Shown here: positions 1 through 64,000 of the stretch, in pieces
Position numbering within the stretch: position 1 is the stretch's first letter
Layout of the letters: each line of letters begins with the position of its first letter
Source: Lachnospiraceae bacterium NK4A144
Lineage (GTDB): Bacteria; Bacillota; Clostridia; Lachnospirales; Lachnospiraceae
Direction: 5' to 3'
NCBI GenBank assembly: GCA_000424365.1
Contig: AUJT01000006.1
Location: 1 to 64,000, forward strand
DNA: 64,000 nucleotides
Made by a program: the position numbers and the translations under genes
Notes under the pieces: model-generated
What the model saw: only the letters and a program-made list of their open reading frames with translations
Told to the model about the DNA's origin: nothing
Database searches by the model: none

Positions 1-111
1 CAATTCTAACAGCGCCTTATCAATAGAAATATCTCCGTTTTTTACTGATTCCAGCAGTTTCCTAAGATCATCCGTATCCTGAGATGCAGGATTTGATTCA
101 TGATATTCCAT
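1..111 (-). CDS. larB: LarB N-terminus (partial, runs off the left edge)
   Basis: Thirty-seven codons are visible, starting from an ATG at 111 with a GAGGTGAC ribosome site just upstream. The peptide begins MEYHESNP and continues LRKLLESVKNGDISIDKALLEL, which resembles the short helical N-terminus of LarB. LarB carboxylates and hydrolyses nicotinate adenine dinucleotide in the first step of nickel-pincer nucleotide synthesis for lactate racemase and relatives. The call depends mainly on larC, the last pathway enzyme, lying on the same strand at 5070-6347. The catalytic part is outside the window, so identity is an inference from a short N-terminus plus context. Confidence 0.6.
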   Translation of the reverse strand, partial: MEYHESNPASQDTDDLRKLLESVKNGDISIDKALLEL

Positions 112-182
112 TTTTGTCACCTCTATTAAACACCGACATCTGACACTTTGTAATTGTAACAGATTATCAAGGAGCGCAGAAG

Positions 183-328
183 GTTACTGTTCAGACGCAA
201 CCGGAGCACTACGCTGCGGAGGTTGCGACCAAGAAAGATGAAAAGCCATTGGATTTTGCCCATCGCCGGAGGCGATTTAATTGGCAAAATCCGTTACGTG
301 AGCGAGCTGGAAGCGAGTGAACAGTAAC
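183..328 (+). repeat. 145-bp palindromic MITE-like element, copy 1
   Basis: The element begins GTTACTGTTCA and ends TGAACAGTAAC, a perfect terminal inverted repeat. It is flanked by CGCAGAAG (175-182) and CACAGAAG (329-336), a 7/8 direct repeat as expected for a target-site duplication. Inside are two hairpins: arms 196-202/221-227, and arms 251-260/283-292 with an inner TCGCC/GGCGA pair. Related copies lie at 10409-10553, 10640-10780 (inverted) and 58636-58780. It lies between the divergent larB and EIIC-EAL genes. No coding capacity was seen. The rest of the 112-546 gap shows no convincing gene. Confidence 0.88.
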
Positions 329-546
329 CACAGAAGTGCAGGGCTTATGTACCGTTATAGAAAAACTTTATCAGGTCGATATAAGTAAGGAAAGGGGTAG
401 ATGTGCGGAACAGTGTTATGTAAACATGACATCTGCATTTTTTGATAAACACAGGAAAAAATTCTTTAAATGTCGAAAGAAACAAAATAAAATGACGATG
501 CATATTGTATACACAAGCGGATAACCAACAGCTTTTGAGGAATAAA

Positions 547-2697
547 ATGGAACGAAGAGGCAGCTTTAAATCAATATTATTTAAGATAAACGACGGACTA
601 CTCAGTTTTCCGGCAGTGGTTGCGATCCGAAAGGCAATGATATGTTCGATACCTGTTTTTCTGGTATCTTCTTTTTCTAATATCCTGATCGCGTTTCCGA
701 TCTATCAGTATCAGGTCTTTTTACAGGGAGAGATCGGAAAAGATGTGCTTCATTATCTGTCTATCATTCAAAAATCAGCTGATGCGCTGGTAGGCATACT
801 GGTGGCAGCGGCAGTAGCACATTACTATGTGCAGGAGGTTCACCCCAAAAATACTGAACTTGCGTGGATATCATCTGTTCTTTCTATCGTTAATTATGGA
901 GTGATGGTGATCGACCATGAAAAAGGTCAGATAATGGCGCAGCTCGGTGTTAATACCATGTTCATATCATTTATCAGCGGGCTATTGTCACCGATTCTTT
1001 TTTTATGGATGTATGATCATGAGTTTTTCGGACCTAAGAAAAGCCAGAGAACTGTTGACCCGACCTGGTGGTGGACGATCAAGAGCGGACCGGCATGTAT
1101 AGTGATAGGAGCAGTGATTCTCACATTGACTTATCTCTTTTGCTCGTTGACTCATATTACAAGTATTTACAACGGATTTTATATTTTCTTTAATAAAGTC
1201 CTTCCGATAAAAAATGCTGCAGCTGAGATAAATGCGGTACTGCTGATCGTGCTCCGGCAGATCTTATGTCTTCTCGGAATGAATGGCGGTGTTCTTACAA
1301 GAGAGATCAATTTTAATTATTTTGAACCGCTCCTTATGGAAAATATTGATGCCGCGACAGATGGGCTTACGCCGAAAAATATAGTTAATAGTGACAGCAT
1401 AGGAATGGTTACTTCGGCAGGTGGAGCCGGAATGGGACTGGCTCTTGTCATAGCGATCCTGTTGGTTTCGGTTTCTGCAAGAAAAAAGTGGCTGGCAAAA
1501 TTTTCTATGCTTCCTGCGATCTTTAATATTTCGGAAATACTTCAGTACGGCGTACCGTTAGCGTTCAGTCCTATTTATGCGATACCTTTTATGATAATCC
1601 CGCTCATTAACTTTTTTATCTACTGGGTACTCGCAAAGGTCAGGCTTATCCCGATGGTGGTAAAAACGAGTGACTGGATATTGCCGTATTTTGTGCAGGC
1701 TTCCGGACAATTGGGAGTCATGACGGGACCGGTGTTTATTACGCTGCTGCTTGTGCTTGATGTGCTGATATATATTCCTTTTGTAAAGCTTTCTGATGAA
1801 TATGATAAATATGTCTTTCAAAGGGATGTTGCGGAGCTCACAAAACTGCTGCAGCAGAGCGAAGAAAAAAATATTGCGTTTGACCATTTATCTTTACCAA
1901 ACAGACTTCGCACGGCATGGGAAATCCTGGTAAATGACCTGTCGATCGATCTGAAGCAGGGACATAATATCCAGATGTATTATCAGCCGCAGATTGATAT
2001 TGATGGAAGATGCATAGGAGCGGAAGCTTTGCTTCGATGGAAGCAGGAACTGGTTGGATTTGTATATCCGCCGCTTGTGATCGCAGTTGCCAAGAACGGT
2101 GAGATCCTCGAGGAACTTGAGGCGTTTATCTTTAATGAAGCTGCAAAAGAACTTTCCAGACTTGAGAGAAATAACCATAACGAACTAAAAATCTCAGTGA
2201 ATATCACGGCTACAAGCCTGCTGAGGGATAATCTGGTTGAGATGCTGGATGATGTTGTGAGGCGTTACGGAATAAAGACAACACAGCTTTGGATAGAACT
2301 TACGGAGCAGGATGCCATCACGTCTCCTCAGATAGCGCTTCAGCGACTGGAAACACTGAAAAATAAGGGATATAAGCTCCTTATCGATGATTTTGGAATG
2401 GGGCACACTTCCTTAAAGTACCTGCAATTTGGAATGTTTGACACGATAAAGCTTGATGGATCGCTTACAAGAAATATAGCGCAGGAGGATGCGAATAACA
2501 GTACAATAATCGCTTCAATAACCAAGCTCGCCGAGAAATTTAATCTGGGTATCGTGGCTGAGTATGTTGAGAGTATGAATCAGAAAAAAATGCTGGAGTA
2601 CCTTGGAGTCAGGTATTTCCAGGGTTATCTGATATCCAAACCATTGGATGAAGTGGAATTTAGAACATTTCTGGAGTCTCGTGAAGAACTGAAGTAA
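547..2697 (+). CDS. PTS EIIC-like membrane domain fused to an EAL c-di-GMP phosphodiesterase
   Basis: Residues ~1-430 form a multi-pass membrane domain of the lactose/cellobiose EIIC type. The signature loop FNISEILQYGVPL resembles the NINEP-type sugar-binding motif of that family. Residues ~465-710 form an EAL domain with the metal and catalytic positions in place: EALLRW, a SVNIT Asn, ELTE, IDDFG, the Lys of IKLDG, VAEYVE and FQGYLISKPL. It should therefore be an active phosphodiesterase degrading c-di-GMP, plausibly in response to a sugar. No EIIA or EIIB domain is present, so it is unlikely to transport by itself. The ATG at 547 was chosen because TGAGGAATAAA precedes it with good spacing; a TTG at 505 is in frame but has no ribosome site. 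The transglutaminase gene follows 16 bp downstream. Confidence 0.88.
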   Translation: MERRGSFKSILFKINDGLLSFPAVVAIRKAMICSIPVFLVSSFSNILIAFPIYQYQVFLQGEIGKDVLHYLSIIQKSADALVGILVAAAVAHYYVQEVHPKNTELAWISSVLSIVNYGVMVIDHEKGQIMAQLGVNTMFISFISGLLSPILFLWMYDHEFFGPKKSQRTVDPTWWWTIKSGPACIVIGAVILTLTYLFCSLTHITSIYNGFYIFFNKVLPIKNAAAEINAVLLIVLRQILCLLGMNGGVLTREINFNYFEPLLMENIDAATDGLTPKNIVNSDSIGMVTSAGGAGMGLALVIAILLVSVSARKKWLAKFSMLPAIFNISEILQYGVPLAFSPIYAIPFMIIPLINFFIYWVLAKVRLIPMVVKTSDWILPYFVQASGQLGVMTGPVFITLLLVLDVLIYIPFVKLSDEYDKYVFQRDVAELTKLLQQSEEKNIAFDHLSLPNRLRTAWEILVNDLSIDLKQGHNIQMYYQPQIDIDGRCIGAEALLRWKQELVGFVYPPLVIAVAKNGEILEELEAFIFNEAAKELSRLERNNHNELKISVNITATSLLRDNLVEMLDDVVRRYGIKTTQLWIELTEQDAITSPQIALQRLETLKNKGYKLLIDDFGMGHTSLKYLQFGMFDTIKLDGSLTRNIAQEDANNSTIIASITKLAEKFNLGIVAEYVESMNQKKMLEYLGVRYFQGYLISKPLDEVEFRTFLESREELK

Positions 2698-2713
2698 GAG
2701 GAGGGAACCAGAC

Positions 2714-4453
2714 ATGAAGGTAATTGGTAATATTTGTAAGGGTTTGTTGGTTTTATTACTGTTGATCACAGGATCGGTTGCGGTCTGCATTGCTAATCCT
2801 GATCTTACAGCAAAGATCGCGGCTGTTGTAAACCCTGTGGAGACAAAGGAGAAAGAGATACCTGCGACGAACTTTGCGTCGAGAGAGGTCTTTCCGGGTG
2901 ATGAGAATTATCTCATGAATCCGGTGCAGGTAGCTGATGCTGCGCTAAACGGGGATGAACAGGCTGCGGAGGCTATAAGGACAGCAAATACCGTCAGTGG
3001 TGCTTCGGGACGTGCAGGGCTCGGAAATCCGGAATCGGACTATGTTGCGCCTTCTACTTCTAATGTCAGGGTTCCGAGTGATGTTAGCGGAAAGAACGGA
3101 TATGAGGGTGTCAAAGCTGATGACGAGGAAATCGGTGATAGTGAGGCTGATGCGCTCTGGAAGGAGCTTGGCCCAGGGGAAACCGGTTCGGATCTTAGTT
3201 TTGACGCGACTTTTTATCCTTTTTTCCAGATGCTTGATGATGAGGGGAAGAATACCTACAGGCAGATTTTCGCGAATGCAAATGCAGGACGAAAGGCATT
3301 CACACCCGTTGAACAAAATCTTTCTTCTGCTGAGTTGAAAACAGCGTTTGAGGCTGTTGTTAATGATCATCCGGAGCTTTTCTGGATGGACACAGGATAT
3401 TCCGCAATGTTCAGGAATAGCGGAAATTGTGTGGAGATCAACCTGAAATTTAACCGTACGGCGGATGATCTTGCTAATGCAAAAGCTGAATTTGAGCTTA
3501 ACTCTCAGCAGATCGTCTCCGGGGCAGCGGGGCTCGGCAGCAATTACGAAAAGGAAAAGCATGTGCATGATGCTCTTATAGAGCGAGTGAACTACAGCAC
3601 AGGGGCTGAGATGAATCAGAGTGCGTATAGTGCGCTGGTTAATGATTCTACCGTGTGTGCCGGTTATGCGAGAGCTTTTCAGTACTGCATGCAGCAGCTT
3701 GGGATACCGACTTATTACTGCACAGGATATGCAGGAGAGAGTCATGCGTGGAATATCGTGTCGCTGGATGACGGCTTCTATAATGCGGATACTACCTGGG
3801 ACGATACCGGAGATAGTAAGTATGCATATTTTAACAAGACTGATTCTGATTACGGGACTACTCATGTGAGACAGGATCTGTCTGTTTATCTGCCGCCTTG
3901 TGAGGGTACTGCTTACAGAAATCTGGAGGAACCGTTGGAGACGGCTGATGCTTCTGAGGGAAATACTGATGCTTCAGCGGATCAGAGTGCGGAAGCTGCT
4001 CGTTCTCTCGAGGAAGCTGTTGCAGCTGCGGCGGCAAGCAGAGCACAGGAGCATGCTGAACAGGCAGCGGAGGCAGAAGCAGTGGCTACTCCTGCTGCCA
4101 TGAAGGCACGTGAGGAAGAGGCTGCCGCTGAGGAAGAGGCTGCCAGAATGTTTTCACTTGAGGACTATGGCATCAGTCAGGACGATGTTCTGAACAGTAT
4201 TAGTGAGTATTATACTGATTGCAAGAAACAGATCGAGAGCCGCGGCACCGGAAGTTATTCTTTTTATAACGTGATCAGCGGTGAGTCTGTCATGCAGGAG
4301 CTTTATACTGCTTATCGTCAAAAGGCGACTCAGCGTGGTTTTCTTAATGATGCTGTTGCAAATGTCGGCGGTTCGGAGTGCAGCATTTCCGTGGAGCCGG
4401 AGCAGTTGACAGGCGGTCAGTATCTACTGCGGCATACGATCTCGATTAAGTAA
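2714..4453 (+). CDS. Secreted or membrane-anchored transglutaminase-like protein
   Basis: This is a 579-residue protein with an N-terminal hydrophobic segment (~8-27) that is a signal peptide or anchor, followed by a long polar stretch. A transglutaminase-like core follows, with a complete Cys-His-Asp set: VCAGYARAF, SHAWNIV and NADTTWDD. In this family the core acts as a cysteine peptidase or crosslinking enzyme on cell-wall or surface proteins. After the core comes an Ala/Glu-rich helical segment (~430-490) and a C-terminal domain not recognised. GAGGAGGGAA precedes the ATG. It is probably co-transcribed with the EIIC-EAL gene. The substrate cannot be told from the sequence. Confidence 0.82.
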   Translation: MKVIGNICKGLLVLLLLITGSVAVCIANPDLTAKIAAVVNPVETKEKEIPATNFASREVFPGDENYLMNPVQVADAALNGDEQAAEAIRTANTVSGASGRAGLGNPESDYVAPSTSNVRVPSDVSGKNGYEGVKADDEEIGDSEADALWKELGPGETGSDLSFDATFYPFFQMLDDEGKNTYRQIFANANAGRKAFTPVEQNLSSAELKTAFEAVVNDHPELFWMDTGYSAMFRNSGNCVEINLKFNRTADDLANAKAEFELNSQQIVSGAAGLGSNYEKEKHVHDALIERVNYSTGAEMNQSAYSALVNDSTVCAGYARAFQYCMQQLGIPTYYCTGYAGESHAWNIVSLDDGFYNADTTWDDTGDSKYAYFNKTDSDYGTTHVRQDLSVYLPPCEGTAYRNLEEPLETADASEGNTDASADQSAEAARSLEEAVAAAAASRAQEHAEQAAEAEAVATPAAMKAREEEAAAEEEAARMFSLEDYGISQDDVLNSISEYYTDCKKQIESRGTGSYSFYNVISGESVMQELYTAYRQKATQRGFLNDAVANVGGSECSISVEPEQLTGGQYLLRHTISIK

Positions 4454-4484
4454 ATTACTCTGTTTTTTACTTTGGCGGGGGGAC

Positions 4485-4680
4485 GTGCAAGCCATATAGT
4501 TATCTCACGAGACGGCTCGGACAGACACTAAGTTCGCGCGCTGTCCTCATGAACACGGGAATTTCTGCGAAACTCGATGCTTCGCATCTCAGACAGTTCG
4601 CAGAAATTCCCTATTCGGACAACGTGCTCTCTAAGTGCTGCCGGCTTATTGTCTCTTTGAGATAACTATATGGCTTGCAC
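4485..4680. repeat. 196-bp element with perfect 22-bp terminal inverted repeats
   Basis: Positions 4485-4506 (GTGCAAGCCATATAG then TTATCTC) are the exact reverse complement of 4659-4680. Inside is a second perfect 15-bp inverted repeat, GGGAATTTCTGCGAA at 4557-4571 against 4597-4611. Within its loop is a smaller GATGC/GCATC hairpin. No flanking direct repeat was found and no second copy occurs in the window. It could be an old MITE or a large bidirectional transcription barrier between the convergent transglutaminase and larC genes. Confidence 0.75.
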
Positions 4681-4729
4681 TTACGTTTTGGCTGAGTGAA
4701 GTGTGTAAACTTGAATTGGTTACACAATT

Positions 4730-4773
4730 GCGCCATTTTCATGCTGTTGTGTAATAATTGCATGAAAAGGCGC
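4730..4773. repeat. Inverted repeat in the 4454-5069 gap
   Basis: GCGCCATTTTCATGC (4730-4744) pairs with GCATGAAAAGGCGC (4760-4773) with one bulged base. GTGAAG and CTTCAC lie outside it. No T-run follows, so it is not a classic terminator. No gene was found in the 616-bp gap; it is dominated by inverted repeats. Confidence 0.55.
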
Positions 4774-4997
4774 TTCACATTGATGTTTTTGATACATGTG
4801 TCTGACTAAACGACGGTTGTTGTGTAAAAATGAGCATGAGACAATGCGTTTGCGTGAATAGTCAGACTAATATAACAGGCGAAGAGTATACTGTATGCAG
4901 ACGATTCGGTTACACTAGTTAACATAACTTGGATTTTTATTGATCTATTATATTGGATATATAGTGGTAATGAGATTGGTTTTTTGATTTGATATTT

Positions 4998-5050
4998 AAA
5001 TGCGCGTAGTGATCGCTTCTTTTTACGAAGTGATCTTACTACGCGCATTT
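4998..5050. terminator. Bidirectional terminator between convergent genes
   Basis: AAATGCGCGTAGT pairs with ACTACGCGCATTT, with an inner GATCGCTTC/GAAGTGATC arm. T-rich sequence lies on both sides. It lies just beyond the stop of larC and downstream of the transglutaminase gene. Confidence 0.75.
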
Positions 5051-5069
5051 TGATGTTTATGCTGTATTA

Positions 5070-6347
5070 TTACTGGGTTTCGGCATGGATGATCTGACGT
5101 ACTTCTTTTAGAGTAAGATTTTTTTCGGCGGCGATCTTTGCCAGATCGTCGTATTCGTATTTTGTTTTTTCTATGCCAAATCCTATTGATCTTTTTTGTT
5201 GTATCTGGCCGATGGTGGTGTCTATTTTTTCTATGGTCCTGTTCATGCAGTATCGGTTCATGTGAGTTTCTCTGATTCCGATCGTTGAGGTGTGCTTGAA
5301 GAGAGTTTTTACTATTTCATCCTTTTTTTCCGAAGAGAGGATAACCTCGATAAGTGTTCCGGGGCGGGATTTTTTCATGCCGATGGGGACTGTGAAAACT
5401 TCTCTGGCACCTGCTTCGAAGAGGCGGTCCATGGCGAAGGAGATTTCTTCGGCAGTCATGTCATCTACGTTGCAGGAGAGTACAAGGACTCCCAGATCAT
5501 TGTTAGATATGGAAGTGGTCATACTTTCGCCTAGCAGGGCGCGGAGGAGATTTGCCCGAGGAAAATCTTTATGTCCCATACCGTATCCAATCTGATCGAC
5601 TGTTATGAGCGGCATATCTCCGAAGCGTGTGACGAAGTGTCGCAGGAGAGCGGCGCCTGTCGGAGTGCAGAGTTCTCCCTCAATATTGCTGCTGTAGATG
5701 GGGATTCCCTTAAGGAGCAAGGCTGTTGCAGGCGCAGGGACAGGGAGTGTTCCATGAGCACATTTTACGAAGCCGCTTCCGACGTGTATGGGGGAGGCGA
5801 TCACCTCATCCGCTTCGATTTCGTGGAATAACAGGCATACCGCAGTTATATCAGCGATTGCGTCCAGTGTACCGACTTCGTGAAAGTGTATTTCCGAAAC
5901 AGGTTTTCCGTGTACCTGACTTTCTGCGTCGGCGATGAGGTTGTAGACTTCGAGGATATCGTTTCTGACTGCGGAAGGGATATCCAGATGTTCCCTTACG
6001 ATATGCTCTATATCTTTAAGAGTATGGTGAGAATGTGAAGGATGGTCGTGGTGATCATGGTGGGATGATGCGTGATCATGTTCGTGCGAATCTTCGTGTA
6101 CATGCGCATGGTGATGTACGGAGTCTGAATTTAGATGAGCTTCATCGAGACCGTTAATAAGTACGGTCATATGAGAACCGGTGATACCGCATTTTTCTGC
6201 TTTTTCAAGTCTATATTCGATTCCCGGGATTTTCAGATCATTTAGTTTTTTTACAAAACCATCGCGATCCGGCAGAAGTTCCAAAAGAGCTGCGCATAAC
6301 ATATCCCCGGCAGCACCCATACTACAGTCAAGATAAAGAGTTCTCAT
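5070..6347 (-). CDS. larC: LarC, nickel insertion protein for the pincer cofactor
   Basis: LarC (pyridinium-3,5-bisthiocarboxylic acid mononucleotide nickel chelatase) inserts Ni into the pincer nucleotide used by lactate racemase-type enzymes. The N-terminus LYLDCSMGAAGDM, the central EIHFHEVGTLDAIADI and the CTPTGAALL motif are family hallmarks. A His/Asp-rich stretch at about residues 75-110 probably stores nickel. In Lactiplantibacillus plantarum larC is read through a programmed frameshift; here it is one open frame of 425 codons. The ATG at 6347 is favoured because AGGAGG lies 6 bp upstream; the in-frame GTG at 6353 overlaps that site. larB lies 5 kb away on the same strand with two opposite-strand genes between. 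Confidence 0.93.
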   Translation of the reverse strand: MRTLYLDCSMGAAGDMLCAALLELLPDRDGFVKKLNDLKIPGIEYRLEKAEKCGITGSHMTVLINGLDEAHLNSDSVHHHAHVHEDSHEHDHASSHHDHHDHPSHSHHTLKDIEHIVREHLDIPSAVRNDILEVYNLIADAESQVHGKPVSEIHFHEVGTLDAIADITAVCLLFHEIEADEVIASPIHVGSGFVKCAHGTLPVPAPATALLLKGIPIYSSNIEGELCTPTGAALLRHFVTRFGDMPLITVDQIGYGMGHKDFPRANLLRALLGESMTTSISNNDLGVLVLSCNVDDMTAEEISFAMDRLFEAGAREVFTVPIGMKKSRPGTLIEVILSSEKKDEIVKTLFKHTSTIGIRETHMNRYCMNRTIEKIDTTIGQIQQKRSIGFGIEKTKYEYDDLAKIAAEKNLTLKEVRQIIHAETQ

Positions 6348-6406
6348 GTGCACCCTCCTGTTTTGGTCAAAAACATAAAGAATCTGCGATCTTCTTAAAT
6401 TTTATT

Positions 6407-6434
6407 ATGACATATAGAGGCTATGTTGTATAAT
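6407..6434 (+). promoter_or_regulatory. Sigma-A type promoter for the GGDEF gene
   Basis: ATGACA (6407-6412) and TATAAT (6429-6434) are separated by 16 bp, about 50 bp upstream of the ATG at 6487. Confidence 0.55.
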
Positions 6435-6486
6435 ATCTTTAAGTATGTTTCGGAGGGCGAAACTGCTGGAGACGGGAGAGGGGTAA

Positions 6487-7563
6487 ATGAAACAGCTGGA
6501 AGCAAATATGAGACGGAGAGTACTGCGTACAGTCTTTATTTTTGTCTGGCTCTTCGTTTTAATTGATATAGTATTCTATGTTTCGGATAGATTCATAGGA
6601 TTCGAGAAAATGGATCCTGTGATTTATCCGCTTGTCCGCATATTGCTCCCGTTTCTCATCAATTTAGGAGCCTGGATCGGTTCCAAACAGGTGATCCTTT
6701 CGGAAAAATTTACGAGTCACCTGAAAAATCTGACAGTCAGCGCATGTTTGATGACGATCTGCGGTACGATGGCGATATTCCACAGCTATTTCACGCCGCT
6801 GTGGGTAGCACCTGCTATTGTAATGGTATTTGCATCGGTATTTCATGATCAGGCTATTCAGAAAAGCCTTTTTATGTACAATTTACTGATAATTATCATT
6901 ACGATCCTTGCGGCATCTTTTGAAAATCCGGATAATATTGTTTTTATCGCGGAAACGGGGATCATTGTAGTTTTGATATGTCTGCTGGTGTGTTTTGCGG
7001 CAGATATCATGCAGCGATATAATGACGATCTGGCACGGTTCAATAAGGAGATTTACCGTAGACAGGCGGATTATCGCGAAAAATTCAGGATGGATTTTCT
7101 CACGGGTGTTTATAGCAAGGCGTATCTTTTTGAGAAGACTAACTCGATCATGAAGAATGCTTCCGACAGGCATCCGATCGTAGTCGGGATAATAGATCTG
7201 GATCATTTTAAGAGTGTTAATGATACATATGGGCATGAGAATGGAGACCTGGTTTTAGCAGCGCTTGGAGAACTGCTAAGAGATTACCAGACAGATACTC
7301 TGGCTATCGGTCGTTTTGGCGGAGAGGAGTTTGTTCTGGTATTTGATGGGGAATCTCTGATGCAGGGCTGGCTCATTTTGGATGAGCTCAGGACTCGTTT
7401 CTCAGAGGAGAAATTCGACTTCACGAGCCGCAGGATGACACTTAGCGGTGGTGTTGCCGTCTTTACCGTGCCTACTGCCACAGAAGCAGCGATCGCAAAG
7501 GCAGATCAGGCACTTTATCAGTCAAAACAGCGCGGACGAAACAGGATAACGAGAGTTGAATAA
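6487..7563 (+). CDS. Membrane diguanylate cyclase (GGDEF)
   Basis: Residues ~12-190 hold about six transmembrane segments of an unrecognised sensor module. A linker helix leads into a GGDEF domain (~198-355) beginning DFLTGVYSKAYLFE. The active-site loop RFGGEEF is intact, as is the substrate-binding DLDHFKSVND segment, so it should make c-di-GMP from two GTP. A clear RxxD inhibitory site before GGEEF was not seen. GGGAGAGGGG precedes the ATG. The signal sensed is unknown. Confidence 0.9.
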   Translation: MKQLEANMRRRVLRTVFIFVWLFVLIDIVFYVSDRFIGFEKMDPVIYPLVRILLPFLINLGAWIGSKQVILSEKFTSHLKNLTVSACLMTICGTMAIFHSYFTPLWVAPAIVMVFASVFHDQAIQKSLFMYNLLIIIITILAASFENPDNIVFIAETGIIVVLICLLVCFAADIMQRYNDDLARFNKEIYRRQADYREKFRMDFLTGVYSKAYLFEKTNSIMKNASDRHPIVVGIIDLDHFKSVNDTYGHENGDLVLAALGELLRDYQTDTLAIGRFGGEEFVLVFDGESLMQGWLILDELRTRFSEEKFDFTSRRMTLSGGVAVFTVPTATEAAIAKADQALYQSKQRGRNRITRVE

Positions 7564-7646
7564 GAGGGAAAAGTCACGTTTGAAAATGTGACGCACCATG
7601 AGCAAAGGTGACAGTAACACGAGGATGAATTTAATAAGGGACAGGT

Positions 7647-8849
7647 ATGAATCTAAACGAAAATAATCAGGAATTTGATAAAGACAGCTTTATCGATAGA
7701 CATGGAAACAAGAAGAATCACACATCTGCTTATTACAAAAGAGTGAAGCAGCTCCAGCGGAGAAGCATAGCCGCAGGAATTGGAGCAGTGGTACTTATAG
7801 CGGCAGTCGGGATCTTTATGATCCGCGGGCTGATCTTTGGCGGAAGCACGGTCGATGCGGCAGAGAAAACAAAGAACGTTGAAAAGGTTTCTTCGGAACC
7901 GATCAGTATTGAGACAGATGAAGGAAAGATCGTAAAAGAGGAAAAAGAGGAAGAACCGGAAGGACCTTTCTTCAAGGGTTATGAGCCTTATGAGGATGAA
8001 AATACACAGACAACAGACACAACTTATGTAAACAGTAAGTACTCGGTGTTGGTTGATCTGGATACCGGACATGTGGAAGCTGAGAGAAATGCTGATGAAG
8101 TAATAAGCCCGGCATCTATGACAAAGATCCTTACAGTCCTGGTTGCAGCTGATCACCTTAAAGATGAGAGTAGTCTTGATGATAAGGTTACGATCTCCAC
8201 AAACATGACAGATTATCCGTACGTAAATGACTGCAGTACAGCAGGTTTCCAGATAGGTGAAGAAGTCACCGTAAGAGATCTCTTTTACGGAACGATCCTT
8301 CCGTCCGGCGGTGATGCAGCAATGGGACTTGCGTATTACACCACAGGTACTACTGATATGGCGGATTTTGTGCAGCTCATGAATGAAAAGGTTGAGGAAC
8401 TCGGTCTTTCAGATACAGCACATTTCCAGAATCCTATCGGTATCTATGATGAGAATAATCATTGTACGGTTAAAGATATGGCGATGATCCTCAAGGCAGC
8501 TATGGAGAATGAGTTCGTGCAGGAAGTTATGTCAACTCATATCTATGTAACGACAAAGACTCCTCAGCATCCGGACGGACTTACTATTTCGAATCTTTTC
8601 CTTAGAAGAATTGAGGATAAGGATTCTCATGGAACAGTTATCGCCGCAAAGACAGGATTTGTAGTGCAGTCACGTAACTGTGCCGCAAGTTACGGAAAAT
8701 CAGACGATGGAAAGAATTATATCTGCGTAACAGGCAATGCTCACAGCGCATGGCGCGCGATCTACGATCACGTAGCGATCTACGACCAGTACACAGGAAC
8801 AAATAAGGGAACAATATCTCCGGACGTTCCGCTTAATACGGATTACTAA
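7647..8849 (+). CDS. D-alanyl-D-alanine carboxypeptidase, peptidase S11 (DacA-like PBP)
   Basis: The protein has 400 residues: a polar cytoplasmic start, one transmembrane segment (~38-62), then an extracytoplasmic penicillin-binding domain. Active-site motifs are SxxK (Ser157-Met-Thr-Lys160) and KTG (Lys335-Thr-Gly). At the SxN position it reads Ser220-Gly-Gly rather than the usual Asn-containing form. S11 enzymes trim the terminal D-Ala of peptidoglycan stem peptides and so control crosslinking. The downstream beta-sandwich domain found in many DacA proteins is absent or very short. Confidence 0.88.
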   Translation: MNLNENNQEFDKDSFIDRHGNKKNHTSAYYKRVKQLQRRSIAAGIGAVVLIAAVGIFMIRGLIFGGSTVDAAEKTKNVEKVSSEPISIETDEGKIVKEEKEEEPEGPFFKGYEPYEDENTQTTDTTYVNSKYSVLVDLDTGHVEAERNADEVISPASMTKILTVLVAADHLKDESSLDDKVTISTNMTDYPYVNDCSTAGFQIGEEVTVRDLFYGTILPSGGDAAMGLAYYTTGTTDMADFVQLMNEKVEELGLSDTAHFQNPIGIYDENNHCTVKDMAMILKAAMENEFVQEVMSTHIYVTTKTPQHPDGLTISNLFLRRIEDKDSHGTVIAAKTGFVVQSRNCAASYGKSDDGKNYICVTGNAHSAWRAIYDHVAIYDQYTGTNKGTISPDVPLNTDY

Positions 8850-8850
8850 T

Positions 8851-8897
8851 AAAAAGATGTAAGGGGCAAAATTTACTTTTGACCCTTACATCTTTTT
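8851..8897. terminator. Bidirectional terminator between convergent genes
   Basis: AAAAAGATGTAAGGG (8851-8865) is the exact complement of CCCTTACATCTTTTT (8883-8897), giving A/T runs on both sides. Its right end touches the TAA of the metalloprotease. The arm contains the GATGTAAGGG motif found elsewhere in the window. Confidence 0.85.
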
Positions 8898-10360
8898 TAT
8901 AGAAGTCCCGGTTTTATAAAGAAGTCGTGTTTTGATAATTCTCCATTAAAGAAAGCATCAAAGATGCTGTCTTCGGATTTTTTAGTGTTCTCTTTGGAAT
9001 GAGAGATGCTGATCACAGCTTCTTCGGAATTTATGGATTCCACGGTTACTGTAATGCCGGGATCGATCGTTTCTTTTCCAAAATCGTCATACCATGCAAA
9101 GCCGGGCGTTGACGAATCTGCCGTATCGCCGCGTCTCATATATCCCTCGCCGTCATTTACGAGACGAACCAGTCTCTGGGAATTATGAGTTTCGTCATAG
9201 GTCGGGCTCTGTACATCGTAGCGAAAGATCCTTTCGCCATAGACATCTGTATCTATGGTCGCATCGCAGTGGAGGATACGTACACCGGAGGTTTTTGGTG
9301 TCAGAACAGACTCCATATTTCCATTTGCTGTGTCGTACTGGATAAGGAAATACTCCGATGTGATCGTTTCTGAATCTTTCATATCAGTGTCTCTTGGGAT
9401 CAGTATGCATCCACCGGAAAAAGATGATGAAGGAATCGTATACTCTCCGTCTTCACGACATATCTGAACTTCATCATCGGTGAGCCAGCCGAGCATCAGC
9501 TTTGAAAACTGGGAGTAATCACCTTCCATTTCATCCATCATTTCTGAACCGGCGATCCCGTTCATGGCATCGAAGTCCTCATCTTCACCAACTTTGTAGA
9601 GGTCACGAAGTCCCATGCAGTGTCCCATTTCATGTGCTGCAACCTGAACATAGTATTCGCGGTCACTTTCACTGTTTAAGGGCTGGGCATCATCAATTAT
9701 GTATTTTCCGGGTTGTACACCGTCGATAGAAAAGTCCGGATCATCATACCAGGAGTTTTGTGATCCGTAGAAGTACTCATCAGCGCCGATGATATTAAAG
9801 ATCATGGTGTCTATATATCCGTCATCATCGGAATCAAAATCGGAGAAGTCGATCTCGTCATCGAAAGCTTCCATTACCTCTTCTGCGAGAGGTTCGTAAT
9901 CGTAGGCTTCGACTCCCTCGTAATCACGCATCTTTTTTTTAGCTTTATAAAAATAAACAGATCCGTCGACTTCCAGCTGACCGTAAGAAGAACGGTACAT
10001 CCAGTAAGACAGGCTTTTTTCATTCGCTACGTTAAAGAGAAGATCTTTAATAGCTCTTTTTGACATCATATCAGGATCGCGCTCTGTATCTGCAAATGAA
10101 ATGATAAAGGTCGGGACATTAAGTTTTCCGGTTGATGGAGCATTGGGGGCTTCGAGATCAGTACAGGGACCGTAGACATTTGTTCCATCATGATTGAAAT
10201 TGTAAACTTCTCGTTCAGGCTTTTTATCCGCTCCTGGAAGCGGAGTATCGGATTCTGAGAAAAAGGCCATTATAAGGAAGAGCAGCCAAAGTAAAAATGT
10301 AAAGCCAAAAGAATAAAAACGGAAAGGACGGTGCTTAAGTTGTCCTTTGATAAAATTCAT
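8897..10360 (-). CDS. M6-like secreted zinc metalloprotease
   Basis: The protein has 487 residues, with an N-terminal transmembrane/signal segment (~15-34). The zinc site is HEMGHCMGLRDLY: His243, Glu244 and His247, followed by GLRDL as in the immune-inhibitor-A (M6) group. Just before it, DFDSDDDGYID (~174-184) looks like a calcium-binding EF-hand or dockerin-type loop. The C-terminal ~200 residues look like a beta-rich domain. It should cleave extracellular proteins; the substrate is unknown. GAGG lies 10 bp upstream of the ATG. The stop codon lies inside the shared terminator. Confidence 0.85.
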   Translation of the reverse strand: MNFIKGQLKHRPFRFYSFGFTFLLWLLFLIMAFFSESDTPLPGADKKPEREVYNFNHDGTNVYGPCTDLEAPNAPSTGKLNVPTFIISFADTERDPDMMSKRAIKDLLFNVANEKSLSYWMYRSSYGQLEVDGSVYFYKAKKKMRDYEGVEAYDYEPLAEEVMEAFDDEIDFSDFDSDDDGYIDTMIFNIIGADEYFYGSQNSWYDDPDFSIDGVQPGKYIIDDAQPLNSESDREYYVQVAAHEMGHCMGLRDLYKVGEDEDFDAMNGIAGSEMMDEMEGDYSQFSKLMLGWLTDDEVQICREDGEYTIPSSSFSGGCILIPRDTDMKDSETITSEYFLIQYDTANGNMESVLTPKTSGVRILHCDATIDTDVYGERIFRYDVQSPTYDETHNSQRLVRLVNDGEGYMRRGDTADSSTPGFAWYDDFGKETIDPGITVTVESINSEEAVISISHSKENTKKSEDSIFDAFFNGELSKHDFFIKPGLL

Positions 10361-10408
10361 AGGTAAAAAACCTCATGTTTGCATTATTAGAAAAATGGTT
10401 TTGTTTTC

Positions 10409-10553
10409 GTAACTGTTCACACGTAAACGGAGCATTTACTGCGGAGTTTACGGACAAGAAAGATGAATAGCCATTGGATTTTGCCCATCGCCGCAGGCGA
10501 TTTAATTGGCAAAATCCGTTACGTGAGCGAGCTGAAAGCGAGTGAACAGTAAC
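10409..10553 (+). repeat. 145-bp palindromic MITE-like element, copy 2
   Basis: It starts GTAACTGTTCA and ends TGAACAGTAAC. Flanks are TTGTTTTC and CTGTTTCC (6/8 identical, a decayed or absent duplication). Its first stem reads CGTAAAC/GTTTACG where copy 1 has CGCAACC/GGTTGCG. It faces inverted copy 3 across an 86-bp spacer, between the divergent metalloprotease and zinc-ribbon genes. Confidence 0.85.
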
Positions 10554-10639
10554 CTGTTTCCAATATCCTAGTATATATTTGTATTAAAAAAAATACAATT
10601 AGAAAGATAGATGTGTTATGATGATTAAGAGAAAAATTA

Positions 10640-10780
10640 GTTACTGTTCACTCGCTTGCAGCTCGCGAAAGTAACAGGTTTTGCCCATCGCCTTTGGCGA
10701 TGGGCAAAACCTAATGGCTTTTCAGCACTCATGGTCGTAAACTCCGCAGTAAATGCTCCGTTTACGTTTGAACAGTTACA
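10640..10780 (-). repeat. 141-bp palindromic MITE-like element, copy 3 (inverted)
   Basis: This copy is opposite in orientation to the other three. It is flanked on both sides by AAAAATTA (10632-10639 and 10781-10788), a perfect 8-bp duplication. Its second hairpin is the most complete of the family: GTTTTGCCCATCGCC pairs fully with GGCGATGGGCAAAAC around a 3-base loop. It ends 36 bp before the zinc-ribbon start codon, so it may form part of that mRNA leader. Confidence 0.87.
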
Positions 10781-10816
10781 AAAATTAAACTTAAATAAAA
10801 CAGGGAAATATCATTA

Positions 10817-11611
10817 ATGAATTATACCGATACAAAATGTCCTGCCTGCGGAGCGAAGCTTGCGCTCAAGGTCGGGGACAAGCATGTCAGATGCGAGTAC
10901 TGCGACTCTGTATATGTGGTAAAAGCAGGGGAATTAAAAGAAGCTGGTGAAGCTGAAAAAATCGAAATATCCAGGCTTGAAAGGGAAGCACAGGATAAAA
11001 AGGAGCGTAAAGAAAGTGATACTGATAAGACAATAAGACTGGCACAGGAAGAAATAGAAAGAAATACAAAGAAACTCCCGCCGATAATGTACCCCGGCAG
11101 AGCAATAATGTCGTATTTTATCCCATCTTTACTGGTACTTCGTCTCATAAACGATCTGGTAACAAAGGATCTCGGCCCGGTAAAGATCGTATTTGGAATA
11201 CTGATCGCTTTGTTTTTCTTTATCCTTGTGGATGTGAGCTGTGTTCTTTATGAGAAATATCTGAGGATCATGATAAAGGGCGCAGATGAGCGGCTCCGTA
11301 AGGCAAAGGGAGAGATCATAAGCCGTGCGGAAAATTGTGAGCTTGAGAGAGTTGTGATGGCAGGCCTGAACGGAGATTACAGTGCAGTTGGCGCGGCAGC
11401 GCTGGCAGGAAGTAAAAAGATAAATCCACTGATGATCATCCTTGCGGGGCCATGGCTTTTATTTTATCCGTTTATGGCAACACATGCTGTAAAGACAAAA
11501 AATCCCTATAAGAAAAAGACCGCCAAGTGGCTTCTGATCGTTATATGGCTGATCTTTGCGATCATGTATATGACAATCGTTTCATCAGGTATTAAGGCTC
11601 TGTCTTTCTGA
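10817..11611 (+). CDS. Zinc-ribbon membrane protein of unknown function
   Basis: An N-terminal zinc ribbon (CPACG at 9-13 and CEYC at 27-30) is followed by a charged helical segment (~40-95). Two or more membrane segments lie near 100-150, and a hydrophobic C-terminus (~200-262) has further segments. No enzyme motif was seen. It precedes two other zinc-ribbon genes, which suggests a shared membrane-associated role. Its own terminator separates it from the SPFH gene. A weak ribosome site (CAGGGAAAT) precedes the ATG. Confidence 0.7.
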   Translation: MNYTDTKCPACGAKLALKVGDKHVRCEYCDSVYVVKAGELKEAGEAEKIEISRLEREAQDKKERKESDTDKTIRLAQEEIERNTKKLPPIMYPGRAIMSYFIPSLLVLRLINDLVTKDLGPVKIVFGILIALFFFILVDVSCVLYEKYLRIMIKGADERLRKAKGEIISRAENCELERVVMAGLNGDYSAVGAAALAGSKKINPLMIILAGPWLLFYPFMATHAVKTKNPYKKKTAKWLLIVIWLIFAIMYMTIVSSGIKALSF

Positions 11612-11645
11612 TATAATCCATAAGTCGGAAAGCAGAGCCTTTTTC
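11594..11645 (+). terminator. Terminator overlapping the end of the zinc-ribbon gene
   Basis: AAGGCTCTG, CTTTC and GA pair with the downstream TCGGAAAGCAGAGCCTT, and T5 follows. The left arm includes the last codons and the stop at 11611. Confidence 0.8.
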
Positions 11646-11713
11646 TTTGTTACTTTACGTAAAAGGAATAGCGTGCGGTATTACACATATTTAAAGGAGA
11701 TACCGACGTAAAA

Positions 11714-11741
11714 TTGAACATCTGAAAAGTTCAAATATAAA
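11714..11741 (+). promoter_or_regulatory. Promoter upstream of the SPFH gene
   Basis: TTGAAC (11714-11719) and TATAAA (11736-11741) are separated by 16 bp. TTGAAC and GTTCAA around it form a short inverted repeat that could be an operator. Confidence 0.45.
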
Positions 11742-11837
11742 GGCGTCTGTGATAGAATCAAGAAAGAAATGAAAATGAGTGGAGCAGGGAATCATACTGT
11801 CATTTTCTAAACAAAAGAGGAAGGGAAGGTATTAGAT

Positions 11838-13166
11838 ATGGGACTTATCAGAGCAGCAATGAATGCAGCCGGAAGTGTTCTTGGCGATCAGTGGAAGGAG
11901 TACTTTTACTGTGATGCCATCGATGAGAGCGTACTTGTTGTAAAGGGAAAGAAGAGGACGTCAAATAAGCGTCAGACTTCCAACACAAAGGGCGAAGACA
12001 ACATCATTACAAACGGATCAGTTGTCGCTATTAATGAAGGTCAGTGTATGCTGATCGTTGATCAGGGTAAAGTTGCGGAGGTTTGCGCAGAGCCCGGTGA
12101 GTTTGTATATGATACATCTACAGAGCCTTCTGTATTTTCAGGAAGTCTCGGAGATTCCATCGCACAGTCCTTTAAGAATGTAGGACGCCGTTTCACCTTT
12201 GGCGGAGATGCTCCGAAGGATCAGAGAGTTTACTTCGTTAATACAAAGGAGATCATTGGCAATAAGTACGGAACAGCAAATCCGGTTCCGTTCCGTGTGA
12301 TCGATCAGAATATCGGCCTCGATATGGATATCGCCATCAAGTGTTTTGGTGAGTATTCCTACAAGATCGTGGATCCGGTACTTTTCTACACAAATGTCTG
12401 CGGCAACGTAGTTGATGAGTATGAGAGATCAGAAATTGATTCTCAGCTGAAGACCGAGCTTCTTACAGCGCTTCAGCCTGCATTTGGTAAGCTTTCAGCA
12501 CAGGGCATCCGTTACAGTGCACTTCCTGGTTCTACTCAGGAGATCGCAGATGCGCTTAATGAAGTGCTCACAGCAAAGTGGAGAAATCAGAGAGGTCTTG
12601 CCGTTGCATCCTTCGGCGTATCATCTGTAAAGGCATCTGAAGAAGATGAGAAGATGATCAAGACTGCTCAGATGAATGCTATCAACAGAAATCCTGGAAT
12701 GGCAGCAGCTACACTGGTATCCGCTCAGGCAGATGCTATGAAGGCAGCAGCATCAAACGAGCATGCAGGAGCTATGTTTGGATTTGCAGGAATGAACATG
12801 GCTCAGCAGGCAGGCGGAATGAACGCAGGAAATCTGTTTGCTATGGATCAGCAGGCAGGCGGTCAGACACAGCCTATCAATAATGGTGGTTTTGGAAATA
12901 TGCAGCCCCAGCAGGCAGCACCGAATGGCGCAGGTTTCGGAAACATGCAGCCTCAGCAGGCTCCGGCACAGCAGGCAGCTCCGACAGCAGGTACTGCAGG
13001 CGGATGGATCTGTCCTACCTGCGGTCAGGAAAATACTACTAATTTCTGTTCAGGATGCGGAACAAAGAAGCCGGAACAGCCGGTAAAGGCTGACTGGTTC
13101 TGCCCGGACTGCGGTACAAAAAATGAGGGTAAGTTCTGCACTAACTGCGGACATCCGAAGCCGTGA
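11838..13166 (+). CDS. SPFH/Band-7 domain protein with two C-terminal zinc ribbons (YdjI-like)
   Basis: The N-terminal ~300 residues match the SPFH (virion-core/YdjI) type: YFVNTKEIIGNKYGT, the FGEYSYKI strand, and a conserved DSQLKTELLTALQPA helix. A Gln/Ala/Gly-rich linker (~310-390) follows. Two rubredoxin-like ribbons end the protein, CPTCGQ..FCSGCG and CPDCGT..FCTNCG. In Bacillus subtilis YdjI belongs to the YdjGHI membrane complex that recruits the stress protein PspA. A similar scaffold role at the membrane is an inference. The next gene is the YdjG-like partner 33 bp downstream. Confidence 0.85.
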   Translation: MGLIRAAMNAAGSVLGDQWKEYFYCDAIDESVLVVKGKKRTSNKRQTSNTKGEDNIITNGSVVAINEGQCMLIVDQGKVAEVCAEPGEFVYDTSTEPSVFSGSLGDSIAQSFKNVGRRFTFGGDAPKDQRVYFVNTKEIIGNKYGTANPVPFRVIDQNIGLDMDIAIKCFGEYSYKIVDPVLFYTNVCGNVVDEYERSEIDSQLKTELLTALQPAFGKLSAQGIRYSALPGSTQEIADALNEVLTAKWRNQRGLAVASFGVSSVKASEEDEKMIKTAQMNAINRNPGMAAATLVSAQADAMKAAASNEHAGAMFGFAGMNMAQQAGGMNAGNLFAMDQQAGGQTQPINNGGFGNMQPQQAAPNGAGFGNMQPQQAPAQQAAPTAGTAGGWICPTCGQENTTNFCSGCGTKKPEQPVKADWFCPDCGTKNEGKFCTNCGHPKP

Positions 13167-13199
13167 GAAAGCTGAAACCAGCAGAAAGGAACAGATTGA

Positions 13200-14498
13200 A
13201 TGTCTGACATTATAAATTTCAAATGTCCGGCCTGTGGCGCGCCGATCTCCTACAAAGGAGAGTCGGCGGGCCTTACCTGTGATTATTGCAACAGCACGTT
13301 CAATATGGAGCAGGTAAAGGCAGCGGAAGCCGCTGAAAAGATCTCGGCGGAATCATCCGATATGACCTGGACGGAGCCCACGCAGGATCTGATCCGTGAC
13401 GAAAACGGAAAGATGGAGGGATTTTTGTGCCCGTCCTGTGGTGCGGAGATCATCGCTGATGAGTCTCTGGGTGCAACTGAGTGCCCGTACTGCGGAAATA
13501 AGGCTGTTGTGCCGCACGCATTTGACGGCATGTACAGACCAGATGTAATGATCCCGTTTAAGCTCAATAAGGAGCGCGCTCAGGAAGCTCTGAAAAATTT
13601 CTATAAGGGAAAGAAGCTTTTGCCTAACGGTTTTGCTGACGGAAACCGTATGAAAGAGATACAGGGCGTATATGTACCTTTCTGGCTCATGAGCTGTGAG
13701 GCAGAGGGTGATGCGAGCTTTGAGGGTGTAAATACCGAGACTCGTGAAAGCGGAAAAAAGCGCTATACAAAAGAGAAGCATTATCTGGCACATCGTCATG
13801 GAAAGATGCAGTTTAATCGTATCCCGGCAGACGGCTCAAAAGCCATGGATGACGAATACATGGACGGACTGGAGCCCTTTAACTACAACGATCTGGTGGA
13901 ATATGATGATGCATATTTCTCAGGTTATCTGGCAAACAGATATGATGTTTCTGCGGAGGAAGTGCAGGAGCGCATAAATGTCAGAGTAGAAAACAGCGTG
14001 GTATCTGAACTTGAGCGAACCGTAAAAGGTTATGATTCAGTTAATCACAAGGATCATACCGTGAGGTTTAACAGCGACAAAATAGAATATGCCATGTTAC
14101 CGGTGTGGATGCTGACAACCAAGTTTCAGGATGTAAAGTACAGCTTTGCCATGAACGGTCAGACCGGAAAGATCTCCGGAAAGCTGCCGGTAGATATGGG
14201 TAAATATTGGAAATATCTTCTCTCAACGTCACTCATATGTTTCCTTATAGCTCAGGCACTTATCGCTATATTTGGCGGAAGTGATGGTTTCTCGCTTTTA
14301 GTAGAGCTGGTAGTGCTTTTAGTCAGCGGATTTATAGGTTTTGGATACGCAAGTGGTCTGAAAAAAGCTATGAGTACCGCGGAAACGGCGATGGAAGCAG
14401 GAACTTATCTGGATACAGGCTCAGTAAAGATCATGCAGAAATCAGATACGTTTATGTTTGAGAAACACTGGGAAGAAGATATAAAAAGCAACAAATGA
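13200..14498 (+). CDS. TFIIB-type zinc-ribbon membrane protein (YdjG-like)
   Basis: It has two N-terminal zinc ribbons, CPACGAP..CDYC (residues ~9-30) and CPSCGAE..CPYCG (~76-100). A soluble domain follows (PFWLMSCEAEG, then LPVWMLTTKF), with two transmembrane segments at ~340-385 (SLICFLIAQALIAIF and VVLLVSGFIGFGYA). This layout matches YdjG of Bacillus subtilis, sometimes annotated as a primosomal or replication protein because of the ribbon. With the SPFH gene it forms a two-gene unit. No pspA-like or TPM-domain gene is next to it. The AAAGGAACAG ribosome site precedes the ATG. Confidence 0.8.
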   Translation: MSDIINFKCPACGAPISYKGESAGLTCDYCNSTFNMEQVKAAEAAEKISAESSDMTWTEPTQDLIRDENGKMEGFLCPSCGAEIIADESLGATECPYCGNKAVVPHAFDGMYRPDVMIPFKLNKERAQEALKNFYKGKKLLPNGFADGNRMKEIQGVYVPFWLMSCEAEGDASFEGVNTETRESGKKRYTKEKHYLAHRHGKMQFNRIPADGSKAMDDEYMDGLEPFNYNDLVEYDDAYFSGYLANRYDVSAEEVQERINVRVENSVVSELERTVKGYDSVNHKDHTVRFNSDKIEYAMLPVWMLTTKFQDVKYSFAMNGQTGKISGKLPVDMGKYWKYLLSTSLICFLIAQALIAIFGGSDGFSLLVELVVLLVSGFIGFGYASGLKKAMSTAETAMEAGTYLDTGSVKIMQKSDTFMFEKHWEEDIKSNK

Positions 14499-14517
14499 TT
14501 GAAAGGAAGTACAAGCT

Positions 14518-15018
14518 ATGCCCAGGATCATTCTCCACGAACCCGAGATACCATTTAACACGGGAAACATCGGACGTACATGTCTGAATGCAGGAGCAAG
14601 CCTGCATCTCATCGAGCCTTTAGGATTTTTTCTCGATGATAAGCATCTGAAAAGAGCCGGTATGGACTACTGGCATCAGGTAGATGTGACAAGATATGTA
14701 AGCTACGAGGATTTCCTTCAGAAGCATCCCGGATCAAAGATCTGGTATGCTACGACAAAGGCGCATCAGTGCTACAGTGATGTGAAATTTTCACCGGATG
14801 ATTTCATCATGTTTGGTAAGGAGAGCGGTGGAATACCGGAGGAGATCCTGGTAGATCACGAAGATACGTGCATCAGGATACCGATGATGGAAAATTGCAG
14901 ATCGCTGAATCTTTGCAATTCAGTCGCAATAGTCCTTTATGAAGCACTCAGACAAAATAACTTCCCAGGACTTGAGCAGAACGGAAATCTGCATCGACTG
15001 ACCTGGGAAGAAAAATAA
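14518..15018 (+). CDS. trmL: tRNA (cytidine/uridine-34 2'-O)-methyltransferase TrmL
   Basis: The protein has 166 residues, the usual length for this small SpoU/SPOUT enzyme. The trefoil-knot motifs are present: EPEIPFNTGNIGRTC at the start, FGKESGGIPEEIL in the middle, and IPM then RSLNLCNSVAIVLYEALRQ at the end. The enzyme methylates the wobble ribose of tRNA-Leu isoacceptors using S-adenosylmethionine. GAAAGGAAG precedes the ATG. The gene follows the zinc-ribbon operon with 19 bp between and converges on folC. Confidence 0.93.
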   Translation: MPRIILHEPEIPFNTGNIGRTCLNAGASLHLIEPLGFFLDDKHLKRAGMDYWHQVDVTRYVSYEDFLQKHPGSKIWYATTKAHQCYSDVKFSPDDFIMFGKESGGIPEEILVDHEDTCIRIPMMENCRSLNLCNSVAIVLYEALRQNNFPGLEQNGNLHRLTWEEK

Positions 15019-15021
15019 TTG

Positions 15022-16359
15022 TTACTTAAGGATTTCTCTGACTACACCAACATAGTAGAGAGAACCAAAAACGCATATCACGTCAGTATCAGCCGCTCTC
15101 TCAAGGGCGGCTTTTACTGCCTCATCAATGGAAGCGCAGGGGACAGCCTCTGCGCCTTTTTCTTTAAGAAAAGCAGCGAGATCTTCTGCGGAAAGAGCTC
15201 TTGGTGAATCAGGTGTCACGGTGAAAAATGTCTTTGCGATCGGAAGAACGTGATCCATCATCTGTGCATAGTCTTTGTCACTGAGAACACCTGCGACAAA
15301 GATTATCTTCTGTCCCGGGAAATACTGCTCAAGGCTCATCCTTAGAACGATGGTTCCTTCCTCGTTGTGGCTGCCGTCAACAAAAACGGCCGGAGAACGG
15401 TGAAGGAGTTCAAAACGTCCCGGCCACTCAGTTAAGGAAAGACCGCGGCGGATATCATTATCGCCGATGTTCCATCCTTTCTTTCGGAGAAGGAGAGATG
15501 CCTGCAGCGCAATAGAAGCATTGTTTATCTGATATCTGCCGAGGAGACTTATGTGCAGATCATTCCAATTATCTGATGAGTTCGGAAGTGTCAGATCAAA
15601 AGTCTGACCGTCGAGACTCTTTTCCTTCACATCTTCAGGAAGTGAAGCTATGGTGAGATTCGCTCTGTGTCCCGCAGCTGCGTTTCTAAATACGTGCAGC
15701 ACATCATCATCTGCAGGATATACGAGTACATCACCATTTTCTTTGATGATACCGGCCTTTTCTGCGGCGATCGCAGGCAGCGTATCGCCGAGGATCATTG
15801 TATGATCGAGACTTATGGTCGTAATGACGGAAAGCTCGGATGCAGGTATCACATTTGTGGCATCCAGTCTGCCTCCGAGTCCTACTTCCAGTACCACGAT
15901 ATCGCATTCTTTCTCAAGGAAATAGAGGAAAGAAATGGCAGTCGTGATCTCAAACTGGGAAGGATACTGAATATTATCGGCTTTCATTGACTCTGCTGCT
16001 TCACGGACACGGGTTGCGAGGCGGGATAGGTCTTCTTCTGATATCTCCTTTTCTATGAGAGTTCCGTTTTCTTTCCATCCGATCTGTACCCGCTCGGTGT
16101 AACGCACGAGATAGGGAGATGTGTAGAAACCGACTCTGTATCCTGCTTCGCGGAGGATCGTATTCAGAAAAGCGGAGGTGGAACCCTTTCCGTTTGTACC
16201 TGCGATATGCACGAAGCGGAGATCATTCTGGGGATCTCCCAGACGGTGCATGAGCTCCGTGATGCTCACGAGATTGTAGGGTTCGGTTCCGTTAACGATG
16301 CTTGTTGGCGAAAAAAATGGAATACTGTTTATATAATCCATTGTTTCCTGGTAATTCAT
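15022..16359 (-). CDS. folC: Folylpolyglutamate synthase / dihydrofolate synthase
   Basis: FolC adds glutamate to folates and often to dihydropteroate. The P-loop HIAGTNGKGSTSAFL, the YTSPYLVRYTERVQI segment, LEVGLGGRLDATN and the DGSHNEEG motif of the C-terminal domain are all present. The ATG at 16359 is chosen because AAAGGA lies 8 bp upstream and because the protein then starts MNYQETMDYINSIP like its homologues; the longer frame to 16443 has no support. It lies 70 bp downstream of folT on the same strand and so probably shares the THF riboswitch control. Confidence 0.92.
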   Translation of the reverse strand: MNYQETMDYINSIPFFSPTSIVNGTEPYNLVSITELMHRLGDPQNDLRFVHIAGTNGKGSTSAFLNTILREAGYRVGFYTSPYLVRYTERVQIGWKENGTLIEKEISEEDLSRLATRVREAAESMKADNIQYPSQFEITTAISFLYFLEKECDIVVLEVGLGGRLDATNVIPASELSVITTISLDHTMILGDTLPAIAAEKAGIIKENGDVLVYPADDDVLHVFRNAAAGHRANLTIASLPEDVKEKSLDGQTFDLTLPNSSDNWNDLHISLLGRYQINNASIALQASLLLRKKGWNIGDNDIRRGLSLTEWPGRFELLHRSPAVFVDGSHNEEGTIVLRMSLEQYFPGQKIIFVAGVLSDKDYAQMMDHVLPIAKTFFTVTPDSPRALSAEDLAAFLKEKGAEAVPCASIDEAVKAALERAADTDVICVFGSLYYVGVVREILK

Positions 16360-16378
16360 GAATACGATCCTTTCATAT

Positions 16379-16400
16379 GATGTTAGGGTCAAAAGGTCAA
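16379..16400 (+). repeat. Recurring GATGTAAGGGTCAAAAGG-type motif
   Basis: GATGTTAGGGTCAAAAGG then TCAA lies between folT and folC. The same motif is at 63418-63439, in both arms of the terminator at 8856-8892, and in part at 51555-51570. Confidence 0.6.
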
Positions 16401-16429
16401 TATGGGTGAAGCTGATATTGAAACCTCTA

Positions 16430-16984
16430 TTAGAGGGATTCACTGGTTGCAGAACTATTTACAGAAAAACGTGATACCGGTTTAAGGATAGCTGTGAGAA
16501 GTATCACATTGACCGGGATCATGATAAAGATCTTAAGCGCGCGAGCTGTTATGGATGCGATAAAGCCCTTTCCATACAGGATAGAAAGCCAGAGTGAATT
16601 GAGTATAAGGCTCACTATAACTGCATTGATAAGCTCGGCTGCGATTATACGGATTATGAAATTCTTTGTGGAAAATGCAGATGAGCTATTATCCTTCCGG
16701 TGTAGCATTATACCGTAGATCAGACCGCTTACGGCGCCTGAAATGGTGAAGCCCGGGAAATACGGACCGGTAGGTTTTGCGATGAAACCTCCGATGTCAG
16801 TAAGGATACCGACAATGGCAGCTATGCCGGGACCGAATAATGCTCCGGCAGCGGCGATGGGGATAGATGAGAAACGGATCTCGATAAGGTTTGTTATCGG
16901 AATCTTAAAGAATCCGGCAACAATGCCAATCGCTGTAAGCAGCGCAGCGGCGGTTAAGACTTTTGTTTTACGTAAATTAGACAT
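16430..16984 (-). CDS. folT: Folate ECF transporter S component
   Basis: The protein has 184 residues and six predicted membrane segments. The sequence TNLIEIRFSSIPIAAAGALF, the GPGIAAIVGILTDIGGFI loop and PTGPYFPGFTISGAVSGLIYG match the FolT family of substrate-binding subunits, which work with the shared EcfA/A'/T energising module encoded elsewhere. The ATG at 16984 follows a perfect AAAGGAGG with 6 bp spacing; the frame extends upstream only through the leader RNA. folC follows in the same operon. Confidence 0.92.
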   Translation of the reverse strand: MSNLRKTKVLTAAALLTAIGIVAGFFKIPITNLIEIRFSSIPIAAAGALFGPGIAAIVGILTDIGGFIAKPTGPYFPGFTISGAVSGLIYGIMLHRKDNSSSAFSTKNFIIRIIAAELINAVIVSLILNSLWLSILYGKGFIASITARALKIFIMIPVNVILLTAILKPVSRFSVNSSATSESL

Positions 16985-17044
16985 AAAAAACCTCCTTTGC
17001 GTGCAGCGTAACCTGATACCGCATCTGGAGGTACAATTCCGAAT

Positions 17045-17171
17045 GCAGCAGCGGGATGCGGTCGTGGAATCGCAGGCAAATGCCTTTCGTCCCTGTGTCA
17101 ACTCCCTGTACACCGGGCACTGTGGAAGCACTAAATGATAGTGCTTATCAACGCTCCAAAACCTACTCTGC
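17045..17171 (-). promoter_or_regulatory. THF (tetrahydrofolate) riboswitch in the folT-folC leader
   Basis: Read on the minus strand, the leader holds GCAGAGUAGG, then GCGUUGAUAAG, a GACGAA loop and a closing GCAUCCCGCUGC. These line up in order with the THF aptamer landmarks GGAGAGUAG, GCGUUAAG, ACGAA and GCAUCCGCUCC. The terminal GCAG/CUGC helix can close. Position before folT-folC fits. Downstream, the complement of 17027-17032 (ACCUCC) can pair with the ribosome site (complement of 16991-16996), while GAUGCGG (complement of 17019-17025) can instead pair with CCGCAUC in the aptamer 3' end (complement of 17055-17061). That is a translational OFF switch on ligand binding. The aptamer match was made by eye. 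Confidence 0.72.
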
Positions 17172-17220
17172 GTTTACTGTGGTTTACGTCAGTGCGATAA
17201 AGCATCGACGTACGCACCCT

Positions 17221-17249
17221 ATAATAGACGTATCGAATGAAAATATCAA
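17221..17249 (-). promoter_or_regulatory. Promoter of the folT-folC operon
   Basis: On the minus strand TTGATA (17244-17249) and TATTAT (17221-17226) are separated by exactly 17 bp. Transcription would start just before the THF riboswitch. Confidence 0.8.
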
Positions 17250-17406
17250 CTGAATAAGTATTTTTTTCAATACAATTCGGATTGTTTGTACAAAGTACTG
17301 TATAATTAGAGAAAAATATGTGATGTTTTTAGTAACTGTGTTTACTGGCGCTTGGTATAACTGTTCAGAACAGCATATTTAGTTATTATTTGATCTGGAG
17401 ACTTGG

Positions 17407-19134
17407 ATGAATCGTGTTAAAAATCAGAAAGTTTATATGATGATTTTTCCGCTGCTCCTGCTGTTCCTTTTCTTGGCTGTAGTAGGTGGAGAGACCTTTA
17501 ATACGAAGCTTCAGGAGAAACTCCTGGTACTTGACCGGGGGTGGAATATGTCTTATCTCGGGACGAACAGATCGGACGTAAAGCTTGCGGACTCAAAGTT
17601 TGGACGGGCAAAGAAAGACCAGTCGGTAACACTTTCAAAGTCACTGCCTTATATAAAAGTTAATTCTGCGTGTGTTACGTTTCGTACGGTTTTGTCTTCG
17701 GTTGACGTATATGTCGCAGGGGAAAAGATCTATTCTTATGGGCATGAATATGAAGATGCCGGAAAAATGATCCCCAAGCACATGAACTATGTGTCTTTAC
17801 CTGAGTATTATGCGGGGAAAATGCTTCGTATCGTAGTGACACCGGGGGCGGATGATGCGTTTTCCGGATTATCGGCGGTTTATTTTGGCTCAAGGACAGA
17901 CCTTGGGTATTTTTTGCTGCAAAGAAACAGATTGCCCCTTGTCGTAGGTACGACTCTGGTGTTTTTAGGAATGTGCCTTATAATGCTGCTCCCGGTTCTT
18001 TTTTACTCCGGAGAGAAGGATTTTCTGGTGCTTCATTATGCGCTGGTATCCGTAGTACTGGGAGTATATATACTTTGCTATAACGACGTGATGACTTATT
18101 TTGTAAGCAATGTGTATGTGACCACGTTTATGGAGTATGCAGCACTTTATATGATAGCACCTGTTACGGCGAATTTTATACGGGTAGATCTGCAGGAACG
18201 GGGGATCATAAACAAACTGCTCATCGGTATGACGGTACTGGATGTGGCATTTGTAGTTCTGGCGTTTGTTTATCACGCTATGGGGATCTGTTATGTGGAT
18301 TCCTTTGTGACACCGTATCATTTGTTTGTAATACCGCAGGGATTATTTATCCTATGGGCGATCATCAGAAATATCCTTGCCAGAGAGCGTCGTTCAAAGA
18401 CGGTGACAATGTTGTATGGAGCACACTCGGTAAATATACTCCTTGCAGGAATGATCGCGTTTGTTTTCTGCGCTATCGTAGATATTCTGCGCTTTAATTA
18501 CATGAAATTTTTGTCCGGAAGAGGCGAAGTTTATTCTTCTATCAGCTTCATAACCATAGGAGCCATGGTATTTGTCACCTGTCTTTTATGTAATTATTTC
18601 TTTCACTGTATCGATCACATAAATGAGGCATCCACGCGGGAAAAACTTGAGGGTATGGCATACGCGGATGCTCTGACAGGATTGTCAAACAGAGCATATT
18701 GCGAGAGGCAGATGGACAGGGCAGAGCAGTCCGGAAAGCCGTATGTGATCATCAGCATGGATCTTGATGGCTTAAAATCAACAAATGATAAATACGGTCA
18801 TATATATGGAGACCGTTTGCTTAAGGGATTTGCTGAGATCCTGAAGAGCAGTTTCCCCGGGGCATCGCTTATCGGACGAATGGGCGGTGACGAATTTCTG
18901 ATCCTTTTATCAGAAGAAAAGGCAGGTATGGCATCACTTTATATAACTGCGATGGAACGTCATATCAAGGAATACAATGAAAAGGGTGATAAGCTGAATT
19001 ATGGCGTGTCATGGGGAATGTGTGACAGCCGTGAAGTTAACGGAACCGCTCACCGTGTATATATGGAAGCGGACAGCCGTATGTACAAAATGAAAGAAGA
19101 ACATCACAGGGCAGGAGGTGACCGTCATGCATAA
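17407..19134 (+). CDS. Membrane sensor diguanylate cyclase (DISM-like), first of a tandem pair
   Basis: It has an N-terminal membrane anchor (~11-28), an extracytoplasmic beta-rich domain (~40-165), then about seven to eight transmembrane segments (~180-405), in the manner of 7TMR-DISM receptors. The C-terminal GGDEF domain (~415-570) starts DALTGLSNRAYCE and has an intact RMGGDEF active site. It should make c-di-GMP in response to an external ligand, possibly a carbohydrate. A TATAAT box lies at 17301-17306. Its stop overlaps the start of the next, homologous gene. Confidence 0.88.
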   Translation: MNRVKNQKVYMMIFPLLLLFLFLAVVGGETFNTKLQEKLLVLDRGWNMSYLGTNRSDVKLADSKFGRAKKDQSVTLSKSLPYIKVNSACVTFRTVLSSVDVYVAGEKIYSYGHEYEDAGKMIPKHMNYVSLPEYYAGKMLRIVVTPGADDAFSGLSAVYFGSRTDLGYFLLQRNRLPLVVGTTLVFLGMCLIMLLPVLFYSGEKDFLVLHYALVSVVLGVYILCYNDVMTYFVSNVYVTTFMEYAALYMIAPVTANFIRVDLQERGIINKLLIGMTVLDVAFVVLAFVYHAMGICYVDSFVTPYHLFVIPQGLFILWAIIRNILARERRSKTVTMLYGAHSVNILLAGMIAFVFCAIVDILRFNYMKFLSGRGEVYSSISFITIGAMVFVTCLLCNYFFHCIDHINEASTREKLEGMAYADALTGLSNRAYCERQMDRAEQSGKPYVIISMDLDGLKSTNDKYGHIYGDRLLKGFAEILKSSFPGASLIGRMGGDEFLILLSEEKAGMASLYITAMERHIKEYNEKGDKLNYGVSWGMCDSREVNGTAHRVYMEADSRMYKMKEEHHRAGGDRHA

Positions 19135-20830
19135 AGCTATGAGGATCGTCACTGCAATGGCGGTGCTTTTTATCCTTATACATATAGCATACGTCCTGAT
19201 AATCGGTGATAAGATCGCTTCTGAAAATGTCGAACAGGTGAGGACAGGCTGGGAAGTCACCTATAATGGTTCTGTGTATGAAGATGTGGATCTGCAGCAG
19301 ATAGGGGAAGAAGTCCCAGGACCGTATAAAAAAGGCGATGAGATGGAGCTGTCCATTGATCTGCCGGATACTGCTGATCAGAAATTTCCAACTCTTTTAT
19401 TGATGACAAAGTACAGTGCCTTTCGTGTATTTGTAGACGATGAACAGGTATCCGAGTATGAGATGGAAAGGGTCGGGACAAAAAAATTTGTCGGATGTGC
19501 GCAGAAACTTATCAGTCTTCCAAATAAAAGTTCCGGGAAGAAGTTACGGATAATGCTCTATATCTGCGAGGATGACCCGTTTACGTCCATAGACAGTCCA
19601 TGGGTAGGAAAGCATCTCGATGTAGAGACAGGTTTTATGCATGCAAATCTGTTCCCTGTAATGTCAGGTATCTTTCTCATCATTTTTGGAGTGGCATTTG
19701 CGGCAGTGACGCTGGTATTTTTACCAAGTGTTCCGGAAATGAAAGAGCAGCTTTTCGCGGCATTTATGGCGATGGACTATGGAGTCTATACGCTTACCTT
19801 TTACAATGTGCTGTTTTTCTTTATGGATGCGAAGTATGTCACATATATGGAATACATCTCGTTGTATCTGCTTGTGCCGTTTACAGTAGCTCTGCTTTTC
19901 TCGATCCATAATATCTCGAGGCATAAAAGGCTTCTGTATAGCATTGGAGGAGTGATATCCGCCGTATCCATAGGACTGATATTACTGCATTTCATATTTG
20001 GCATCCATATGAATCAGACGCTCTCGTTTTATCACCTGTTGTCTGGGACTGCGATCCTGCTTGTGAATGCGATATTTGTAAAGGATCTCGTAACGAAGCG
20101 CCTGCCGACAGTCGGAATCGTTCAGCTCGGCGGATTGGCGGTTATGAGTCAGTTCATGCTGGTGGGAATGGTCCTCTATAAACTGTCACGCCAGGGTGTC
20201 ATCATGATGGATTTTGTGCCGACAGGGGTATTTCCGTCAGGTGGAATGATCTTCCTCATGGCGCACCTTTTGACTTATCTTTTGTACATTACGGAGTCCT
20301 ATGCCAGAAATCAGGAATACGGGGATCTCGAGAGACTTGCTTATGAAGATGCGCTGACAGGTCTGTACAATCGCTCGCGAAGTGAGCTTTTTATGGATGA
20401 ACTTAATGAAAAGAATGATGATTACTGCCTCATGAGTCTGGACTTAAACGGACTAAAGGAAGTAAATGACCGTTACGGTCATCTGGCAGGAGATCAGTAT
20501 ATTAAGGATTTTTCTGCGGTCTTGAGGCATGTGTTTGGAGAGGAACTGCCGATCTGCCGTGTAGGCGGTGACGAATTTATGGTATTTCTGCCTGGATCAG
20601 ATGAGGAAAAGATAAAAGACTATGTTCGTGAGATATATGAACTCACGGGAAAAATCAGATTAAAAAGCGGTGATTATCCGTGCAGCGCGGCTGCGGGAGC
20701 TGCTTTCAGACATGAAATAAAAAGAAAAAATGCAGTCGCTCATGATGTATACATGCTTGCGGATAAAAGGATGTACACGGAGAAAAAGCGACTGCACAGG
20801 GAATTAGGCATAAGTATCAGAGAGAAATAG
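19127..20830 (+). CDS. Membrane sensor diguanylate cyclase (DISM-like), second of a tandem pair
   Basis: It has the same architecture as the gene before it: a signal anchor, a beta-rich external domain, about seven membrane segments with the shared TLTFYNV..YMEYISLYLLVPFT pattern, and GGDEF with an intact RVGGDEFMVF loop. The ATG at 19127 follows AGGAGG with 8 bp spacing and overlaps the upstream stop by 8 bp, so the pair is translationally coupled and probably arose by duplication. The external domains have diverged, which suggests different ligands or a heterodimer. The 3' end overlaps tcdA by 14 bp tail to tail. Confidence 0.87.
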   Translation: MHKAMRIVTAMAVLFILIHIAYVLIIGDKIASENVEQVRTGWEVTYNGSVYEDVDLQQIGEEVPGPYKKGDEMELSIDLPDTADQKFPTLLLMTKYSAFRVFVDDEQVSEYEMERVGTKKFVGCAQKLISLPNKSSGKKLRIMLYICEDDPFTSIDSPWVGKHLDVETGFMHANLFPVMSGIFLIIFGVAFAAVTLVFLPSVPEMKEQLFAAFMAMDYGVYTLTFYNVLFFFMDAKYVTYMEYISLYLLVPFTVALLFSIHNISRHKRLLYSIGGVISAVSIGLILLHFIFGIHMNQTLSFYHLLSGTAILLVNAIFVKDLVTKRLPTVGIVQLGGLAVMSQFMLVGMVLYKLSRQGVIMMDFVPTGVFPSGGMIFLMAHLLTYLLYITESYARNQEYGDLERLAYEDALTGLYNRSRSELFMDELNEKNDDYCLMSLDLNGLKEVNDRYGHLAGDQYIKDFSAVLRHVFGEELPICRVGGDEFMVFLPGSDEEKIKDYVREIYELTGKIRLKSGDYPCSAAAGAAFRHEIKRKNAVAHDVYMLADKRMYTEKKRLHRELGISIREK

Positions 20831-21539
20831 AGGAGAGATCCTTTATCACTTCTCCGCCGATTATAAGTCCGGCAACGGATGGAACCCATGCAACCGAACC
20901 TGGGATGGCGCGTCGACCCTCCGGGAGCGGTTCGTCGGCAGGTTCTACCGGCTGTCGGGCTTTTTCTGTAGAAAAGAGCACCTTCAGTTCTTTGATGCCT
21001 CTCTTTTTAAGTTCCTTACGCATGACCTTTGCAAGAGGATCCATCTCGGTCTTGTAGATATCAGTTATGCGGAACTGCGTAGGATCAAGCTTGTTTCCGG
21101 CGCCCATGCTGCTGATCACCGGGACACCCGCTTCTTTGCATTTCATGATGATCGTAAGCTTTGCAGTCACGGTATCTACCGCGTCGATCACATAGTCGTA
21201 TTTTGTGAAATCAAACTGATCGGCATTTTCCGGCAGAAAGAAGCAGTTGTATTCGTTAACAATCGCATCCGGATTTATATCATGGATCCTTTCGGCGAGG
21301 AGCGTTGTTTTTTTCCTTCCAATACTTCTATGAGTCGCGATGATCTGGCGGTTCAAGTTCGTGAGACTCACTACATCATTATCTACGAGGTCAAATGTAC
21401 CGACACCACTCCGGGCAAGCGCCTCGGCAGCAAAGCCTCCTACGCCGCCGCAGCCAAAGAGACATACGTGCGATGCCTTTAATTTTTCTACATTTTCCTG
21501 TCCTATCAAAAGAGCTGTTCTTGAATACTGATCTGCCAT
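20817..21539 (-). CDS. tcdA: tRNA threonylcarbamoyladenosine dehydratase (TcdA/CsdL)
   Basis: This is an E1/ThiF-type adenylating enzyme. Family features are the start YSRTALLIGQENVEKL, the nucleotide-binding FGCGGVGGFAAEALARSG, NLNRQI, and the SSMGAGNKLDPTQF and GSVAWVPSVAGLIIGGEVI segments. TcdA cyclises t6A to ct6A at position 37 of ANN-decoding tRNAs. The ATG at 21539 follows GGGAG with 8 bp spacing; the ATG at 21557 has no ribosome site. It converges on the GGDEF gene and diverges from metG. Confidence 0.9.
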   Translation of the reverse strand: MADQYSRTALLIGQENVEKLKASHVCLFGCGGVGGFAAEALARSGVGTFDLVDNDVVSLTNLNRQIIATHRSIGRKKTTLLAERIHDINPDAIVNEYNCFFLPENADQFDFTKYDYVIDAVDTVTAKLTIIMKCKEAGVPVISSMGAGNKLDPTQFRITDIYKTEMDPLAKVMRKELKKRGIKELKVLFSTEKARQPVEPADEPLPEGRRAIPGSVAWVPSVAGLIIGGEVIKDLSSISL

Positions 21540-21634
21540 ATCTGTGGCTCCCTTCATTAATGTACAAAAATGTAAACATTCATTAAGAAAATCTTATGAA
21601 AGGCGAAATTCCGCGTTTCTTCTATGCGCTTTTC

Positions 21635-21663
21635 TTGACCCTGTTATACACTTGTGCTACCTT
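21635..21663 (+). promoter_or_regulatory. Candidate metG promoter
   Basis: TTGACC (21635-21640) and TACCTT (21658-21663) are separated by 17 bp. The -10 box is weak. No T-box leader was recognised before metG; a small CCGGC/GCCGG hairpin lies in the leader at 21713-21729. Confidence 0.4.
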
Positions 21664-21783
21664 TAAAACAACTATCGGCATTTTACGCGTATCGATAGTG
21701 TATCACATTTTCCGGCACCATAAGCCGGCGATCCGCCGCTTTCTGCAGGGGGCAGAGCGGAGTACGGATAGAAAGGAAGAATA

Positions 21784-23781
21784 ATGTCAGCAAACGGAAA
21801 ACCTTATTACATCACAACAGCTATCGCCTATGCATCCGGCAAGCCTCATATCGGAAATACCTATGAGATCGTCCTTGCAGACGCAATCGCACGCTTCAAG
21901 AGACAGGAGGGCTATGACGTCCATTTTCAGACCGGTACAGACGAGCACGGTCAGAAGATCGAGGAGAAAGCCGCTGCAGCAGGTGTTACACCTAAAGAAT
22001 ATGTAGATAAGACAGCAGCAGAGATAAAGAGGATCTGGGATCTCATGAATACCAGCTATGACCGCTTTATCCGTACAACAGACGAAGATCACGAAAAGCA
22101 GGTTCAGAAGATCTTTACAAAGCTCTATGAGCAGGGAGACATCTACAAGGGCTCCTATGAAGGAATGTACTGTACACCCTGTGAATCCTTCTGGACAAAG
22201 AGTCAGCTCGTAGACGGAAAGTGTCCAGACTGCGGACGTCCGGTAACACCGGCTCACGAAGAGGCATATTTCTTTAAGATGAGTAAGTATGCGGATAAGC
22301 TTATCGAGCATATCGAGAGCCATCCTGAGTTCATCCAGCCGGTTCAGAGAAAGAACGAGATGATCAATAACTTCCTGAAGCCGGGTCTTCAGGACCTCTG
22401 CGTATCAAGAACCAGCTTTAAGTGGGGAATCCAGGTTCCTTTTGATCCAAAGCATGTAACATACGTATGGCTCGATGCGCTCGTAAACTATATCACCGGC
22501 ATTGGATACGACACAGACGGAAATCACGGCGATATGTACAAGAAGTACTGGCCGGCAGATCTGCACCTTATCGGAAAGGACATCGTGAGATTCCATACTA
22601 TCTACTGGCCGATCTTCCTGATGGCACTCGGTGAGCCGCTTCCGAAGCAGGTATTTGGTCATCCATGGCTCCTGCAGGAAGATGGAAAGATGAGTAAATC
22701 CAAGGGAAATGTTATCTATGCAGATGACCTTGTTAAGATCTTTGGTGTAGATGCCGTACGTTACTTCGTACTGCATGAGATGCCTTTCGAGACAGACGGT
22801 GTTATCTCCTGGGATCTCCTTGTAGAGCGCTTTAACTCTGACCTCGCAAATACTCTCGGAAATCTCGTAAAGAGAACTATTTCCATGAGTAACCAGTACT
22901 TTGGCGGCGTACTTGAGAATAAGGGCGTGACAGAGCCTGTAGACGATGATCTCCATGCTGTAGTACTCGGAACAAAGGCTCAGATCGAAAAGGATATGGA
23001 AGGTCTGCACGTAGCAGATGCGCTCACACATATCTTTAACCTCTTTAAGAGATGCAATAAGTACATTGATGAGACAACACCGTGGATCCTTGCAAAGGAT
23101 GAGGATAAGAAGGACAGACTTTCAACTGCTCTTTACAACCTTGCAGATTCAATTACTATCGGTGCTACTCTTCTCGAGGCATTTCTTCCGGAGACAAGCG
23201 CAAAGATCCTTGCTCAGTTAAATACAGAAAAGCCTGCAATGGATGACTGCGATAAGGCAGGCAGATTTGTAAGCGGAACAAAGGTTACAGAGGATCCGGA
23301 AACACTTTTCCAGAGAGCAAAGCCGGAAGATATCATGAAGGAAGTCGAAAAGCTCTATCCTGCAAAGAAGGAGGAGAAGGCTGAGAAAAAGGCAAAGAAA
23401 TCAAAGGCTCCTGCAGTAAAGATGGATCTTAAAAAGGCCCAGAATAAGGAAAACATCGTATATGATGACTTTGCAAAGTGTGAGTTCCGTGTAGGTGTGA
23501 TCAAAGAGGCATCTCTTGTTGAAAATTCTGAGAAGCTTCTGTGCTTCAAGGTTCAGATCGGAGAGGAAGAAAGACAGATTCTTTCAGGTATCCGTAAGTA
23601 CTATCCGGAGCCGGAGAAGCTTATTGGCATGAAAGTCATGGCTGTAACAAATCTTGCTCCGAGAAAGATGGCAGGACTTGAGTCATGTGGAATGCTCCTG
23701 TGTGCGGAGGACGCAGAGGGCAACCTGGCACTTATGACACCCGGAAGCGATACTATCGGAACCGGTGCATCGATCGAGTAA
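21784..23781 (+). CDS. metG: Methionyl-tRNA synthetase
   Basis: This 665-residue class I synthetase has the HIGH-type motif HIGN (residues 22-25) and KMSKS (302-306). A four-Cys knuckle (CTPC..CPDC, ~127-147) marks the zinc-binding form. A Lys-rich linker (~525-545) leads to a C-terminal tRNA-binding OB domain (~555-665; FAKCEFRVGVIKEA, then NLAPRKMAGLESCGMLL) that dimerises the enzyme. AGAAAGGAAG precedes the ATG. It charges elongator and initiator tRNA-Met. Confidence 0.97.
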   Translation: MSANGKPYYITTAIAYASGKPHIGNTYEIVLADAIARFKRQEGYDVHFQTGTDEHGQKIEEKAAAAGVTPKEYVDKTAAEIKRIWDLMNTSYDRFIRTTDEDHEKQVQKIFTKLYEQGDIYKGSYEGMYCTPCESFWTKSQLVDGKCPDCGRPVTPAHEEAYFFKMSKYADKLIEHIESHPEFIQPVQRKNEMINNFLKPGLQDLCVSRTSFKWGIQVPFDPKHVTYVWLDALVNYITGIGYDTDGNHGDMYKKYWPADLHLIGKDIVRFHTIYWPIFLMALGEPLPKQVFGHPWLLQEDGKMSKSKGNVIYADDLVKIFGVDAVRYFVLHEMPFETDGVISWDLLVERFNSDLANTLGNLVKRTISMSNQYFGGVLENKGVTEPVDDDLHAVVLGTKAQIEKDMEGLHVADALTHIFNLFKRCNKYIDETTPWILAKDEDKKDRLSTALYNLADSITIGATLLEAFLPETSAKILAQLNTEKPAMDDCDKAGRFVSGTKVTEDPETLFQRAKPEDIMKEVEKLYPAKKEEKAEKKAKKSKAPAVKMDLKKAQNKENIVYDDFAKCEFRVGVIKEASLVENSEKLLCFKVQIGEEERQILSGIRKYYPEPEKLIGMKVMAVTNLAPRKMAGLESCGMLLCAEDAEGNLALMTPGSDTIGTGASIE

Positions 23782-23843
23782 AAGATAAGAGAGAGTATAG
23801 GGCGGTCACATAGTTCTTTAAGAGCGCCGAAAGGTGGAAGATT

Positions 23844-24788
23844 ATGTATAAACCAGAGGTATTTACGATCGATTCCCGTGACGGGAAGACACAGATACAC
23901 TGTGAGAAAGCCGTTCCAAAGGGGAAGATACGGGCAATTCTGATAGTTGCGCACGGAATGAATGAATATTTCGGCCGCTATCATGAAATGAGCGAATTTT
24001 TGGAGGGAGAAGGGATCCTTGTGGCTGGTCTTGACCATTTAGGTCATGGCCACACCGCGGAATCCCAAGGTGAAAAGGGATATTTCACGGACAGGGACGG
24101 CGCGACCGTGCTTGTCCGCGATGTTCACAGATTAAAAAAGACCATTGAGTCGGAATACCCGGGTATTCCGATATTTGTAATGGGACACAGCATGGGTTCC
24201 TTTATCATAAGGAACTACATAAATATGTACGGCAGAGGTATCCGCGGAGCGATCCTTATGGGAACCGGATGGCGTACGATGCTGGAGGTAAAGGAAGGAC
24301 GGATCATTTCAAAATTCCTTGGAAAGATAAAAGGCAGGCATGGACACAGCTCGCTTCTCACTGCGCTTATCCTAAAGCAGTACAGCGACAAGATGCCGCC
24401 ATCTGAACGTCCTCTAGGCTGGACCTGCAGCAGACCTGAGATAAGGGATGAATTTGCAAAAGATCCCTTAAGAGGCAATGAATTTACAATAGGTGCCTAC
24501 AATGATCTGATCGAACTTGTTTATCGATCAGAGGATCTTAGAAGAGCTTCTGCGATTCCGAAGGAGCTTCCGCTTTTATTTTTATCAGGAAAAGATGATC
24601 CGGTTGGAGACTTTGGAGATGGTGTGGAGAAATCTGCACAGTTCTACCGTGATGCGGGACTTAAGGATGTGAGTGTTAAGCTTTATTCCGGAAGCCGTCA
24701 CGAAGTATATCATGACAAGGATCGTTTCAATTCCTTTACAGACATCATTCATTTCATGGAAGAACATGGAATTGAAAAGGGTAAGTGA
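23844..24788 (+). CDS. Alpha/beta hydrolase, monoacylglycerol lipase/lysophospholipase-like
   Basis: This is a cytoplasmic serine hydrolase of the Hydrolase_4 type. The oxyanion segment VAHGMNEYFGRY, the loop LDHLGHGHT, the nucleophile elbow GHSMGS, an Asp in LSGKDDPVG and the His in SRHEVYHD give the complete triad. Family members hydrolyse monoglycerides or lysophospholipids; the real substrate is not evident. It lies 62 bp after metG. No signal peptide. Confidence 0.88.
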   Translation: MYKPEVFTIDSRDGKTQIHCEKAVPKGKIRAILIVAHGMNEYFGRYHEMSEFLEGEGILVAGLDHLGHGHTAESQGEKGYFTDRDGATVLVRDVHRLKKTIESEYPGIPIFVMGHSMGSFIIRNYINMYGRGIRGAILMGTGWRTMLEVKEGRIISKFLGKIKGRHGHSSLLTALILKQYSDKMPPSERPLGWTCSRPEIRDEFAKDPLRGNEFTIGAYNDLIELVYRSEDLRRASAIPKELPLLFLSGKDDPVGDFGDGVEKSAQFYRDAGLKDVSVKLYSGSRHEVYHDKDRFNSFTDIIHFMEEHGIEKGK

Positions 24789-24829
24789 CATAATACGCCG
24801 GAATTACGGCGGGAGGATCAGTTTTTATT

Positions 24830-25855
24830 ATGAAAAAAATAGTTTCACTCGTACTGGCAACGGCACTGGTGTTTACTCCTGTCTGCACTTATGCGCAGGA
24901 GGTGACACCGATCACATGGGGAGATGAAACTCCGGAAACAGCCCCCAGCGCAGCGACACCGGTCGAATCCGGGCAGACACAGAATGAGTCACAGCCGTAT
25001 CTCGCTATGGGACAGAACCTCACAGCTGAGCAGCAGGCAACTGTTCTCAGTCTCATGGGACTGGCAGGTACGGATATATCCGGTTACAGTGTAGTAACAG
25101 TAACAAATGCAGAGGAGCATCAGTATCTTGACAGCTACATCAGTTCCTCGCTTATCGGAACAAAGTCCCTGTCTTCGGTTCTGGTTAAGCCTGCAGAAAA
25201 AGGACACGGAATACAGGTTACAACAGCCAACATAAATTATTGTACGGAAGGAATGTATAAAAATGCTCTGGCAACAGCCGGAGTTACCGACGCAGACATT
25301 ATTGTGGCAGCACCTTTTCCTATGTCCGGAACAGCAGCCTTGATCGGAGCACTGAAGGCTTACGCAAAAATGACCGATACAGAAGTAAACGAGACTGCTC
25401 TCGACACGTCCTTAAATGAGCTGGTTACAACCGGTGAGCTGGAACAGACTATTCAGGGCGCGGATAAGGAAGACGTCGAGAAGCTCGTGGCATTTATCAA
25501 GGCAGAGATCGCAGCTTCCAAGCTCGATACCAGAGAAGATATTGAGGCAGCGGTCAAAAAGGGAATAGAAGACTATAATGCTCAGAATGGCACGAATATT
25601 TCCCTTACTGACGATCAGTTAAACAGGATCGTCGATGTCATGGTAAAGATCAATGAACTCGGACTTGATTATAATACGCTTCTGGATCAGGCAGCTGACC
25701 TTTATGAAAGCATGGGAGACAACATTACTGCTGATAATCTCAAGGATCTTATCGAGGAAAATAAGACCAAGATCGCAGGAGGCATAGTCAAGTCATTTTT
25801 CGCAGGGGTTGTGAAATCAATAGGAGATTTCTTTAAGGGACTTTTCGGAAATTGA
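24830..25855 (+). CDS. Secreted DUF1002 protein
   Basis: A typical signal peptide (residues 1-22, ending TYA-QE) is followed by a Thr/Pro/Ser linker (~30-55). The DUF1002 domain follows, including ISGYSVVTVTNAEEHQYL, SSVLVKPAEKGHGIQV and IIVAAPFPMSGTAALIGALKAY. The C-terminus is helical and ends in a hydrophobic amphipathic stretch. The family is widespread in Firmicutes (YpuA of Bacillus) and linked to the cell envelope, without a known reaction. The GNAT gene starts on its stop codon. Confidence 0.85.
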   Translation: MKKIVSLVLATALVFTPVCTYAQEVTPITWGDETPETAPSAATPVESGQTQNESQPYLAMGQNLTAEQQATVLSLMGLAGTDISGYSVVTVTNAEEHQYLDSYISSSLIGTKSLSSVLVKPAEKGHGIQVTTANINYCTEGMYKNALATAGVTDADIIVAAPFPMSGTAALIGALKAYAKMTDTEVNETALDTSLNELVTTGELEQTIQGADKEDVEKLVAFIKAEIAASKLDTREDIEAAVKKGIEDYNAQNGTNISLTDDQLNRIVDVMVKINELGLDYNTLLDQAADLYESMGDNITADNLKDLIEENKTKIAGGIVKSFFAGVVKSIGDFFKGLFGN

Positions 25856-26337
25856 TGGAGATAAGGGAACGTGATGGTCTGGTGATAAGACCTATACAGG
25901 ATGAGGAATGGAGCGATACCATGTCGATGGTATGGCGTGTATTCCTGCGGTTTGAAACAGATTATTATTCACAGGAGGGAATACAGAATTTCCGGGATTT
26001 TATAACGGACGACACGCTGTATATGATGTTTCGGCAGGGCGTATACAGAGTGTTCGGCTGTTTTGAGGGACGTAAGATCGTCGGAATGATCTCCGTAAGA
26101 AGCGTAAATCATATCTCGCTGCTGTTTGTGGATGAGGCATGGCAGCATAAGGGCATAGCCTCCGGACTAATGCGTTACCTCTGTGACTATCTGTTGGAGG
26201 AAGAAGGACAGACTCACGTTACTGTAAATTCATCGCCGTACGCGATAGAGTTTTATCACAGAATGGGTTTTACAGATACGGATGGTGTACAGGAATCACA
26301 GGGGATCACTTTCACTCCGATGAAATTTATTCTTTAA
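25855..26337 (+). CDS. GNAT family N-acetyltransferase
   Basis: The 160-residue protein has the acetyl-CoA-binding signature LLFVDEAWQHKGIASGLMRYL (Q/R-x-x-G-I-A form) and the C-terminal NSSPYAIEFYHRMGF strand. The ATG at 25855 overlaps the upstream TGA (TGATG), indicating translational coupling. A near-by TTG at 25852 is less likely. Substrate unknown. Confidence 0.88.
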   Translation: MEIRERDGLVIRPIQDEEWSDTMSMVWRVFLRFETDYYSQEGIQNFRDFITDDTLYMMFRQGVYRVFGCFEGRKIVGMISVRSVNHISLLFVDEAWQHKGIASGLMRYLCDYLLEEEGQTHVTVNSSPYAIEFYHRMGFTDTDGVQESQGITFTPMKFIL

Positions 26338-26349
26338 GAAAGGTATAGT

Positions 26350-27045
26350 ATGAATATACTGATTTGTGATGATGATAAAGAGATAGTAGAGGCGGTAGAC
26401 ATATATCTTTCGCAGGAAGGATACAAGGTCTACAAAGCCTACGACGGAGAGGAGGCACTGAAGGTCATTTCAGAAAACGAGATCCATTTGCTCGTTATAG
26501 ATGTGATGATGCCCGTAATGGACGGCATACATGCAGTGCTGGAGCTCAGAAAGACAAGTTCTATCCCGGTAATCTTTTTATCAGCGAAGACAGAGGATTC
26601 GGACAAGATCCTCGGTCTAAATGTAGGAGCGGATGATTACTTATCCAAGCCCTTTAATCCACTGGAACTGGTAGCGAGGGTAAAGAGCCAGCTCCGCAGA
26701 TATACAAAACTCGGAAATATAGCAGAAGAAGAGGGCGGAAATCTCTATACTGTCGGCGGACTTACCATGAATGATGATGATAAATCCGTAGAAATAGATG
26801 GGGAAAGAGTACGACTCACTCCGATCGAATATAATATTCTCCTCCTGCTCGTAAAGAACGCAGGAAAGGTATTTTCCATCGACCAGATTTATGAAAGTAT
26901 CTGGAATGAGCAGTCAGTAGGAGCTGATAACACAGTAGCAGTCCACATCAGACATATCCGTGAGAAGATCGAGATCAACCCGAAGGATCCGAGATATCTG
27001 AAAGTGGTATGGGGCGTAGGTTATAAGATTGAAAAGCAGAATTGA
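26350..27045 (+). CDS. OmpR/PhoB-family response regulator
   Basis: A receiver domain has the acidic pocket CDDD (7-9), phospho-acceptor Asp51, and SAKTED/KPFNPLEL switch residues. A winged-helix DNA-binding domain follows (~135-230), with LTPIEYNILLLLVKNAGKVF and VAVHIRHIREKIE. It pairs with the histidine kinase whose start overlaps its end by 17 bp. The targets are not identifiable here. Confidence 0.93.
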   Translation: MNILICDDDKEIVEAVDIYLSQEGYKVYKAYDGEEALKVISENEIHLLVIDVMMPVMDGIHAVLELRKTSSIPVIFLSAKTEDSDKILGLNVGADDYLSKPFNPLELVARVKSQLRRYTKLGNIAEEEGGNLYTVGGLTMNDDDKSVEIDGERVRLTPIEYNILLLLVKNAGKVFSIDQIYESIWNEQSVGADNTVAVHIRHIREKIEINPKDPRYLKVVWGVGYKIEKQN

Positions 27046-29434
27046 TAAAAAACATCTGTTAACTGACAGCCGAAAGGCGATATTGATCCTTTGCTGCGAG
27101 CTTTTTGTAGTTGGAGCAGCGCTGATACTGACTGTGTTGGCGCTTTCGCTAAGCCGTACCGAGAGACAGGACATAACCGTACTTATGCAGGGATCTGAGT
27201 TTGAGAGCTCAGATGTCTTTAAGAACATGGTTCAGGAGAGGCTCGACAATATAGTAGAAAACAGCCGTCTTAAGAGCAATTTTGAAAGAAATGGCAAATT
27301 TTACGGCAGAAAGATCGTCGACCTTGCAGAATACATCAATGAGGGAAAGATCTCCGGAAGGCAGAAAACCAGCGTAGGATATTATCTCGAAGACTTGATA
27401 CGATGGAGCCGGAAGGGCCTGGTATACAAGTATACGGACGATGATGTGGTAAATGCATCGTCAGGAATGCCAAAAGTTTATGATCAGGGAAATTTTAGCG
27501 GAGAAAATGACGATATAATACTTACGGAGGAATATTTTCCGGCACGAGGCAGAACATTATTTGACTATGCGGGTAGTAATTACTCGCAGTCGGATCTCCT
27601 GGGACTTCTGGAAGCAACGCTTTTAAAGATAGGTGAAGATGAGCAGGACTATAAAGAATTATCGACCGAGCTTAAAAACTCTAAGACAAATGTGCGATTC
27701 TTTGTAGAAAACTACGCTGATAAAAATACTTATTCCAATATCGATAAGGAAGAGTTTCAGGAAGATGATACCATTAAAACCTATGGTAAATACCTGATCC
27801 TTGACTCCAGAACGCTGGAATATGAGAGTAATATGCATGTTACCGATGCATATCTCTATAATCTTATTACAAAATTTGCCGATGATTTTGATGGGAATTA
27901 TTATATCGAATTTGCGATCGACACGGATTATCCTGTCGTAGATTCATTTAGAGCGGCACGGGACAATTACTATGAATACAGACCCCGTATCCAGGCATGT
28001 GTAATGATATCGGGATTTTTGCTGTTACTTTCTCTCGGAATATTGGCTCTTCTCACGGTCACAGCAGGAAAAAAGACGCTTGATCCTGAAGAAGCGCCTC
28101 AGCTTCTGGGATGTGACAGAGTAAAAACGGAGATCTCAGCCATATTCTTTGGAGCAATATTGCTCGGCGGTTCGAAATATCTGATCCAGTATGTATATAA
28201 ATACAGACGGATACCGGAAGTTTCCGTAGCGGTTGCGGGAATAGGAACAGCAGTTATAATGCTGATCTTTATCATGGGATATCTGAGCCTCGTCCGCAGG
28301 ATAAAGGCCGGGACACTTTACGAGGACAGTTTCCTCAACTGGTTCCTAAAAAAATGTAAATATATCTCAGAGAGTGGAACCATCATGCAGAACGGTATCG
28401 TGGTCCTTATCGAGATATTGATAGGATTTACGCTTTTTATTACCGCGAATGCAGTTCTTATATATAGGGCATATGAGACAGAAGAGATGATATGGTGGCT
28501 GATCCTCGCTGCGATCGATGTGGTTGTAATGATCATTTTTATGAACCATGCAATGCAAAGACGAAGGATCATACATGGTGTCCAGGAAATGAGTAAGGGA
28601 AATCTTGAGGAAGGAATCAATGGATCCTTTATGAGTACAGATAATGCTCAGCTTGCCAGCGCCATTAATACCATGAGTGACGGACTCAGGAAGGCAATGA
28701 AGTCTAAGATAAAAACGGAAAAGCTCCGTGCGGATCTCATTACCAATGTTTCTCATGATATCAAGACACCGCTTACGAGTATCATTAATTACGTGGATCT
28801 CATGAAACGCCTGAACCTCAAGGAGCCAAAAGCGCAGGAATATCTATGTATCCTTGAGCAAAAGTCGTCGAGACTTAAGACGCTTACGGAGGATCTGGTA
28901 GAAGCATCAAAGATCGAATCGGGTAATATCAGTCTGGAAATGGCTAAACTCGGTTTTGGCATGATGATCTCACAGATGGAAGGCGAAATCTGGGAAAGAT
29001 TTGAAAAGAGTAAATTGGAACTCGTAACAACGGTTCCTGACAAAGAGTTATATATCAGTGCGGACGGACGGCGTCTTTTCCGTGTGCTCGATAATATATA
29101 TACTAATGTTGCAAAGTATGCGATGCCTGAAACAAGAGTTTATGCTGACCTTAGGGAAGAGGACGGAAAAGCTGTATTTTCGCTGAAAAATATCTCTAAA
29201 CAGGCATTGAACATCGACGCGTCAGAACTCACAGAGCGATTTATCAGAGGGGATGTGAGCCGATCAACAGAGGGTTCGGGACTCGGACTTTCTATTGCGG
29301 AAAATCTGACAAGGCTTCAGGGCGGAGATTTTCGCATATATCTTGACGGAGATCTCTTTAAGATAACTATAACCTTTGATCTTTACAAAGAACCGGTACT
29401 ACCGGAAGCGAAAGAAGATGAGGTAAAGTCCTGA
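27029..29434 (+). CDS. Large membrane sensor histidine kinase
   Basis: An N-terminal membrane segment (~18-40) and a ~250-residue external domain are followed by five or more membrane segments (~325-520), then a HAMP-like linker. The HisKA H-box NVSHDIKTPLTS has His576; an N-box-like LDNIYTNVAKYA and G-box EGSGLGLSIAENL follow. It should phosphorylate the response regulator upstream. The start is a TTG that overlaps the regulator by 17 bp; AGG lies before it, but a later start is possible. The external domain was not recognised, so the signal is unknown. Confidence 0.85.
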   Translation: MKSRIDKKHLLTDSRKAILILCCELFVVGAALILTVLALSLSRTERQDITVLMQGSEFESSDVFKNMVQERLDNIVENSRLKSNFERNGKFYGRKIVDLAEYINEGKISGRQKTSVGYYLEDLIRWSRKGLVYKYTDDDVVNASSGMPKVYDQGNFSGENDDIILTEEYFPARGRTLFDYAGSNYSQSDLLGLLEATLLKIGEDEQDYKELSTELKNSKTNVRFFVENYADKNTYSNIDKEEFQEDDTIKTYGKYLILDSRTLEYESNMHVTDAYLYNLITKFADDFDGNYYIEFAIDTDYPVVDSFRAARDNYYEYRPRIQACVMISGFLLLLSLGILALLTVTAGKKTLDPEEAPQLLGCDRVKTEISAIFFGAILLGGSKYLIQYVYKYRRIPEVSVAVAGIGTAVIMLIFIMGYLSLVRRIKAGTLYEDSFLNWFLKKCKYISESGTIMQNGIVVLIEILIGFTLFITANAVLIYRAYETEEMIWWLILAAIDVVVMIIFMNHAMQRRRIIHGVQEMSKGNLEEGINGSFMSTDNAQLASAINTMSDGLRKAMKSKIKTEKLRADLITNVSHDIKTPLTSIINYVDLMKRLNLKEPKAQEYLCILEQKSSRLKTLTEDLVEASKIESGNISLEMAKLGFGMMISQMEGEIWERFEKSKLELVTTVPDKELYISADGRRLFRVLDNIYTNVAKYAMPETRVYADLREEDGKAVFSLKNISKQALNIDASELTERFIRGDVSRSTEGSGLGLSIAENLTRLQGGDFRIYLDGDLFKITITFDLYKEPVLPEAKEDEVKS

Positions 29435-29465
29435 GGCAGAAACGGCGAATATGAGGGGTAACCGG

Positions 29466-30734
29466 ATGGAGGAGATCGTAACAGCCAGAGACATCTGCAG
29501 GATGATCATTGCGGCGCTTAGGATGTGTGATAAGCGTCTTATTTGTCATGGCATCCGCGTCGGTTACATCGTGTCAAAGATGTTGGAGGTCCGTGGCGGT
29601 TATGAAGACTATGAACGGGCGGAGTATGCCTTTTTGGCAACCATCCATGATATAGGTGCGTTCAAAGTAGAAGCCGGTAAGGATATGCTTAACTTTGACG
29701 TTGCGCATCCAATGCCGCACTCTATCTATGGTTATCTCTTTATGAAATATGTATCTCCCATAGGTGATCGATCAAAGGTATTCCTATACAGTCACATTGA
29801 TTATCAGAAGCTTCCAAAGGTCAAGTTTGACGGAATGGAAGTGGCGCAGTTTATCTATGCGGCGGGGAGATTTGATCTCTTTCATAATGCGCTTGGAAGT
29901 AAATTCACGTCGGCGCGACTTAGAGATCATGAGGGAAAGAAATTTTCCAGAATGACACTGGATGTGCTGGATCTGGCGCTGAAGAAATACGATATCCTTG
30001 ATAAATTCAGTGAAGGTGAGGATGCGTTTAAGCCGGAGCTGGAAGACCTCTTTGGTAAACTGATATTTAACGAAGAAGAAAAGAAGATGTTCATAAAATT
30101 GCTCGTATTTATTTCGGGCTTTAAGGACACTTCCGGAGTGGTAAGTACCATTTCTTCAATGATCATTGCAGAGGAAATTGCAAAAAAGATCGGTGAGTTT
30201 AGTGAAGAAGAAATGGAATATCTGTACTACGGTGCGCTTCTCCATGATATCGGCATGGCATCTGTACCGCGGGATATAGCAGAAGCTGCGAGGAAGCTCA
30301 CGGAAGATGAGGTGACTCTGTATCAGAGGCATGTACTCGTAGCAGAATTTATCCTAAAGGACTGTGTTCATCCAGAAGTAGTCAGGCTTGTGAGTACACA
30401 TCACGAGAGGCTGGACGGTTCGGGTTATCCAAATCACCTGGAGGCACCGGATACGGATCTTCTGGCAAAAGTGCTTCAGCTGGCAGACAGGGCGAGCATA
30501 CTTACCAGTGAGCGTCCCTTTAGAAAGGCAAAGAGCAAGGAAGCAACGATAAATATCATCACTGATGAGATGAATCACAATAAATTTAACAGAAAAGTTG
30601 TCATGGCATATATCAATAACTATGATGAGATCATGGCAAAAGTTGATGAAAAGGGTAAAGAAGCACTGGATATGTTTTATAAGCTGCAGGATCAGTACGA
30701 AAAGGTTAAAGCTACGCTGATGCCTAACGGATGA
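29466..30734 (+). CDS. Tandem HD / HD-GYP domain protein
   Basis: The first HD-like domain (~1-150) has IHDIGAFKVEAGKD. The second (~215-400) has the HD-GYP set LLHDIGM, HVLVAEFIL, HHERLDGSGYP and LADRASIL. HD-GYP domains hydrolyse c-di-GMP or cGAMP; the GYP triad is intact. No membrane segment was seen. The ATG at 29466 follows GAGGGG by 7 bp; the ATG at 29451 lacks a ribosome site. It lies 31 bp downstream of the histidine kinase, so it is probably in the same operon and links that system to cyclic dinucleotide turnover. Confidence 0.87.
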   Translation: MEEIVTARDICRMIIAALRMCDKRLICHGIRVGYIVSKMLEVRGGYEDYERAEYAFLATIHDIGAFKVEAGKDMLNFDVAHPMPHSIYGYLFMKYVSPIGDRSKVFLYSHIDYQKLPKVKFDGMEVAQFIYAAGRFDLFHNALGSKFTSARLRDHEGKKFSRMTLDVLDLALKKYDILDKFSEGEDAFKPELEDLFGKLIFNEEEKKMFIKLLVFISGFKDTSGVVSTISSMIIAEEIAKKIGEFSEEEMEYLYYGALLHDIGMASVPRDIAEAARKLTEDEVTLYQRHVLVAEFILKDCVHPEVVRLVSTHHERLDGSGYPNHLEAPDTDLLAKVLQLADRASILTSERPFRKAKSKEATINIITDEMNHNKFNRKVVMAYINNYDEIMAKVDEKGKEALDMFYKLQDQYEKVKATLMPNG

Positions 30735-30746
30735 TCCGCATAAATA

Positions 30747-30775
30747 TTGACAATATCCGGACAAGCCTATATAAT
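30747..30775 (+). promoter_or_regulatory. Promoter of the SRP RNA gene
   Basis: A consensus TTGACA (30747-30752) and TATAAT (30770-30775) are separated by exactly 17 bp. Confidence 0.9.
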
Positions 30776-30790
30776 CTCTAAAGTATCGGG

Positions 30791-30935
30791 CCCGGCTCTG
30801 AGTATCGTCCAGGCTCCGGTCCCACGCAATGGAAATCTGTGAACCGTGTCAGGTCGGGAACGAAGCAGCACTAAGCAGAACCTTTCATGTGACGTGGGGG
30901 TTCCGGGGTCTGAACGATATTCAGAGTCGGTTTCT
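30791..30935 (+). ncRNA. ffs: Bacterial SRP RNA (4.5S/scRNA)
   Basis: The conserved domain IV core GTCAGGTCGGGAACGAAGCA then GCACTAAG is present. The outer arms pair over a long distance: CCGGCTCTGA (30792-30801) with TCAGAGTCGG (30921-30930), and TATCGT with ACGATA. A T-rich tail TTTCTTGTTTT follows. At about 145 nt it is shorter than the Bacillus scRNA and longer than E. coli 4.5S. It binds Ffh for membrane protein targeting. A consensus promoter precedes it. Confidence 0.92.
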
Positions 30936-31028
30936 TGTTTTAAAAATTTTTTGTTTGCGGTAATTGTCAGAGGGTGAGACAATTATAAAAGGGACAAAAG
31001 GGAACGGTAACTGGTAAAGGGGTTTGCC

Positions 31029-32489
31029 ATGAACAGAATACAGGGGAGAAATGCAAGGATCGCGCTTATGATATGCGTGGTTCTTTTGTTGAATCTGTTT
31101 TTTCCGGGAAGCGTGAAGGGAGCTGATACCTCAAGTATCAGTGCGTCAACGGTATCACTTTCAGAAGCTTTTTCTGAAAGGACAGCGCGTCTTACGAGCA
31201 AGACATTAAAGCTAAACGGCAGCAGGAACAGTGATGCTTCGGACACGTGGGTCGTATTTAATCTGAGCGGAAATTATGTGCTTGAAGGACTTAATGATAG
31301 TCAGGATGGCATAAGCATCAGCGCGGACCGGCTCGTGTCCTATAATGGACTGCCGGCTATTCATATAACTGTGTCCATAGACGATGATGCGTCAAAGGGT
31401 TCATATCTCTACACGATCACTCCCATAGAAAGAATCAGTGGTGATAAATTGAACCCGCTGAAGTTAAGAGTTAAAATTGAAAAGAAATACGAAGCCGCAG
31501 GCTTTCAGAAAAAGGTGATCACGCTCAGTAAAAAGATACACGGAGATTTTGCGCTTAATTCTCCGTCAGTGTCCGGTGCGGTTATAATGCCTTTGAATTC
31601 TGAGAAATATAAGCCATCTATTCCCACAGGAGTACATGTTTCGCTGGATAATGAAAATACTGTTCGTGTGTCCCTTGGGAATACTACAGTGAAAACTGCA
31701 AAGGGGAAGACAAAACAGCTTAAAAGTTTTAAAATTAAGCTTTGGATTGGTTATGCAGACTATAATACTTTCAAGGCTGTTCCGAGGTCATTTACGGTAA
31801 AAGTCGCATCATCAGAACCGAAAGTGAACCTCGTAAAGAAGGCGGGAAGCCGGATAGATATCATTCAGAGAGCAGCCACCTCGTTTCATTATGTTCCCAA
31901 TGTACAGAGCAGCGGATATGTGGTAAAGAGCGTTGAACTTCCTGATTCAATGCAGGGTAAGTATGCGCTTACGACAGTTTCCGATCCGGATAGTCAGGCA
32001 ATTACAGATATATATTTATCTGCGCTTCCGGGCACAGCCATTCAAAGTGGTGGAAATACGGCATCGCTGAAAATGACGATGCAGGAACCGCGGCAGGATG
32101 CGGAGACTTTTGTGAAAACGGGGACTATAAGGTTTAGCGGAAGCAGCTCAAAATTGATTCTTAAGGCTGTTGGAGGTAAAAATTTAAGTATTTCGCAAAG
32201 TTTATCCGATAATAAAGGTGTATGCTATAAAGAGGTTATTGTCGCCGGAAATACTTTCGCTAAGATAGATTCGAATGGCATAAAAGAAGTGAAGTCCGAT
32301 AAGTTTCCGTCAGATGCGGTTTCAGCAGTGTGGCAGGTGGATGAATTCGGACAGGCGGCAAAAGTCTCGATCATAGTCGATAAAAATAAATTAAGGATGG
32401 GGAAAGCCTATAAATTGCAGTATAAGATACGTGCGATCGGGGCTCCCGAGAACAAATATACAAATCTGGTATTTACATTAAAGCTTTAA
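31029..32489 (+). CDS. Secreted protein of unknown function
   Basis: The protein has 486 residues with a signal peptide (~10-32, ending VKG-AD). The rest is rich in beta-strand-like Ser/Thr/Lys sequence, with no Cys-based or catalytic motif recognised. Segments such as FKIKLWIGYADYNTFKAVP look like repeated Ig-like or adhesin-type sandwiches. A good ribosome site (GTAAAGGGG) precedes the ATG. It lies 23 bp upstream of the protease-like surface protein and is probably co-transcribed with it, so a cell-surface partner role is plausible but not shown. Confidence 0.6.
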   Translation: MNRIQGRNARIALMICVVLLLNLFFPGSVKGADTSSISASTVSLSEAFSERTARLTSKTLKLNGSRNSDASDTWVVFNLSGNYVLEGLNDSQDGISISADRLVSYNGLPAIHITVSIDDDASKGSYLYTITPIERISGDKLNPLKLRVKIEKKYEAAGFQKKVITLSKKIHGDFALNSPSVSGAVIMPLNSEKYKPSIPTGVHVSLDNENTVRVSLGNTTVKTAKGKTKQLKSFKIKLWIGYADYNTFKAVPRSFTVKVASSEPKVNLVKKAGSRIDIIQRAATSFHYVPNVQSSGYVVKSVELPDSMQGKYALTTVSDPDSQAITDIYLSALPGTAIQSGGNTASLKMTMQEPRQDAETFVKTGTIRFSGSSSKLILKAVGGKNLSISQSLSDNKGVCYKEVIVAGNTFAKIDSNGIKEVKSDKFPSDAVSAVWQVDEFGQAAKVSIIVDKNKLRMGKAYKLQYKIRAIGAPENKYTNLVFTLKL

Positions 32490-32512
32490 GGCAGGAAGGG
32501 TTTTGGATTTTT

Positions 32513-35500
32513 ATGGTTAAGCGGTTCAGAAGATTTATGGCGATATTAATGGCGGCTGCGATAGTTACGTCTGCGCATCCAGTGTCAATGTATGCGCAGA
32601 GTGTTTCTGATGGATCGGTTGCGGAAGAATCTTCTGAGAATAACTCGTCGAAGGACGGAAATGAAGAAAGCACAGAAACCGGAGATAGTTCCGGTCCTGA
32701 GGAGAGTACAGAGGTAAGCACGGAGAGCGGTGCGACCGAGGCGCCGCAGTACAATGATATCGGAGAGCCACTGGATGAGAAACCTGATGGGAACACGGAG
32801 ATGCCCTCAGAAGGTGAAGAAAGAGATGGAGAGACGACTGTTTCTGATAATGACAGTGCATCCGGAACATTTGAAAGAGCGGATGGTACAACATCAGAAA
32901 ATGAGGCGGTTACCGGAACTGTCAGCGATGACTCAGTAGTTGATTCAGTGTCCGGAGATTCTGTATCAGAGGATTCCATCTCGGATAACGGAATCGGAGG
33001 AAATATCGAAGCGACCTTTGACTTTTCGGATCAGTATGAACTGAGTGCTTCGTTCACAATGCCGGCGGCATACAGCTCAGAAAAATATGTGCTTGATCCG
33101 GAAGATTTTGGTAATTCTAAAAATTGCTGGGCATATACGGCGATGGGAATGGCAGAGACATCCCGAATGCTTCAGACAGAGACAACAAAGGATAATTTCA
33201 CAGCGTATAGTCCAAAACAGTTAGTGCGCCAGTTTTTTAATCCCATAAGGACGGATCGTTCGGGGCTTACCTATTACAGTGGCATCGATGCGTTGGATAC
33301 CAGGTATAGAGATATAAATATGCTTAGCGCAAATACAACTGCTGATGCAACGAAAAAAATAAATGTAATAAATAAAAGTTTAGCTGAAATAGATACAGAG
33401 AGTAACTATGATTCAGCTGGCGGAAACCTTGCCTATACCACGTTTGAACTGGCGCGTTGGCAGGGACCTAAGTCATCAGATCTGGGGCTGAATTATGGCA
33501 ATACAGATGAACTGCAGAAGTTTGATGAAAATGATACAGAAGCACATTTGAGAAATGCATATTGGGTTCCAAATAGTGATAAAAGCTCTATTTGTAAGTT
33601 GATCAAGCAGACCGGCTCAGTTGGATTGCAGGTTTACATAACTGACACGGGTATGGCAGCGGTACGCTCTACTAATGGTGCAGATAACTATGGATATCAT
33701 TATTACAATAATGCGGTTACAGCGCCAAACTATACGGTTCAGCTTATAGGTTGGGACCCTGATATCAAGGCTGATTTGTTTGATTACAATGGAACCAAGC
33801 CGAGCGGAAACGGTGCGTTCCTTGCAAAATCGTCTTATAAGGTAAGTAACGGTACATATCAGAAATACTTCTGGATATCACAGTATGATGCTGCATTTGA
33901 ATATAAGGACAGCACTAGAATAGCAGTAGCTTACGAGTTCGATGATGCGGATAACTATGATTACCAGTATGGTTATGACGGATCAAATGCTAACGAAACC
34001 TATACGACAAAGCGAGCATATGCTGTATTTACAGCCGGTGAAGCAGGACAGCAGGGTGGTGGCTCTGATCAGGCAGAAATCCTTAGAGCGGTCGGAATTG
34101 GTGTCGGTGATGCAGGAACCTATGAGATAGGCGTTTATTACTACAGCAGTAATGCGACATACCTAAACCAGTATCCTATCGAGACTCAGACAGTAAAGAT
34201 ACCATATACTGGATATCACACTATCGAATTGGAGCATCCTATACTGCTTTTAAGAGATGATCGAGTTTCGGTAAGTGTAAAGAGATCGGATGGAAACTCA
34301 TTCAAGGCATTTGTAGACAAAAGTTCAAAGAGTCCTGATAAGTCCATAGAATTTAGACCGTATGCTGTTTATGGTGAGAGTTATCTTAACAATCCGTCAA
34401 CAGGAAAACTTATCAGTGGAAACTGGGCACTAAAGTCGGATCTTGATCCGGATGATCCTGGTAATGGAACAAATCCCACAAAGAATACGAAAAACAAAGC
34501 GTCTAAGTATCAGATAAAGTATTGGGAGAAAAGCTATTATGAGGGGATGACTCCTCGTATAAAGATGTACACGGATGTAGTTGAAAGACCGGAACTCGTC
34601 GATCAGACAAAGATCAAGGTCGAGCTCACAAAGTATGTATGGTACTACACCGGAAATAACATTAATCCGACTCCTCGCATAATGGTAAGTGTTACAAATC
34701 GTAAAGGTGAGGCAGAAAACTGTATCGTAACACCGGATCACTACACGACGACTTATGTAAATCATAAAAACGCCGGAATCGGCGCTGTAGTTGTCCGAGG
34801 CGGAACAGTGGACAGCAGCGGAAATGTAACGAAACAGCCGGATGTATTCTCGGGAGAAATATCCGAGGAGTTCAAGATCGTTTCAACTCAGATAAATATT
34901 TCAAAGTGCAAGATATATGGAGTCAATGCACAGGAATATGATTCGAGTAAAGATTACGAGCAGAATAATATAGTGGTCATGTACAAGGTTCCTGAGACCA
35001 AACATTACGTTAAGCTCGTAAAAGGACTGGATTATACAGTTGGTTCTATTGAAATAATCAATAAAAATGGAAATAAAGCGTCGATCCTTATAACCGGAAC
35101 AGGTGCATTTAGAAATTCTGTAAAAAAGAAGTTCAAAATAACAAATGTTCCTGTTAAAAAGAAAAACGGTACATCAATTTCAGGAAATGGTAAAAAATCT
35201 ATTTCAGATAAGTCTGTTACAGTGACACTGACTGATCCGGATTCCGGAGATGTATGGGATACAGTTGAGCGTGTCGCTTACGATAAGACCAAAAGGTATA
35301 AGCCAAAAGTAACTGTTTCAGATAGTTCAGCAGGCAGGACTCTTACAGAGGGTACGGACTATAAGGTTTCGTACAGGAAAGGTAAAAATCCGGGCCTTGC
35401 ACAGGTAGTGATAAAGGGAAAAGGAACATACACGGGAAAGACTGTATCGTACTTTATCGTTGATCCTATCCGTATTACTACAGATGCTGTGATAAAGATG

Positions 35501-35728
35501 AATCCGAGCACGTACAAGTATACCGGTGATGAAATTAAACCTAAGCCGAGAGTAACTCTCTATGGAAAGGTCATTCCGAAGGGCAGTCTGTACTGCCATT
35601 ACAACAACAATACCGGTTCCTCCAGCGGAACTGCAACTGCCCAGATCATCGTATTTGGCAGAAACAAATATATTGGTTATGTAGGTTATACGACATTCAA
35701 GATAACCGCAAGCACAACCAGTTCATAA
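32513..35728 (+). CDS. Surface protein with degenerate papain-like (C1A) domain and lectin-like domain
   Basis: A signal peptide (~1-28) and an acidic Ser/Glu-rich stretch (~29-165) are followed by a C1A-like domain (~190-460). The nucleophile Cys205 sits in KNCWAYTAM. The position of the active-site His reads Tyr407 (NYTVQLIGWD, normally NHAV..GWD). The Asn of the usual KNSWG reads Ser440 (KSSYK), and the oxyanion Gln before the Cys is Phe. A lectin-like domain follows (~505-630), then Ig/MBG-like repeats to the C-terminus (VIKGKGTYTGK, then KYTGDEIKPKPRV). The architecture is that of surface cysteine proteases, but proteolysis is unlikely. It may act as a binding or adhesion protein. Confidence 0.78.
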   Translation: MVKRFRRFMAILMAAAIVTSAHPVSMYAQSVSDGSVAEESSENNSSKDGNEESTETGDSSGPEESTEVSTESGATEAPQYNDIGEPLDEKPDGNTEMPSEGEERDGETTVSDNDSASGTFERADGTTSENEAVTGTVSDDSVVDSVSGDSVSEDSISDNGIGGNIEATFDFSDQYELSASFTMPAAYSSEKYVLDPEDFGNSKNCWAYTAMGMAETSRMLQTETTKDNFTAYSPKQLVRQFFNPIRTDRSGLTYYSGIDALDTRYRDINMLSANTTADATKKINVINKSLAEIDTESNYDSAGGNLAYTTFELARWQGPKSSDLGLNYGNTDELQKFDENDTEAHLRNAYWVPNSDKSSICKLIKQTGSVGLQVYITDTGMAAVRSTNGADNYGYHYYNNAVTAPNYTVQLIGWDPDIKADLFDYNGTKPSGNGAFLAKSSYKVSNGTYQKYFWISQYDAAFEYKDSTRIAVAYEFDDADNYDYQYGYDGSNANETYTTKRAYAVFTAGEAGQQGGGSDQAEILRAVGIGVGDAGTYEIGVYYYSSNATYLNQYPIETQTVKIPYTGYHTIELEHPILLLRDDRVSVSVKRSDGNSFKAFVDKSSKSPDKSIEFRPYAVYGESYLNNPSTGKLISGNWALKSDLDPDDPGNGTNPTKNTKNKASKYQIKYWEKSYYEGMTPRIKMYTDVVERPELVDQTKIKVELTKYVWYYTGNNINPTPRIMVSVTNRKGEAENCIVTPDHYTTTYVNHKNAGIGAVVVRGGTVDSSGNVTKQPDVFSGEISEEFKIVSTQINISKCKIYGVNAQEYDSSKDYEQNNIVVMYKVPETKHYVKLVKGLDYTVGSIEIINKNGNKASILITGTGAFRNSVKKKFKITNVPVKKKNGTSISGNGKKSISDKSVTVTLTDPDSGDVWDTVERVAYDKTKRYKPKVTVSDSSAGRTLTEGTDYKVSYRKGKNPGLAQVVIKGKGTYTGKTVSYFIVDPIRITTDAVIKMNPSTYKYTGDEIKPKPRVTLYGKVIPKGSLYCHYNNNTGSSSGTATAQIIVFGRNKYIGYVGYTTFKITASTTSS

Positions 35729-35731
35729 TGA

Positions 35732-35765
35732 AATCCTCCTCCTGTCCGACAGGAGGAGGATTTTT
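35732..35765 (+). terminator. Terminator of the surface protein gene
   Basis: AATCCTCCTCCTGTC pairs perfectly with GACAGGAGGAGGATT and T5 follows. A second small hairpin, TCCGAC/GTCGGA, with a T-rich tail lies just downstream (35776-35806). Confidence 0.85.
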
Positions 35766-35815
35766 GATTATAGAAAATTCCGACAAAGTCGGATTCTTTG
35801 TTTTTTGTCAGGTAT

Positions 35816-35846
35816 GTAAAAAGAGCAGCTCGATTTCGAGCTGCTC
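35816..35846 (-). terminator. Terminator of the minus-strand secreted protein gene
   Basis: GAGCAGCTCG (35823-35832) and CGAGCTGCTC (35837-35846) form a perfect stem. On the minus strand it is followed by TTTTT. Confidence 0.8.
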
Positions 35847-35873
35847 CGTTTTGATCACAGTGTTTAGTTTTGA

Positions 35874-37154
35874 TTACTGCTCAATAGTAAATGTTCCGTA
35901 CTGTGAATTTGTTGTAAGAACAATTTCGCCGTCGAAGTTATTTACACCCTTGAGTACAACAGTACCGGTAGTCTTGCTGAACTCCTCGCAGTAAGCACCA
36001 TACTTAACATTGCGTCCAGCGATGGAAGCACCTGTAGAACCAGTCTTCTTAGGAAGAGCGATCTTGATGGTCTTTGTCTGATATGTGTTGGATGCCTCTC
36101 CGTCTTCTCCAGACTCTGCATTAAGGAATCTGATATTCATAAGAATGTTCTTAATGGTGAAGCTGGAAGCCTTGATCTTCAGAGAGCTGTATGTACCATA
36201 TGATCCCTGCAGCCAGTTTGCAGAAAGACTTCTCTTAAGGATACCAAAGTCAAACTTTGTATCAGAATTCTTGCTGAGGTAGTTGTTAACTGTCTTGATC
36301 TGAGCCTTTGTGAGGTTAGATGTATTCTTGTTGATGTTGAATGTCAGACGAAGGAAGCTGTTCTTATACTTCGGATTAGATGTAAGCTCGTTTCCGCTGA
36401 TATCCTTTGAAGCGTTCTTTGCGTTTTTGATAGTTACCTTCTTAAGACGAACGCCATCAACCATTGAATAAGTATGAGCTGTCTCGTCATACCAAACGAG
36501 AGCTGCATCTACTGCAACAGACTTTGATGAAGATGCTGTTCCAGTCTTAGCCTTTGTATACTTGCCCTTTGCAGGATTGTAGTAAGAACCATCCCACGCG
36601 CGTGTACGGCTGTCATACCAAGGATTGCTGTCATAGTACTCATAAACAACGTACAGCTGCTTGCTGCCGTCTGTTACACCTTCAATAGCATTTGCGGACA
36701 GGATAGCCTTTCCGGGAACGTAAGTTGTACCAAATACATAATCAACGTAATTAGAGCTTACCTTTGTTCCGCTTACAGTTGTCTGCTTAAACTTACGAAG
36801 GAACTTAAATGCGTTGCTTGAAAGTGAAGAATTTACAGAAGGAGAAACTGATGCGATCTCAACATCATACTCTTCAGCAGAAGCTACGGATGAAGTCTCA
36901 TCTGCCTCAGTAGCTTCTGTAGCCTCAGTAGCTTCTGTAGCCTCAGCAACTTCTGTTGCCTCAGTAGCTGTTTCAACAGCTTCTTCAGAAGCCTCAGCAA
37001 CCTCTGTAGCTGCTTCTGTAGCAATCTCAGTAGCTTCTGTCTCAATTGCTGTTGCATTGTCAGATGTGGTACCAGCAAATGCTACGGTGTTCATTGTGAA
37101 TACCATAGAAGCGGCAAGCACAACTGAAAGAACATTTTTCCAATTTCTTCTCAA
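35874..37154 (-). CDS. Secreted protein with Thr/Glu/Ala-rich linker
   Basis: The start is a TTG at 37154 with GAGAGG 8 bp upstream; no ATG in frame gives a sensible signal peptide. The signal peptide (RRNWKNVL, then SMVFTMNTVAFA) is followed by ~70 residues of EATEATEVAE-type repeats. A ~320-residue beta-rich region ends GVNNFDGEIVLTTNSQYG. The signal-peptide core SMVFTMNTVAFA and the linker type are shared with the protein at 49139-50371. The C-terminal G-x-x-NF-x-G motif is shared with that at 56625-58220. It is probably a cell-surface protein; function unknown. Confidence 0.72.
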   Translation of the reverse strand: MRRNWKNVLSVVLAASMVFTMNTVAFAGTTSDNATAIETEATEIATEAATEVAEASEEAVETATEATEVAEATEATEATEATEADETSSVASAEEYDVEIASVSPSVNSSLSSNAFKFLRKFKQTTVSGTKVSSNYVDYVFGTTYVPGKAILSANAIEGVTDGSKQLYVVYEYYDSNPWYDSRTRAWDGSYYNPAKGKYTKAKTGTASSSKSVAVDAALVWYDETAHTYSMVDGVRLKKVTIKNAKNASKDISGNELTSNPKYKNSFLRLTFNINKNTSNLTKAQIKTVNNYLSKNSDTKFDFGILKRSLSANWLQGSYGTYSSLKIKASSFTIKNILMNIRFLNAESGEDGEASNTYQTKTIKIALPKKTGSTGASIAGRNVKYGAYCEEFSKTTGTVVLKGVNNFDGEIVLTTNSQYGTFTIEQ

Positions 37155-37421
37155 TTCTTTTACCTCTCTCTCTCTTAAGTTAAGATAATGATACTTTTCA
37201 TGTGGAACTAAACCCCATGCGTTGCAGTTCATACTAACATCAAAATATCCGTCCGTGAAGTACAAATTCTTAAAAATCAACGAATTTTCACGAAAATTTA
37301 ACAATTATAAACGAACATTTAGATGAAAGCCCTCCTATATTATCAACAAAAAAATGTAAAAACGCAATAATAAAAGTTGATAAAACCGCCTTGTTTTGTC
37401 ATTCGAAATTTCGTTATCCAG

Positions 37422-37458
37422 AAAAAGCCATTCCGGTGCGTGTTCCGCACGAAATGGC
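37422..37458 (-). terminator. Terminator of the LacI gene at 37514
   Basis: On the minus strand GCCATTTCGTGCGG pairs with CGCACCGGAATGGC and TTTTTC follows. The remaining 37155-37513 gap holds the promoter region of the secreted protein gene; no gene was seen. Confidence 0.75.
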
Positions 37459-37513
37459 AATTCTTAAGATTTTTTAAATATTGAATTGTCTTAAAAACAA
37501 AACATTATTTGCC

Positions 37514-38530
37514 CTATTTTCTGGTGGTACATCCCTCTGTAAATGAGACCGGCAAGTTAGTAGCACTTTCGGCATGACCGTTTTCGATAAGGTCAAGCAG
37601 GATGTTGATACCTGTTTTTGCAATGTCCGCCACCGGCTGACGGATGCTGGACACCAGTGGAAGACCGGATCCGCTTATAGGGACTCCGTCAAATCCGATG
37701 ATCTGCACCTCTTCGGGGACTTTTATGCCTCGTGACTGGAGTTCACGCATAAAAAGCCATGCCACATGGTCAGAACTCGTAAAAATTCCATCATATATAA
37801 AGTGACTGTCACGAAGATTGTTATCGACAGTAGTCTTTATGAGCTCGCTGTATGCATCTGAGGAAGCGACCATGAATCCGGTATCAACCTGGTTATAATC
37901 CATGTAACTCAATATGTTATAGGAAATTCTATTTTGAGAACAGTAATCACGAAAGCCGTCGATCCTGTGAATCGGTTCACAGTCATAATCTGCTCCGGTC
38001 CAAAAACAGAGGAGGTTTTTGCTGCCTTTTTCATGCAGTATACGTGCAGCCAATTCACCACCTGTATAGTTATCGCTGGAAACGCAGGGGGTCTCATGTC
38101 CGAAATGACGGTCAAATGAAACTATCGGCATATTTTCTGTAAGGGCAGGATCTATCCGTGAGTAAGTAACACCAAAGATACCATCAACACGACTGTTTTT
38201 TGCCATTTCCAGATAATGACGTATCTTATTTGTATCATTTCTTGAAATGCAGATAAGCATACGCTTTCCATGACGGGCCAGCTCCTGCTCTATAGTATCA
38301 AGCATGGGAGGAAACAGCGGATTAAGAAGTGTCGGAACGATAACGGCGATATCGTTTGTCTGCTGTGCTTTTAACCCTCTGGCATTGAGGTTCACGTGAT
38401 AATTTAGTTTTTTTATAGAAGCTTCTACTCTTTCACGGTAGTTGTCGCTTACATGAATGCCATTTATGACTTTGGAAGCGGTTCCCAGTGAGACACCGGC
38501 ATCTTTTGCGACATCTTTGATCGTTGCCAA
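37514..38530 (-). CDS. LacI-family regulator of the kinase-phosphorylase operon
   Basis: The protein has 338 residues. The N-terminal helix-turn-helix MATIKDVAKDAGVSLGTASK and hinge helix (NYHVNLNARGLK) are followed by a periplasmic-binding-protein-like effector domain. It is divergent from the kinase/GH13 operon. ACGT-centred palindromes near 38562, 38603 and 38771 are its likely operators, so it should control that operon and itself. The effector is probably a sugar. AGGGGACTCC lies before the ATG. Confidence 0.88.
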   Translation of the reverse strand: MATIKDVAKDAGVSLGTASKVINGIHVSDNYRERVEASIKKLNYHVNLNARGLKAQQTNDIAVIVPTLLNPLFPPMLDTIEQELARHGKRMLICISRNDTNKIRHYLEMAKNSRVDGIFGVTYSRIDPALTENMPIVSFDRHFGHETPCVSSDNYTGGELAARILHEKGSKNLLCFWTGADYDCEPIHRIDGFRDYCSQNRISYNILSYMDYNQVDTGFMVASSDAYSELIKTTVDNNLRDSHFIYDGIFTSSDHVAWLFMRELQSRGIKVPEEVQIIGFDGVPISGSGLPLVSSIRQPVADIAKTGINILLDLIENGHAESATNLPVSFTEGCTTRK

Positions 38531-38561
38531 AGGGGACTCCTTTCATACTATGTGTAACTAT

Positions 38562-38613
38562 TGAAACGTTATATGCCACGATCATAAATTGTAGCATGCT
38601 TTTCAACGTTCAT
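38562..38613. promoter_or_regulatory. Two candidate LacI operators near the regulator start
   Basis: TGAAACGTTATA (38562-38573) and TTCAACGTTCAT (38602-38613) share the ACGT core of the perfect site at 38771. Confidence 0.5.
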
Positions 38614-38770
38614 TCAACGAAAAAATACGAAGGATTTGTGAAAATACAATTTGAAAAAACGCATAATATCAACAAATAATGTGTTAAAAAACGCACTTTA
38701 CATATATGTAAAAGTATGTTAGCCTTATCTCCATCTGATTTTTAATAGGCGGGGATTTATATCCACAACG

Positions 38771-38782
38771 TGAAACGTTTCA
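38771..38782. promoter_or_regulatory. Candidate LacI operator, perfect palindrome
   Basis: TGAAACGTTTCA is a perfect 12-bp palindrome 89 bp before the kinase start codon. Confidence 0.65.
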
Positions 38783-38870
38783 GATTATTTCTGCCCAAAA
38801 AAGATAAGGTATCGTAACAATGATGCCGATATCAGAAAAGAAACTGATGCAGAAGAAAGGAAGGATTTAC

Positions 38871-39854
38871 ATGAATTCTGTATATACTAAGATCGCAGGA
38901 GCAGCATCTGACGCAGCTGCAACACTTGAGGCACTCACAAACTGGACAGCACCTGCTGTACCGGAGAACATTCCTCACGGTGATATGCCGGGCGACAAGA
39001 TCGAGATCGGCGAGGATCATATCAAGAAGGCCGGCGTGATCTTCCCTGAACTTGCAAAGGAACTGGTTCCTGTTCTTAAGGCAAACCCGTATCAGAGAGC
39101 TGTTATCGCTGTTTGCGGCGGATCAGGTGTAGGTAAGTCTGAGATTGCTTCTGTTCTTTCATATATGCTTGGTGAGGAAGGTGTAAAGGCTTATATCCTT
39201 TCCGGAGATAACTATCCTCATCGTATTCCTATGTACAATGATGCCGAGAGACTTCACATCTTCCGCGAGAGCGCTATCCGTGGAATGGTAGATGCAGGTG
39301 ATTTCACAGCAGAGAGATTTGCAGAGATCCAGAAGTGGCAGCAGGAAGATACTGATGCCGATAAGGCTCATGCAGCAGAAAATGCATGGTTCCAGTCTTA
39401 TCTCGAGGCAGGCCGCAAGGGTCTTGAGGGATATCTCGGAACAGAGAACGAGACAGACTTTGATGAAGTTTCCGCTATTATCGATGCATTCAAGAGCGGT
39501 GCAGACAAGATCTGGCTTCGTCGTATGGGTCGTGATGAGAGCGCTCTTTGGTATGAGAACGTTGATTTCTCTGACAAGCAGGTTCTTATCATCGAGTGGA
39601 CACATGGTAATAATGACTGCCTGAAGGGTGTTGATGTACCTGTTCTTCTTAACAGCACACCGGAGGAGACACTTGCTCACCGTCGTGCAAGAAACCGTGA
39701 TGGTAAGACAGACAGCGCATTCACAACAATGGTACTTGAGATCGAGCAGGATAAGCTTGCTTCTCAGGCACACAAGGCAAAGATCATCTGCGCAAAGAGC
39801 GGTGAGCTCCTTAGCCAGGAACAGTATCAGAATCTCATGAAAGGACAGAATTGA
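38871..39854 (+). CDS. P-loop small-molecule kinase next to a GH13_18 phosphorylase
   Basis: The protein has 327 residues. A Walker A motif CGGSGVGKSE lies near residue 85, followed by ILSGDNYPHRIP and a long helical insertion. IIEWTHGNND and the sequence LLNSTPEETLAHRRARNRD resemble nucleoside/uridine kinase and APS-kinase-like folds. Homologues are often named adenylylsulfate kinase, but no sulfate gene is near. It ends 2 bp before the GH13_18 gene and is controlled by the adjacent LacI, so it more likely phosphorylates a sugar product. The ATG at 38871 follows AGGAAGG by 6 bp. Substrate unknown. Confidence 0.7.
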   Translation: MNSVYTKIAGAASDAAATLEALTNWTAPAVPENIPHGDMPGDKIEIGEDHIKKAGVIFPELAKELVPVLKANPYQRAVIAVCGGSGVGKSEIASVLSYMLGEEGVKAYILSGDNYPHRIPMYNDAERLHIFRESAIRGMVDAGDFTAERFAEIQKWQQEDTDADKAHAAENAWFQSYLEAGRKGLEGYLGTENETDFDEVSAIIDAFKSGADKIWLRRMGRDESALWYENVDFSDKQVLIIEWTHGNNDCLKGVDVPVLLNSTPEETLAHRRARNRDGKTDSAFTTMVLEIEQDKLASQAHKAKIICAKSGELLSQEQYQNLMKGQN

Positions 39855-39856
39855 TC

Positions 39857-41521
39857 ATGGCAAAGAATTACACAGATAACGGACCTATGCTCAATGCCTA
39901 TCCTGACAGCATGGGCGGCAGACTTGATGATGTAGTTACTCTCCTTGAGAAGGACGAGCTGAAGGACGTATTCCAGTCTTTCTATATACTTCCGAGCATT
40001 TTTAATACTGACCTCGACAGAGGTTTCTCTGTTATTGATTACTCTATCAATCGTGAGATGGCTAAGAAAGAAGACCTTGATCGTCTTCGCGCACTTGGAA
40101 TGAACCTGAAGCTTGACTTTATCCTGAACCATGCTTCTGTTCTTTCTCCTCAGTTCCAGGATCTCCTGAAGAACGGTGAGAAGTCAAAGTATGCTGATTT
40201 CTTCATTAACTGGAATAAGTTTTGGGAAGGCTGCGGCGAGATGACTCCTGAGGGATACATCCAGCCCGATGACAAGTACATCAAGGACATGTTCTTCCGT
40301 AAGCCGGGACTCCCGATCCTCATGGTTCGTATGCCGGACGGAAAGGATGTTCCGTACTGGAATACTTTCTATCAGGAAGTTAAGTACATGAGACCGGATG
40401 CCATCGATCTCGTTGGTGCTACAGGTATCCAGTACCTTACTGCTGAGAAGCTCGCTGCAAAGATCAATGCGGCTCTTGACGAGGGTAAGACTCCGGCAGA
40501 GATAGACTTCACAGGTTACGAGGATTGCAAGGATGCTGTTATCGACTATCTTGAGTCACACAGAAAGTACCTGGGTCAGATGGACCTCAATATCAAGTCT
40601 CCCCTCGTTTGGGAGCACTATGAGAATACTCTCAAGGCTCTTTCTGAGTACGGCGCAAAGATTGTTCGTCTGGATGCTTTTGCGTATGCACCTAAAGAAC
40701 CTGGCAAGAAGAACTTCTTAAATGAGCCTGATACATGGGATGTACTTGAGAAGGTTAGAAAGCTTGCTGATAAGTATGGCGTAGAGCTTCTCCCTGAGAT
40801 CCATGCAAGCTACGGCGAGGGTACATATGAGACTGTTGCCAAGGCAGGATATATGACATACGACTTCTTCCTTCCGGGACTTCTTATCGATGCTATGGAG
40901 AAGAAGAGCGGTGCTGATCTTGCGCGTTGGGCACAGGAGATGATCGATAAAAAGATCCGCGTAGTCAACATGCTTGGCTGCCACGACGGTATCCCGCTTC
41001 TCGACCTTAAGGGACTTCTTCCTGAAGAAGAGATCCAGAACCTTATCAAGGTTACAGTTGATCGCGGAGGTCTCGTAAAGGATCTTCACGGTAAGAAGAA
41101 TATGTATTACCAGGTAAACGCTACATATTACAGCGCACTTGGTGATGATGATCAGAAGATGCTCCTTGCACGTGCTATCCAGATGTTTATGCCGGGTAAG
41201 CCGCAGGTATGGTATCTTGACCTCTTTGCAGGAAAGAACGATCACGAGGCTGTTAAGCGCGCAGGTGCTGCAGGTCATAAGGAAATCAATCGTACAAACC
41301 TTTCTCCTGAAGATATGGCAGAGAGGCTTACATGGCCGGTTGTTCAGAAGCAGCTTGAGCTCCTTCGTTTCCGTAACACAAATCCTGCATTCGGCTTTGA
41401 TGCAGAGTTCTCTGTAAACACAGAGGGCACAAAGATGGAGATGACCTGGAAGAATAACGGTCACACAGCTACTCTTAAGACTGATTTTGCTGACTACAGC
41501 TACTCTATCGAAGAGGCATAA
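39857..41521 (+). CDS. GH13_18 glycoside phosphorylase (sucrose phosphorylase type)
   Basis: The 555-residue TIM-barrel enzyme has nucleophile Asp273 (VRLDAFAYAPK), acid/base Glu314 (LLPEIHASYG) and the transition-state Asp377 (GCHDGIPLLDLKG). GFSVIDYSIN and GQMDLNIKSPLVWEHY are typical of subfamily 18, which contains sucrose, sucrose-6-phosphate, glucosylglycerol and glucosylglycerate phosphorylases. With the raffinose-type operon just downstream, sucrose is the most likely substrate: sucrose plus phosphate gives glucose-1-phosphate and fructose. Acceptor specificity cannot be settled by eye. A TTG at 39851 is in frame, but the ATG at 39857 is preferred. Confidence 0.85.
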   Translation: MAKNYTDNGPMLNAYPDSMGGRLDDVVTLLEKDELKDVFQSFYILPSIFNTDLDRGFSVIDYSINREMAKKEDLDRLRALGMNLKLDFILNHASVLSPQFQDLLKNGEKSKYADFFINWNKFWEGCGEMTPEGYIQPDDKYIKDMFFRKPGLPILMVRMPDGKDVPYWNTFYQEVKYMRPDAIDLVGATGIQYLTAEKLAAKINAALDEGKTPAEIDFTGYEDCKDAVIDYLESHRKYLGQMDLNIKSPLVWEHYENTLKALSEYGAKIVRLDAFAYAPKEPGKKNFLNEPDTWDVLEKVRKLADKYGVELLPEIHASYGEGTYETVAKAGYMTYDFFLPGLLIDAMEKKSGADLARWAQEMIDKKIRVVNMLGCHDGIPLLDLKGLLPEEEIQNLIKVTVDRGGLVKDLHGKKNMYYQVNATYYSALGDDDQKMLLARAIQMFMPGKPQVWYLDLFAGKNDHEAVKRAGAAGHKEINRTNLSPEDMAERLTWPVVQKQLELLRFRNTNPAFGFDAEFSVNTEGTKMEMTWKNNGHTATLKTDFADYSYSIEEA

Positions 41522-41559
41522 TTAAGAGAATTCCTTCATAAATAGATAACGATAAAACA

Positions 41560-41607
41560 GAAACAGGTCTGTACATTGATGAAAGAATCAGTGTACGGGC
41601 CTGTTTT
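41560..41607 (+). terminator. Terminator of the kinase-phosphorylase operon
   Basis: AAACAGG..GTACATTGAT pairs with ATCAGTGTAC..CCTGTTTT, with T4 at the end. The following stretch to 41857 shows no gene. Confidence 0.75.
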
Positions 41608-41857
41608 GTATGTTTAAGCATAGCTTTGCCGCTTTTGCCAGTTCCGGAATAAAAAACTTATCAGAAACTTTGTGTTGAAGGAGAGCTGTTTTTTGACAGG
41701 AAACGTGTCATGTTATCAGAATGATTGATATAAGTATGTCATAAATATTGATATAGCTCTTAACATATTATGGAAAATGACCGAAATATAGGGTGTAGAA
41801 AGCGATCAGTGGTGCAAATTTGTCTGTTGTGCAAGGTGTATAAAATGACATACAGTA

Positions 41858-41888
41858 TGTCAATCGTTTGACGGTCAAACGGATGACA
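41858..41888. promoter_or_regulatory. Tandem LacI-type operators O1 and O2
   Basis: GTCAATCGTTTGAC (41859-41872) and GTCAAACGGATGAC (41874-41887) lie side by side. Together they form a larger inverted repeat bounded by TGTCA and TGACA. Confidence 0.65.
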
Positions 41889-41963
41889 CACAAATATGTG
41901 CTAATATTACCGAAAAAATTCACAAAAATAGAGATTCATTATTGCATATTATGACGATTTGTA

Positions 41964-41979
41964 TGTCAATCGGTTGACA
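41964..41979. promoter_or_regulatory. LacI-type operator O3 overlapping the -35 box
   Basis: TGTCAATCGGTTGACA is a near-perfect 16-bp palindrome with the same core as O1 and O2. Its right half is the TTGACA -35 box. Confidence 0.7.
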
Positions 41980-42002
41980 CATATTAGACATAATGATATA
42001 TT
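41974..42002 (+). promoter_or_regulatory. Promoter of the galactoside uptake operon
   Basis: TTGACA (41974-41979) and TATATT (41997-42002) are separated by exactly 17 bp. The -35 box lies inside operator O3, so repressor binding should block polymerase. Confidence 0.8.
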
Positions 42003-42089
42003 TGCATCACTGAGACACGAACATGTGCAAGTTGCTCAAGTTCGGTGTATGTGTGTTTAGCGGTGAAGAACCGCGGGAGGAAATTTCTA

Positions 42090-43502
42090 ATGAGAAAAAA
42101 TCTTAAGAAGCTGGCAGCTGTTCTCCTGACAGCAACAATGGCAACTGGAATGCTCGCAGGATGCGGCAGCAATAATTCAGGATCTGCAGCAGGATCATCT
42201 GAGGCAGCACCTGCATCTGAGGCAGCAGGCAGCGAGAGCGCTTCTGCAGCAGCAACTGAGGCTGGCGGAGCAACAGGAACAACAATTGATACTTCTGCCC
42301 TTGCAGGTCAGTCGATCACACTTCTTAATTCTAAGGGTGAGATCCAGACAGCACTTGAGGATCTGGCAGCAACATTCGCAGATGAGACAGGCATCAACCT
42401 TGAGGTTATGGCTTGCGGTACAGGTGAGGTTCCTTATACAAAGATTACTTCCATGTATCAGTCCGGAACAGCTCCTACAATGGCTATTCTCGATACAACA
42501 GACGTTATCGGTCTTGCAGAGGAGTACGGTCTTGACCTTTCCGATCAGGATTGGATCCAGTACTGCGACAGCATGACAACAAAGGTAAACGGAAAGGTAT
42601 ACAGCTTCCCGTTCTGCGTAGAGGGCCGCGGCATCATCTACAGCAAGAAGGCAATCGAAGATGCACTCGGAGAAGAGTTCGATCCTTCCACTATCAACTC
42701 TCTTGATTCCTTTAAGGCAATCTGCGAAAAGCTTCGTGCAGCAGGCATGGAGAATCCGGTAGTTCTTTCTAAGGAAGACTGGTCACTCGGTGCTCACCAG
42801 CTCGGTTACATCTACGATACATATGATGGAACAACAGCAGGTGCTGACAAGATCATGGCAGCTCTTAAGGATGGTTCTCAGAAGGTTGAGGATTACGAGA
42901 GATTCAATCAGTTCGTTGACACAATGGACGTTATCATGGAGTACAACTACAACAAGGAAGATCCGCTCGGAGCAATCTATGATGAGGATCCTATGCACCT
43001 TGTAGACGGTGATGCAGCATTCTGGCCGAATGGTAACTGGGCTTGGCCGAACCTCGCTGATTCAGGCGCATCTACAGATGATGAGTATGGCTTCATCCCG
43101 TTCGTACTTGGAAATGATACATCCGATTTTGCAAATACATCTATGCAGGCATCTCCTACAAAGCAGCTCATGGTTGACAGTAAGCAGTCTACACCTGAGC
43201 AGCAGCAGGCAGCTCTTGCATTCATCGATTGGCTTGTAAACTCTGAGTCTGGTCAGAAGGGTCTTGTTGAAGGCTGTGCAGTTATCCCGGCTTGCAGCAA
43301 CAACACTGTAGCTCCTCTTGATCCGCTTTCACGCGATATCGTTGAGAAGATGAACGCAGGTCACACATATGCATCTTCTTTCGTAGCTCCTTCCGATCAC
43401 TGGTCAGTAGTTGGTGCTTCTATGCAGAAGTACGTTGCAGGTCAGACAGACAGAGCTGGACTTGCTAAGGAAGTTGCTGATTACTGGGCAGCACAGAAGT
43501 AA
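42090..43502 (+). CDS. Sugar ABC transporter substrate-binding lipoprotein (CUT1)
   Basis: A lipoprotein signal ends in LAGC (the Cys becomes lipidated). A Gly/Ser/Ala/Glu-rich linker and a family-1 solute-binding domain follow (ITLLNSKGEIQTALEDLAATF near the start, KQLMVDSKQSTPEQQQAAL and QKGLVEGCAVIPA near the end). The ATG at 42090 has GGGAGGAAA 8 bp upstream. It is the first gene of an operon with two permeases, a LacI and alpha-galactosidase, so raffinose-type galactosides are the probable cargo, as for MsmE of streptococci. No ATPase gene is near; a shared MsmK-like ATPase elsewhere is assumed. Confidence 0.88.
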   Translation: MRKNLKKLAAVLLTATMATGMLAGCGSNNSGSAAGSSEAAPASEAAGSESASAAATEAGGATGTTIDTSALAGQSITLLNSKGEIQTALEDLAATFADETGINLEVMACGTGEVPYTKITSMYQSGTAPTMAILDTTDVIGLAEEYGLDLSDQDWIQYCDSMTTKVNGKVYSFPFCVEGRGIIYSKKAIEDALGEEFDPSTINSLDSFKAICEKLRAAGMENPVVLSKEDWSLGAHQLGYIYDTYDGTTAGADKIMAALKDGSQKVEDYERFNQFVDTMDVIMEYNYNKEDPLGAIYDEDPMHLVDGDAAFWPNGNWAWPNLADSGASTDDEYGFIPFVLGNDTSDFANTSMQASPTKQLMVDSKQSTPEQQQAALAFIDWLVNSESGQKGLVEGCAVIPACSNNTVAPLDPLSRDIVEKMNAGHTYASSFVAPSDHWSVVGASMQKYVAGQTDRAGLAKEVADYWAAQK

Positions 43503-43549
43503 TAGCTGAAAATAAAGGATATCCGGGCAGATACCTGACGGATATCCCG

Positions 43550-43577
43550 GATGGGTGGGGTCGTACCCACCCATCCT
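43550..43577 (+). promoter_or_regulatory. Intercistronic hairpin after the binding-protein gene
   Basis: GGATGGGTGGG (43550-43560) pairs with CCCACCCATCC (43567-43577). No U-run follows, so it more likely protects the 3' end of the binding-protein mRNA or gives partial termination, which would keep the lipoprotein in excess over the permeases. Confidence 0.6.
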
Positions 43578-43690
43578 TATCTAAAAAGGGGTTTTAACAG
43601 ATTAGCAGTTGTTCTGTAAAACATCTGCGGTAAAAAGGAGTTGTCCGATTTAAGATTTCGGACACCAGCTAATCTGAAAGGGTGGATCGT

Positions 43691-44581
43691 ATGGATTCTC
43701 TTGGACGTACAACCGGTGATAAAATAAAAAGTTTCTTTATGTTCGCATTTCCGGGCACATTTATTTTCCTTTGTGTCGTAATTATTCCGTTTATATATGG
43801 TTTTTATCTGACATTCACCGACTGGAACGGTGTCGGTGCTATTAAAAATATTGTTGGTTTTGAAAATTATGCTGCGCTCCTTAAAGACGTGGATTTCTGG
43901 ACATCTATGGTCCTGACTCTTAAGTATGTTTTCCTGTCAGTACTTTTGGTCAATATTGTTGGTTTCATTTTTGGTTATCTGCTTTCCGGCAGGATCCTTG
44001 CAGGTCAGAACTTCTTCCGCGCAGGTTTCTTCACTCCTAACCTGATCGGTGGTGTCGTACTCGGATTTATCTGGCAGTTCGTATTCTCAAGAGTTCTGGT
44101 TCAGATGGGAAAAGGCGCAGGAATCGCATTTATGTCAAAGTCCTGGCTCGCTGATCCGGATAAGGCTTTCTGGACACTGGTAATCGTTACTGTATGGCAG
44201 CTTTCCGGATATATGATGCTTATCTACATCGCAGGATTTACCGGAATTTCAGAGGATGTTCTGGAGGCAGCTTCTATTGACGGAGCTACAGGCTGGGCAA
44301 GAATGAGAGATATCATCCTTCCGCTCATGGTTCCTTCATTCGTTATCTGTATCTTCCTTACTCTTTCAAGAGCATTCATGGTTTACGATATCAACCTGAC
44401 ATTGACAGGTGGTGAGCCTTACGGCAGCACAAGACTCGTTGCCATGCACGTTTATGAGAAAGCATTCACAGCTCGTAAGTACGGTATCGGTCAGGCAGAG
44501 GCAGTATTCCTCTTTGCAGTAGTTGCTATTATTTCCGGTATCCAGGTTTACCTCGGAAAGAAGAGGGAGGTTGAAGCATAA
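43691..44581 (+). CDS. Sugar ABC transporter permease, MalF/MsmF type
   Basis: The protein has 296 residues and six membrane segments. The EAA loop EAASIDGATGWARMRDIILPLM contacts the ATPase. The sequence FAFPGTFIFLCVVIIPFIYGFYLTFTDWNG is typical of CUT1 permeases. The ATG at 43691 is preferred over a GTG at 43682 on ribosome-site spacing. The next permease starts on its stop codon. Confidence 0.92.
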   Translation: MDSLGRTTGDKIKSFFMFAFPGTFIFLCVVIIPFIYGFYLTFTDWNGVGAIKNIVGFENYAALLKDVDFWTSMVLTLKYVFLSVLLVNIVGFIFGYLLSGRILAGQNFFRAGFFTPNLIGGVVLGFIWQFVFSRVLVQMGKGAGIAFMSKSWLADPDKAFWTLVIVTVWQLSGYMMLIYIAGFTGISEDVLEAASIDGATGWARMRDIILPLMVPSFVICIFLTLSRAFMVYDINLTLTGGEPYGSTRLVAMHVYEKAFTARKYGIGQAEAVFLFAVVAIISGIQVYLGKKREVEA

Positions 44582-45459
44582 TGGCAGTACAGAAAAATTC
44601 TCTTGATACAAATCAGATCGGTGGCGTAAGAAGAGTTATCATCAATATCGCAACTTTTGCGCTCCTTATAATCGCAGCACTGTTTTATCTGGTGCCATTT
44701 GCAATGGTTATCATCAACTCCTTTAAGGAGAAGCGTGATATCATCAAGAACCCGTTCGCACTTATCGGTGCAGGCGGATTCGGAGTTGAAAACTATGTAA
44801 AAGCATTTAAGCAGATGGAGTTCCTGAAGGCATTTGGAAATTCCCTGTTCATCACAGGTCTTTCTACCCTTCTCGTAATCACTCTTTCTTCGATGGTTGC
44901 TTACTATATCGTTAGATCAAATTCGGTTATCGGAAAGGTTATTTTTGCAATGATGATCGCATCCATGATCATTCCTTTCCAGTCGATCATGATCCCGCTG
45001 GTTTCCATTTACGGAGCTCAGCTCAATATGCTGAATCACAGACTTTCACTGATATTCATGCATACCGGATTCGCAATGAGTATGTCAGTATTCATGTACA
45101 ACGGATTCTTAAAGAGTGGTGTGCCGAGATCTCTTGAGGAAGCTGCATACATCGACGGATGTGGAAAGTTCCAGACATTCCGTATGATCGTATTCCCGCT
45201 CCTTAAGCCTACAACAGCTACACTTGTCATCCTGAATGCAATGCAGTTCTGGAATGACTACCTGCTTCCGAGTCTGGTTCTTGGAAAGAAGCCGCTTTTC
45301 ACACTGCCGCTTTCTACTTACTCATTCTACGGAACATACAGCTCAGACTACGGTCTTATCATGGCAGCGCTCGTGCTCACACTGCTCCCGATCCTGCTCC
45401 TTTACTTCTTCTTACAGAAGCAGATCATCGCAGGTATGGTTGCCGGAGCTGTTAAGTAA
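44581..45459 (+). CDS. Sugar ABC transporter permease, MalG/MsmG type
   Basis: The protein has 292 residues and six membrane segments. The EAA loop EEAAYIDGCGKFQTFRMIVFPLL and the C-terminal FFLQKQIIAGMVAGAVK are typical of the second CUT1 permease. It overlaps the previous gene by one base (TAATG). It forms the membrane channel of the presumed galactoside importer. Confidence 0.92.
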   Translation: MAVQKNSLDTNQIGGVRRVIINIATFALLIIAALFYLVPFAMVIINSFKEKRDIIKNPFALIGAGGFGVENYVKAFKQMEFLKAFGNSLFITGLSTLLVITLSSMVAYYIVRSNSVIGKVIFAMMIASMIIPFQSIMIPLVSIYGAQLNMLNHRLSLIFMHTGFAMSMSVFMYNGFLKSGVPRSLEEAAYIDGCGKFQTFRMIVFPLLKPTTATLVILNAMQFWNDYLLPSLVLGKKPLFTLPLSTYSFYGTYSSDYGLIMAALVLTLLPILLLYFFLQKQIIAGMVAGAVK

Positions 45460-45878
45460 TCAGGATCTGTTCAGAAGCTGTTAAGCTGACGGAACTCTGT
45501 TGCAGGAGAAAGGTATTTTACCGTAGGGATAAATACGTGGGGAGTGTTTATAGTTGTTTTTATATAGATGATGCAAGTGTCGAAAATTTTTGCATCAGAT
45601 AACATTACTGTTTGTAAGCTAATGGGGAACGTGCCGTGGGGGCATGAAGCAAACAAACAGTGACAGCAACAGGGGTTGTCTTGTGCAGTTTGACTGAAAA
45701 AACAAGTTCAGTTCTGATGGATTGTACATAGAATCGGAAAAATAAAGAATGTATAATGAGCCGGGCAGTGTCGGATGAATGACGCACCCGGCTCATAGAC
45801 TGTAAGAGAAGCACATGCTTCCACATCGCCGGGAGAATTTTGCCTTGGTGAGGGGAGATTTAGAAATGGAGCCGGATG
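45460..45878. other. Gap between permease and LacI genes
   Basis: A TATAAT box (45752-45757) is followed directly by GAGCCGGG, which pairs with CCCGGCTC (45787-45794). A second inverted repeat, TGATGCAA/TTGCATCA, lies near 45571-45598. These suggest partial termination and an internal promoter for the lacI-alpha-galactosidase pair. No gene was seen. Confidence 0.45.
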
Positions 45879-46859
45879 ATGGCAACTACGTTAAAAGATG
45901 TGGCAAGGGAAGCCAACGTTGCGGTTGAAACAGTATCGCGTGTATTGAATAATCGTGGTTATATAAGCGAGAAAACCCGAAAAAAAGTGAATGAAGCAAT
46001 GGAAAAACTGGCGTATCATCCAAATACTGTTGCGAGAACGTTGTCAAAGGGCAGGGCTGATGCAATAGGCGTAATAGTGCCGCATATCGTTCATCCTTAT
46101 TTTGCCCAGATGATAAGCGAGATAGAAAAGGTTGCAGCAGAAAAAAATCTATCGGTATTTATCAGCAGTTCTGCTGGAAATAATGAGAGAGAGAAGCAGA
46201 TACTCGAGCTCTGTGAAAACAGCCAGCTCGCGGGAGTATTGCTTTTTAGCTCAAATGTACGACCGGAACAGGTAAAAGCGATAAATATACCGGTAGTTAC
46301 TATAGAGAGATTTATTGAGGGCGGTACCAGCTGCGTGCTTTGTGACAACTATGCCGGAGGATCTATCGCTGCAGAGCACCTCATAAAAAAAGGGTGCAAA
46401 CATCTCATAATGCTTGGAAGCGTAGACAGAAATGCCATGCCGGCAGATGAGCGTGAAGATGGATTCCGCGATGTGTGCAGCGCGAATGGCGTAAGTGTAA
46501 ACATCATACATAACGGCATGGAATCCTTCCAAAATATGGAATATCACAAGTATATCGAAAAAGCATTAAAGGAAAATCCTGAAACTGACGGGGTTTTCTG
46601 TAGTTCAGATATTATAGCAGCGCAGACGATCCAGGTTTGCAAAAAGCTTGGGATGGATATTCCGGGCAGGATAAAGATCATCGGATTTGATGATACTATG
46701 ATCGCCGGAAATACAACTCCCATGATCACTACGATCCATCAGCCCATTACGGAGATGGCGGAGCTTGGCGTAGATATGATCCTTCGCGAGAATAATGGAC
46801 AGGTGGTTCCGGAAAAGAACATTCTTAAAGTGTCACTTGTAGAAAGGGAGACAACATAA
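45879..46859 (+). CDS. LacI-family regulator of the galactoside operon
   Basis: The helix-turn-helix TTLKDVAREANVAVETVSRV and hinge (NTVARTLSKGRADA) are followed by a sugar-sensing domain. It lies within the operon it probably controls, through operators O1-O3 before 42002. Two ATG codons occur in tandem (45876, 45879); GGAG spacing favours the second. The stop overlaps the start of the alpha-galactosidase gene (TAATG). Confidence 0.9.
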   Translation: MATTLKDVAREANVAVETVSRVLNNRGYISEKTRKKVNEAMEKLAYHPNTVARTLSKGRADAIGVIVPHIVHPYFAQMISEIEKVAAEKNLSVFISSSAGNNEREKQILELCENSQLAGVLLFSSNVRPEQVKAINIPVVTIERFIEGGTSCVLCDNYAGGSIAAEHLIKKGCKHLIMLGSVDRNAMPADEREDGFRDVCSANGVSVNIIHNGMESFQNMEYHKYIEKALKENPETDGVFCSSDIIAAQTIQVCKKLGMDIPGRIKIIGFDDTMIAGNTTPMITTIHQPITEMAELGVDMILRENNGQVVPEKNILKVSLVERETT

Positions 46860-49060
46860 TGGCTATTAACTATGATAAAAACAGTGGTCTTATCACTATA
46901 GAAACCGCGCATACTTCGTATCAGATGCTTGCAGACAAAAAAGGATATCTCCTGCATCTTTATTATGGAAAAAAGATCTCCGGTTCGGCAGAGTATCTGC
47001 TGACATTTTTGGATCACGGTTTTTCCGGAAATCCGGATATAGCCGGCATGGAGAGAGTATATTCACTCGATGCACAGCCTCAGGAATATCCTTTCTATGG
47101 CAGTGGTGATTACAGAAGTGTATGTTTCCGTGCAAAGGGAAATACCGGAGCAGATGGAGTGGATCTCAGATTTGTTTCTGCCGAGATCAAAGACGGTAAG
47201 TATGAATTGGAAAATCTGCCTTCATCCTATACAGATAATGCATCAGGAGAAGGTGTTCAGACACTGAAGGTTACACTTCAGGATATAAATATTGGATTGA
47301 AGGTAGATCTTCTTTACGGAGTTTTCCCAGAAAATGACGTGATCACAAGGTCTGTTCTCGTGACAAATGAGAGCAATAATAAAGTGAAGCTGGAAAAAGT
47401 TCAGTCGCTGAATCTCGACTGTATGCCGGGAGACAGGGATGTAATGTATTTCCATGGACGTCATGAATTTGAGCGTCAGCCCGACAGGATGCGTGTAGGT
47501 CACGCAAAGATCGCAGCTTATTCGGGACGAGGCGGATCCAGCCACCAGTTTAATCCCTTTGCGATCCTTATGACGCCTGATGCGGATGAAAAGCACGGCG
47601 AAGCTGTGGGCGTGCATTTTGTATATAGCGGAAATTTCCTGATCGATGCAGAAAAAGATCAGAACGAAACAGTCCGCCTGACAGCCGGACTTCCGGAGGA
47701 AGGATTTGAATGGATCCTTCATAGCGGCGAGACATTTACTGCGCCGGAAGCTGTGATGACATATTCCGAAAGTGGTCTTGGACTTTTAAGCCGCCGAATT
47801 CACAGATTTTTCCGTAAGCATATCTGCCGCGGCGCGTGGAGAGATAAAGAACGTCCGATCCTCATAAATAACTGGGAGGCGACTTATTTCACATTTGACG
47901 GAGATAAGATCGTTGATATCGCTGCTCAGGCGAAGGAACTGGGTGTCGAGATGATGGTTCTCGATGACGGATGGTTTGGAAAGCGTGAAGACGATCTGTC
48001 AGGACTCGGAGACTGGGTAGTAAATGAAAAGAAGCTTAAGGGAACCATGAAGGATGTTGCAGAGCGTGTAAACGCTCTTGATATGAAATTCGGTCTCTGG
48101 TTTGAGCCGGAAGCAGTTTCTGAGGACAGCGATCTTTACCGGGCTCATCCTGACTGGGCGTTTAAGATCCCAAATAAGCCTATGATCCGCGGACGCCATG
48201 AGCTTATCCTTGATTTCTCAAGGAAAGAAGTTGTAGATCATATCTTTGAAATGATGAGGGAAGTCCTTGATAATGCAAACATTATCTATGTAAAGTGGGA
48301 TTTCAACAGGAGTATCGCAGATTTCTACAGTGCGGAGCTACCTTCTGACCGTCAGGGAGAGGTTGCTCACAGATATGTCCTCGGAGTTTATGATCTATTA
48401 GAGCGACTTCGTGAGAGATATCCGGAGCTCCTGATAGAAGGCTGCAGCGGAGGCGGCGGACGTTTTGATGCAGGAATGCTCTGCTACACACCACAGATTT
48501 GGTGCAGTGATAATACTGATGCGATAGAGAGGATCCACATTCAGTACGGTACATCCTTTGGATATCCGTCTGTTACCATGGGAGCTCATGTATCTGCGGT
48601 TCCTAATCACCAGACAGGACGTGTCACACCGTTTAATACACGCGGAACTGTGGCTATGTCAGGTTCATTTGGTTATGAGCTGAACCTCGGACTTCTTTCT
48701 GATGAGGAGAAACATGAGGTTACAGAGCAGATTGATCTTTTCAAAAAGTACAGAAAAGTGATCCACACAGGAGATATGTACAGACTGACAGATCCGCAGG
48801 AGGCAGATGCGCTTCTCGCGGCATGGATGTTTGTTGCAGAGGATAAGTCAGAGGCACTCTTAAATATGGTTACTCTTAATGTTCATGGTAATCTTGGCTC
48901 ACGTTATGTAAACCTTGAGGGCTTGGATGAAAATGCATCCTACCGCGATGAGACAAGCGGTACGATCTACACTGGAAGTCAGCTTATGAACGCAGGATAT
49001 CCGGTACGTGACTTCACAGGAGAATATCAGGCAAGACAGATTCATTTTGTAAGAGTATAA
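46859..49060 (+). CDS. Alpha-galactosidase, GH36
   Basis: The 733-residue protein has an N-terminal beta-supersandwich, a central barrel and a C-terminal beta domain. Nucleophile Asp481 lies in YVKWDFNRS and acid/base Asp551 in WCSDNTDAIER. DDGWFG and IEGCSGGGGRFD are family signatures. It lacks a signal peptide, so it acts on imported melibiose, raffinose or stachyose, releasing galactose and leaving sucrose for the GH13_18 phosphorylase. Confidence 0.95.
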   Translation: MAINYDKNSGLITIETAHTSYQMLADKKGYLLHLYYGKKISGSAEYLLTFLDHGFSGNPDIAGMERVYSLDAQPQEYPFYGSGDYRSVCFRAKGNTGADGVDLRFVSAEIKDGKYELENLPSSYTDNASGEGVQTLKVTLQDINIGLKVDLLYGVFPENDVITRSVLVTNESNNKVKLEKVQSLNLDCMPGDRDVMYFHGRHEFERQPDRMRVGHAKIAAYSGRGGSSHQFNPFAILMTPDADEKHGEAVGVHFVYSGNFLIDAEKDQNETVRLTAGLPEEGFEWILHSGETFTAPEAVMTYSESGLGLLSRRIHRFFRKHICRGAWRDKERPILINNWEATYFTFDGDKIVDIAAQAKELGVEMMVLDDGWFGKREDDLSGLGDWVVNEKKLKGTMKDVAERVNALDMKFGLWFEPEAVSEDSDLYRAHPDWAFKIPNKPMIRGRHELILDFSRKEVVDHIFEMMREVLDNANIIYVKWDFNRSIADFYSAELPSDRQGEVAHRYVLGVYDLLERLRERYPELLIEGCSGGGGRFDAGMLCYTPQIWCSDNTDAIERIHIQYGTSFGYPSVTMGAHVSAVPNHQTGRVTPFNTRGTVAMSGSFGYELNLGLLSDEEKHEVTEQIDLFKKYRKVIHTGDMYRLTDPQEADALLAAWMFVAEDKSEALLNMVTLNVHGNLGSRYVNLEGLDENASYRDETSGTIYTGSQLMNAGYPVRDFTGEYQARQIHFVRV

Positions 49061-49069
49061 AAAACACAA

Positions 49070-49107
49070 GAAAACCACCGGATTGAGATTGTGATCCGGT
49101 GGTTTTC
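49070..49107. terminator. Terminator of the galactoside operon
   Basis: GAAAACCACCGGAT (49070-49083) is the exact complement of ATCCGGTGGTTTTC (49094-49107). It works for either strand, since the next gene converges. Confidence 0.85.
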
Positions 49108-49138
49108 CTTATGTTAGCTATATCTATTTTGCTGTAAA

Positions 49139-50371
49139 TTACTTTACATAGATTCTTCCGCAGAAGTTACCATCAGCTTCATAGTACTTTTCAGCACCCT
49201 TTGTGTTGCTCTTTGCATCACACTTAACTGCTGTTGCATTAAAGCCCTTGTACTTGCCTTCTGTCTTTGTTGCCTTAAGTGCAACCTTCTTACCATTTAC
49301 ACGTCCTGTGAAGCTCTTAAGGTCACCCTTCTTATTTGTTACAGCTTCAACAGCAACTGTCTCAAGACCGATCTTCTTAGCCATTGCAACTGCATTGTCA
49401 TCATTTCCAACATATGCAGGGTATACAGCGATCATAAGATCGATATACTCATCTTTGCCTGTGCCGTAGAATCCGTTAGAAGAAACTGCCTTTGCATTCT
49501 TGATCTTCTTAACATTATCCTTCATTAACTTATTGAGCTCTTTATTGAGGCTCTTATCCTCAAGAACGATGCTCTTGATATAAGTCTGATTCTTTGCAGC
49601 GTAAAGACCGTGACCATCTTCGTAAGCAACTGTAGCACCCTTAGCAGCCTTGATGTTAACCTTCTTTACACCAACTTCATTGAAAGATGCTGAAAACTGA
49701 ACGTTACCATCCTTATCATAAGAAATAAGGTCTGCTCCAGAAACAGTTTTGCCGTCAGCAGCCTTAAATACCTTTATATCAGAAATCGGTGCAGCCTTGC
49801 TGCCGGGCTTATTCTTTCCGTCAAATGCGATAGCCTGAGGGTAAACAACATAAAGGTTAGTTGATCCAGCCTTAAGTGTAGATACCTCTAATGTTTCAAG
49901 TTCATCGATGATGTTTTCTGAAGCAGTGCTCAGAGCCTTATCAGAAGATAATCCAACAGGAGCTTCTTCCTTAACTGCAGCAGCCTTAATTGAAAAAGCG
50001 CTGTCCTCAGCTGTTTCAGCAACCTCTGTTGCCTCAGTAGCTTCTGCCTCAGCAGATTCTTCTGTGATCTCTGACTCAGATACGGAAGATGTTTCTTCAG
50101 CAACTTCTGTTGACTCGGCTGCTTCTTCTGTAGCAGCTTCTGTTGCTGTCTCAGTTGCCTCTTCAGCTGCAGTTTCAAATGTTTCCTCAGTAGAAACTTC
50201 TGCTACTTCTTCGTTATCAACAGCAGTTGTCTCTTCAGATGAAGTCTCAACTGTTGTCTCAACAGCAGAATCTCCTGAAACACTTTCCTCAGCGAATGCT
50301 ACTGTATTCATTGTGAATACCATTGATGTAGCAAGAAGAAGCGCAAACACCTTTCTCATCCTGTTTCTCAT
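49139..50371 (-). CDS. Secreted protein with Thr/Glu/Ala-rich linker
   Basis: The signal peptide (MRNRMRKVFALLLA, then SMVFTMNTVAFA) is followed by ~110 residues of acidic Thr/Ser/Glu/Ala repeats and a ~270-residue Lys-rich beta domain. The domain ends EADGNFCGRIYVK. No enzyme motif was seen. The signal-peptide core is identical to that of the 35874-37154 protein while the domains differ, so the pair looks like members of one surface-protein family. AGGAGG lies 10 bp before the ATG. Confidence 0.72.
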   Translation of the reverse strand: MRNRMRKVFALLLATSMVFTMNTVAFAEESVSGDSAVETTVETSSEETTAVDNEEVAEVSTEETFETAAEEATETATEAATEEAAESTEVAEETSSVSESEITEESAEAEATEATEVAETAEDSAFSIKAAAVKEEAPVGLSSDKALSTASENIIDELETLEVSTLKAGSTNLYVVYPQAIAFDGKNKPGSKAAPISDIKVFKAADGKTVSGADLISYDKDGNVQFSASFNEVGVKKVNIKAAKGATVAYEDGHGLYAAKNQTYIKSIVLEDKSLNKELNKLMKDNVKKIKNAKAVSSNGFYGTGKDEYIDLMIAVYPAYVGNDDNAVAMAKKIGLETVAVEAVTNKKGDLKSFTGRVNGKKVALKATKTEGKYKGFNATAVKCDAKSNTKGAEKYYEADGNFCGRIYVK

Positions 50372-50401
50372 TTTTTAATTTCCTCCTAAAAAACACAACG
50401 C

Positions 50402-50451
50402 GTTCATTTGTTTCTTATCAAGCTGTGCCTCAGGATAAGAAACAAGTGAAC
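50402..50451 (-). repeat. Leader inverted repeat upstream of the secreted protein gene
   Basis: GTTCATTTGTTTCTTATC (50402-50419) pairs with GATAAGAAACAAGTGAAC (50434-50451) in 17 of 18 positions around a 14-base loop. It lies 30 bp before the start codon, so it should fold in the mRNA leader. Confidence 0.6.
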
Positions 50452-50490
50452 AGTCATATGGGTTCCGTCCCATTGACTTAACTGTACCTT

Positions 50491-50540
50491 AATTGTATAC
50501 AGAATACAATACCTAATGTTGATCTAAATTGTATACAAAA
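50491..50540. repeat. Two direct copies of AATTGTATACA-AAT
   Basis: AATTGTATACAGAAT starts at 50491 and AATTGTATACAAAAT at 50527, 36 bp apart. Each contains the palindrome TTGTATACA(A), which suggests a regulator-binding site or paired promoter elements. Confidence 0.4.
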
Positions 50541-50560
50541 TGAGGGGCGTGATGAAGGAA

Positions 50561-51517
50561 TTAGAGTAATTTTCCGCTGCGTCTGTATGGATCGAGGATC
50601 GCGGAGGTTCTGTAAGGCATTATCGGGTGATCTGCGAACATATTAACGATGAACCTTGCGAAGCGTTCTATGATGTTATATCTACGTTTGTCTACCCATG
50701 CCATATAATCATAAACATTGGTATATTTATAGGCGTGACGGCCTGCTGCGAGTAACATCATGCAGTCGATCTGATTTTTCCCACCAGTCAGAGCCTGAGC
50801 TACGCGGTCTGCAGAATATTCTCTTGAGCGTGAGAGAAGCGGAAGCAGGAAATAAGAACCGATAAACGGAATGAAATTTGCGAAAGTATTCCAGATAGTG
50901 TAATGAATCTGTACATGATGTAGATATGCATGACCAAATTCGTGAGCCATTACAAAGAACAGGGTGTCAAAGTCTTTGTGCTCCAAATACGCGATATCCA
51001 CCATCTCTGCGTTAAGCTGAATAAATACACGACCGGGAACCCAACAGGTAAAGGCGTTCAGTTCGCCATTCATCTGCTGAACGTAGACTTCGGGTGGTTT
51101 GCGCCAGCCGAGAAGATAGGAATATTCCAGTACCTTTGCATATATCTCGGGATAATTATTTTCGGAAACACGAATGCTGTAAGACATCTGATCCGCATAG
51201 AGACCGTACAGTGATGCGAGGTAGCTGATAAAAAAGAGGATGAACGCACCAATGCCTCCGATGATCCCCAGTATGAAAATGAGAATACCGAGAATTGCAG
51301 CGATTCCAAAAGAGTCGCTTGGATTTGTTTCATCAAAGATCTCTTTGATATCATTCAGAAAACTTGTTTCAGCTTCGAACTGAGATAAAAGACAGATAAC
51401 GCCGACAATTCCGGCAATTATGGTAATAACGTAAATAGGAATTTCTTTATTGTGCCGTGTCTGTCGGATTACCGCCTGCACATCCTGTGGTGTAAAAAAC
51501 ATTTGTCTTTGGTCCAT
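50561..51517 (-). CDS. M48-family membrane zinc metalloprotease (HtpX-like)
   Basis: The 318-residue protein has two N-terminal membrane segments (~30-55 and ~75-105). The zinc site HEFGHAYLHH and the downstream glutamate in SREYSADR follow. HtpX/Oma1-type proteases degrade misfolded membrane proteins. The ATG at 51517 follows GGAG with 9 bp spacing; the frame extends further upstream but without support. No partner is evident nearby. Confidence 0.87.
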   Translation of the reverse strand: MDQRQMFFTPQDVQAVIRQTRHNKEIPIYVITIIAGIVGVICLLSQFEAETSFLNDIKEIFDETNPSDSFGIAAILGILIFILGIIGGIGAFILFFISYLASLYGLYADQMSYSIRVSENNYPEIYAKVLEYSYLLGWRKPPEVYVQQMNGELNAFTCWVPGRVFIQLNAEMVDIAYLEHKDFDTLFFVMAHEFGHAYLHHVQIHYTIWNTFANFIPFIGSYFLLPLLSRSREYSADRVAQALTGGKNQIDCMMLLAAGRHAYKYTNVYDYMAWVDKRRYNIIERFARFIVNMFADHPIMPYRTSAILDPYRRSGKLL

Positions 51518-51554
51518 AGATAAACTCTCCATTTTTATTTTTTTACATGAACAT

Positions 51555-51570
51555 GATGTAAGGGTTGAAC
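51555..51570 (+). repeat. Partial copy of the GATGTAAGGG motif
   Basis: GATGTAAGGGTTGAAC lies upstream of the M48 gene, with GAACCCTAT further right forming a loose inverted repeat. Confidence 0.4.
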
Positions 51571-51718
51571 GATATTTGAATCTAATTTTGAACCCTATCA
51601 TAATGACCATATTAGCACATTAAATTGTAAAGGAATCGGACATTTAGGATTCTTTGTATTTTATTAAAAATGGTTTAAGATTTAAAAAATGTTTTGGTGT
51701 TTTGGGGGGAGAAATTTC

Positions 51719-51829
51719 ATGTAAGAAAAGATAAAAAAGATAGTAGATAGATCAATAGAAGCGGTTTTGCCGGATACAGCGGTGAAAAGAGCTCTTCAAA
51801 ATTTTATGCCGAGTAAGGAAAAAATATAA
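51719..51829 (+). pseudogene. Remnant of a glycerate 2-kinase (MOFRL/DUF4147) gene
   Basis: A strong ribosome site (GGGGGGAG) precedes ATG at 51719, but the second codon is TAA. The frame then reads EKIKKIVDRSIEAVLPDTAV and KRALQNF before a stop at 51827-51829. The SIEAVLPDTAVKRAL segment matches the N-terminus of bacterial glycerate 2-kinases such as that of Thermotoga (SIEAVFPDRAVKETL). Only ~35 of ~420 residues remain. A terminator follows directly. Deletion of the rest of the gene is the likely history. Confidence 0.6.
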
Positions 51830-51877
51830 AAAAATTCCAAATAAAAGCAAAATTTCGCTTTTATTTGGAATTTTTTT
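51828..51877. terminator. Bidirectional terminator
   Basis: AAAAAAATTCCAAATAAAAG (51828-51847) and its complement at 51858-51877 form a perfect stem with T7 or A7 at the ends. It ends the kinase remnant and the minus-strand AAA gene. Confidence 0.85.
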
Positions 51878-51892
51878 ATAAACCACCTGATC

Positions 51893-53632
51893 TTAGAAAG
51901 TAACTTTTTCTATCTGGCATGAGTGTTCTTTTGTTTTAGAATTGTAGTTTATACCGACAAAAAGCACTTCGCCGGAATAACCTTTGAAAATATCGGAATA
52001 TCTATTGTTATGGATTTGATCGATAGCTTTCTCACTGCTTTTGTCCCATTTAAGCTCGATGATAAGGGCAGGGCAATCTGAGGTGGGTTTTGGAAAGAAA
52101 ACTATATCTGCAAAACCTTTCCCGGTGGGAAGTTCCTCAATTTTTGTATAATAATCCACACTGCTGAGATAAGCCATTTTTATGACGCTTCTCAGAGCCT
52201 GCTCGTTGTTATAAAAGTTAGGAGCGGTCATATCAGTATGCAGCTCGTCGATGATATATGCAACGGTATCAGAGTCCATTTTCCATGTAGCTTCGAGAAG
52301 CTTGTCTGATCGTTGGACAGCCTTCATGAGTTCTTTTCTATTACCGTTTTTGATAGCACGAATGAATTCGCTCTTGATCTCATCATTTGGGATCGATACT
52401 TCTTCACGATCCTCGTTATAAGTGAGATAGCCCAGATGGATCAGCAAAGTCAGAACATCATCACGGCTTTCCATAGATGTAAGGTCATTCTGGAAAGAAT
52501 TAGTATCTACTTTGACGGCAGAACCGCCGATCATATCAATAATGGAATCTTTTAGACCGTCAAAATTCATATCAATATAGTCACGAAGAGACTCATATGT
52601 TTCAGTTTTGGCCCAGTAATTGCTGATTTTTTGCCTAAGCAGAGACTCGATCACGGATTTTGGATTAAAAATATGCTCATCAGCAACGAGATATCCGTCA
52701 TACCAGGTTTTGATCTTTTCATAATCTAAAGATTTTTTCTGACATATCGTTTTGACTTCATCTTTCGTGAAACCTATATATTTCTGCAAAGGCCGCGGCT
52801 CGACCATGCTGTACTCATAGAAATCGCTCATGGCGGATTCGTGACCGTATTTTTTTATAGGCAGGATGCCTGTCATATAAACGCCGTCAAAAAGCATATC
52901 AGTGAAGCTGCTCTTGAAAAGAGAGCGGAGTAACTTGATATATTTTTCTAATATTTCAGGAGTATTCTTAAATTCGCGGATGGGCGCATCCCATTCGTCG
53001 ATTATGAGGATCAGCTTTTGTCCGGTAATAGTAACGATTTTTCCTAAAGCATCGATCAGGTTGTCGTTTAACTGTATTTCCGGGACTGCGATCGCGAGAT
53101 CTTCGACCACACTTTTCTCTATCTTATCTATCAGATTTTCGTTTTTTTGGAGAGTAGAGATAAAAAATGTCATATCAAGATAGATACAATTGTGCTGATT
53201 AAGGTGGGACTTAAATGTAGGGTCCTTGGCGATTTCAAGATCTTCAAAAAGTGGCAGAGAGTCACAGTCTTTACAGTAATATGCACATAGCATTTTTGCG
53301 CCGAATGATTTTCCAAAACGGCGCGGTCTGCTGACGCATATCAGTTTTTGTGGTGTACCGAGGAAAGCGTTCATAAAAGAAATAAGCCCGGATTTATCAA
53401 TGTAATCTCCGTTTCTTATGGCTTTAAATCCATCGTTTCCGATATTCAGATATTTTCGCATAGCAGAAGAACGCGGTGATGTTCCTGCGCCGCTTTTCAT
53501 ATACACATAATCGTCCGGTATGAGCCATCTGCCCTTTTCCAATTTTGCGCCGGGAATCCTTCCCATTTTGCAGAGAGAATTTACCTGTCTTTTGGAAATA
53601 TTCCACTTCTCTGATGCCTCTTTAGATGTCAT
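51893..53632 (-). CDS. HTH + AAA ATPase-like + PD-(D/E)XK nuclease-like protein
   Basis: An N-terminal helix-turn-helix of the excisionase/MerR type (TSKEASEKWNISKRQVNSLC, ~1-50) precedes an AAA-like ATPase domain (PF09820 type). The P-loop is SRPRRFGKSF and the Walker B is LILIIDEWD. The C-terminal ~100 residues hold a PD-(D/E)XK core: GFADIVFFP, then LIIELKWDKS. This two-domain family is abundant in gut Firmicutes and Bacteroidetes, with unknown function. The added HTH is less usual. It lies in a small accessory patch next to a toxin-antitoxin pair. Confidence 0.82.
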   Translation of the reverse strand: MTSKEASEKWNISKRQVNSLCKMGRIPGAKLEKGRWLIPDDYVYMKSGAGTSPRSSAMRKYLNIGNDGFKAIRNGDYIDKSGLISFMNAFLGTPQKLICVSRPRRFGKSFGAKMLCAYYCKDCDSLPLFEDLEIAKDPTFKSHLNQHNCIYLDMTFFISTLQKNENLIDKIEKSVVEDLAIAVPEIQLNDNLIDALGKIVTITGQKLILIIDEWDAPIREFKNTPEILEKYIKLLRSLFKSSFTDMLFDGVYMTGILPIKKYGHESAMSDFYEYSMVEPRPLQKYIGFTKDEVKTICQKKSLDYEKIKTWYDGYLVADEHIFNPKSVIESLLRQKISNYWAKTETYESLRDYIDMNFDGLKDSIIDMIGGSAVKVDTNSFQNDLTSMESRDDVLTLLIHLGYLTYNEDREEVSIPNDEIKSEFIRAIKNGNRKELMKAVQRSDKLLEATWKMDSDTVAYIIDELHTDMTAPNFYNNEQALRSVIKMAYLSSVDYYTKIEELPTGKGFADIVFFPKPTSDCPALIIELKWDKSSEKAIDQIHNNRYSDIFKGYSGEVLFVGINYNSKTKEHSCQIEKVTF

Positions 53633-53788
53633 ATTTTCCGCCTCCTTAGAGTATTATAACATATATGTGGGAAGTGGGAAGCGCACTTCTCGGAACGAAG
53701 TGTAAAATATATATTTTTTTGGTAGGACTTTTGTATCTCCATAAAAACTTGTATTCATCCCTATAAAAATATATAATTTAACAAAGAA

Positions 53789-53803
53789 ACAAGGATTCCT
53801 TGT
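53789..53803. promoter_or_regulatory. Candidate autoregulatory operator of the toxin-antitoxin pair
   Basis: ACAAGGATTCCTTGT is a 15-bp palindrome with one central base, lying just upstream of the antitoxin ribosome site. Such sites usually bind the antitoxin. Confidence 0.55.
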
Positions 53804-53822
53804 TTTATAGGAGGTGAAAAAT

Positions 53823-54185
53823 ATGCCAGGTATAGTAAAAGAACCAGAGCAAAAGAAGGTTACGATATCTTCAAAACGACAATTTACCATTCCACAAAAA
53901 TTTTTTACAGAATTAGGCTTTGAGAGAGAAGCCGTGTGTACGTTGGGGGATGGCATACTTATTATAGAGCCAATACATTCATCGAATAACGGAGAATTTG
54001 CGGAACAGATTCTAGCGGATCTTATAGCAGAAGGGTATAGTGGACAAGAATTGCTTGTCGAATTCAGATCAAGACAGTCAAAAGTTCGTCCGGCCGTTGA
54101 AAAAATGTTAGAAGCAGCTCATAAGGCATCTAAAGGACAGGGAAAATATTATACATATGATGATATTTTTGAGGGAGCAAACTGA
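53823..54185 (+). CDS. AbrB/SpoVT-type antitoxin
   Basis: The 120-residue protein has an N-terminal swapped-hairpin DNA-binding domain (KKVTISSKRQFTIPQKFFTELGF, ~13-50). A C-terminal helical tail, probably the toxin-binding part, follows. The ATG at 53823 follows AGGAGG; a GTG at 53814 overlaps that site. The toxin gene overlaps its stop by one base. The domain plus gene order indicate a type II antitoxin and autorepressor. Confidence 0.83.
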   Translation: MPGIVKEPEQKKVTISSKRQFTIPQKFFTELGFEREAVCTLGDGILIIEPIHSSNNGEFAEQILADLIAEGYSGQELLVEFRSRQSKVRPAVEKMLEAAHKASKGQGKYYTYDDIFEGAN

Positions 54186-54493
54186 TGGCGAATATCCTTT
54201 TTCTTCCACCTGCTGCAAAATACTTTAAAAAGCTTAAAGATAAGCAATTAAAGACATTATATCGTGAAGCAATAGATGAAATAAGCAAAGATCCGCGTAT
54301 TGGAGAGCCTAAACATGGCGATTTGGAAGGTGTTTTGGGGTATGATATTTATTACAACAAGATAAACTATGAGCTTGCATATACTACAGAAGAAAGAAAA
54401 ATAGAAGGCACTAATGAAACAGAAACCGTAGTCATCATAATGGCAGGTACTCGCGAAAACTTCTACAATGAATTAAAAAGATACTGGGTGTGA
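54185..54493 (+). CDS. RelE/ParE-superfamily toxin
   Basis: The 102-residue protein has the RelE/ParE fold pattern: PAAKYFKKLKDKQLKTLYREAI, IGEPKHGDLEGVLGYDI, YELAYTTEE, and a terminal VVIIMAGTRENFYNELKRY. RelE-type members cleave mRNA on the ribosome; ParE-type inhibit gyrase. The conserved G-T-R-E-N-F-Y tail favours the RelE/YafQ side. It is coupled to the antitoxin by a TGATG overlap. Confidence 0.82.
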   Translation: MANILFLPPAAKYFKKLKDKQLKTLYREAIDEISKDPRIGEPKHGDLEGVLGYDIYYNKINYELAYTTEERKIEGTNETETVVIIMAGTRENFYNELKRYWV

Positions 54494-54524
54494 AGATTTG
54501 TCTGTTTTGAATAACTGCTATTTT

Positions 54525-54568
54525 AATCTCTGGGTAAGAAAAAATATCTTACCCCCGGAGATTTTTTT
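54525..54568. terminator. Terminator between toxin and ABC-F genes
   Basis: AATCTC..GGGTAAGA pairs with TCTTACCC..GGAGATT and T7 follows. The genes converge, and the minus-strand side is also U-rich. Confidence 0.75.
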
Positions 54569-54576
54569 ATTAACAG

Positions 54577-56418
54577 TTATTGCTCAAATGAATCTACCAT
54601 ATCCTGCAGTTCGATATAGCGTTCCATTTTTTCTTCAAATTCCTGCTCTACGCGGGCTTTTTCTGCTGTGAGTTCCTGCAGCTTAACGAAATCTGTTGCG
54701 GCTTTGGGAATCTCTGCATCGATCTCGTCAGAACGGGTCTGGAGCTTGTCGATCTCTTCTTCGATAGTGTCGTATTCTTTTTGCTCTTTAAAAGAGAGCT
54801 TTTTCTTTTTGCGTTCAGGCTGGTTCTGTTTCCAATTATTCTTATTAGTAGTTTCGGTATCAGCACTATCTGAAAGTTCTCCTGAGGATGAACCCTTGGC
54901 AGAGCCGCTGTCAGTCGTGCCAGTCACATTCTTTCCTGTGTGCTCCAGATAATCTTCGTAACCGCCTTCGCTCTGATGGAGTATGCCATCGCCCTCAAAG
55001 GAAAAAATACGTGTAACTACACGGTCGAGGAAGTATCTGTCGTGGGAAACTACTATTATAATGCCTGCAAAGGAATCAAGATAATCCTCAAGTATCTGCA
55101 GAGTACTGATATCCAGATCATTGGTAGGCTCATCGAGGATCAGTACATTCGGTGATTCCATGAGCACATGCAGAAGGTAAAGTCTGCGCTTTTCTCCGCC
55201 GGAGAGCTTGGATATCGGTGTATACTGCATCGGTCCTTCAAAGAGGAAACGCTCGCACATCTGAGAAGCCGAAACAAGTCCGTCCGAAGTGCGGATAAAC
55301 TCAGCTGTATCTTTTATGTAGTCGATCACACGCTGTGATTCGTCAAGCGCTTCGTTTTCCTGACTGAAATAGCTGATCTTTACAGTCTGACCGATCTCGA
55401 CTTTTCCTGTATCCGGACGGAGATTATTTGTAAGTATCTTAATGAGAGTGGATTTTCCGCAGCCATTAGAACCTATGATACCGATACGGTCTGTACGCAA
55501 AAAATTGTATGAAAAATCATGGAAAAGTGTATGATCCCCGAAACTCTTACTGATATTTTCAACTTCTATAGTCTTGTTTCCAAGGCGAGTCACTGCGGAA
55601 TTGATCTGTACCTGACGCTCTTCAACGATCTTGTCACGGTCGCGGAGTTCTTCAAAACGCTGGATGTGGGCTTTCTGTTTGGTAGACCTCGCCCTGGCTC
55701 CGCGCTGCATCCATGCCAGATCTTTTTTGAAAAGTGCGGCTTTTTTGCGCTCCGCAGCTATGGCATAGTCCATGCGCTGCTGTTTCAGTTCCAGATAGCC
55801 GGAATAATTTTCTTCGTAGCGATATGTTTTTCCTCGGTCAATTTCCAAAATCTGATTAGAAACTTCATCAAGGAAGTAGCGGTCATGCGTAACCATAAGG
55901 ATCGCTCCGCGATAATGCTGCAGGAAGTTTTCCAGCCACTCGATCATCTCAATATCGAGGTGGTTAGTAGGCTCGTCAAGGATCAAAAGATCAGATGACG
56001 CAAGAACTGCTGCCGCGAGCGCAGCGCGTTTTTTCTGACCGCCGGACAGGATCTCGGGATTTACGGAAGGGTCATTTATACCAAATTTACCAAGCATTGC
56101 CACGACTTCACCGTTGTGAGTCTGACCTGCATTTTTTCCGTATGCCATCTCTGCGACATTCTCCAGTAGAGATTTGCCGGTATTAAATTCCGGTGCCTGC
56201 GGAAGATAGGCGATCTTCAGACCATTATTTTTGATAACCTGTCCCTGATCCGGCTCCATAATCCCGGCAGCGATGGTCAGGAGTGTGGACTTTCCTGTGC
56301 CGTTTACGCCGATAACACCGATCTTGTCATGGTCGGAGATGCCTACTGTGACATTATCGAGAACTGTTTTGGTACCAAGTACTTTTGTTATATTTTCAAG
56401 ATTTAGAATATTTGCCAT
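54577..56418 (-). CDS. ABC-F ATPase, Uup-like
   Basis: The 613-residue protein has two ABC domains without membrane parts. Walker A motifs are GVNGTGKSTL and GSNGCGKSTL; signatures are LSGGQKKR and LSGGEKRR; Walker B is LLILDEPTNHLD and VLILDEPTNDLD. The inter-domain linker is rich in RKKAALFKKDLAWMQRG. A Ser/Thr-rich stretch leads to a C-terminal coiled coil (~530-610), which marks the Uup type that binds nucleic acid. ABC-F proteins act on the ribosome, rescuing stalled complexes or protecting from antibiotics. Resistance cannot be inferred here. Confidence 0.92.
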   Translation of the reverse strand: MANILNLENITKVLGTKTVLDNVTVGISDHDKIGVIGVNGTGKSTLLTIAAGIMEPDQGQVIKNNGLKIAYLPQAPEFNTGKSLLENVAEMAYGKNAGQTHNGEVVAMLGKFGINDPSVNPEILSGGQKKRAALAAAVLASSDLLILDEPTNHLDIEMIEWLENFLQHYRGAILMVTHDRYFLDEVSNQILEIDRGKTYRYEENYSGYLELKQQRMDYAIAAERKKAALFKKDLAWMQRGARARSTKQKAHIQRFEELRDRDKIVEERQVQINSAVTRLGNKTIEVENISKSFGDHTLFHDFSYNFLRTDRIGIIGSNGCGKSTLIKILTNNLRPDTGKVEIGQTVKISYFSQENEALDESQRVIDYIKDTAEFIRTSDGLVSASQMCERFLFEGPMQYTPISKLSGGEKRRLYLLHVLMESPNVLILDEPTNDLDISTLQILEDYLDSFAGIIIVVSHDRYFLDRVVTRIFSFEGDGILHQSEGGYEDYLEHTGKNVTGTTDSGSAKGSSSGELSDSADTETTNKNNWKQNQPERKKKKLSFKEQKEYDTIEEEIDKLQTRSDEIDAEIPKAATDFVKLQELTAEKARVEQEFEEKMERYIELQDMVDSFEQ

Positions 56419-56550
56419 TATTAAACCTTTTATCGTCAGATTTACATCAAAACTATGTCAGACGAATTTATCATACGTTTACAATAAACCAACATCATCT
56501 AATTTATCCGAAACACCGGTATTTGGCAAGCTGCTCCATATATCAAATGA

Positions 56551-56584
56551 TCAAGGGGCAGGTGGATATCCACCTGCCCCTTGA
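56551..56584. repeat. Perfect 34-bp palindrome
   Basis: TCAAGGGGCAGGTGGAT (56551-56567) is followed immediately by its exact reverse complement. It lies between two minus-strand genes. No U-run follows on either side. Confidence 0.75.
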
Positions 56585-56624
56585 CCGCACACTATTAAAA
56601 AGAGAATTTAAGGAAAAAAACAAA

Positions 56625-58220
56625 TCACTTTGAACTTGTGGTTAGTTTTTTTGTACCGTTAAAGTTACCTACACCCGTAATTGTTATATAACCATCTTTG
56701 ATCTCTGCGGTGTATTCCTTTTTTGCCTTGAGCTTCTTGGCTTTGCCTGCTGCTGCACTTGTGAGCTTGCGAACCTTATCGCCTTTTTTGTTGAGGGTAG
56801 CAGTGAGTGTATCATAAGCAATCTGCACAGGAGCGATCTCGAAGTATACAGGATTCTCCTTCAGATACTTATTGGCAGTCTTTACAGCTTTCTTTACATC
56901 CTTTGATGCACTCTTGTCAGCCTTGAGCTGGATATAGTAGTTCGGAAGCTTCTTGCCCTTGTCCTCTACTTTCTTGTAGGAAGCGAGGTTTTCTTTAGTT
57001 ATAGATGTTGCAAATACAGAGTTCTGTGATACATAAGCGCCATTTGCGTTCTTGATCGTTACTTTGCTGATATCGACCTTGGTGCCGTTCACTGAAACAG
57101 TACTCTTATCAATATCTATAGGAAGAGCATTTCTCTTGTCGGCTTTCTTGCTGAACTTGCCTGCCTGTCCATTCCATACTACTGCATCAGCACTGTAAAG
57201 AGCCATGTCGAGGGATACAGAATCGCCTTTCTTGGTCTTTGCTTCCTTGATGACTGTATGCTCTGTGCCAAAGGTCAGATGCTCATTCTGCGTGCTGGTA
57301 TAACCGTTGCTGTTGGGGGAAACAGAGCCAGAACCACCATTAGAACCACCATCGTCGTCAGCTTCAACGTCTACTGTAAATTTATATGTAAATTCCTGAT
57401 CATCATTCGTGTAATTTTCGGTGCAGTTGTCGTGAGTAATTTTGATCTCTACTTCATTTTTTCCGGCCGTTAATGGCTTAGGAGAGACAATATCAAATTT
57501 AGATTGACCCCATCCATAATGGCCATCATAAATATCACTATTTTCATTCTCAAGTTCAACGTCAAATGTTTCAGTGTTATATTCAGCATCTGTTCCATTC
57601 AGACCATTAAAATAAGCAGCACTCGCATATACTGTTATATCCTCAGGCTCAAGCACATCGCCCTCAGAAGGATCAAAGTCGCATTTCGCCCCGGTTATCT
57701 TTGTAATGCGATAGTCATCATTATAGTATCCACCTGTCACGGAGAGCTCTGTGGAGGCCTCTTCAGCTGAATTATCATCAAGATAAAGTTCGTCGCTCGT
57801 ATTTTTAACAACCTTCATGGTAACGTAATTAAGAGTTAAGGCTTGTTTGCCTGGAACGATAATAGAGGTTTCTTTTGCTGTGATGAAATCATTATCTCCA
57901 TCCTCAGGGACTACATCATTTTCTGCATAGATTTTCTCCCGGTCCGATGGGTAAGTTAAATAACTTATTTCTTCAATCGGATCACCGACATGGAAATCGC
58001 CTTCCTTGAGGTTGCTAGGTCTAAATATTTTAAAACCATATCCTTCCGTGACATTTCCATTGTTAGTTGAACTTAAATCACTACCCGTTATCAAGATGTA
58101 GGGCGAACTTTCACCTTCTCCATCTACTCTTTTTATTTCTGCCTGAACAGGTACTGCCGATGAAATCACCATTGCTGCTGCAAGTGTCGCAGCTAAAAGC
58201 TTGCTCCTTCTACTCCTCAT
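56625..58220 (-). CDS. Secreted protein of unknown function with C-terminal Ig-like segment
   Basis: The ATG at 58220 follows AAGGAGG by 5 bp and gives a clear signal peptide (RRSKLLAATLAAAMVISSAV, then PVQA). The 531-residue protein has acidic beta-rich domains, a Gly/Ser linker (~295-310), and a Lys-rich C-terminal region ending GYITITGVGNFNGTKKLTTS. That G-x-GNF-x-G-x-x-x-LTT ending resembles the end of the 35874-37154 protein. No catalytic motif was seen. Confidence 0.7.
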   Translation of the reverse strand: MRSRRSKLLAATLAAAMVISSAVPVQAEIKRVDGEGESSPYILITGSDLSSTNNGNVTEGYGFKIFRPSNLKEGDFHVGDPIEEISYLTYPSDREKIYAENDVVPEDGDNDFITAKETSIIVPGKQALTLNYVTMKVVKNTSDELYLDDNSAEEASTELSVTGGYYNDDYRITKITGAKCDFDPSEGDVLEPEDITVYASAAYFNGLNGTDAEYNTETFDVELENENSDIYDGHYGWGQSKFDIVSPKPLTAGKNEVEIKITHDNCTENYTNDDQEFTYKFTVDVEADDDGGSNGGSGSVSPNSNGYTSTQNEHLTFGTEHTVIKEAKTKKGDSVSLDMALYSADAVVWNGQAGKFSKKADKRNALPIDIDKSTVSVNGTKVDISKVTIKNANGAYVSQNSVFATSITKENLASYKKVEDKGKKLPNYYIQLKADKSASKDVKKAVKTANKYLKENPVYFEIAPVQIAYDTLTATLNKKGDKVRKLTSAAAGKAKKLKAKKEYTAEIKDGYITITGVGNFNGTKKLTTSSK

Positions 58221-58252
58221 ACGATCCTCCTTGATATCCCTCTCTTGCACAT

Positions 58253-58399
58253 ATTGTTCCGCATTTCGGACTAAACTTAGCAAACGACGTAAATGTCTGA
58301 TACATATACTGAAAGTAAAGACGAAAATCAGTCATGTGTGCCCATGACAGAGCGGAACAATAACTGCGAAATAATGTTATTGGCTTAATGTATCAGACA
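58253..58399 (-). repeat. Interleaved inverted repeats (pseudoknot-like topology) upstream of a secreted protein gene
   Basis: Arms A (ATTGTTCCGC, 58253-58262) and A' (58352-58361), and B (TGTCTGATACAT, 58294-58305) and B' (58388-58399), are both perfect, in the order A-B-A'-B'. A small GTCATG/CATGAC hairpin (58331-58348) lies within. The region would be the mRNA leader of the 56625-58220 gene. An (AT)10 run follows at 58423-58442. The rest of the gap to 58635 shows no gene. Confidence 0.55.
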
Positions 58400-58635
58400 A
58401 CTACCGAAGTCGTCAGAAACTAATATATATATATATATATATAGTCAATACAATTTCGGGTTGTTTATGATTTTGTGCAGACTTCGCAGTTGTGTCCCAA
58501 TAGATTTTGCAAGCTGCCGGGTATTGCCATTGCCATAAATATGCCGCCAGCCTGAATTAAGGTTTATGTGGGATAATTTATAGATAATGCCGATAAATTA
58601 AGAAGAAAGTGATACTTGTGCAGAGTGCATTTCGT

Positions 58636-58780
58636 GTTACTGTTCAGACGTAAACGGAGCATTTACTGCGGAGTTTACGACCAAGAACGCTGAAAAGCCA
58701 TTGGATTTTGCTCATCGCCGAAGGCGATTTAATTAGCAAAATCCGTTACGTGAGCGAGCTGAAAGCGAGTGAACAGTAAC
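58636..58780 (+). repeat. 145-bp palindromic MITE-like element, copy 4
   Basis: It is flanked by perfect 8-bp direct repeats CATTTCGT (58628-58635 and 58781-58788). Terminal repeats GTTACTGTTCA/TGAACAGTAAC are perfect. The second stem reads GGATTTTGCT/AGCAAAATCC, a compensated change from the GGATTTTGCC/GGCAAAATCC of copies 1 and 2. It lies 54 bp before the response regulator start, between divergent genes. Confidence 0.9.
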
Positions 58781-58833
58781 CATTTCGTAAAGGGCGCTCT
58801 ATCACCAAAAATCTGAAACAGAAAGAGGAATCT

Positions 58834-59517
58834 ATGAAATTACTTTATGCAGAAGATGAAGTGGAAATGTCCGAGGCGGTGGCAGATATTCTCACATTTC
58901 ATAAGTACTCGGTAGATGTGGTCGCAGACGGAAGAACTGCACTGGAATATGCGCGGGCTGAAAAATATGACGGGATCATACTGGACATTATGATGCCCGG
59001 AATGAGCGGTCTTGAGGTGCTGACACAGCTCAGAAAAGACGGTAATACCACGCCGGTCCTGCTGCTCACAGCAAAAACTGCGGTAGATGACAGGATACAG
59101 GGACTCGACAGTGGTGCGGACGATTATCTGCCAAAACCATTCGTCATGGGAGAGCTTTTGGCGCGGATACGTGCAATGCTCAGGAGACGTTCAGATTATC
59201 AGAGCGAAGAGCAGACGATCGGAGACCTGACATTAAATCTGTCTACATACGAGCTCTCCAGCGGTGAGAAAAAAATCGTACTTCAAAATCTGGAATACCG
59301 TTTAATGGAAACCCTCATGCTGAACCGTTCTGCATGGCTTTCTGCGGAAGATCTTCTGACGCGTGTCTGGGGTTATGAATCGGAAGCGGACGTAGACACG
59401 GTCTGGGTATATTTATCGGGACTTCGTAAAAAAATAGCAAATCTGGGATCAAAGGTGCTTATCCGATCAAAGAGAAATATTGGATACAGGATGGAAATGC
59501 CATCGGAAGAGAAATAA
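58834..59517 (+). CDS. OmpR/PhoB-family response regulator
   Basis: The 227-residue protein has a receiver with acidic pocket E7-D8, phospho-acceptor Asp51 and KPF switch Lys. A winged-helix domain (~125-222; VYLSGLRKKIANLGSKVLIR) follows. It lies 3 bp before its histidine kinase. A TTAAGTT direct repeat with 11-bp period after the kinase gene (60825-60842) is a likely binding site. Confidence 0.93.
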   Translation: MKLLYAEDEVEMSEAVADILTFHKYSVDVVADGRTALEYARAEKYDGIILDIMMPGMSGLEVLTQLRKDGNTTPVLLLTAKTAVDDRIQGLDSGADDYLPKPFVMGELLARIRAMLRRRSDYQSEEQTIGDLTLNLSTYELSSGEKKIVLQNLEYRLMETLMLNRSAWLSAEDLLTRVWGYESEADVDTVWVYLSGLRKKIANLGSKVLIRSKRNIGYRMEMPSEEK

Positions 59518-59520
59518 AAT

Positions 59521-60816
59521 ATGATAAGATCACTGCAAAAAAAATTTATCCGGGCAGCCATGCTCGTAGTAACGATACTTTTAGTCTTCTTTCTCTTAGC
59601 AATAAATGCGGCAAATTTCCTATCTGTTTCTAATGAAGAAGGTCGCCTTTTGACAAATATACTGGAGCGTGAGGCTGCGCCTGAGCCAAGAGTCGAAGCC
59701 GGAGGTATTCCGGAAGTTCCAGATCCGGATCCAAATGCGCCAAAAGACGGCATGGATAAACAGATAGAAAAATTGCCAATACTGATAGGACCGGCTAAAA
59801 AGATACTCGGGAACAGGCAGTATTTCACGGCAACAGTTTCCGAAGACGGGTCCATCCGTGATAAAGATATTTCTCATATATCTGAGGAGATGCAGGAACG
59901 CGCGGAGGAGCTGATCCTTTCTGTTTTTGCAGATGGAAAGACAGGTGGTCGTGTTGGTACTTATTTATACAGGACTCGTGATATAGGAGATGGAACCGTT
60001 ATTGCTTTCCTTAATACCGCAGAGCACCAGGCATCTCTTATCAGGGTTGCGCTTATCACGCTTGTACTCGGTATTATCACGTGGTTTATTATGCTGGCAT
60101 TGGTCGTTTATCTGTCGCGGCAGGCAATCGATCCAATCGCCAGAAATATCGAGCGGCAAAAACAATTTGTGACAGACGCGGGGCACGAGATAAAGACTCC
60201 ACTCGCTATCATTACAGCAAATGTAGACGTGTTGGAACTTCATACAGGAAAGAGCAAATGGATCGACCATATCAGGTCACAGACAATGAGGCTTAACGAT
60301 CTGATGCAAAATCTCCTGACGCTTTCGCGTCTCGATGAAGCAAATGCTATTTCTGAAGCGATTGTTTTTCATCCCGGCGAGATACTTTCTAAGCTTGCTG
60401 ATGACTATGCTGAACCTGCAGAACTTCATGGTATTGAGATCATAAAAAATATAAATGTAAAAGCAGAGCTCAGGTTTTACCGCGAGAATTTTGAAAAACT
60501 GTGCACGATCTTTTTGGATAATGCAGTCAAATACACTAAGGACGGCGGTTTTATCAAGGTTGAGCTTATGCCGCAAAACCATGATATAGTGCTTATCTTT
60601 AGAAATAATTGCGAAGAATTGCCGGAAAATGATCCGCAGGAGCTTTTTGAACGTTTCACCCGCGGAGATCAGGCACGTACGCAGAAAAAGGGAGGATACG
60701 GCATAGGGCTCGCAATGGCGCGTGCTATTACAGAGGCTGAGGGTGGCCAGGTGAAAGCGTCCTACGAAGATGAGAATGTGATCTGCTTTACAGTAAGATT
60801 AAAAAATCTTAAATAA
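59521..60816 (+). CDS. Sensor histidine kinase
   Basis: The 431-residue protein has two membrane segments (~10-30 and ~178-203) enclosing an external domain with a Pro/Asp-rich loop. HisKA follows with His222 in DAGHEIKTPLAII, an N-box-like TIFLDNAVKYT, and a G-box GGYGIGLAMARAI. It is a compact classical kinase, partner of the regulator upstream. The signal is unknown. Confidence 0.92.
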   Translation: MIRSLQKKFIRAAMLVVTILLVFFLLAINAANFLSVSNEEGRLLTNILEREAAPEPRVEAGGIPEVPDPDPNAPKDGMDKQIEKLPILIGPAKKILGNRQYFTATVSEDGSIRDKDISHISEEMQERAEELILSVFADGKTGGRVGTYLYRTRDIGDGTVIAFLNTAEHQASLIRVALITLVLGIITWFIMLALVVYLSRQAIDPIARNIERQKQFVTDAGHEIKTPLAIITANVDVLELHTGKSKWIDHIRSQTMRLNDLMQNLLTLSRLDEANAISEAIVFHPGEILSKLADDYAEPAELHGIEIIKNINVKAELRFYRENFEKLCTIFLDNAVKYTKDGGFIKVELMPQNHDIVLIFRNNCEELPENDPQELFERFTRGDQARTQKKGGYGIGLAMARAITEAEGGQVKASYEDENVICFTVRLKNLK

Positions 60817-60824
60817 TTGTCCAA

Positions 60825-60842
60825 TTAAGTTTAGGTTAAGTT
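60825..60842 (+). promoter_or_regulatory. Candidate OmpR-family binding site (direct repeats)
   Basis: TTAAGTT occurs at 60825-60831 and 60836-60842, an 11-bp period (one helical turn) typical of PhoB-type sites. A TATAGT -10 box (60851-60856) follows at a distance suiting activation. Confidence 0.5.
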
Positions 60843-60862
60843 CAGACTGCTATAGTATAACT

Positions 60863-61075
60863 ATCAAATGAAGCAAGGCATAACTGCTGCGCTTCATCCT
60901 GAAAGGGGATAGCGGCCTGACTGCTCCCACAGCCGACCGATAATATACATCCCTCACAATACCGGATAATCGCCCGGTATTGCGACATAACCACTTTGAT
61001 GTGGTCTCCCTCTAAATAACTCTCCTGATAAAGTCCGTGTGAATCCCCCAACTTTCACACGGGCTTATCTCTTTT
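60863..61075 (+). ncRNA. Candidate structured RNA under two-component control
   Basis: No open frame with a ribosome site was found. The stretch holds several stems: GAAGC/GCTTC near 60869-60896, CAATACCGG/CCGGTATTG near 60957-60981, ACCAC/GTGGT near 60990, and a terminator CCGTGTGAA/TTCACACGG (61035-61062) followed by a T-rich tail. With the upstream direct repeats and -10 box this looks like a ~210-nt regulated small RNA. It is not a family I recognise. Confidence 0.4.
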
Positions 61076-61212
61076 AAAGTACCAAGAGGGACGGTGTACT
61101 CATCAAAAGCGGATAAAAGATGTTAAGCTAATAATCGCGCGACAGCGCAGGAAAAGTATCCATGACAGGGTGGCTGCCTCTCGACTGATCAGATCAGGAA
61201 GGAGGTGACGAT

Positions 61213-61332
61213 ATGACAGATTACGAAATTATAATGGTAATGCTTGGAATCCTTGCATTACTGATTTCTACTTGTAGTTTGTTAATTGCGTTACTGAGCT
61301 TTCTCGATAAGAGAAACAACAGACGTAAATAA
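61213..61332 (+). CDS. Holin-like type I toxin, 39 residues
   Basis: An excellent ribosome site (GGAAGGAGGTGACG) precedes the ATG at 61213. The peptide MTDYEIIMVMLGILALLIST then CSLLIALLSFLDKRNNRRK has one transmembrane helix and a basic tail, as in the TxpA/BsrG/YonT and Hol_Tox (PF16935) small toxins (compare M-x-x-YE-x-x-M-x-M). Its mRNA would end at the terminator 61398-61425. An antisense RNA appears to overlap its 3' end, giving a type I toxin-antitoxin module. Such peptides insert in the membrane when expressed. Confidence 0.75.
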   Translation: MTDYEIIMVMLGILALLISTCSLLIALLSFLDKRNNRRK

Positions 61333-61428
61333 AAATGCCTCTCCTGTCGGCAAACGGGAGAGGCGGCTCATGTAATATGAGCTAAAACCAAACGTAGGCA
61401 TCCACTTTGGAGTGGGTGCTTTTTCTAT
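61327..61428 (-). ncRNA. Candidate antisense RNA antitoxin (RatA-like)
   Basis: On the minus strand a consensus promoter (61434-61462) would start an RNA near 61428. It would end at the perfect hairpin GCCTCTCC/GGAGAGGC (arms 61357-61364 and 61337-61344) followed by ATTTTTATTT. The ~100-nt RNA would be complementary to the 3' untranslated part and last bases of the toxin mRNA. Confidence 0.6.
61398..61425 (+). terminator. Terminator of the toxin mRNA
   Basis: GCATCCACT pairs with AGTGGGTGC around a 4-base loop and T5 follows. Confidence 0.8.
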
Positions 61429-61433
61429 ATATA

Positions 61434-61462
61434 AATATAACATTTTGAGATTTTGGAATCAA
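61434..61462 (-). promoter_or_regulatory. Promoter of the antisense RNA
   Basis: On the minus strand TTGATT (61457-61462) and TATATT (61434-61439) are separated by exactly 17 bp. Confidence 0.65.
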
Positions 61463-61511
61463 TGTAAATATTAGAATTATCACATTTTTGTTGTTTATAG
61501 GATAATTATAA

Positions 61512-61586
61512 TTATGAAAGAAATTTGAAGTTATGAAAGAAATTGAAAGTTATGAAAACTTATGAAAGGATTCGCGAGTTATGAAA
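61512..61586 (+). repeat. Five copies of TTATGAAA
   Basis: TTATGAAA occurs at 61512, 61531, 61550, 61560 and 61579, with 19-, 19-, 10- and 19-bp steps. It lies between the toxin module and tatD. No gene reads through it. Confidence 0.6.
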
Positions 61587-61639
61587 CGGAAAGCAGTCAA
61601 TTGAATAAATTTCCGGCTAAGGAGAATATAGATACGGTA

Positions 61640-61668
61640 TTGACATTTTTGCTCCCCAACCATAAAAA
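61640..61668 (+). promoter_or_regulatory. Promoter of the tatD-ksgA operon
   Basis: TTGACA (61640-61645) and TAAAAA (61663-61668) are separated by 17 bp, 45 bp before the tatD start. Confidence 0.55.
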
Positions 61669-61713
61669 TAAATGAGTTATGGAGCTAATAAGTAACATTG
61701 ATCGGAGAACTAA

Positions 61714-62493
61714 ATGATTTTTGATACACATGCGCATTATGATGATGCGCGATTTGATGAAGACAGGGACGAAGTGATCGCATCCCTTAAGGAAAATGAT
61801 GTAAGGCATTTCGTGGATGTGGCGTCTGACCTGCCGAGTATAGAAAAAGTAGAAAGAATAATCGAGAAATATCCTCAGAGTTACGGGGCTCTTGGGATAC
61901 ATCCGTCAGAACTTGAAGGTGTTTCTGAGAAAGACCTAAAGGAAATCGAGGAAAAAATCCGAAATAATAAGAGAATAGTTGCAGTGGGTGAGATCGGACT
62001 TGATTATTACTGGGAAGAAAATCCGCCCCATGAGGTGCAGAAGGAATTCTTCCGTTATCAGCTGGAAATGGCGAGGCGTCTCAATAAGCCTGTAATAATC
62101 CATTCGAGAGAAGCAGCGCAGGATACTTTTGAAATAATGAAAGAAATGCGTGCAGAAGAAATAGGTGGTGTGGTACACTGTTATTCCTATTCAAAGGAGA
62201 TGGCGAGAGAATACATAAAAATGGGATTCTATATCGGCATCGGCGGAGTAGTGACATTTAAGAACTCAAAGAAACTTAAGGAGATAGCGGCAGAGATACC
62301 TTTAGAACGTATAGTTATAGAAACAGACTGCCCGTATCTCGCTCCTTCACCCCATAGAGGAGAGAGGAATTATTCAGGTTTTCTCCCTCTCGTAGCCGCT
62401 GAGATAGCGGAACTTCGAGGAATAACGGCCGAAGAAGTCTGCAATACGACCTATCAGAATGCTTTGAGACTGTATAACATAAAGGACGTATAA
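61714..62493 (+). CDS. tatD: TatD-family metal-dependent DNase
   Basis: The 259-residue TIM-barrel hydrolase has FDTHAHYDD at the N-terminus, GEIGLDYYW, PVIIHSREA, VVHCYSYS and ETDCPYLAP as metal ligands and active-site loops. TatD proteins are 3'-5' exonucleases linked to DNA repair and fragment degradation. It lies directly before ksgA, a common Firmicutes order in which rnmV often sits between; rnmV is absent here. Confidence 0.94.
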   Translation: MIFDTHAHYDDARFDEDRDEVIASLKENDVRHFVDVASDLPSIEKVERIIEKYPQSYGALGIHPSELEGVSEKDLKEIEEKIRNNKRIVAVGEIGLDYYWEENPPHEVQKEFFRYQLEMARRLNKPVIIHSREAAQDTFEIMKEMRAEEIGGVVHCYSYSKEMAREYIKMGFYIGIGGVVTFKNSKKLKEIAAEIPLERIVIETDCPYLAPSPHRGERNYSGFLPLVAAEIAELRGITAEEVCNTTYQNALRLYNIKDV

Positions 62494-62511
62494 GATAAAG
62501 AAAGGAATAAA

Positions 62512-63375
62512 ATGGCAGAACTTGGAAATCCCAGCAGCACGCTGGCGGTGATGAAAAAGCATGATTTTTCTGTTCGCAAAAAATACGGACAGAATTTTCT
62601 CATAGATGACAACATCCTTAGAAAGATCATCAGTGCATCGGGAGTAACAAAGGACGACTTTGTAGTAGAGATCGGCCCCGGTATCGGAACCATGACACAG
62701 TACCTCTGTGAAGCCGCCAGAGAAGTGGCAGCGGTGGAAATCGATGATAAGCTGATACCGGTTCTTGAGGATACATTGTCAGGATACGACAATGTAAGCG
62801 TGATCCATAATGATATTCTGAAAGTGGATATAGCGGAGCTTGCCCGTGAGAAGAATGACGGCAGACCGATAAAGGTTGTTGCAAATCTGCCATATTACAT
62901 CACGACTCCTATTATAATGGGGCTTTTGGAATCGAGGACGCCGATAGACAGCATAACTATCATGATCCAGAAGGAAGTGGCAGACCGCATGAAGTCTGAT
63001 CCGGGAAAGAAAACCTATGGTTCACTTTCACTGGCTGTTCAGTATTTTTCAGATATTGAGATAGTAGCGGAAGTGCCGCCCAGATGTTTCCTGCCGGCTC
63101 CTTCTGTCGGATCAACGGTGGTACACCTCGCAGTCCGCGAGAAGCCTGCTGTAGAAACAAAGGATGAGGAACTGCTCTTTAAACTTATAAGGGCGGCATT
63201 TAATCAGAGGAGAAAGACTCTCTCAAACAGTCTGAAAAATGCGCCGAACCTTGGATATACCAGAGAACAGGTACTGGAGGCAATCGAGAAACTCGGAGAA
63301 AAGCCAACGGTCCGGGGAGAAGAACTTTCGCTTGAGAAATTTGCACGTCTTGCCGACATTCTAGGAGAGATATAA
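62512..63375 (+). CDS. ksgA: 16S rRNA dimethyladenosine transferase
   Basis: The 287-residue RsmA/KsgA enzyme has KKYGQNFLIDDNILRKI, the SAM-binding VVEIGPGIGTMTQYL, the catalytic NLPYY, and AAFNQRRKTLSNSL. It dimethylates two adjacent adenines near the 3' end of 16S rRNA during 30S maturation. An AAAGGAAT ribosome site precedes the ATG, 18 bp after tatD. Confidence 0.96.
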   Translation: MAELGNPSSTLAVMKKHDFSVRKKYGQNFLIDDNILRKIISASGVTKDDFVVEIGPGIGTMTQYLCEAAREVAAVEIDDKLIPVLEDTLSGYDNVSVIHNDILKVDIAELAREKNDGRPIKVVANLPYYITTPIIMGLLESRTPIDSITIMIQKEVADRMKSDPGKKTYGSLSLAVQYFSDIEIVAEVPPRCFLPAPSVGSTVVHLAVREKPAVETKDEELLFKLIRAAFNQRRKTLSNSLKNAPNLGYTREQVLEAIEKLGEKPTVRGEELSLEKFARLADILGEI

Positions 63376-63417
63376 ATAATTCCTTGTAGATGGGTGAATT
63401 TTTGATAAAATTAAAAT

Positions 63418-63439
63418 GATGTAAGGGTCAAAAGGTCAA
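63418..63439 (+). repeat. Recurring GATGTAAGGGTCAAAAGG-type motif
   Basis: GATGTAAGGGTCAAAAGG then TCAA, the best match to the copy at 16379-16400. It follows ksgA. A small ACAGAGC/GCTCTGT hairpin (63497-63516) with TTTT lies downstream. Confidence 0.6.
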
Positions 63440-63541
63440 AAAATCGATTGTGCGGAGGGGGGCTTTGCACGTGAGGTATAAAGGGGTTAGATATCAACAG
63501 AGCGAAATGGCTCTGTGCTTTTGTCATACAGATTATTATAT

Positions 63542-63590
63542 GCTCGATGAGGCAGTCTGTTTTTTACAGACCGCTTTGTCGAGCTTTTTT
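63542..63590 (+). terminator. Terminator before the last gene
   Basis: GCTCGA and AGTCTGT pair with ACAGAC and TCGAGC, and T6 follows. Confidence 0.8.
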
Positions 63591-63624
63591 AACTCTATTT
63601 GTTCCGCATATGAGGTAATTTAAG

Positions 63625-64000
63625 GTGAAGACAAATTCGTATAGATCAGATACTATCCGACGGCACAGGTACATAACGATCATAGTGGGAACAGCGATCA
63701 ATGTTCTGCTTTATTACCTGACCAATAAAAATAATCTGCCGATTAATTTTGATATTGTCGGAACGATATGGGTTGTGGCGATCACAGGTCTGTTTCCGGG
63801 AGTGATGACGGCTGTGCTCACGAGTATTTTTTGCTCGTTCATCCGTGGCGTATCGTTTTATTTCGGGATTATTAATGTGCTGTTAGCGCTTTATACAGCA
63901 CACTTTATGTTGAAACGACCGCTTTCAAAACTAAATAACTTAATAACATATACAATTACAGTTTCGTCCATATGTGGGGGACTGAGTACGATCCTTCAAT
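63625..64000 (+). CDS. Membrane protein N-terminus (partial, runs off the right edge)
   Basis: The frame opens at a GTG (63625) after an in-frame TAA, with GAGGT 8 bp upstream, and stays open for 125 codons to the edge. The peptide has four to five hydrophobic segments (YITIIVGTAINVLLYYL, FDIVGTIWVVAITGLFPGVM, TAVLTSIFCSFIRG, FGIINVLLALYTAHF). The pattern resembles the ECF-S-like or MASE-type sensor found before SpoIIE, GGDEF or HD-GYP domains in Lachnospiraceae, but the output domain is outside the window. Confidence 0.6.
   Translation, partial: MKTNSYRSDTIRRHRYITIIVGTAINVLLYYLTNKNNLPINFDIVGTIWVVAITGLFPGVMTAVLTSIFCSFIRGVSFYFGIINVLLALYTAHFMLKRPLSKLNNLITYTITVSSICGGLSTILQ

Follow-up and report, generated by a model that had tools for sequence, protein, structure and literature searches.

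Four copies of a short repeat in the window

The window, which is the whole stretch of 64,000 nucleotides that was analysed, contains four copies of one repeat family, as the first-pass annotation had proposed, and each is recovered both by BLAST and by a covariance model. Copy 1 (positions 183–328, 146 bp, forward strand) has the ends GTTACTGTTCA/TGAACAGTAAC and is bounded by the target duplication CGCAGAAG (175–182) and CACAGAAG (329–336), matching at 7/8 positions. Copy 2 (10409–10553, 145 bp, forward strand) lies between TTGTTTTC (10401–10408) and CTGTTTCC (10554–10561), which agree at 6/8 positions and are perhaps a decayed duplication. Copy 3 is inverted (10640–10779, 140 bp, reverse strand), with AAAAATTA on both sides (10632–10639 and 10780–10787; 8/8), and copy 4 (58636–58780, 145 bp, forward strand), the reference copy in our searches, is flanked by CATTTCGT at 58628–58635 and 58781–58788 (8/8). 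All four flank comparisons come out as earlier claimed, and so do the coordinates, apart from the end of copy 3, which had been placed one base too far at 10780. The covariance model gives eight matches in the window up to E = 10, only at these four places, four of them being weaker hits there on the opposite strand.

The internal organization is illustrated by copy 4. Its terminal inverted repeats are at 58636–58646 (forward) and 58770–58780 (reverse), and the forward strand has three hairpins: hairpin I (58649–58679), with an apical TTTA within GCA-TTTA-CTGC; hairpin II (58703–58744), composed of an outer stem, an inner stem with a GAA triloop, and a 3′ bulge; and hairpin III (58745–58780), which includes an internal GTTAC copy able to pair with the right terminal repeat. 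Pairing in hairpin III is partial, and the energy model favours the left repeat as partner. Copy 3 has no bulge in hairpin II, which is therefore an unbroken palindrome in that copy.

A mobile MITE family in the host genome

The terminal inverted repeat is 11 bp long and of the GTTACTGTTCA type. Sites with no more than two mismatches to it number 37 in the window against 15.7 ± 4.1 in 100 shuffles (maximum 24), an excess that is not due to chance, and in the window's own genome assembly (G000) the motif GTWACWGTTCA is present 253 times, compared to five for a reversed control. An absence of further copies, named in the first-pass annotation as evidence against its proposal, was not seen; there are at least 42 MITE copies in G000 by BLAST (40 of 163 candidates scored) and at least 65 by the covariance model (65 of 901 candidates scored). 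Copies are mostly intergenic, with none of the 32 G000 copies for which context is available lying inside an ORF (two of 34 are without context), and five of 47 copies in other genomes overlapping one.

Exact 8-bp duplications flank 21 of 32 G000 copies checked (the window's four included), and mean agreement of the 8-bp flanks is 7.0/8, compared with 2.37/8 for mispaired flanks; one of the 32 rows (L013) has a wrongly set left end and is scored as a miss. Duplication lengths of 7, 9, and 10 bp give means of 2.6, 2.9, and 3.1, near the controls (2.1, 2.6, and 2.9). Joining the flanks of ten insertion sites produced junction-spanning matches for six of them in G344 or G300, and base-by-base alignment of these placed four above threshold, each with a single 8-mer that is exact at L008 and L026 and has one mismatch at L004 and L046. 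At none of these four empty sites did a second 8-mer remain, an arrangement that the first-pass annotation had named as contrary evidence. The element is about 145 bp long, multi-copy, and without coding capacity for a transposase; it ends in inverted repeats, lies between target duplications, and has empty counterparts with a single 8-mer, all of which characterize a MITE. The four window sequences are confirmed as copies of a real mobile MITE family, and the proposal of a non-autonomous element with 8-bp duplications is borne out by the number of copies, by their duplications, and by the empty sites.

A conserved three-hairpin fold

Across the family the elements keep to a common plan of left terminal repeat, hairpin I, hairpin II with its 3′ bulge, and hairpin III, the last comprising the internal terminal-repeat copy and the right terminal repeat. 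The three-hairpin fold is absent from the first-pass annotation. In a sequence-made alignment of 13 elements, double-sided changes are seen in 27 of 41 pairs, compared to 11.4 ± 2.3 in shuffles and 7–13 in slides, and with 62 elements fitted to the model they are seen in 39 of 41. Mismatches among 2360 stem cells comprise 58 G-T, 44 A-C, and 110 of other kinds; the corresponding counts for nine tRNAs (acceptor and T stems) are 13 G-T, no A-C, and three others (p 0.0016). A GNA triloop is present in 42/62 elements and a TTTA or CTTG tip in 36/62, and several unpaired bases are conserved (column 34, C in 61/61; column 127, A in 60/60; bulge column 210, A in 50/62), while many spacer columns (87–97) are below 0.5 bit. 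The MITE is not a shapeless deletion product, and its three-hairpin plan is kept across the family. The GNA triloops, together with the slightness of the excess of G-T over A-C mismatches, suggest that the element is selected for its folding as DNA, and the DNA fold probably matters through single strands or cruciforms in mobilisation or copying, which is the least certain step.

The two strands fold about equally well with DNA parameters (sense lower in 36 and higher in 21 of 58), and a sense-strand folding advantage was considered and rejected as slight and unconvincing. Orientation relative to co-oriented genes has no significant bias (33 same, 21 opposite; p 0.13), and relative to the replication strand in G320, 20 are the same, 15 opposite, and three ambiguous of 38 listed (p 0.50). 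With no strand preference, a single-strand step gains no support from orientation.

Small palindromes of 29–37 bp appeared on first impression to be terminators (L120), a reading that was not retained. Seventeen are present in the loci examined and, judged by eye and from their flanks, nine are hairpin III of the MITE and eight are not. Flank repeats of these eight solo palindromes are an exact 8 bp at L078, 7/8 at L326, 6/8 at L122, and 1 to 4 at the other five. Because of such flank repeats, some look like MITE derivatives arising by recombination between the left terminal repeat and the internal copy, with the right terminal repeat kept.

A probable IS66-type partner element

A search for a full insertion sequence with the same termini, suggested in the first-pass annotation, found full-length elements of 2.2–2.9 kb that carry the same ends as the MITE and an IS66-type transposase. 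The transposase clade includes 79 loci, with both ends located in 46 of them by motif, the flanks being disregarded. Both flanks are available for 34 of the larger elements, of which 15 have an exact 8-bp duplication and 19 have none; for mispaired flanks, one of 1122 reaches 7/8 or better. Two additional full-length elements (L101 and L092) have exact duplications. In some MITE and IS pairs (L005, L104, L141) 14 bp of end sequence are common to both. The six transposases of A1 all match PF03050, and D331, D383, and E508, invariant in the transposase alignment, are read by eye as a DDE triad; a search for solved structures found none with sequence similarity to the transposase.

Several loci have the two elements together. 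In the composite at L081:1136–5090 the IS is at the left and the MITE at the right, with a single duplication, GCAACCCG, flanking both; the MITE adjoins the IS in L192, a partial MITE is beside the IS in L140, and L126 in G320 is a deletion derivative of the IS. The link to IS66, at first a guess, is supported by the same ends, the 8-bp duplications, the PF03050 transposase, and the IS/MITE composite. The first-pass annotation also placed the transposase elsewhere, which agrees with G000, where the assembly searches found a 135 aa transposase fragment (94.8% identity to the G300 transposase) and no intact matching transposase. The G000 IS66 copies on C16 and C10 were discounted as a source because the search around them turned up no matching pair of ends accompanied by a duplication; isolated end-like sites, one mismatch off, do occur there.

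Distribution in the Lachnospiraceae

Covariance-model searches of the own genome and related Lachnospiraceae, as the first-pass annotation had recommended, identify many further copies, with matches in 39 of the 48 genomes searched within the genus, in 71 of 397 family genomes (own genome included), and in 63 of the 334 genera that the family sample represents; in the family survey up to three candidates per genome were scored for the transposase and up to seven for the MITE. The flanks of model matches, which are outside the model, agree at 7/8 or better in 32 of 47 instances (control 0.05%). DNA BLAST is poor at detecting relatives outside the genus (6 of 299, counting the window's own genome), the covariance model being the more sensitive for distant relatives (71/397 vs 6/299). 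Delivery by known phages or plasmids was considered and set aside, the searches giving one unannotated phage record with a partial copy, 59% identical, and plasmid relatives that are 24–29% identical among 10 matches listed of 76.

Co-occurrence of transposase and MITE across the family is weak, and counts against the partner reading. The MITE is present in six of 20 family genomes with the transposase clade and in 65 of 377 without it (p 0.14), so that no member of the clade was detected at E ≤ 1e-30 in 65 of the 71 MITE-bearing genomes of the family. G327 has 47 model matches and no PF03050 match, and no PF03050 match was found in G335 or in G344, the latter only 75% complete.

Mechanism and alternatives

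From the sequence relationships, we regard it as very probable that the MITE is moved by an ISBst12-like transposase of the IS66 family with 8-bp staggered joining, a judgement that leaves aside any step in which the fold acts as DNA. Such a transposase would recognise the GTTACTGTTCA-type ends and join the element to target cuts staggered by 8 bp, repair of which would create the 8-bp duplications. The shared ends and the composite suggest that the partner transposase acts on the MITE in trans, and it may arrive in a genome, amplify the MITE, and then be lost. The elements could also be moved by an unrelated transposase that makes 8-bp duplications and has ends resembling the IS66 type by chance, as the MITE-rich G327, G335, and G344 (with the same caution on completeness) and the 65 of 71 carriers without the clade would favour. 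That coincidence is very improbable given the 14 bp of common ends in some pairs, the equal duplication length, the IS-plus-MITE composite, the MITE by the IS in L192 and the partial one in L140, the IS deletion derivative in G320 (L126), and the fragment in G000.

Conservation of the hairpins invites two further explanations. They could be kept as host RNA, be it a stabiliser, a terminator, or a small RNA, and strong covariation of the stems, the mostly intergenic copies, and the solo hairpin L120 followed by a T run are consistent with this. We consider it unlikely; the G-T and A-C counts (58 vs 44) are unlike those of tRNA stems, the gene orientation bias (33:21) is not significant, and no T run follows the element (4.27 vs 4.12 T in 12 nt). 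Rfam gives no match above gathering score on the element (11 sources and the window), and the sole match at E ≤ 1 on the elements (11 sources) is to a miRNA model at 43 bits, with a cut-off of 140 and E 0.0015. Alternatively, arm-to-arm template-switch correction could keep the palindromes without selection on structure, which fits the dominance of Watson-Crick double changes and the rarity of G-T intermediates; this is rather doubtful, since unpaired bases are conserved in columns 34, 127, and 210 and in the loops, where correction cannot act. A bolder reading, possible but less likely than not, is that the elements constitute a DDE-mobilised MITE superfamily whose propagation needs a conserved folded DNA strand, with its shape as well as its ends being read by the transposase or by a replication step. 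Features with a role in such reading would be the DNA-type C-GNA-G and CTTG/TTTA loops, the 3′ bulge, and the third terminal-repeat copy that lies inside the element.

Relationship to known systems

Classic IS66 elements make 8-bp duplications. Those with TnpA, TnpB, and TnpC have a transposase of the same family as the partner element and a different terminal sequence, the ends of ISPsko1 being GTAAGCGTCC in the excerpt of its description (PMC12888890). The ISBst12 group of the IS66 family, similar to the partner element, has a PF03050 DDE transposase and an 8-bp duplication. In a partial text (PMC12898284) ISDge4, placed in this group, has an 8-bp repeat and one terminal repeat, GTAACTGCTCAGCA, that by eye is one mismatch from GTAACTGTTCAG, although its other end, GTGACTACTCAGCA, is less close in this one member. 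The partner ends are mostly GTTAC, the partner transposase is 534–587 aa as opposed to 449 in the ISBst12 comparison, and P0002 is just below the NCBIfam transpos_IS66 cut-off (168.6 of 180). Elements of the ISBst12 group have a single ORF (TnpC only), whereas a small ORF is upstream of the partner transposase; with profile A2 it is detected in 30 of the 71 loci that have 500 bp of upstream sequence, and six of seven other loci viewed by eye have a different short coiled-coil-like ORF there. The small ORF has no match to IS66 TnpA or TnpB models in Pfam or NCBIfam. Because of this ORF we call the partner ISBst12-like rather than a member of the group.

A description of this MITE was not found in the literature searched (open-licence papers on IS66/MITE and on end motifs). 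A MITE is usually thought to need its ends alone, and a conserved fold is unusual for such tiny elements; this one has stems that vary over much of their sequence, yet its length, fold, bulge, and loops are retained, raising the testable question of whether folded DNA is read by a DDE transposase or by the replication fork. The covariance model offers a means of locating repeats of this kind in bacteria of the gut and rumen, and the insertions are a natural polymorphism set between close strains.

RUP, NEMIS/Correia, ERIC, and BOX are bacterial MITEs with strong secondary structure, and like the element described here they are short, non-coding, intergenic, and high-copy, with inverted ends and hairpins. 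Our MITE differs from them in its 8-bp duplications and IS66-type ends, in a fold with compensatory changes over many genera, and in its DNA-hairpin loops. IS200/IS605 ends and integron attC sites are strand-specific conserved hairpins with bulges and special loops, acted on by Y1 transposases or the integron integrase with no 8-bp duplication; the MITE resembles them in its hairpins, but its mover is likely a DDE transposase. The IS/MITE composite indicates how an IS66-type transposase could mobilise genes that lie between a single IS and a single MITE. TIME-COMPs, as portrayed in an extract of PMC13367494, are composites of Tn3-type MITEs carrying DNA between MITE ends, whereas L081 is bounded by a full IS66-type element and a MITE.

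Copies, target duplications and empty sites

The family of four approximately 145-bp palindromic elements claimed in the first-pass annotation is present in the window as one shared element, with copies at 183–328, 10409–10553, 10640–10779 (inverted) and 58636–58780 whose flanking 8-mers match at 7, 6, 8 and 8 of 8 positions, respectively. A covariance model search of the whole genome identified at least 65 copies of this MITE, a lower bound since 65 of 901 candidates were scored and all 65 matched. Among 32 of these copies, 21 have exact 8-bp duplications and the 8-bp flanks agree at a mean of 7.0 positions versus 2.37 for mispaired flanks; the alternative lengths of 7, 9 and 10 bp are near their own controls. 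As a check on what the model finds across genera, the flanks of its matches, which are independent of the model, agree at 7 or more of 8 positions in 32 of 47 matches and exactly in 24 (control 0.05%), these 47 being 55 matches less eight at contig edges, and including three seed copies. Two further window features have Rfam matches: a small bacterial SRP RNA (30813–30912) and, on the minus strand, a tetrahydrofolate riboswitch (17047–17172).

Insertion with target duplication, as originally proposed, is borne out by comparison of filled and empty sites. Ten insertion sites were searched as joined flanks with a single 8-mer against the 48 genomes of the genus, giving junction-spanning matches for six (L008, L026, L004 and L003 in genome G344; L046, L003, L063 and L026 in G300). 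Base-level alignment of these six with eight genomic stretches shows a single 8-mer at the four that exceed the alignment threshold (L008, L026, L004 and L046), exact at two and with one mismatch at two; L003 and L063 gave no alignment to empty sites above threshold. The insertions at L008 and L026 look recent, because only 1 and 3 of 120 bases, respectively, differ from G344. At L061, a 202-bp copy is judged by eye to be nested within a decayed, older member of this family, and on this view is the within-genome counterpart of the empty and filled comparison.

Variant forms

Longer variants of 201–360 bp with extra inserts are present in the window's genome (L132, L133, L134 and L135), G326 (L129 and L130) and G320 (L128), and every one has an exact 8-bp duplication. 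A larger variant (L131:143–2136; G320:C1:5342–7335) is interrupted by an element encoding a 445-aa protein that by eye looks like an IS4-type transposase, and its outer duplication, GCTGCTTA, is intact. Tandem MITEs at L271:1501–1798 and L281:745–1018 have one 8- or 9-mer repeated between and around them; in one case AGTATATC is present three times, and in the other TATACTTTT lies between and after the elements with ATACTTTT before them. There are also solo palindromes of 29–37 bp comprising two back-to-back terminal inverted repeats (L078:1475–1511, L326:12514–12542, L122:128–161, L119, L120, L123, L082:1131–1167 and L322:7879–7907), with an exact 8-bp duplication at L078, a 7/8 match at L326 and 6/8 or less at the others. 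They may have been left behind when the left repeat recombined with the internal one.

A conserved three-hairpin fold

In a sequence-only alignment of 13 elements, 82.2% of cells are paired, falling to 33–44% in slid controls, and double-sided changes occur at 27 of 41 pairs versus 11.4 ± 2.3 in shuffles, uncorrected for relatedness; the reference structure was taken from one of the 13, a bias greater for cells paired than for double changes. Pairing is weakest in hairpin III and at the base of hairpin I (49–74% in three of the helices there). In 62 elements fitted to the model, and hence biased toward the structure, 93.5% of cells are paired and double changes are seen at 39 of 41 pairs, again uncorrected for relatedness. 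The structural plan is shared by elements of other genera, whose stems differ in sequence.

Constraint on RNA is expected to prefer G-U over A-C pairs, which constraint on DNA need not do. The 2360 MITE pair cells include 58 G-T and 44 A-C, compared with 13 and 0 in nine tRNAs from the same loci (acceptor and T stems), which suggests that constraint acts on DNA more than on RNA. TTTA and CTTG each form the hairpin I apex in 18 of 62 elements; loops of this type in DNA fold with one pair across two bases. The outer loop bases of hairpin I covary (39 C-G, 20 T-A and two others; n=61). The apex of hairpin II is GNA in 42 of 62 elements, and two reports describe GNA minihairpins, for example d(GCGAAGC), as DNA of extraordinary stability (PMC4686876, PMC6479982). 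Arm-to-arm correction could also keep the stems and so explain them, although the conserved loops and the bulge of hairpin II are not easily accounted for in this way. We found no strand preference relative to either genes (33:21) or replication (20:15, with three ambiguous, among 38 listed), and so there is as yet nothing to support a use of single strands linked to replication.

A probable autonomous partner of IS66 type

In genome G299, L081:1136–3325 is a 2190-bp element that starts with GTTACTGTTCA and ends with TGAACAGTAAC. It codes for a small protein of 114 aa and a 534-aa transposase, the latter scoring 74 bits against the IS66-type DDE domain PF03050 (cut-off 23). Searching a single genome from each species placed 79 loci in this transposase clade, with Butyrivibrio, Roseburia, Oribacterium, Lachnospiraceae and other Clostridia among the record names. 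Both ends, picked by motif only, were found at 46 of the 79, with element lengths of 2190–2929 bp; of the 34 elements flanked by sequence on either side, 15 carry an exact 8-bp repeat and 19 do not. Two additional elements (L101 and L092) also have exact 8-bp repeats. The 2929-bp element, from L170:1515 onward, has an extra ORF upstream of the transposase.

Certain MITE and IS ends are identical across 14 bp, and the two are physically linked at several loci. At L081:1136–5090 (G299:C14) the 8-bp duplication GCAACCCG flanks not the IS alone but a 3955-bp unit comprising the IS on the left, approximately 1.6 kb of other DNA, and on the right a MITE (4927–5090) whose outer end is the end of the unit; a model match on the same contig (L215) spans most of this MITE. 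The simplest reading of the sequence is that the transposase paired one IS end with one MITE end. Elsewhere, a MITE (L192) or partial MITE (L140) adjoins an IS, and at L163 an IS is apparently inside a MITE. A 752-bp derivative in G320 retains these ends together with the small ORF and the beginning of the transposase gene, and has no duplication. The window's own genome contains a 135-aa transposase fragment of the matching clade (L095; G000:C3:313310–313714) with 94.8% identity to the G300 transposase.

In a survey of 397 family genomes, 20 have the clade (E ≤ 1e-30), 71 the MITE and six both, a weak association (p 0.14) in which both counts are lower bounds, as few candidates were scored per genome (three transposase, seven MITE). 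Of the 48 genomes of the genus, 39 have the MITE and 7 contain a match to the IS66-type transposase P0002 (E ≤ 1e-30); model matches occur in 63 of 334 genera, counting this one. Either this transposase is gained and lost over time, or unrecognised relatives act too.

Among known elements, ISDge4 has an 8-bp repeat and is assigned by its authors to the ISBst12 group of the IS66 family, and one of its ends differs from GTAACTGTTCAG at one of 12 bases (PMC12898284). The partner element differs from the ISBst12 group in its additional small ORF, and is therefore called ISBst12-like rather than classed as a member.
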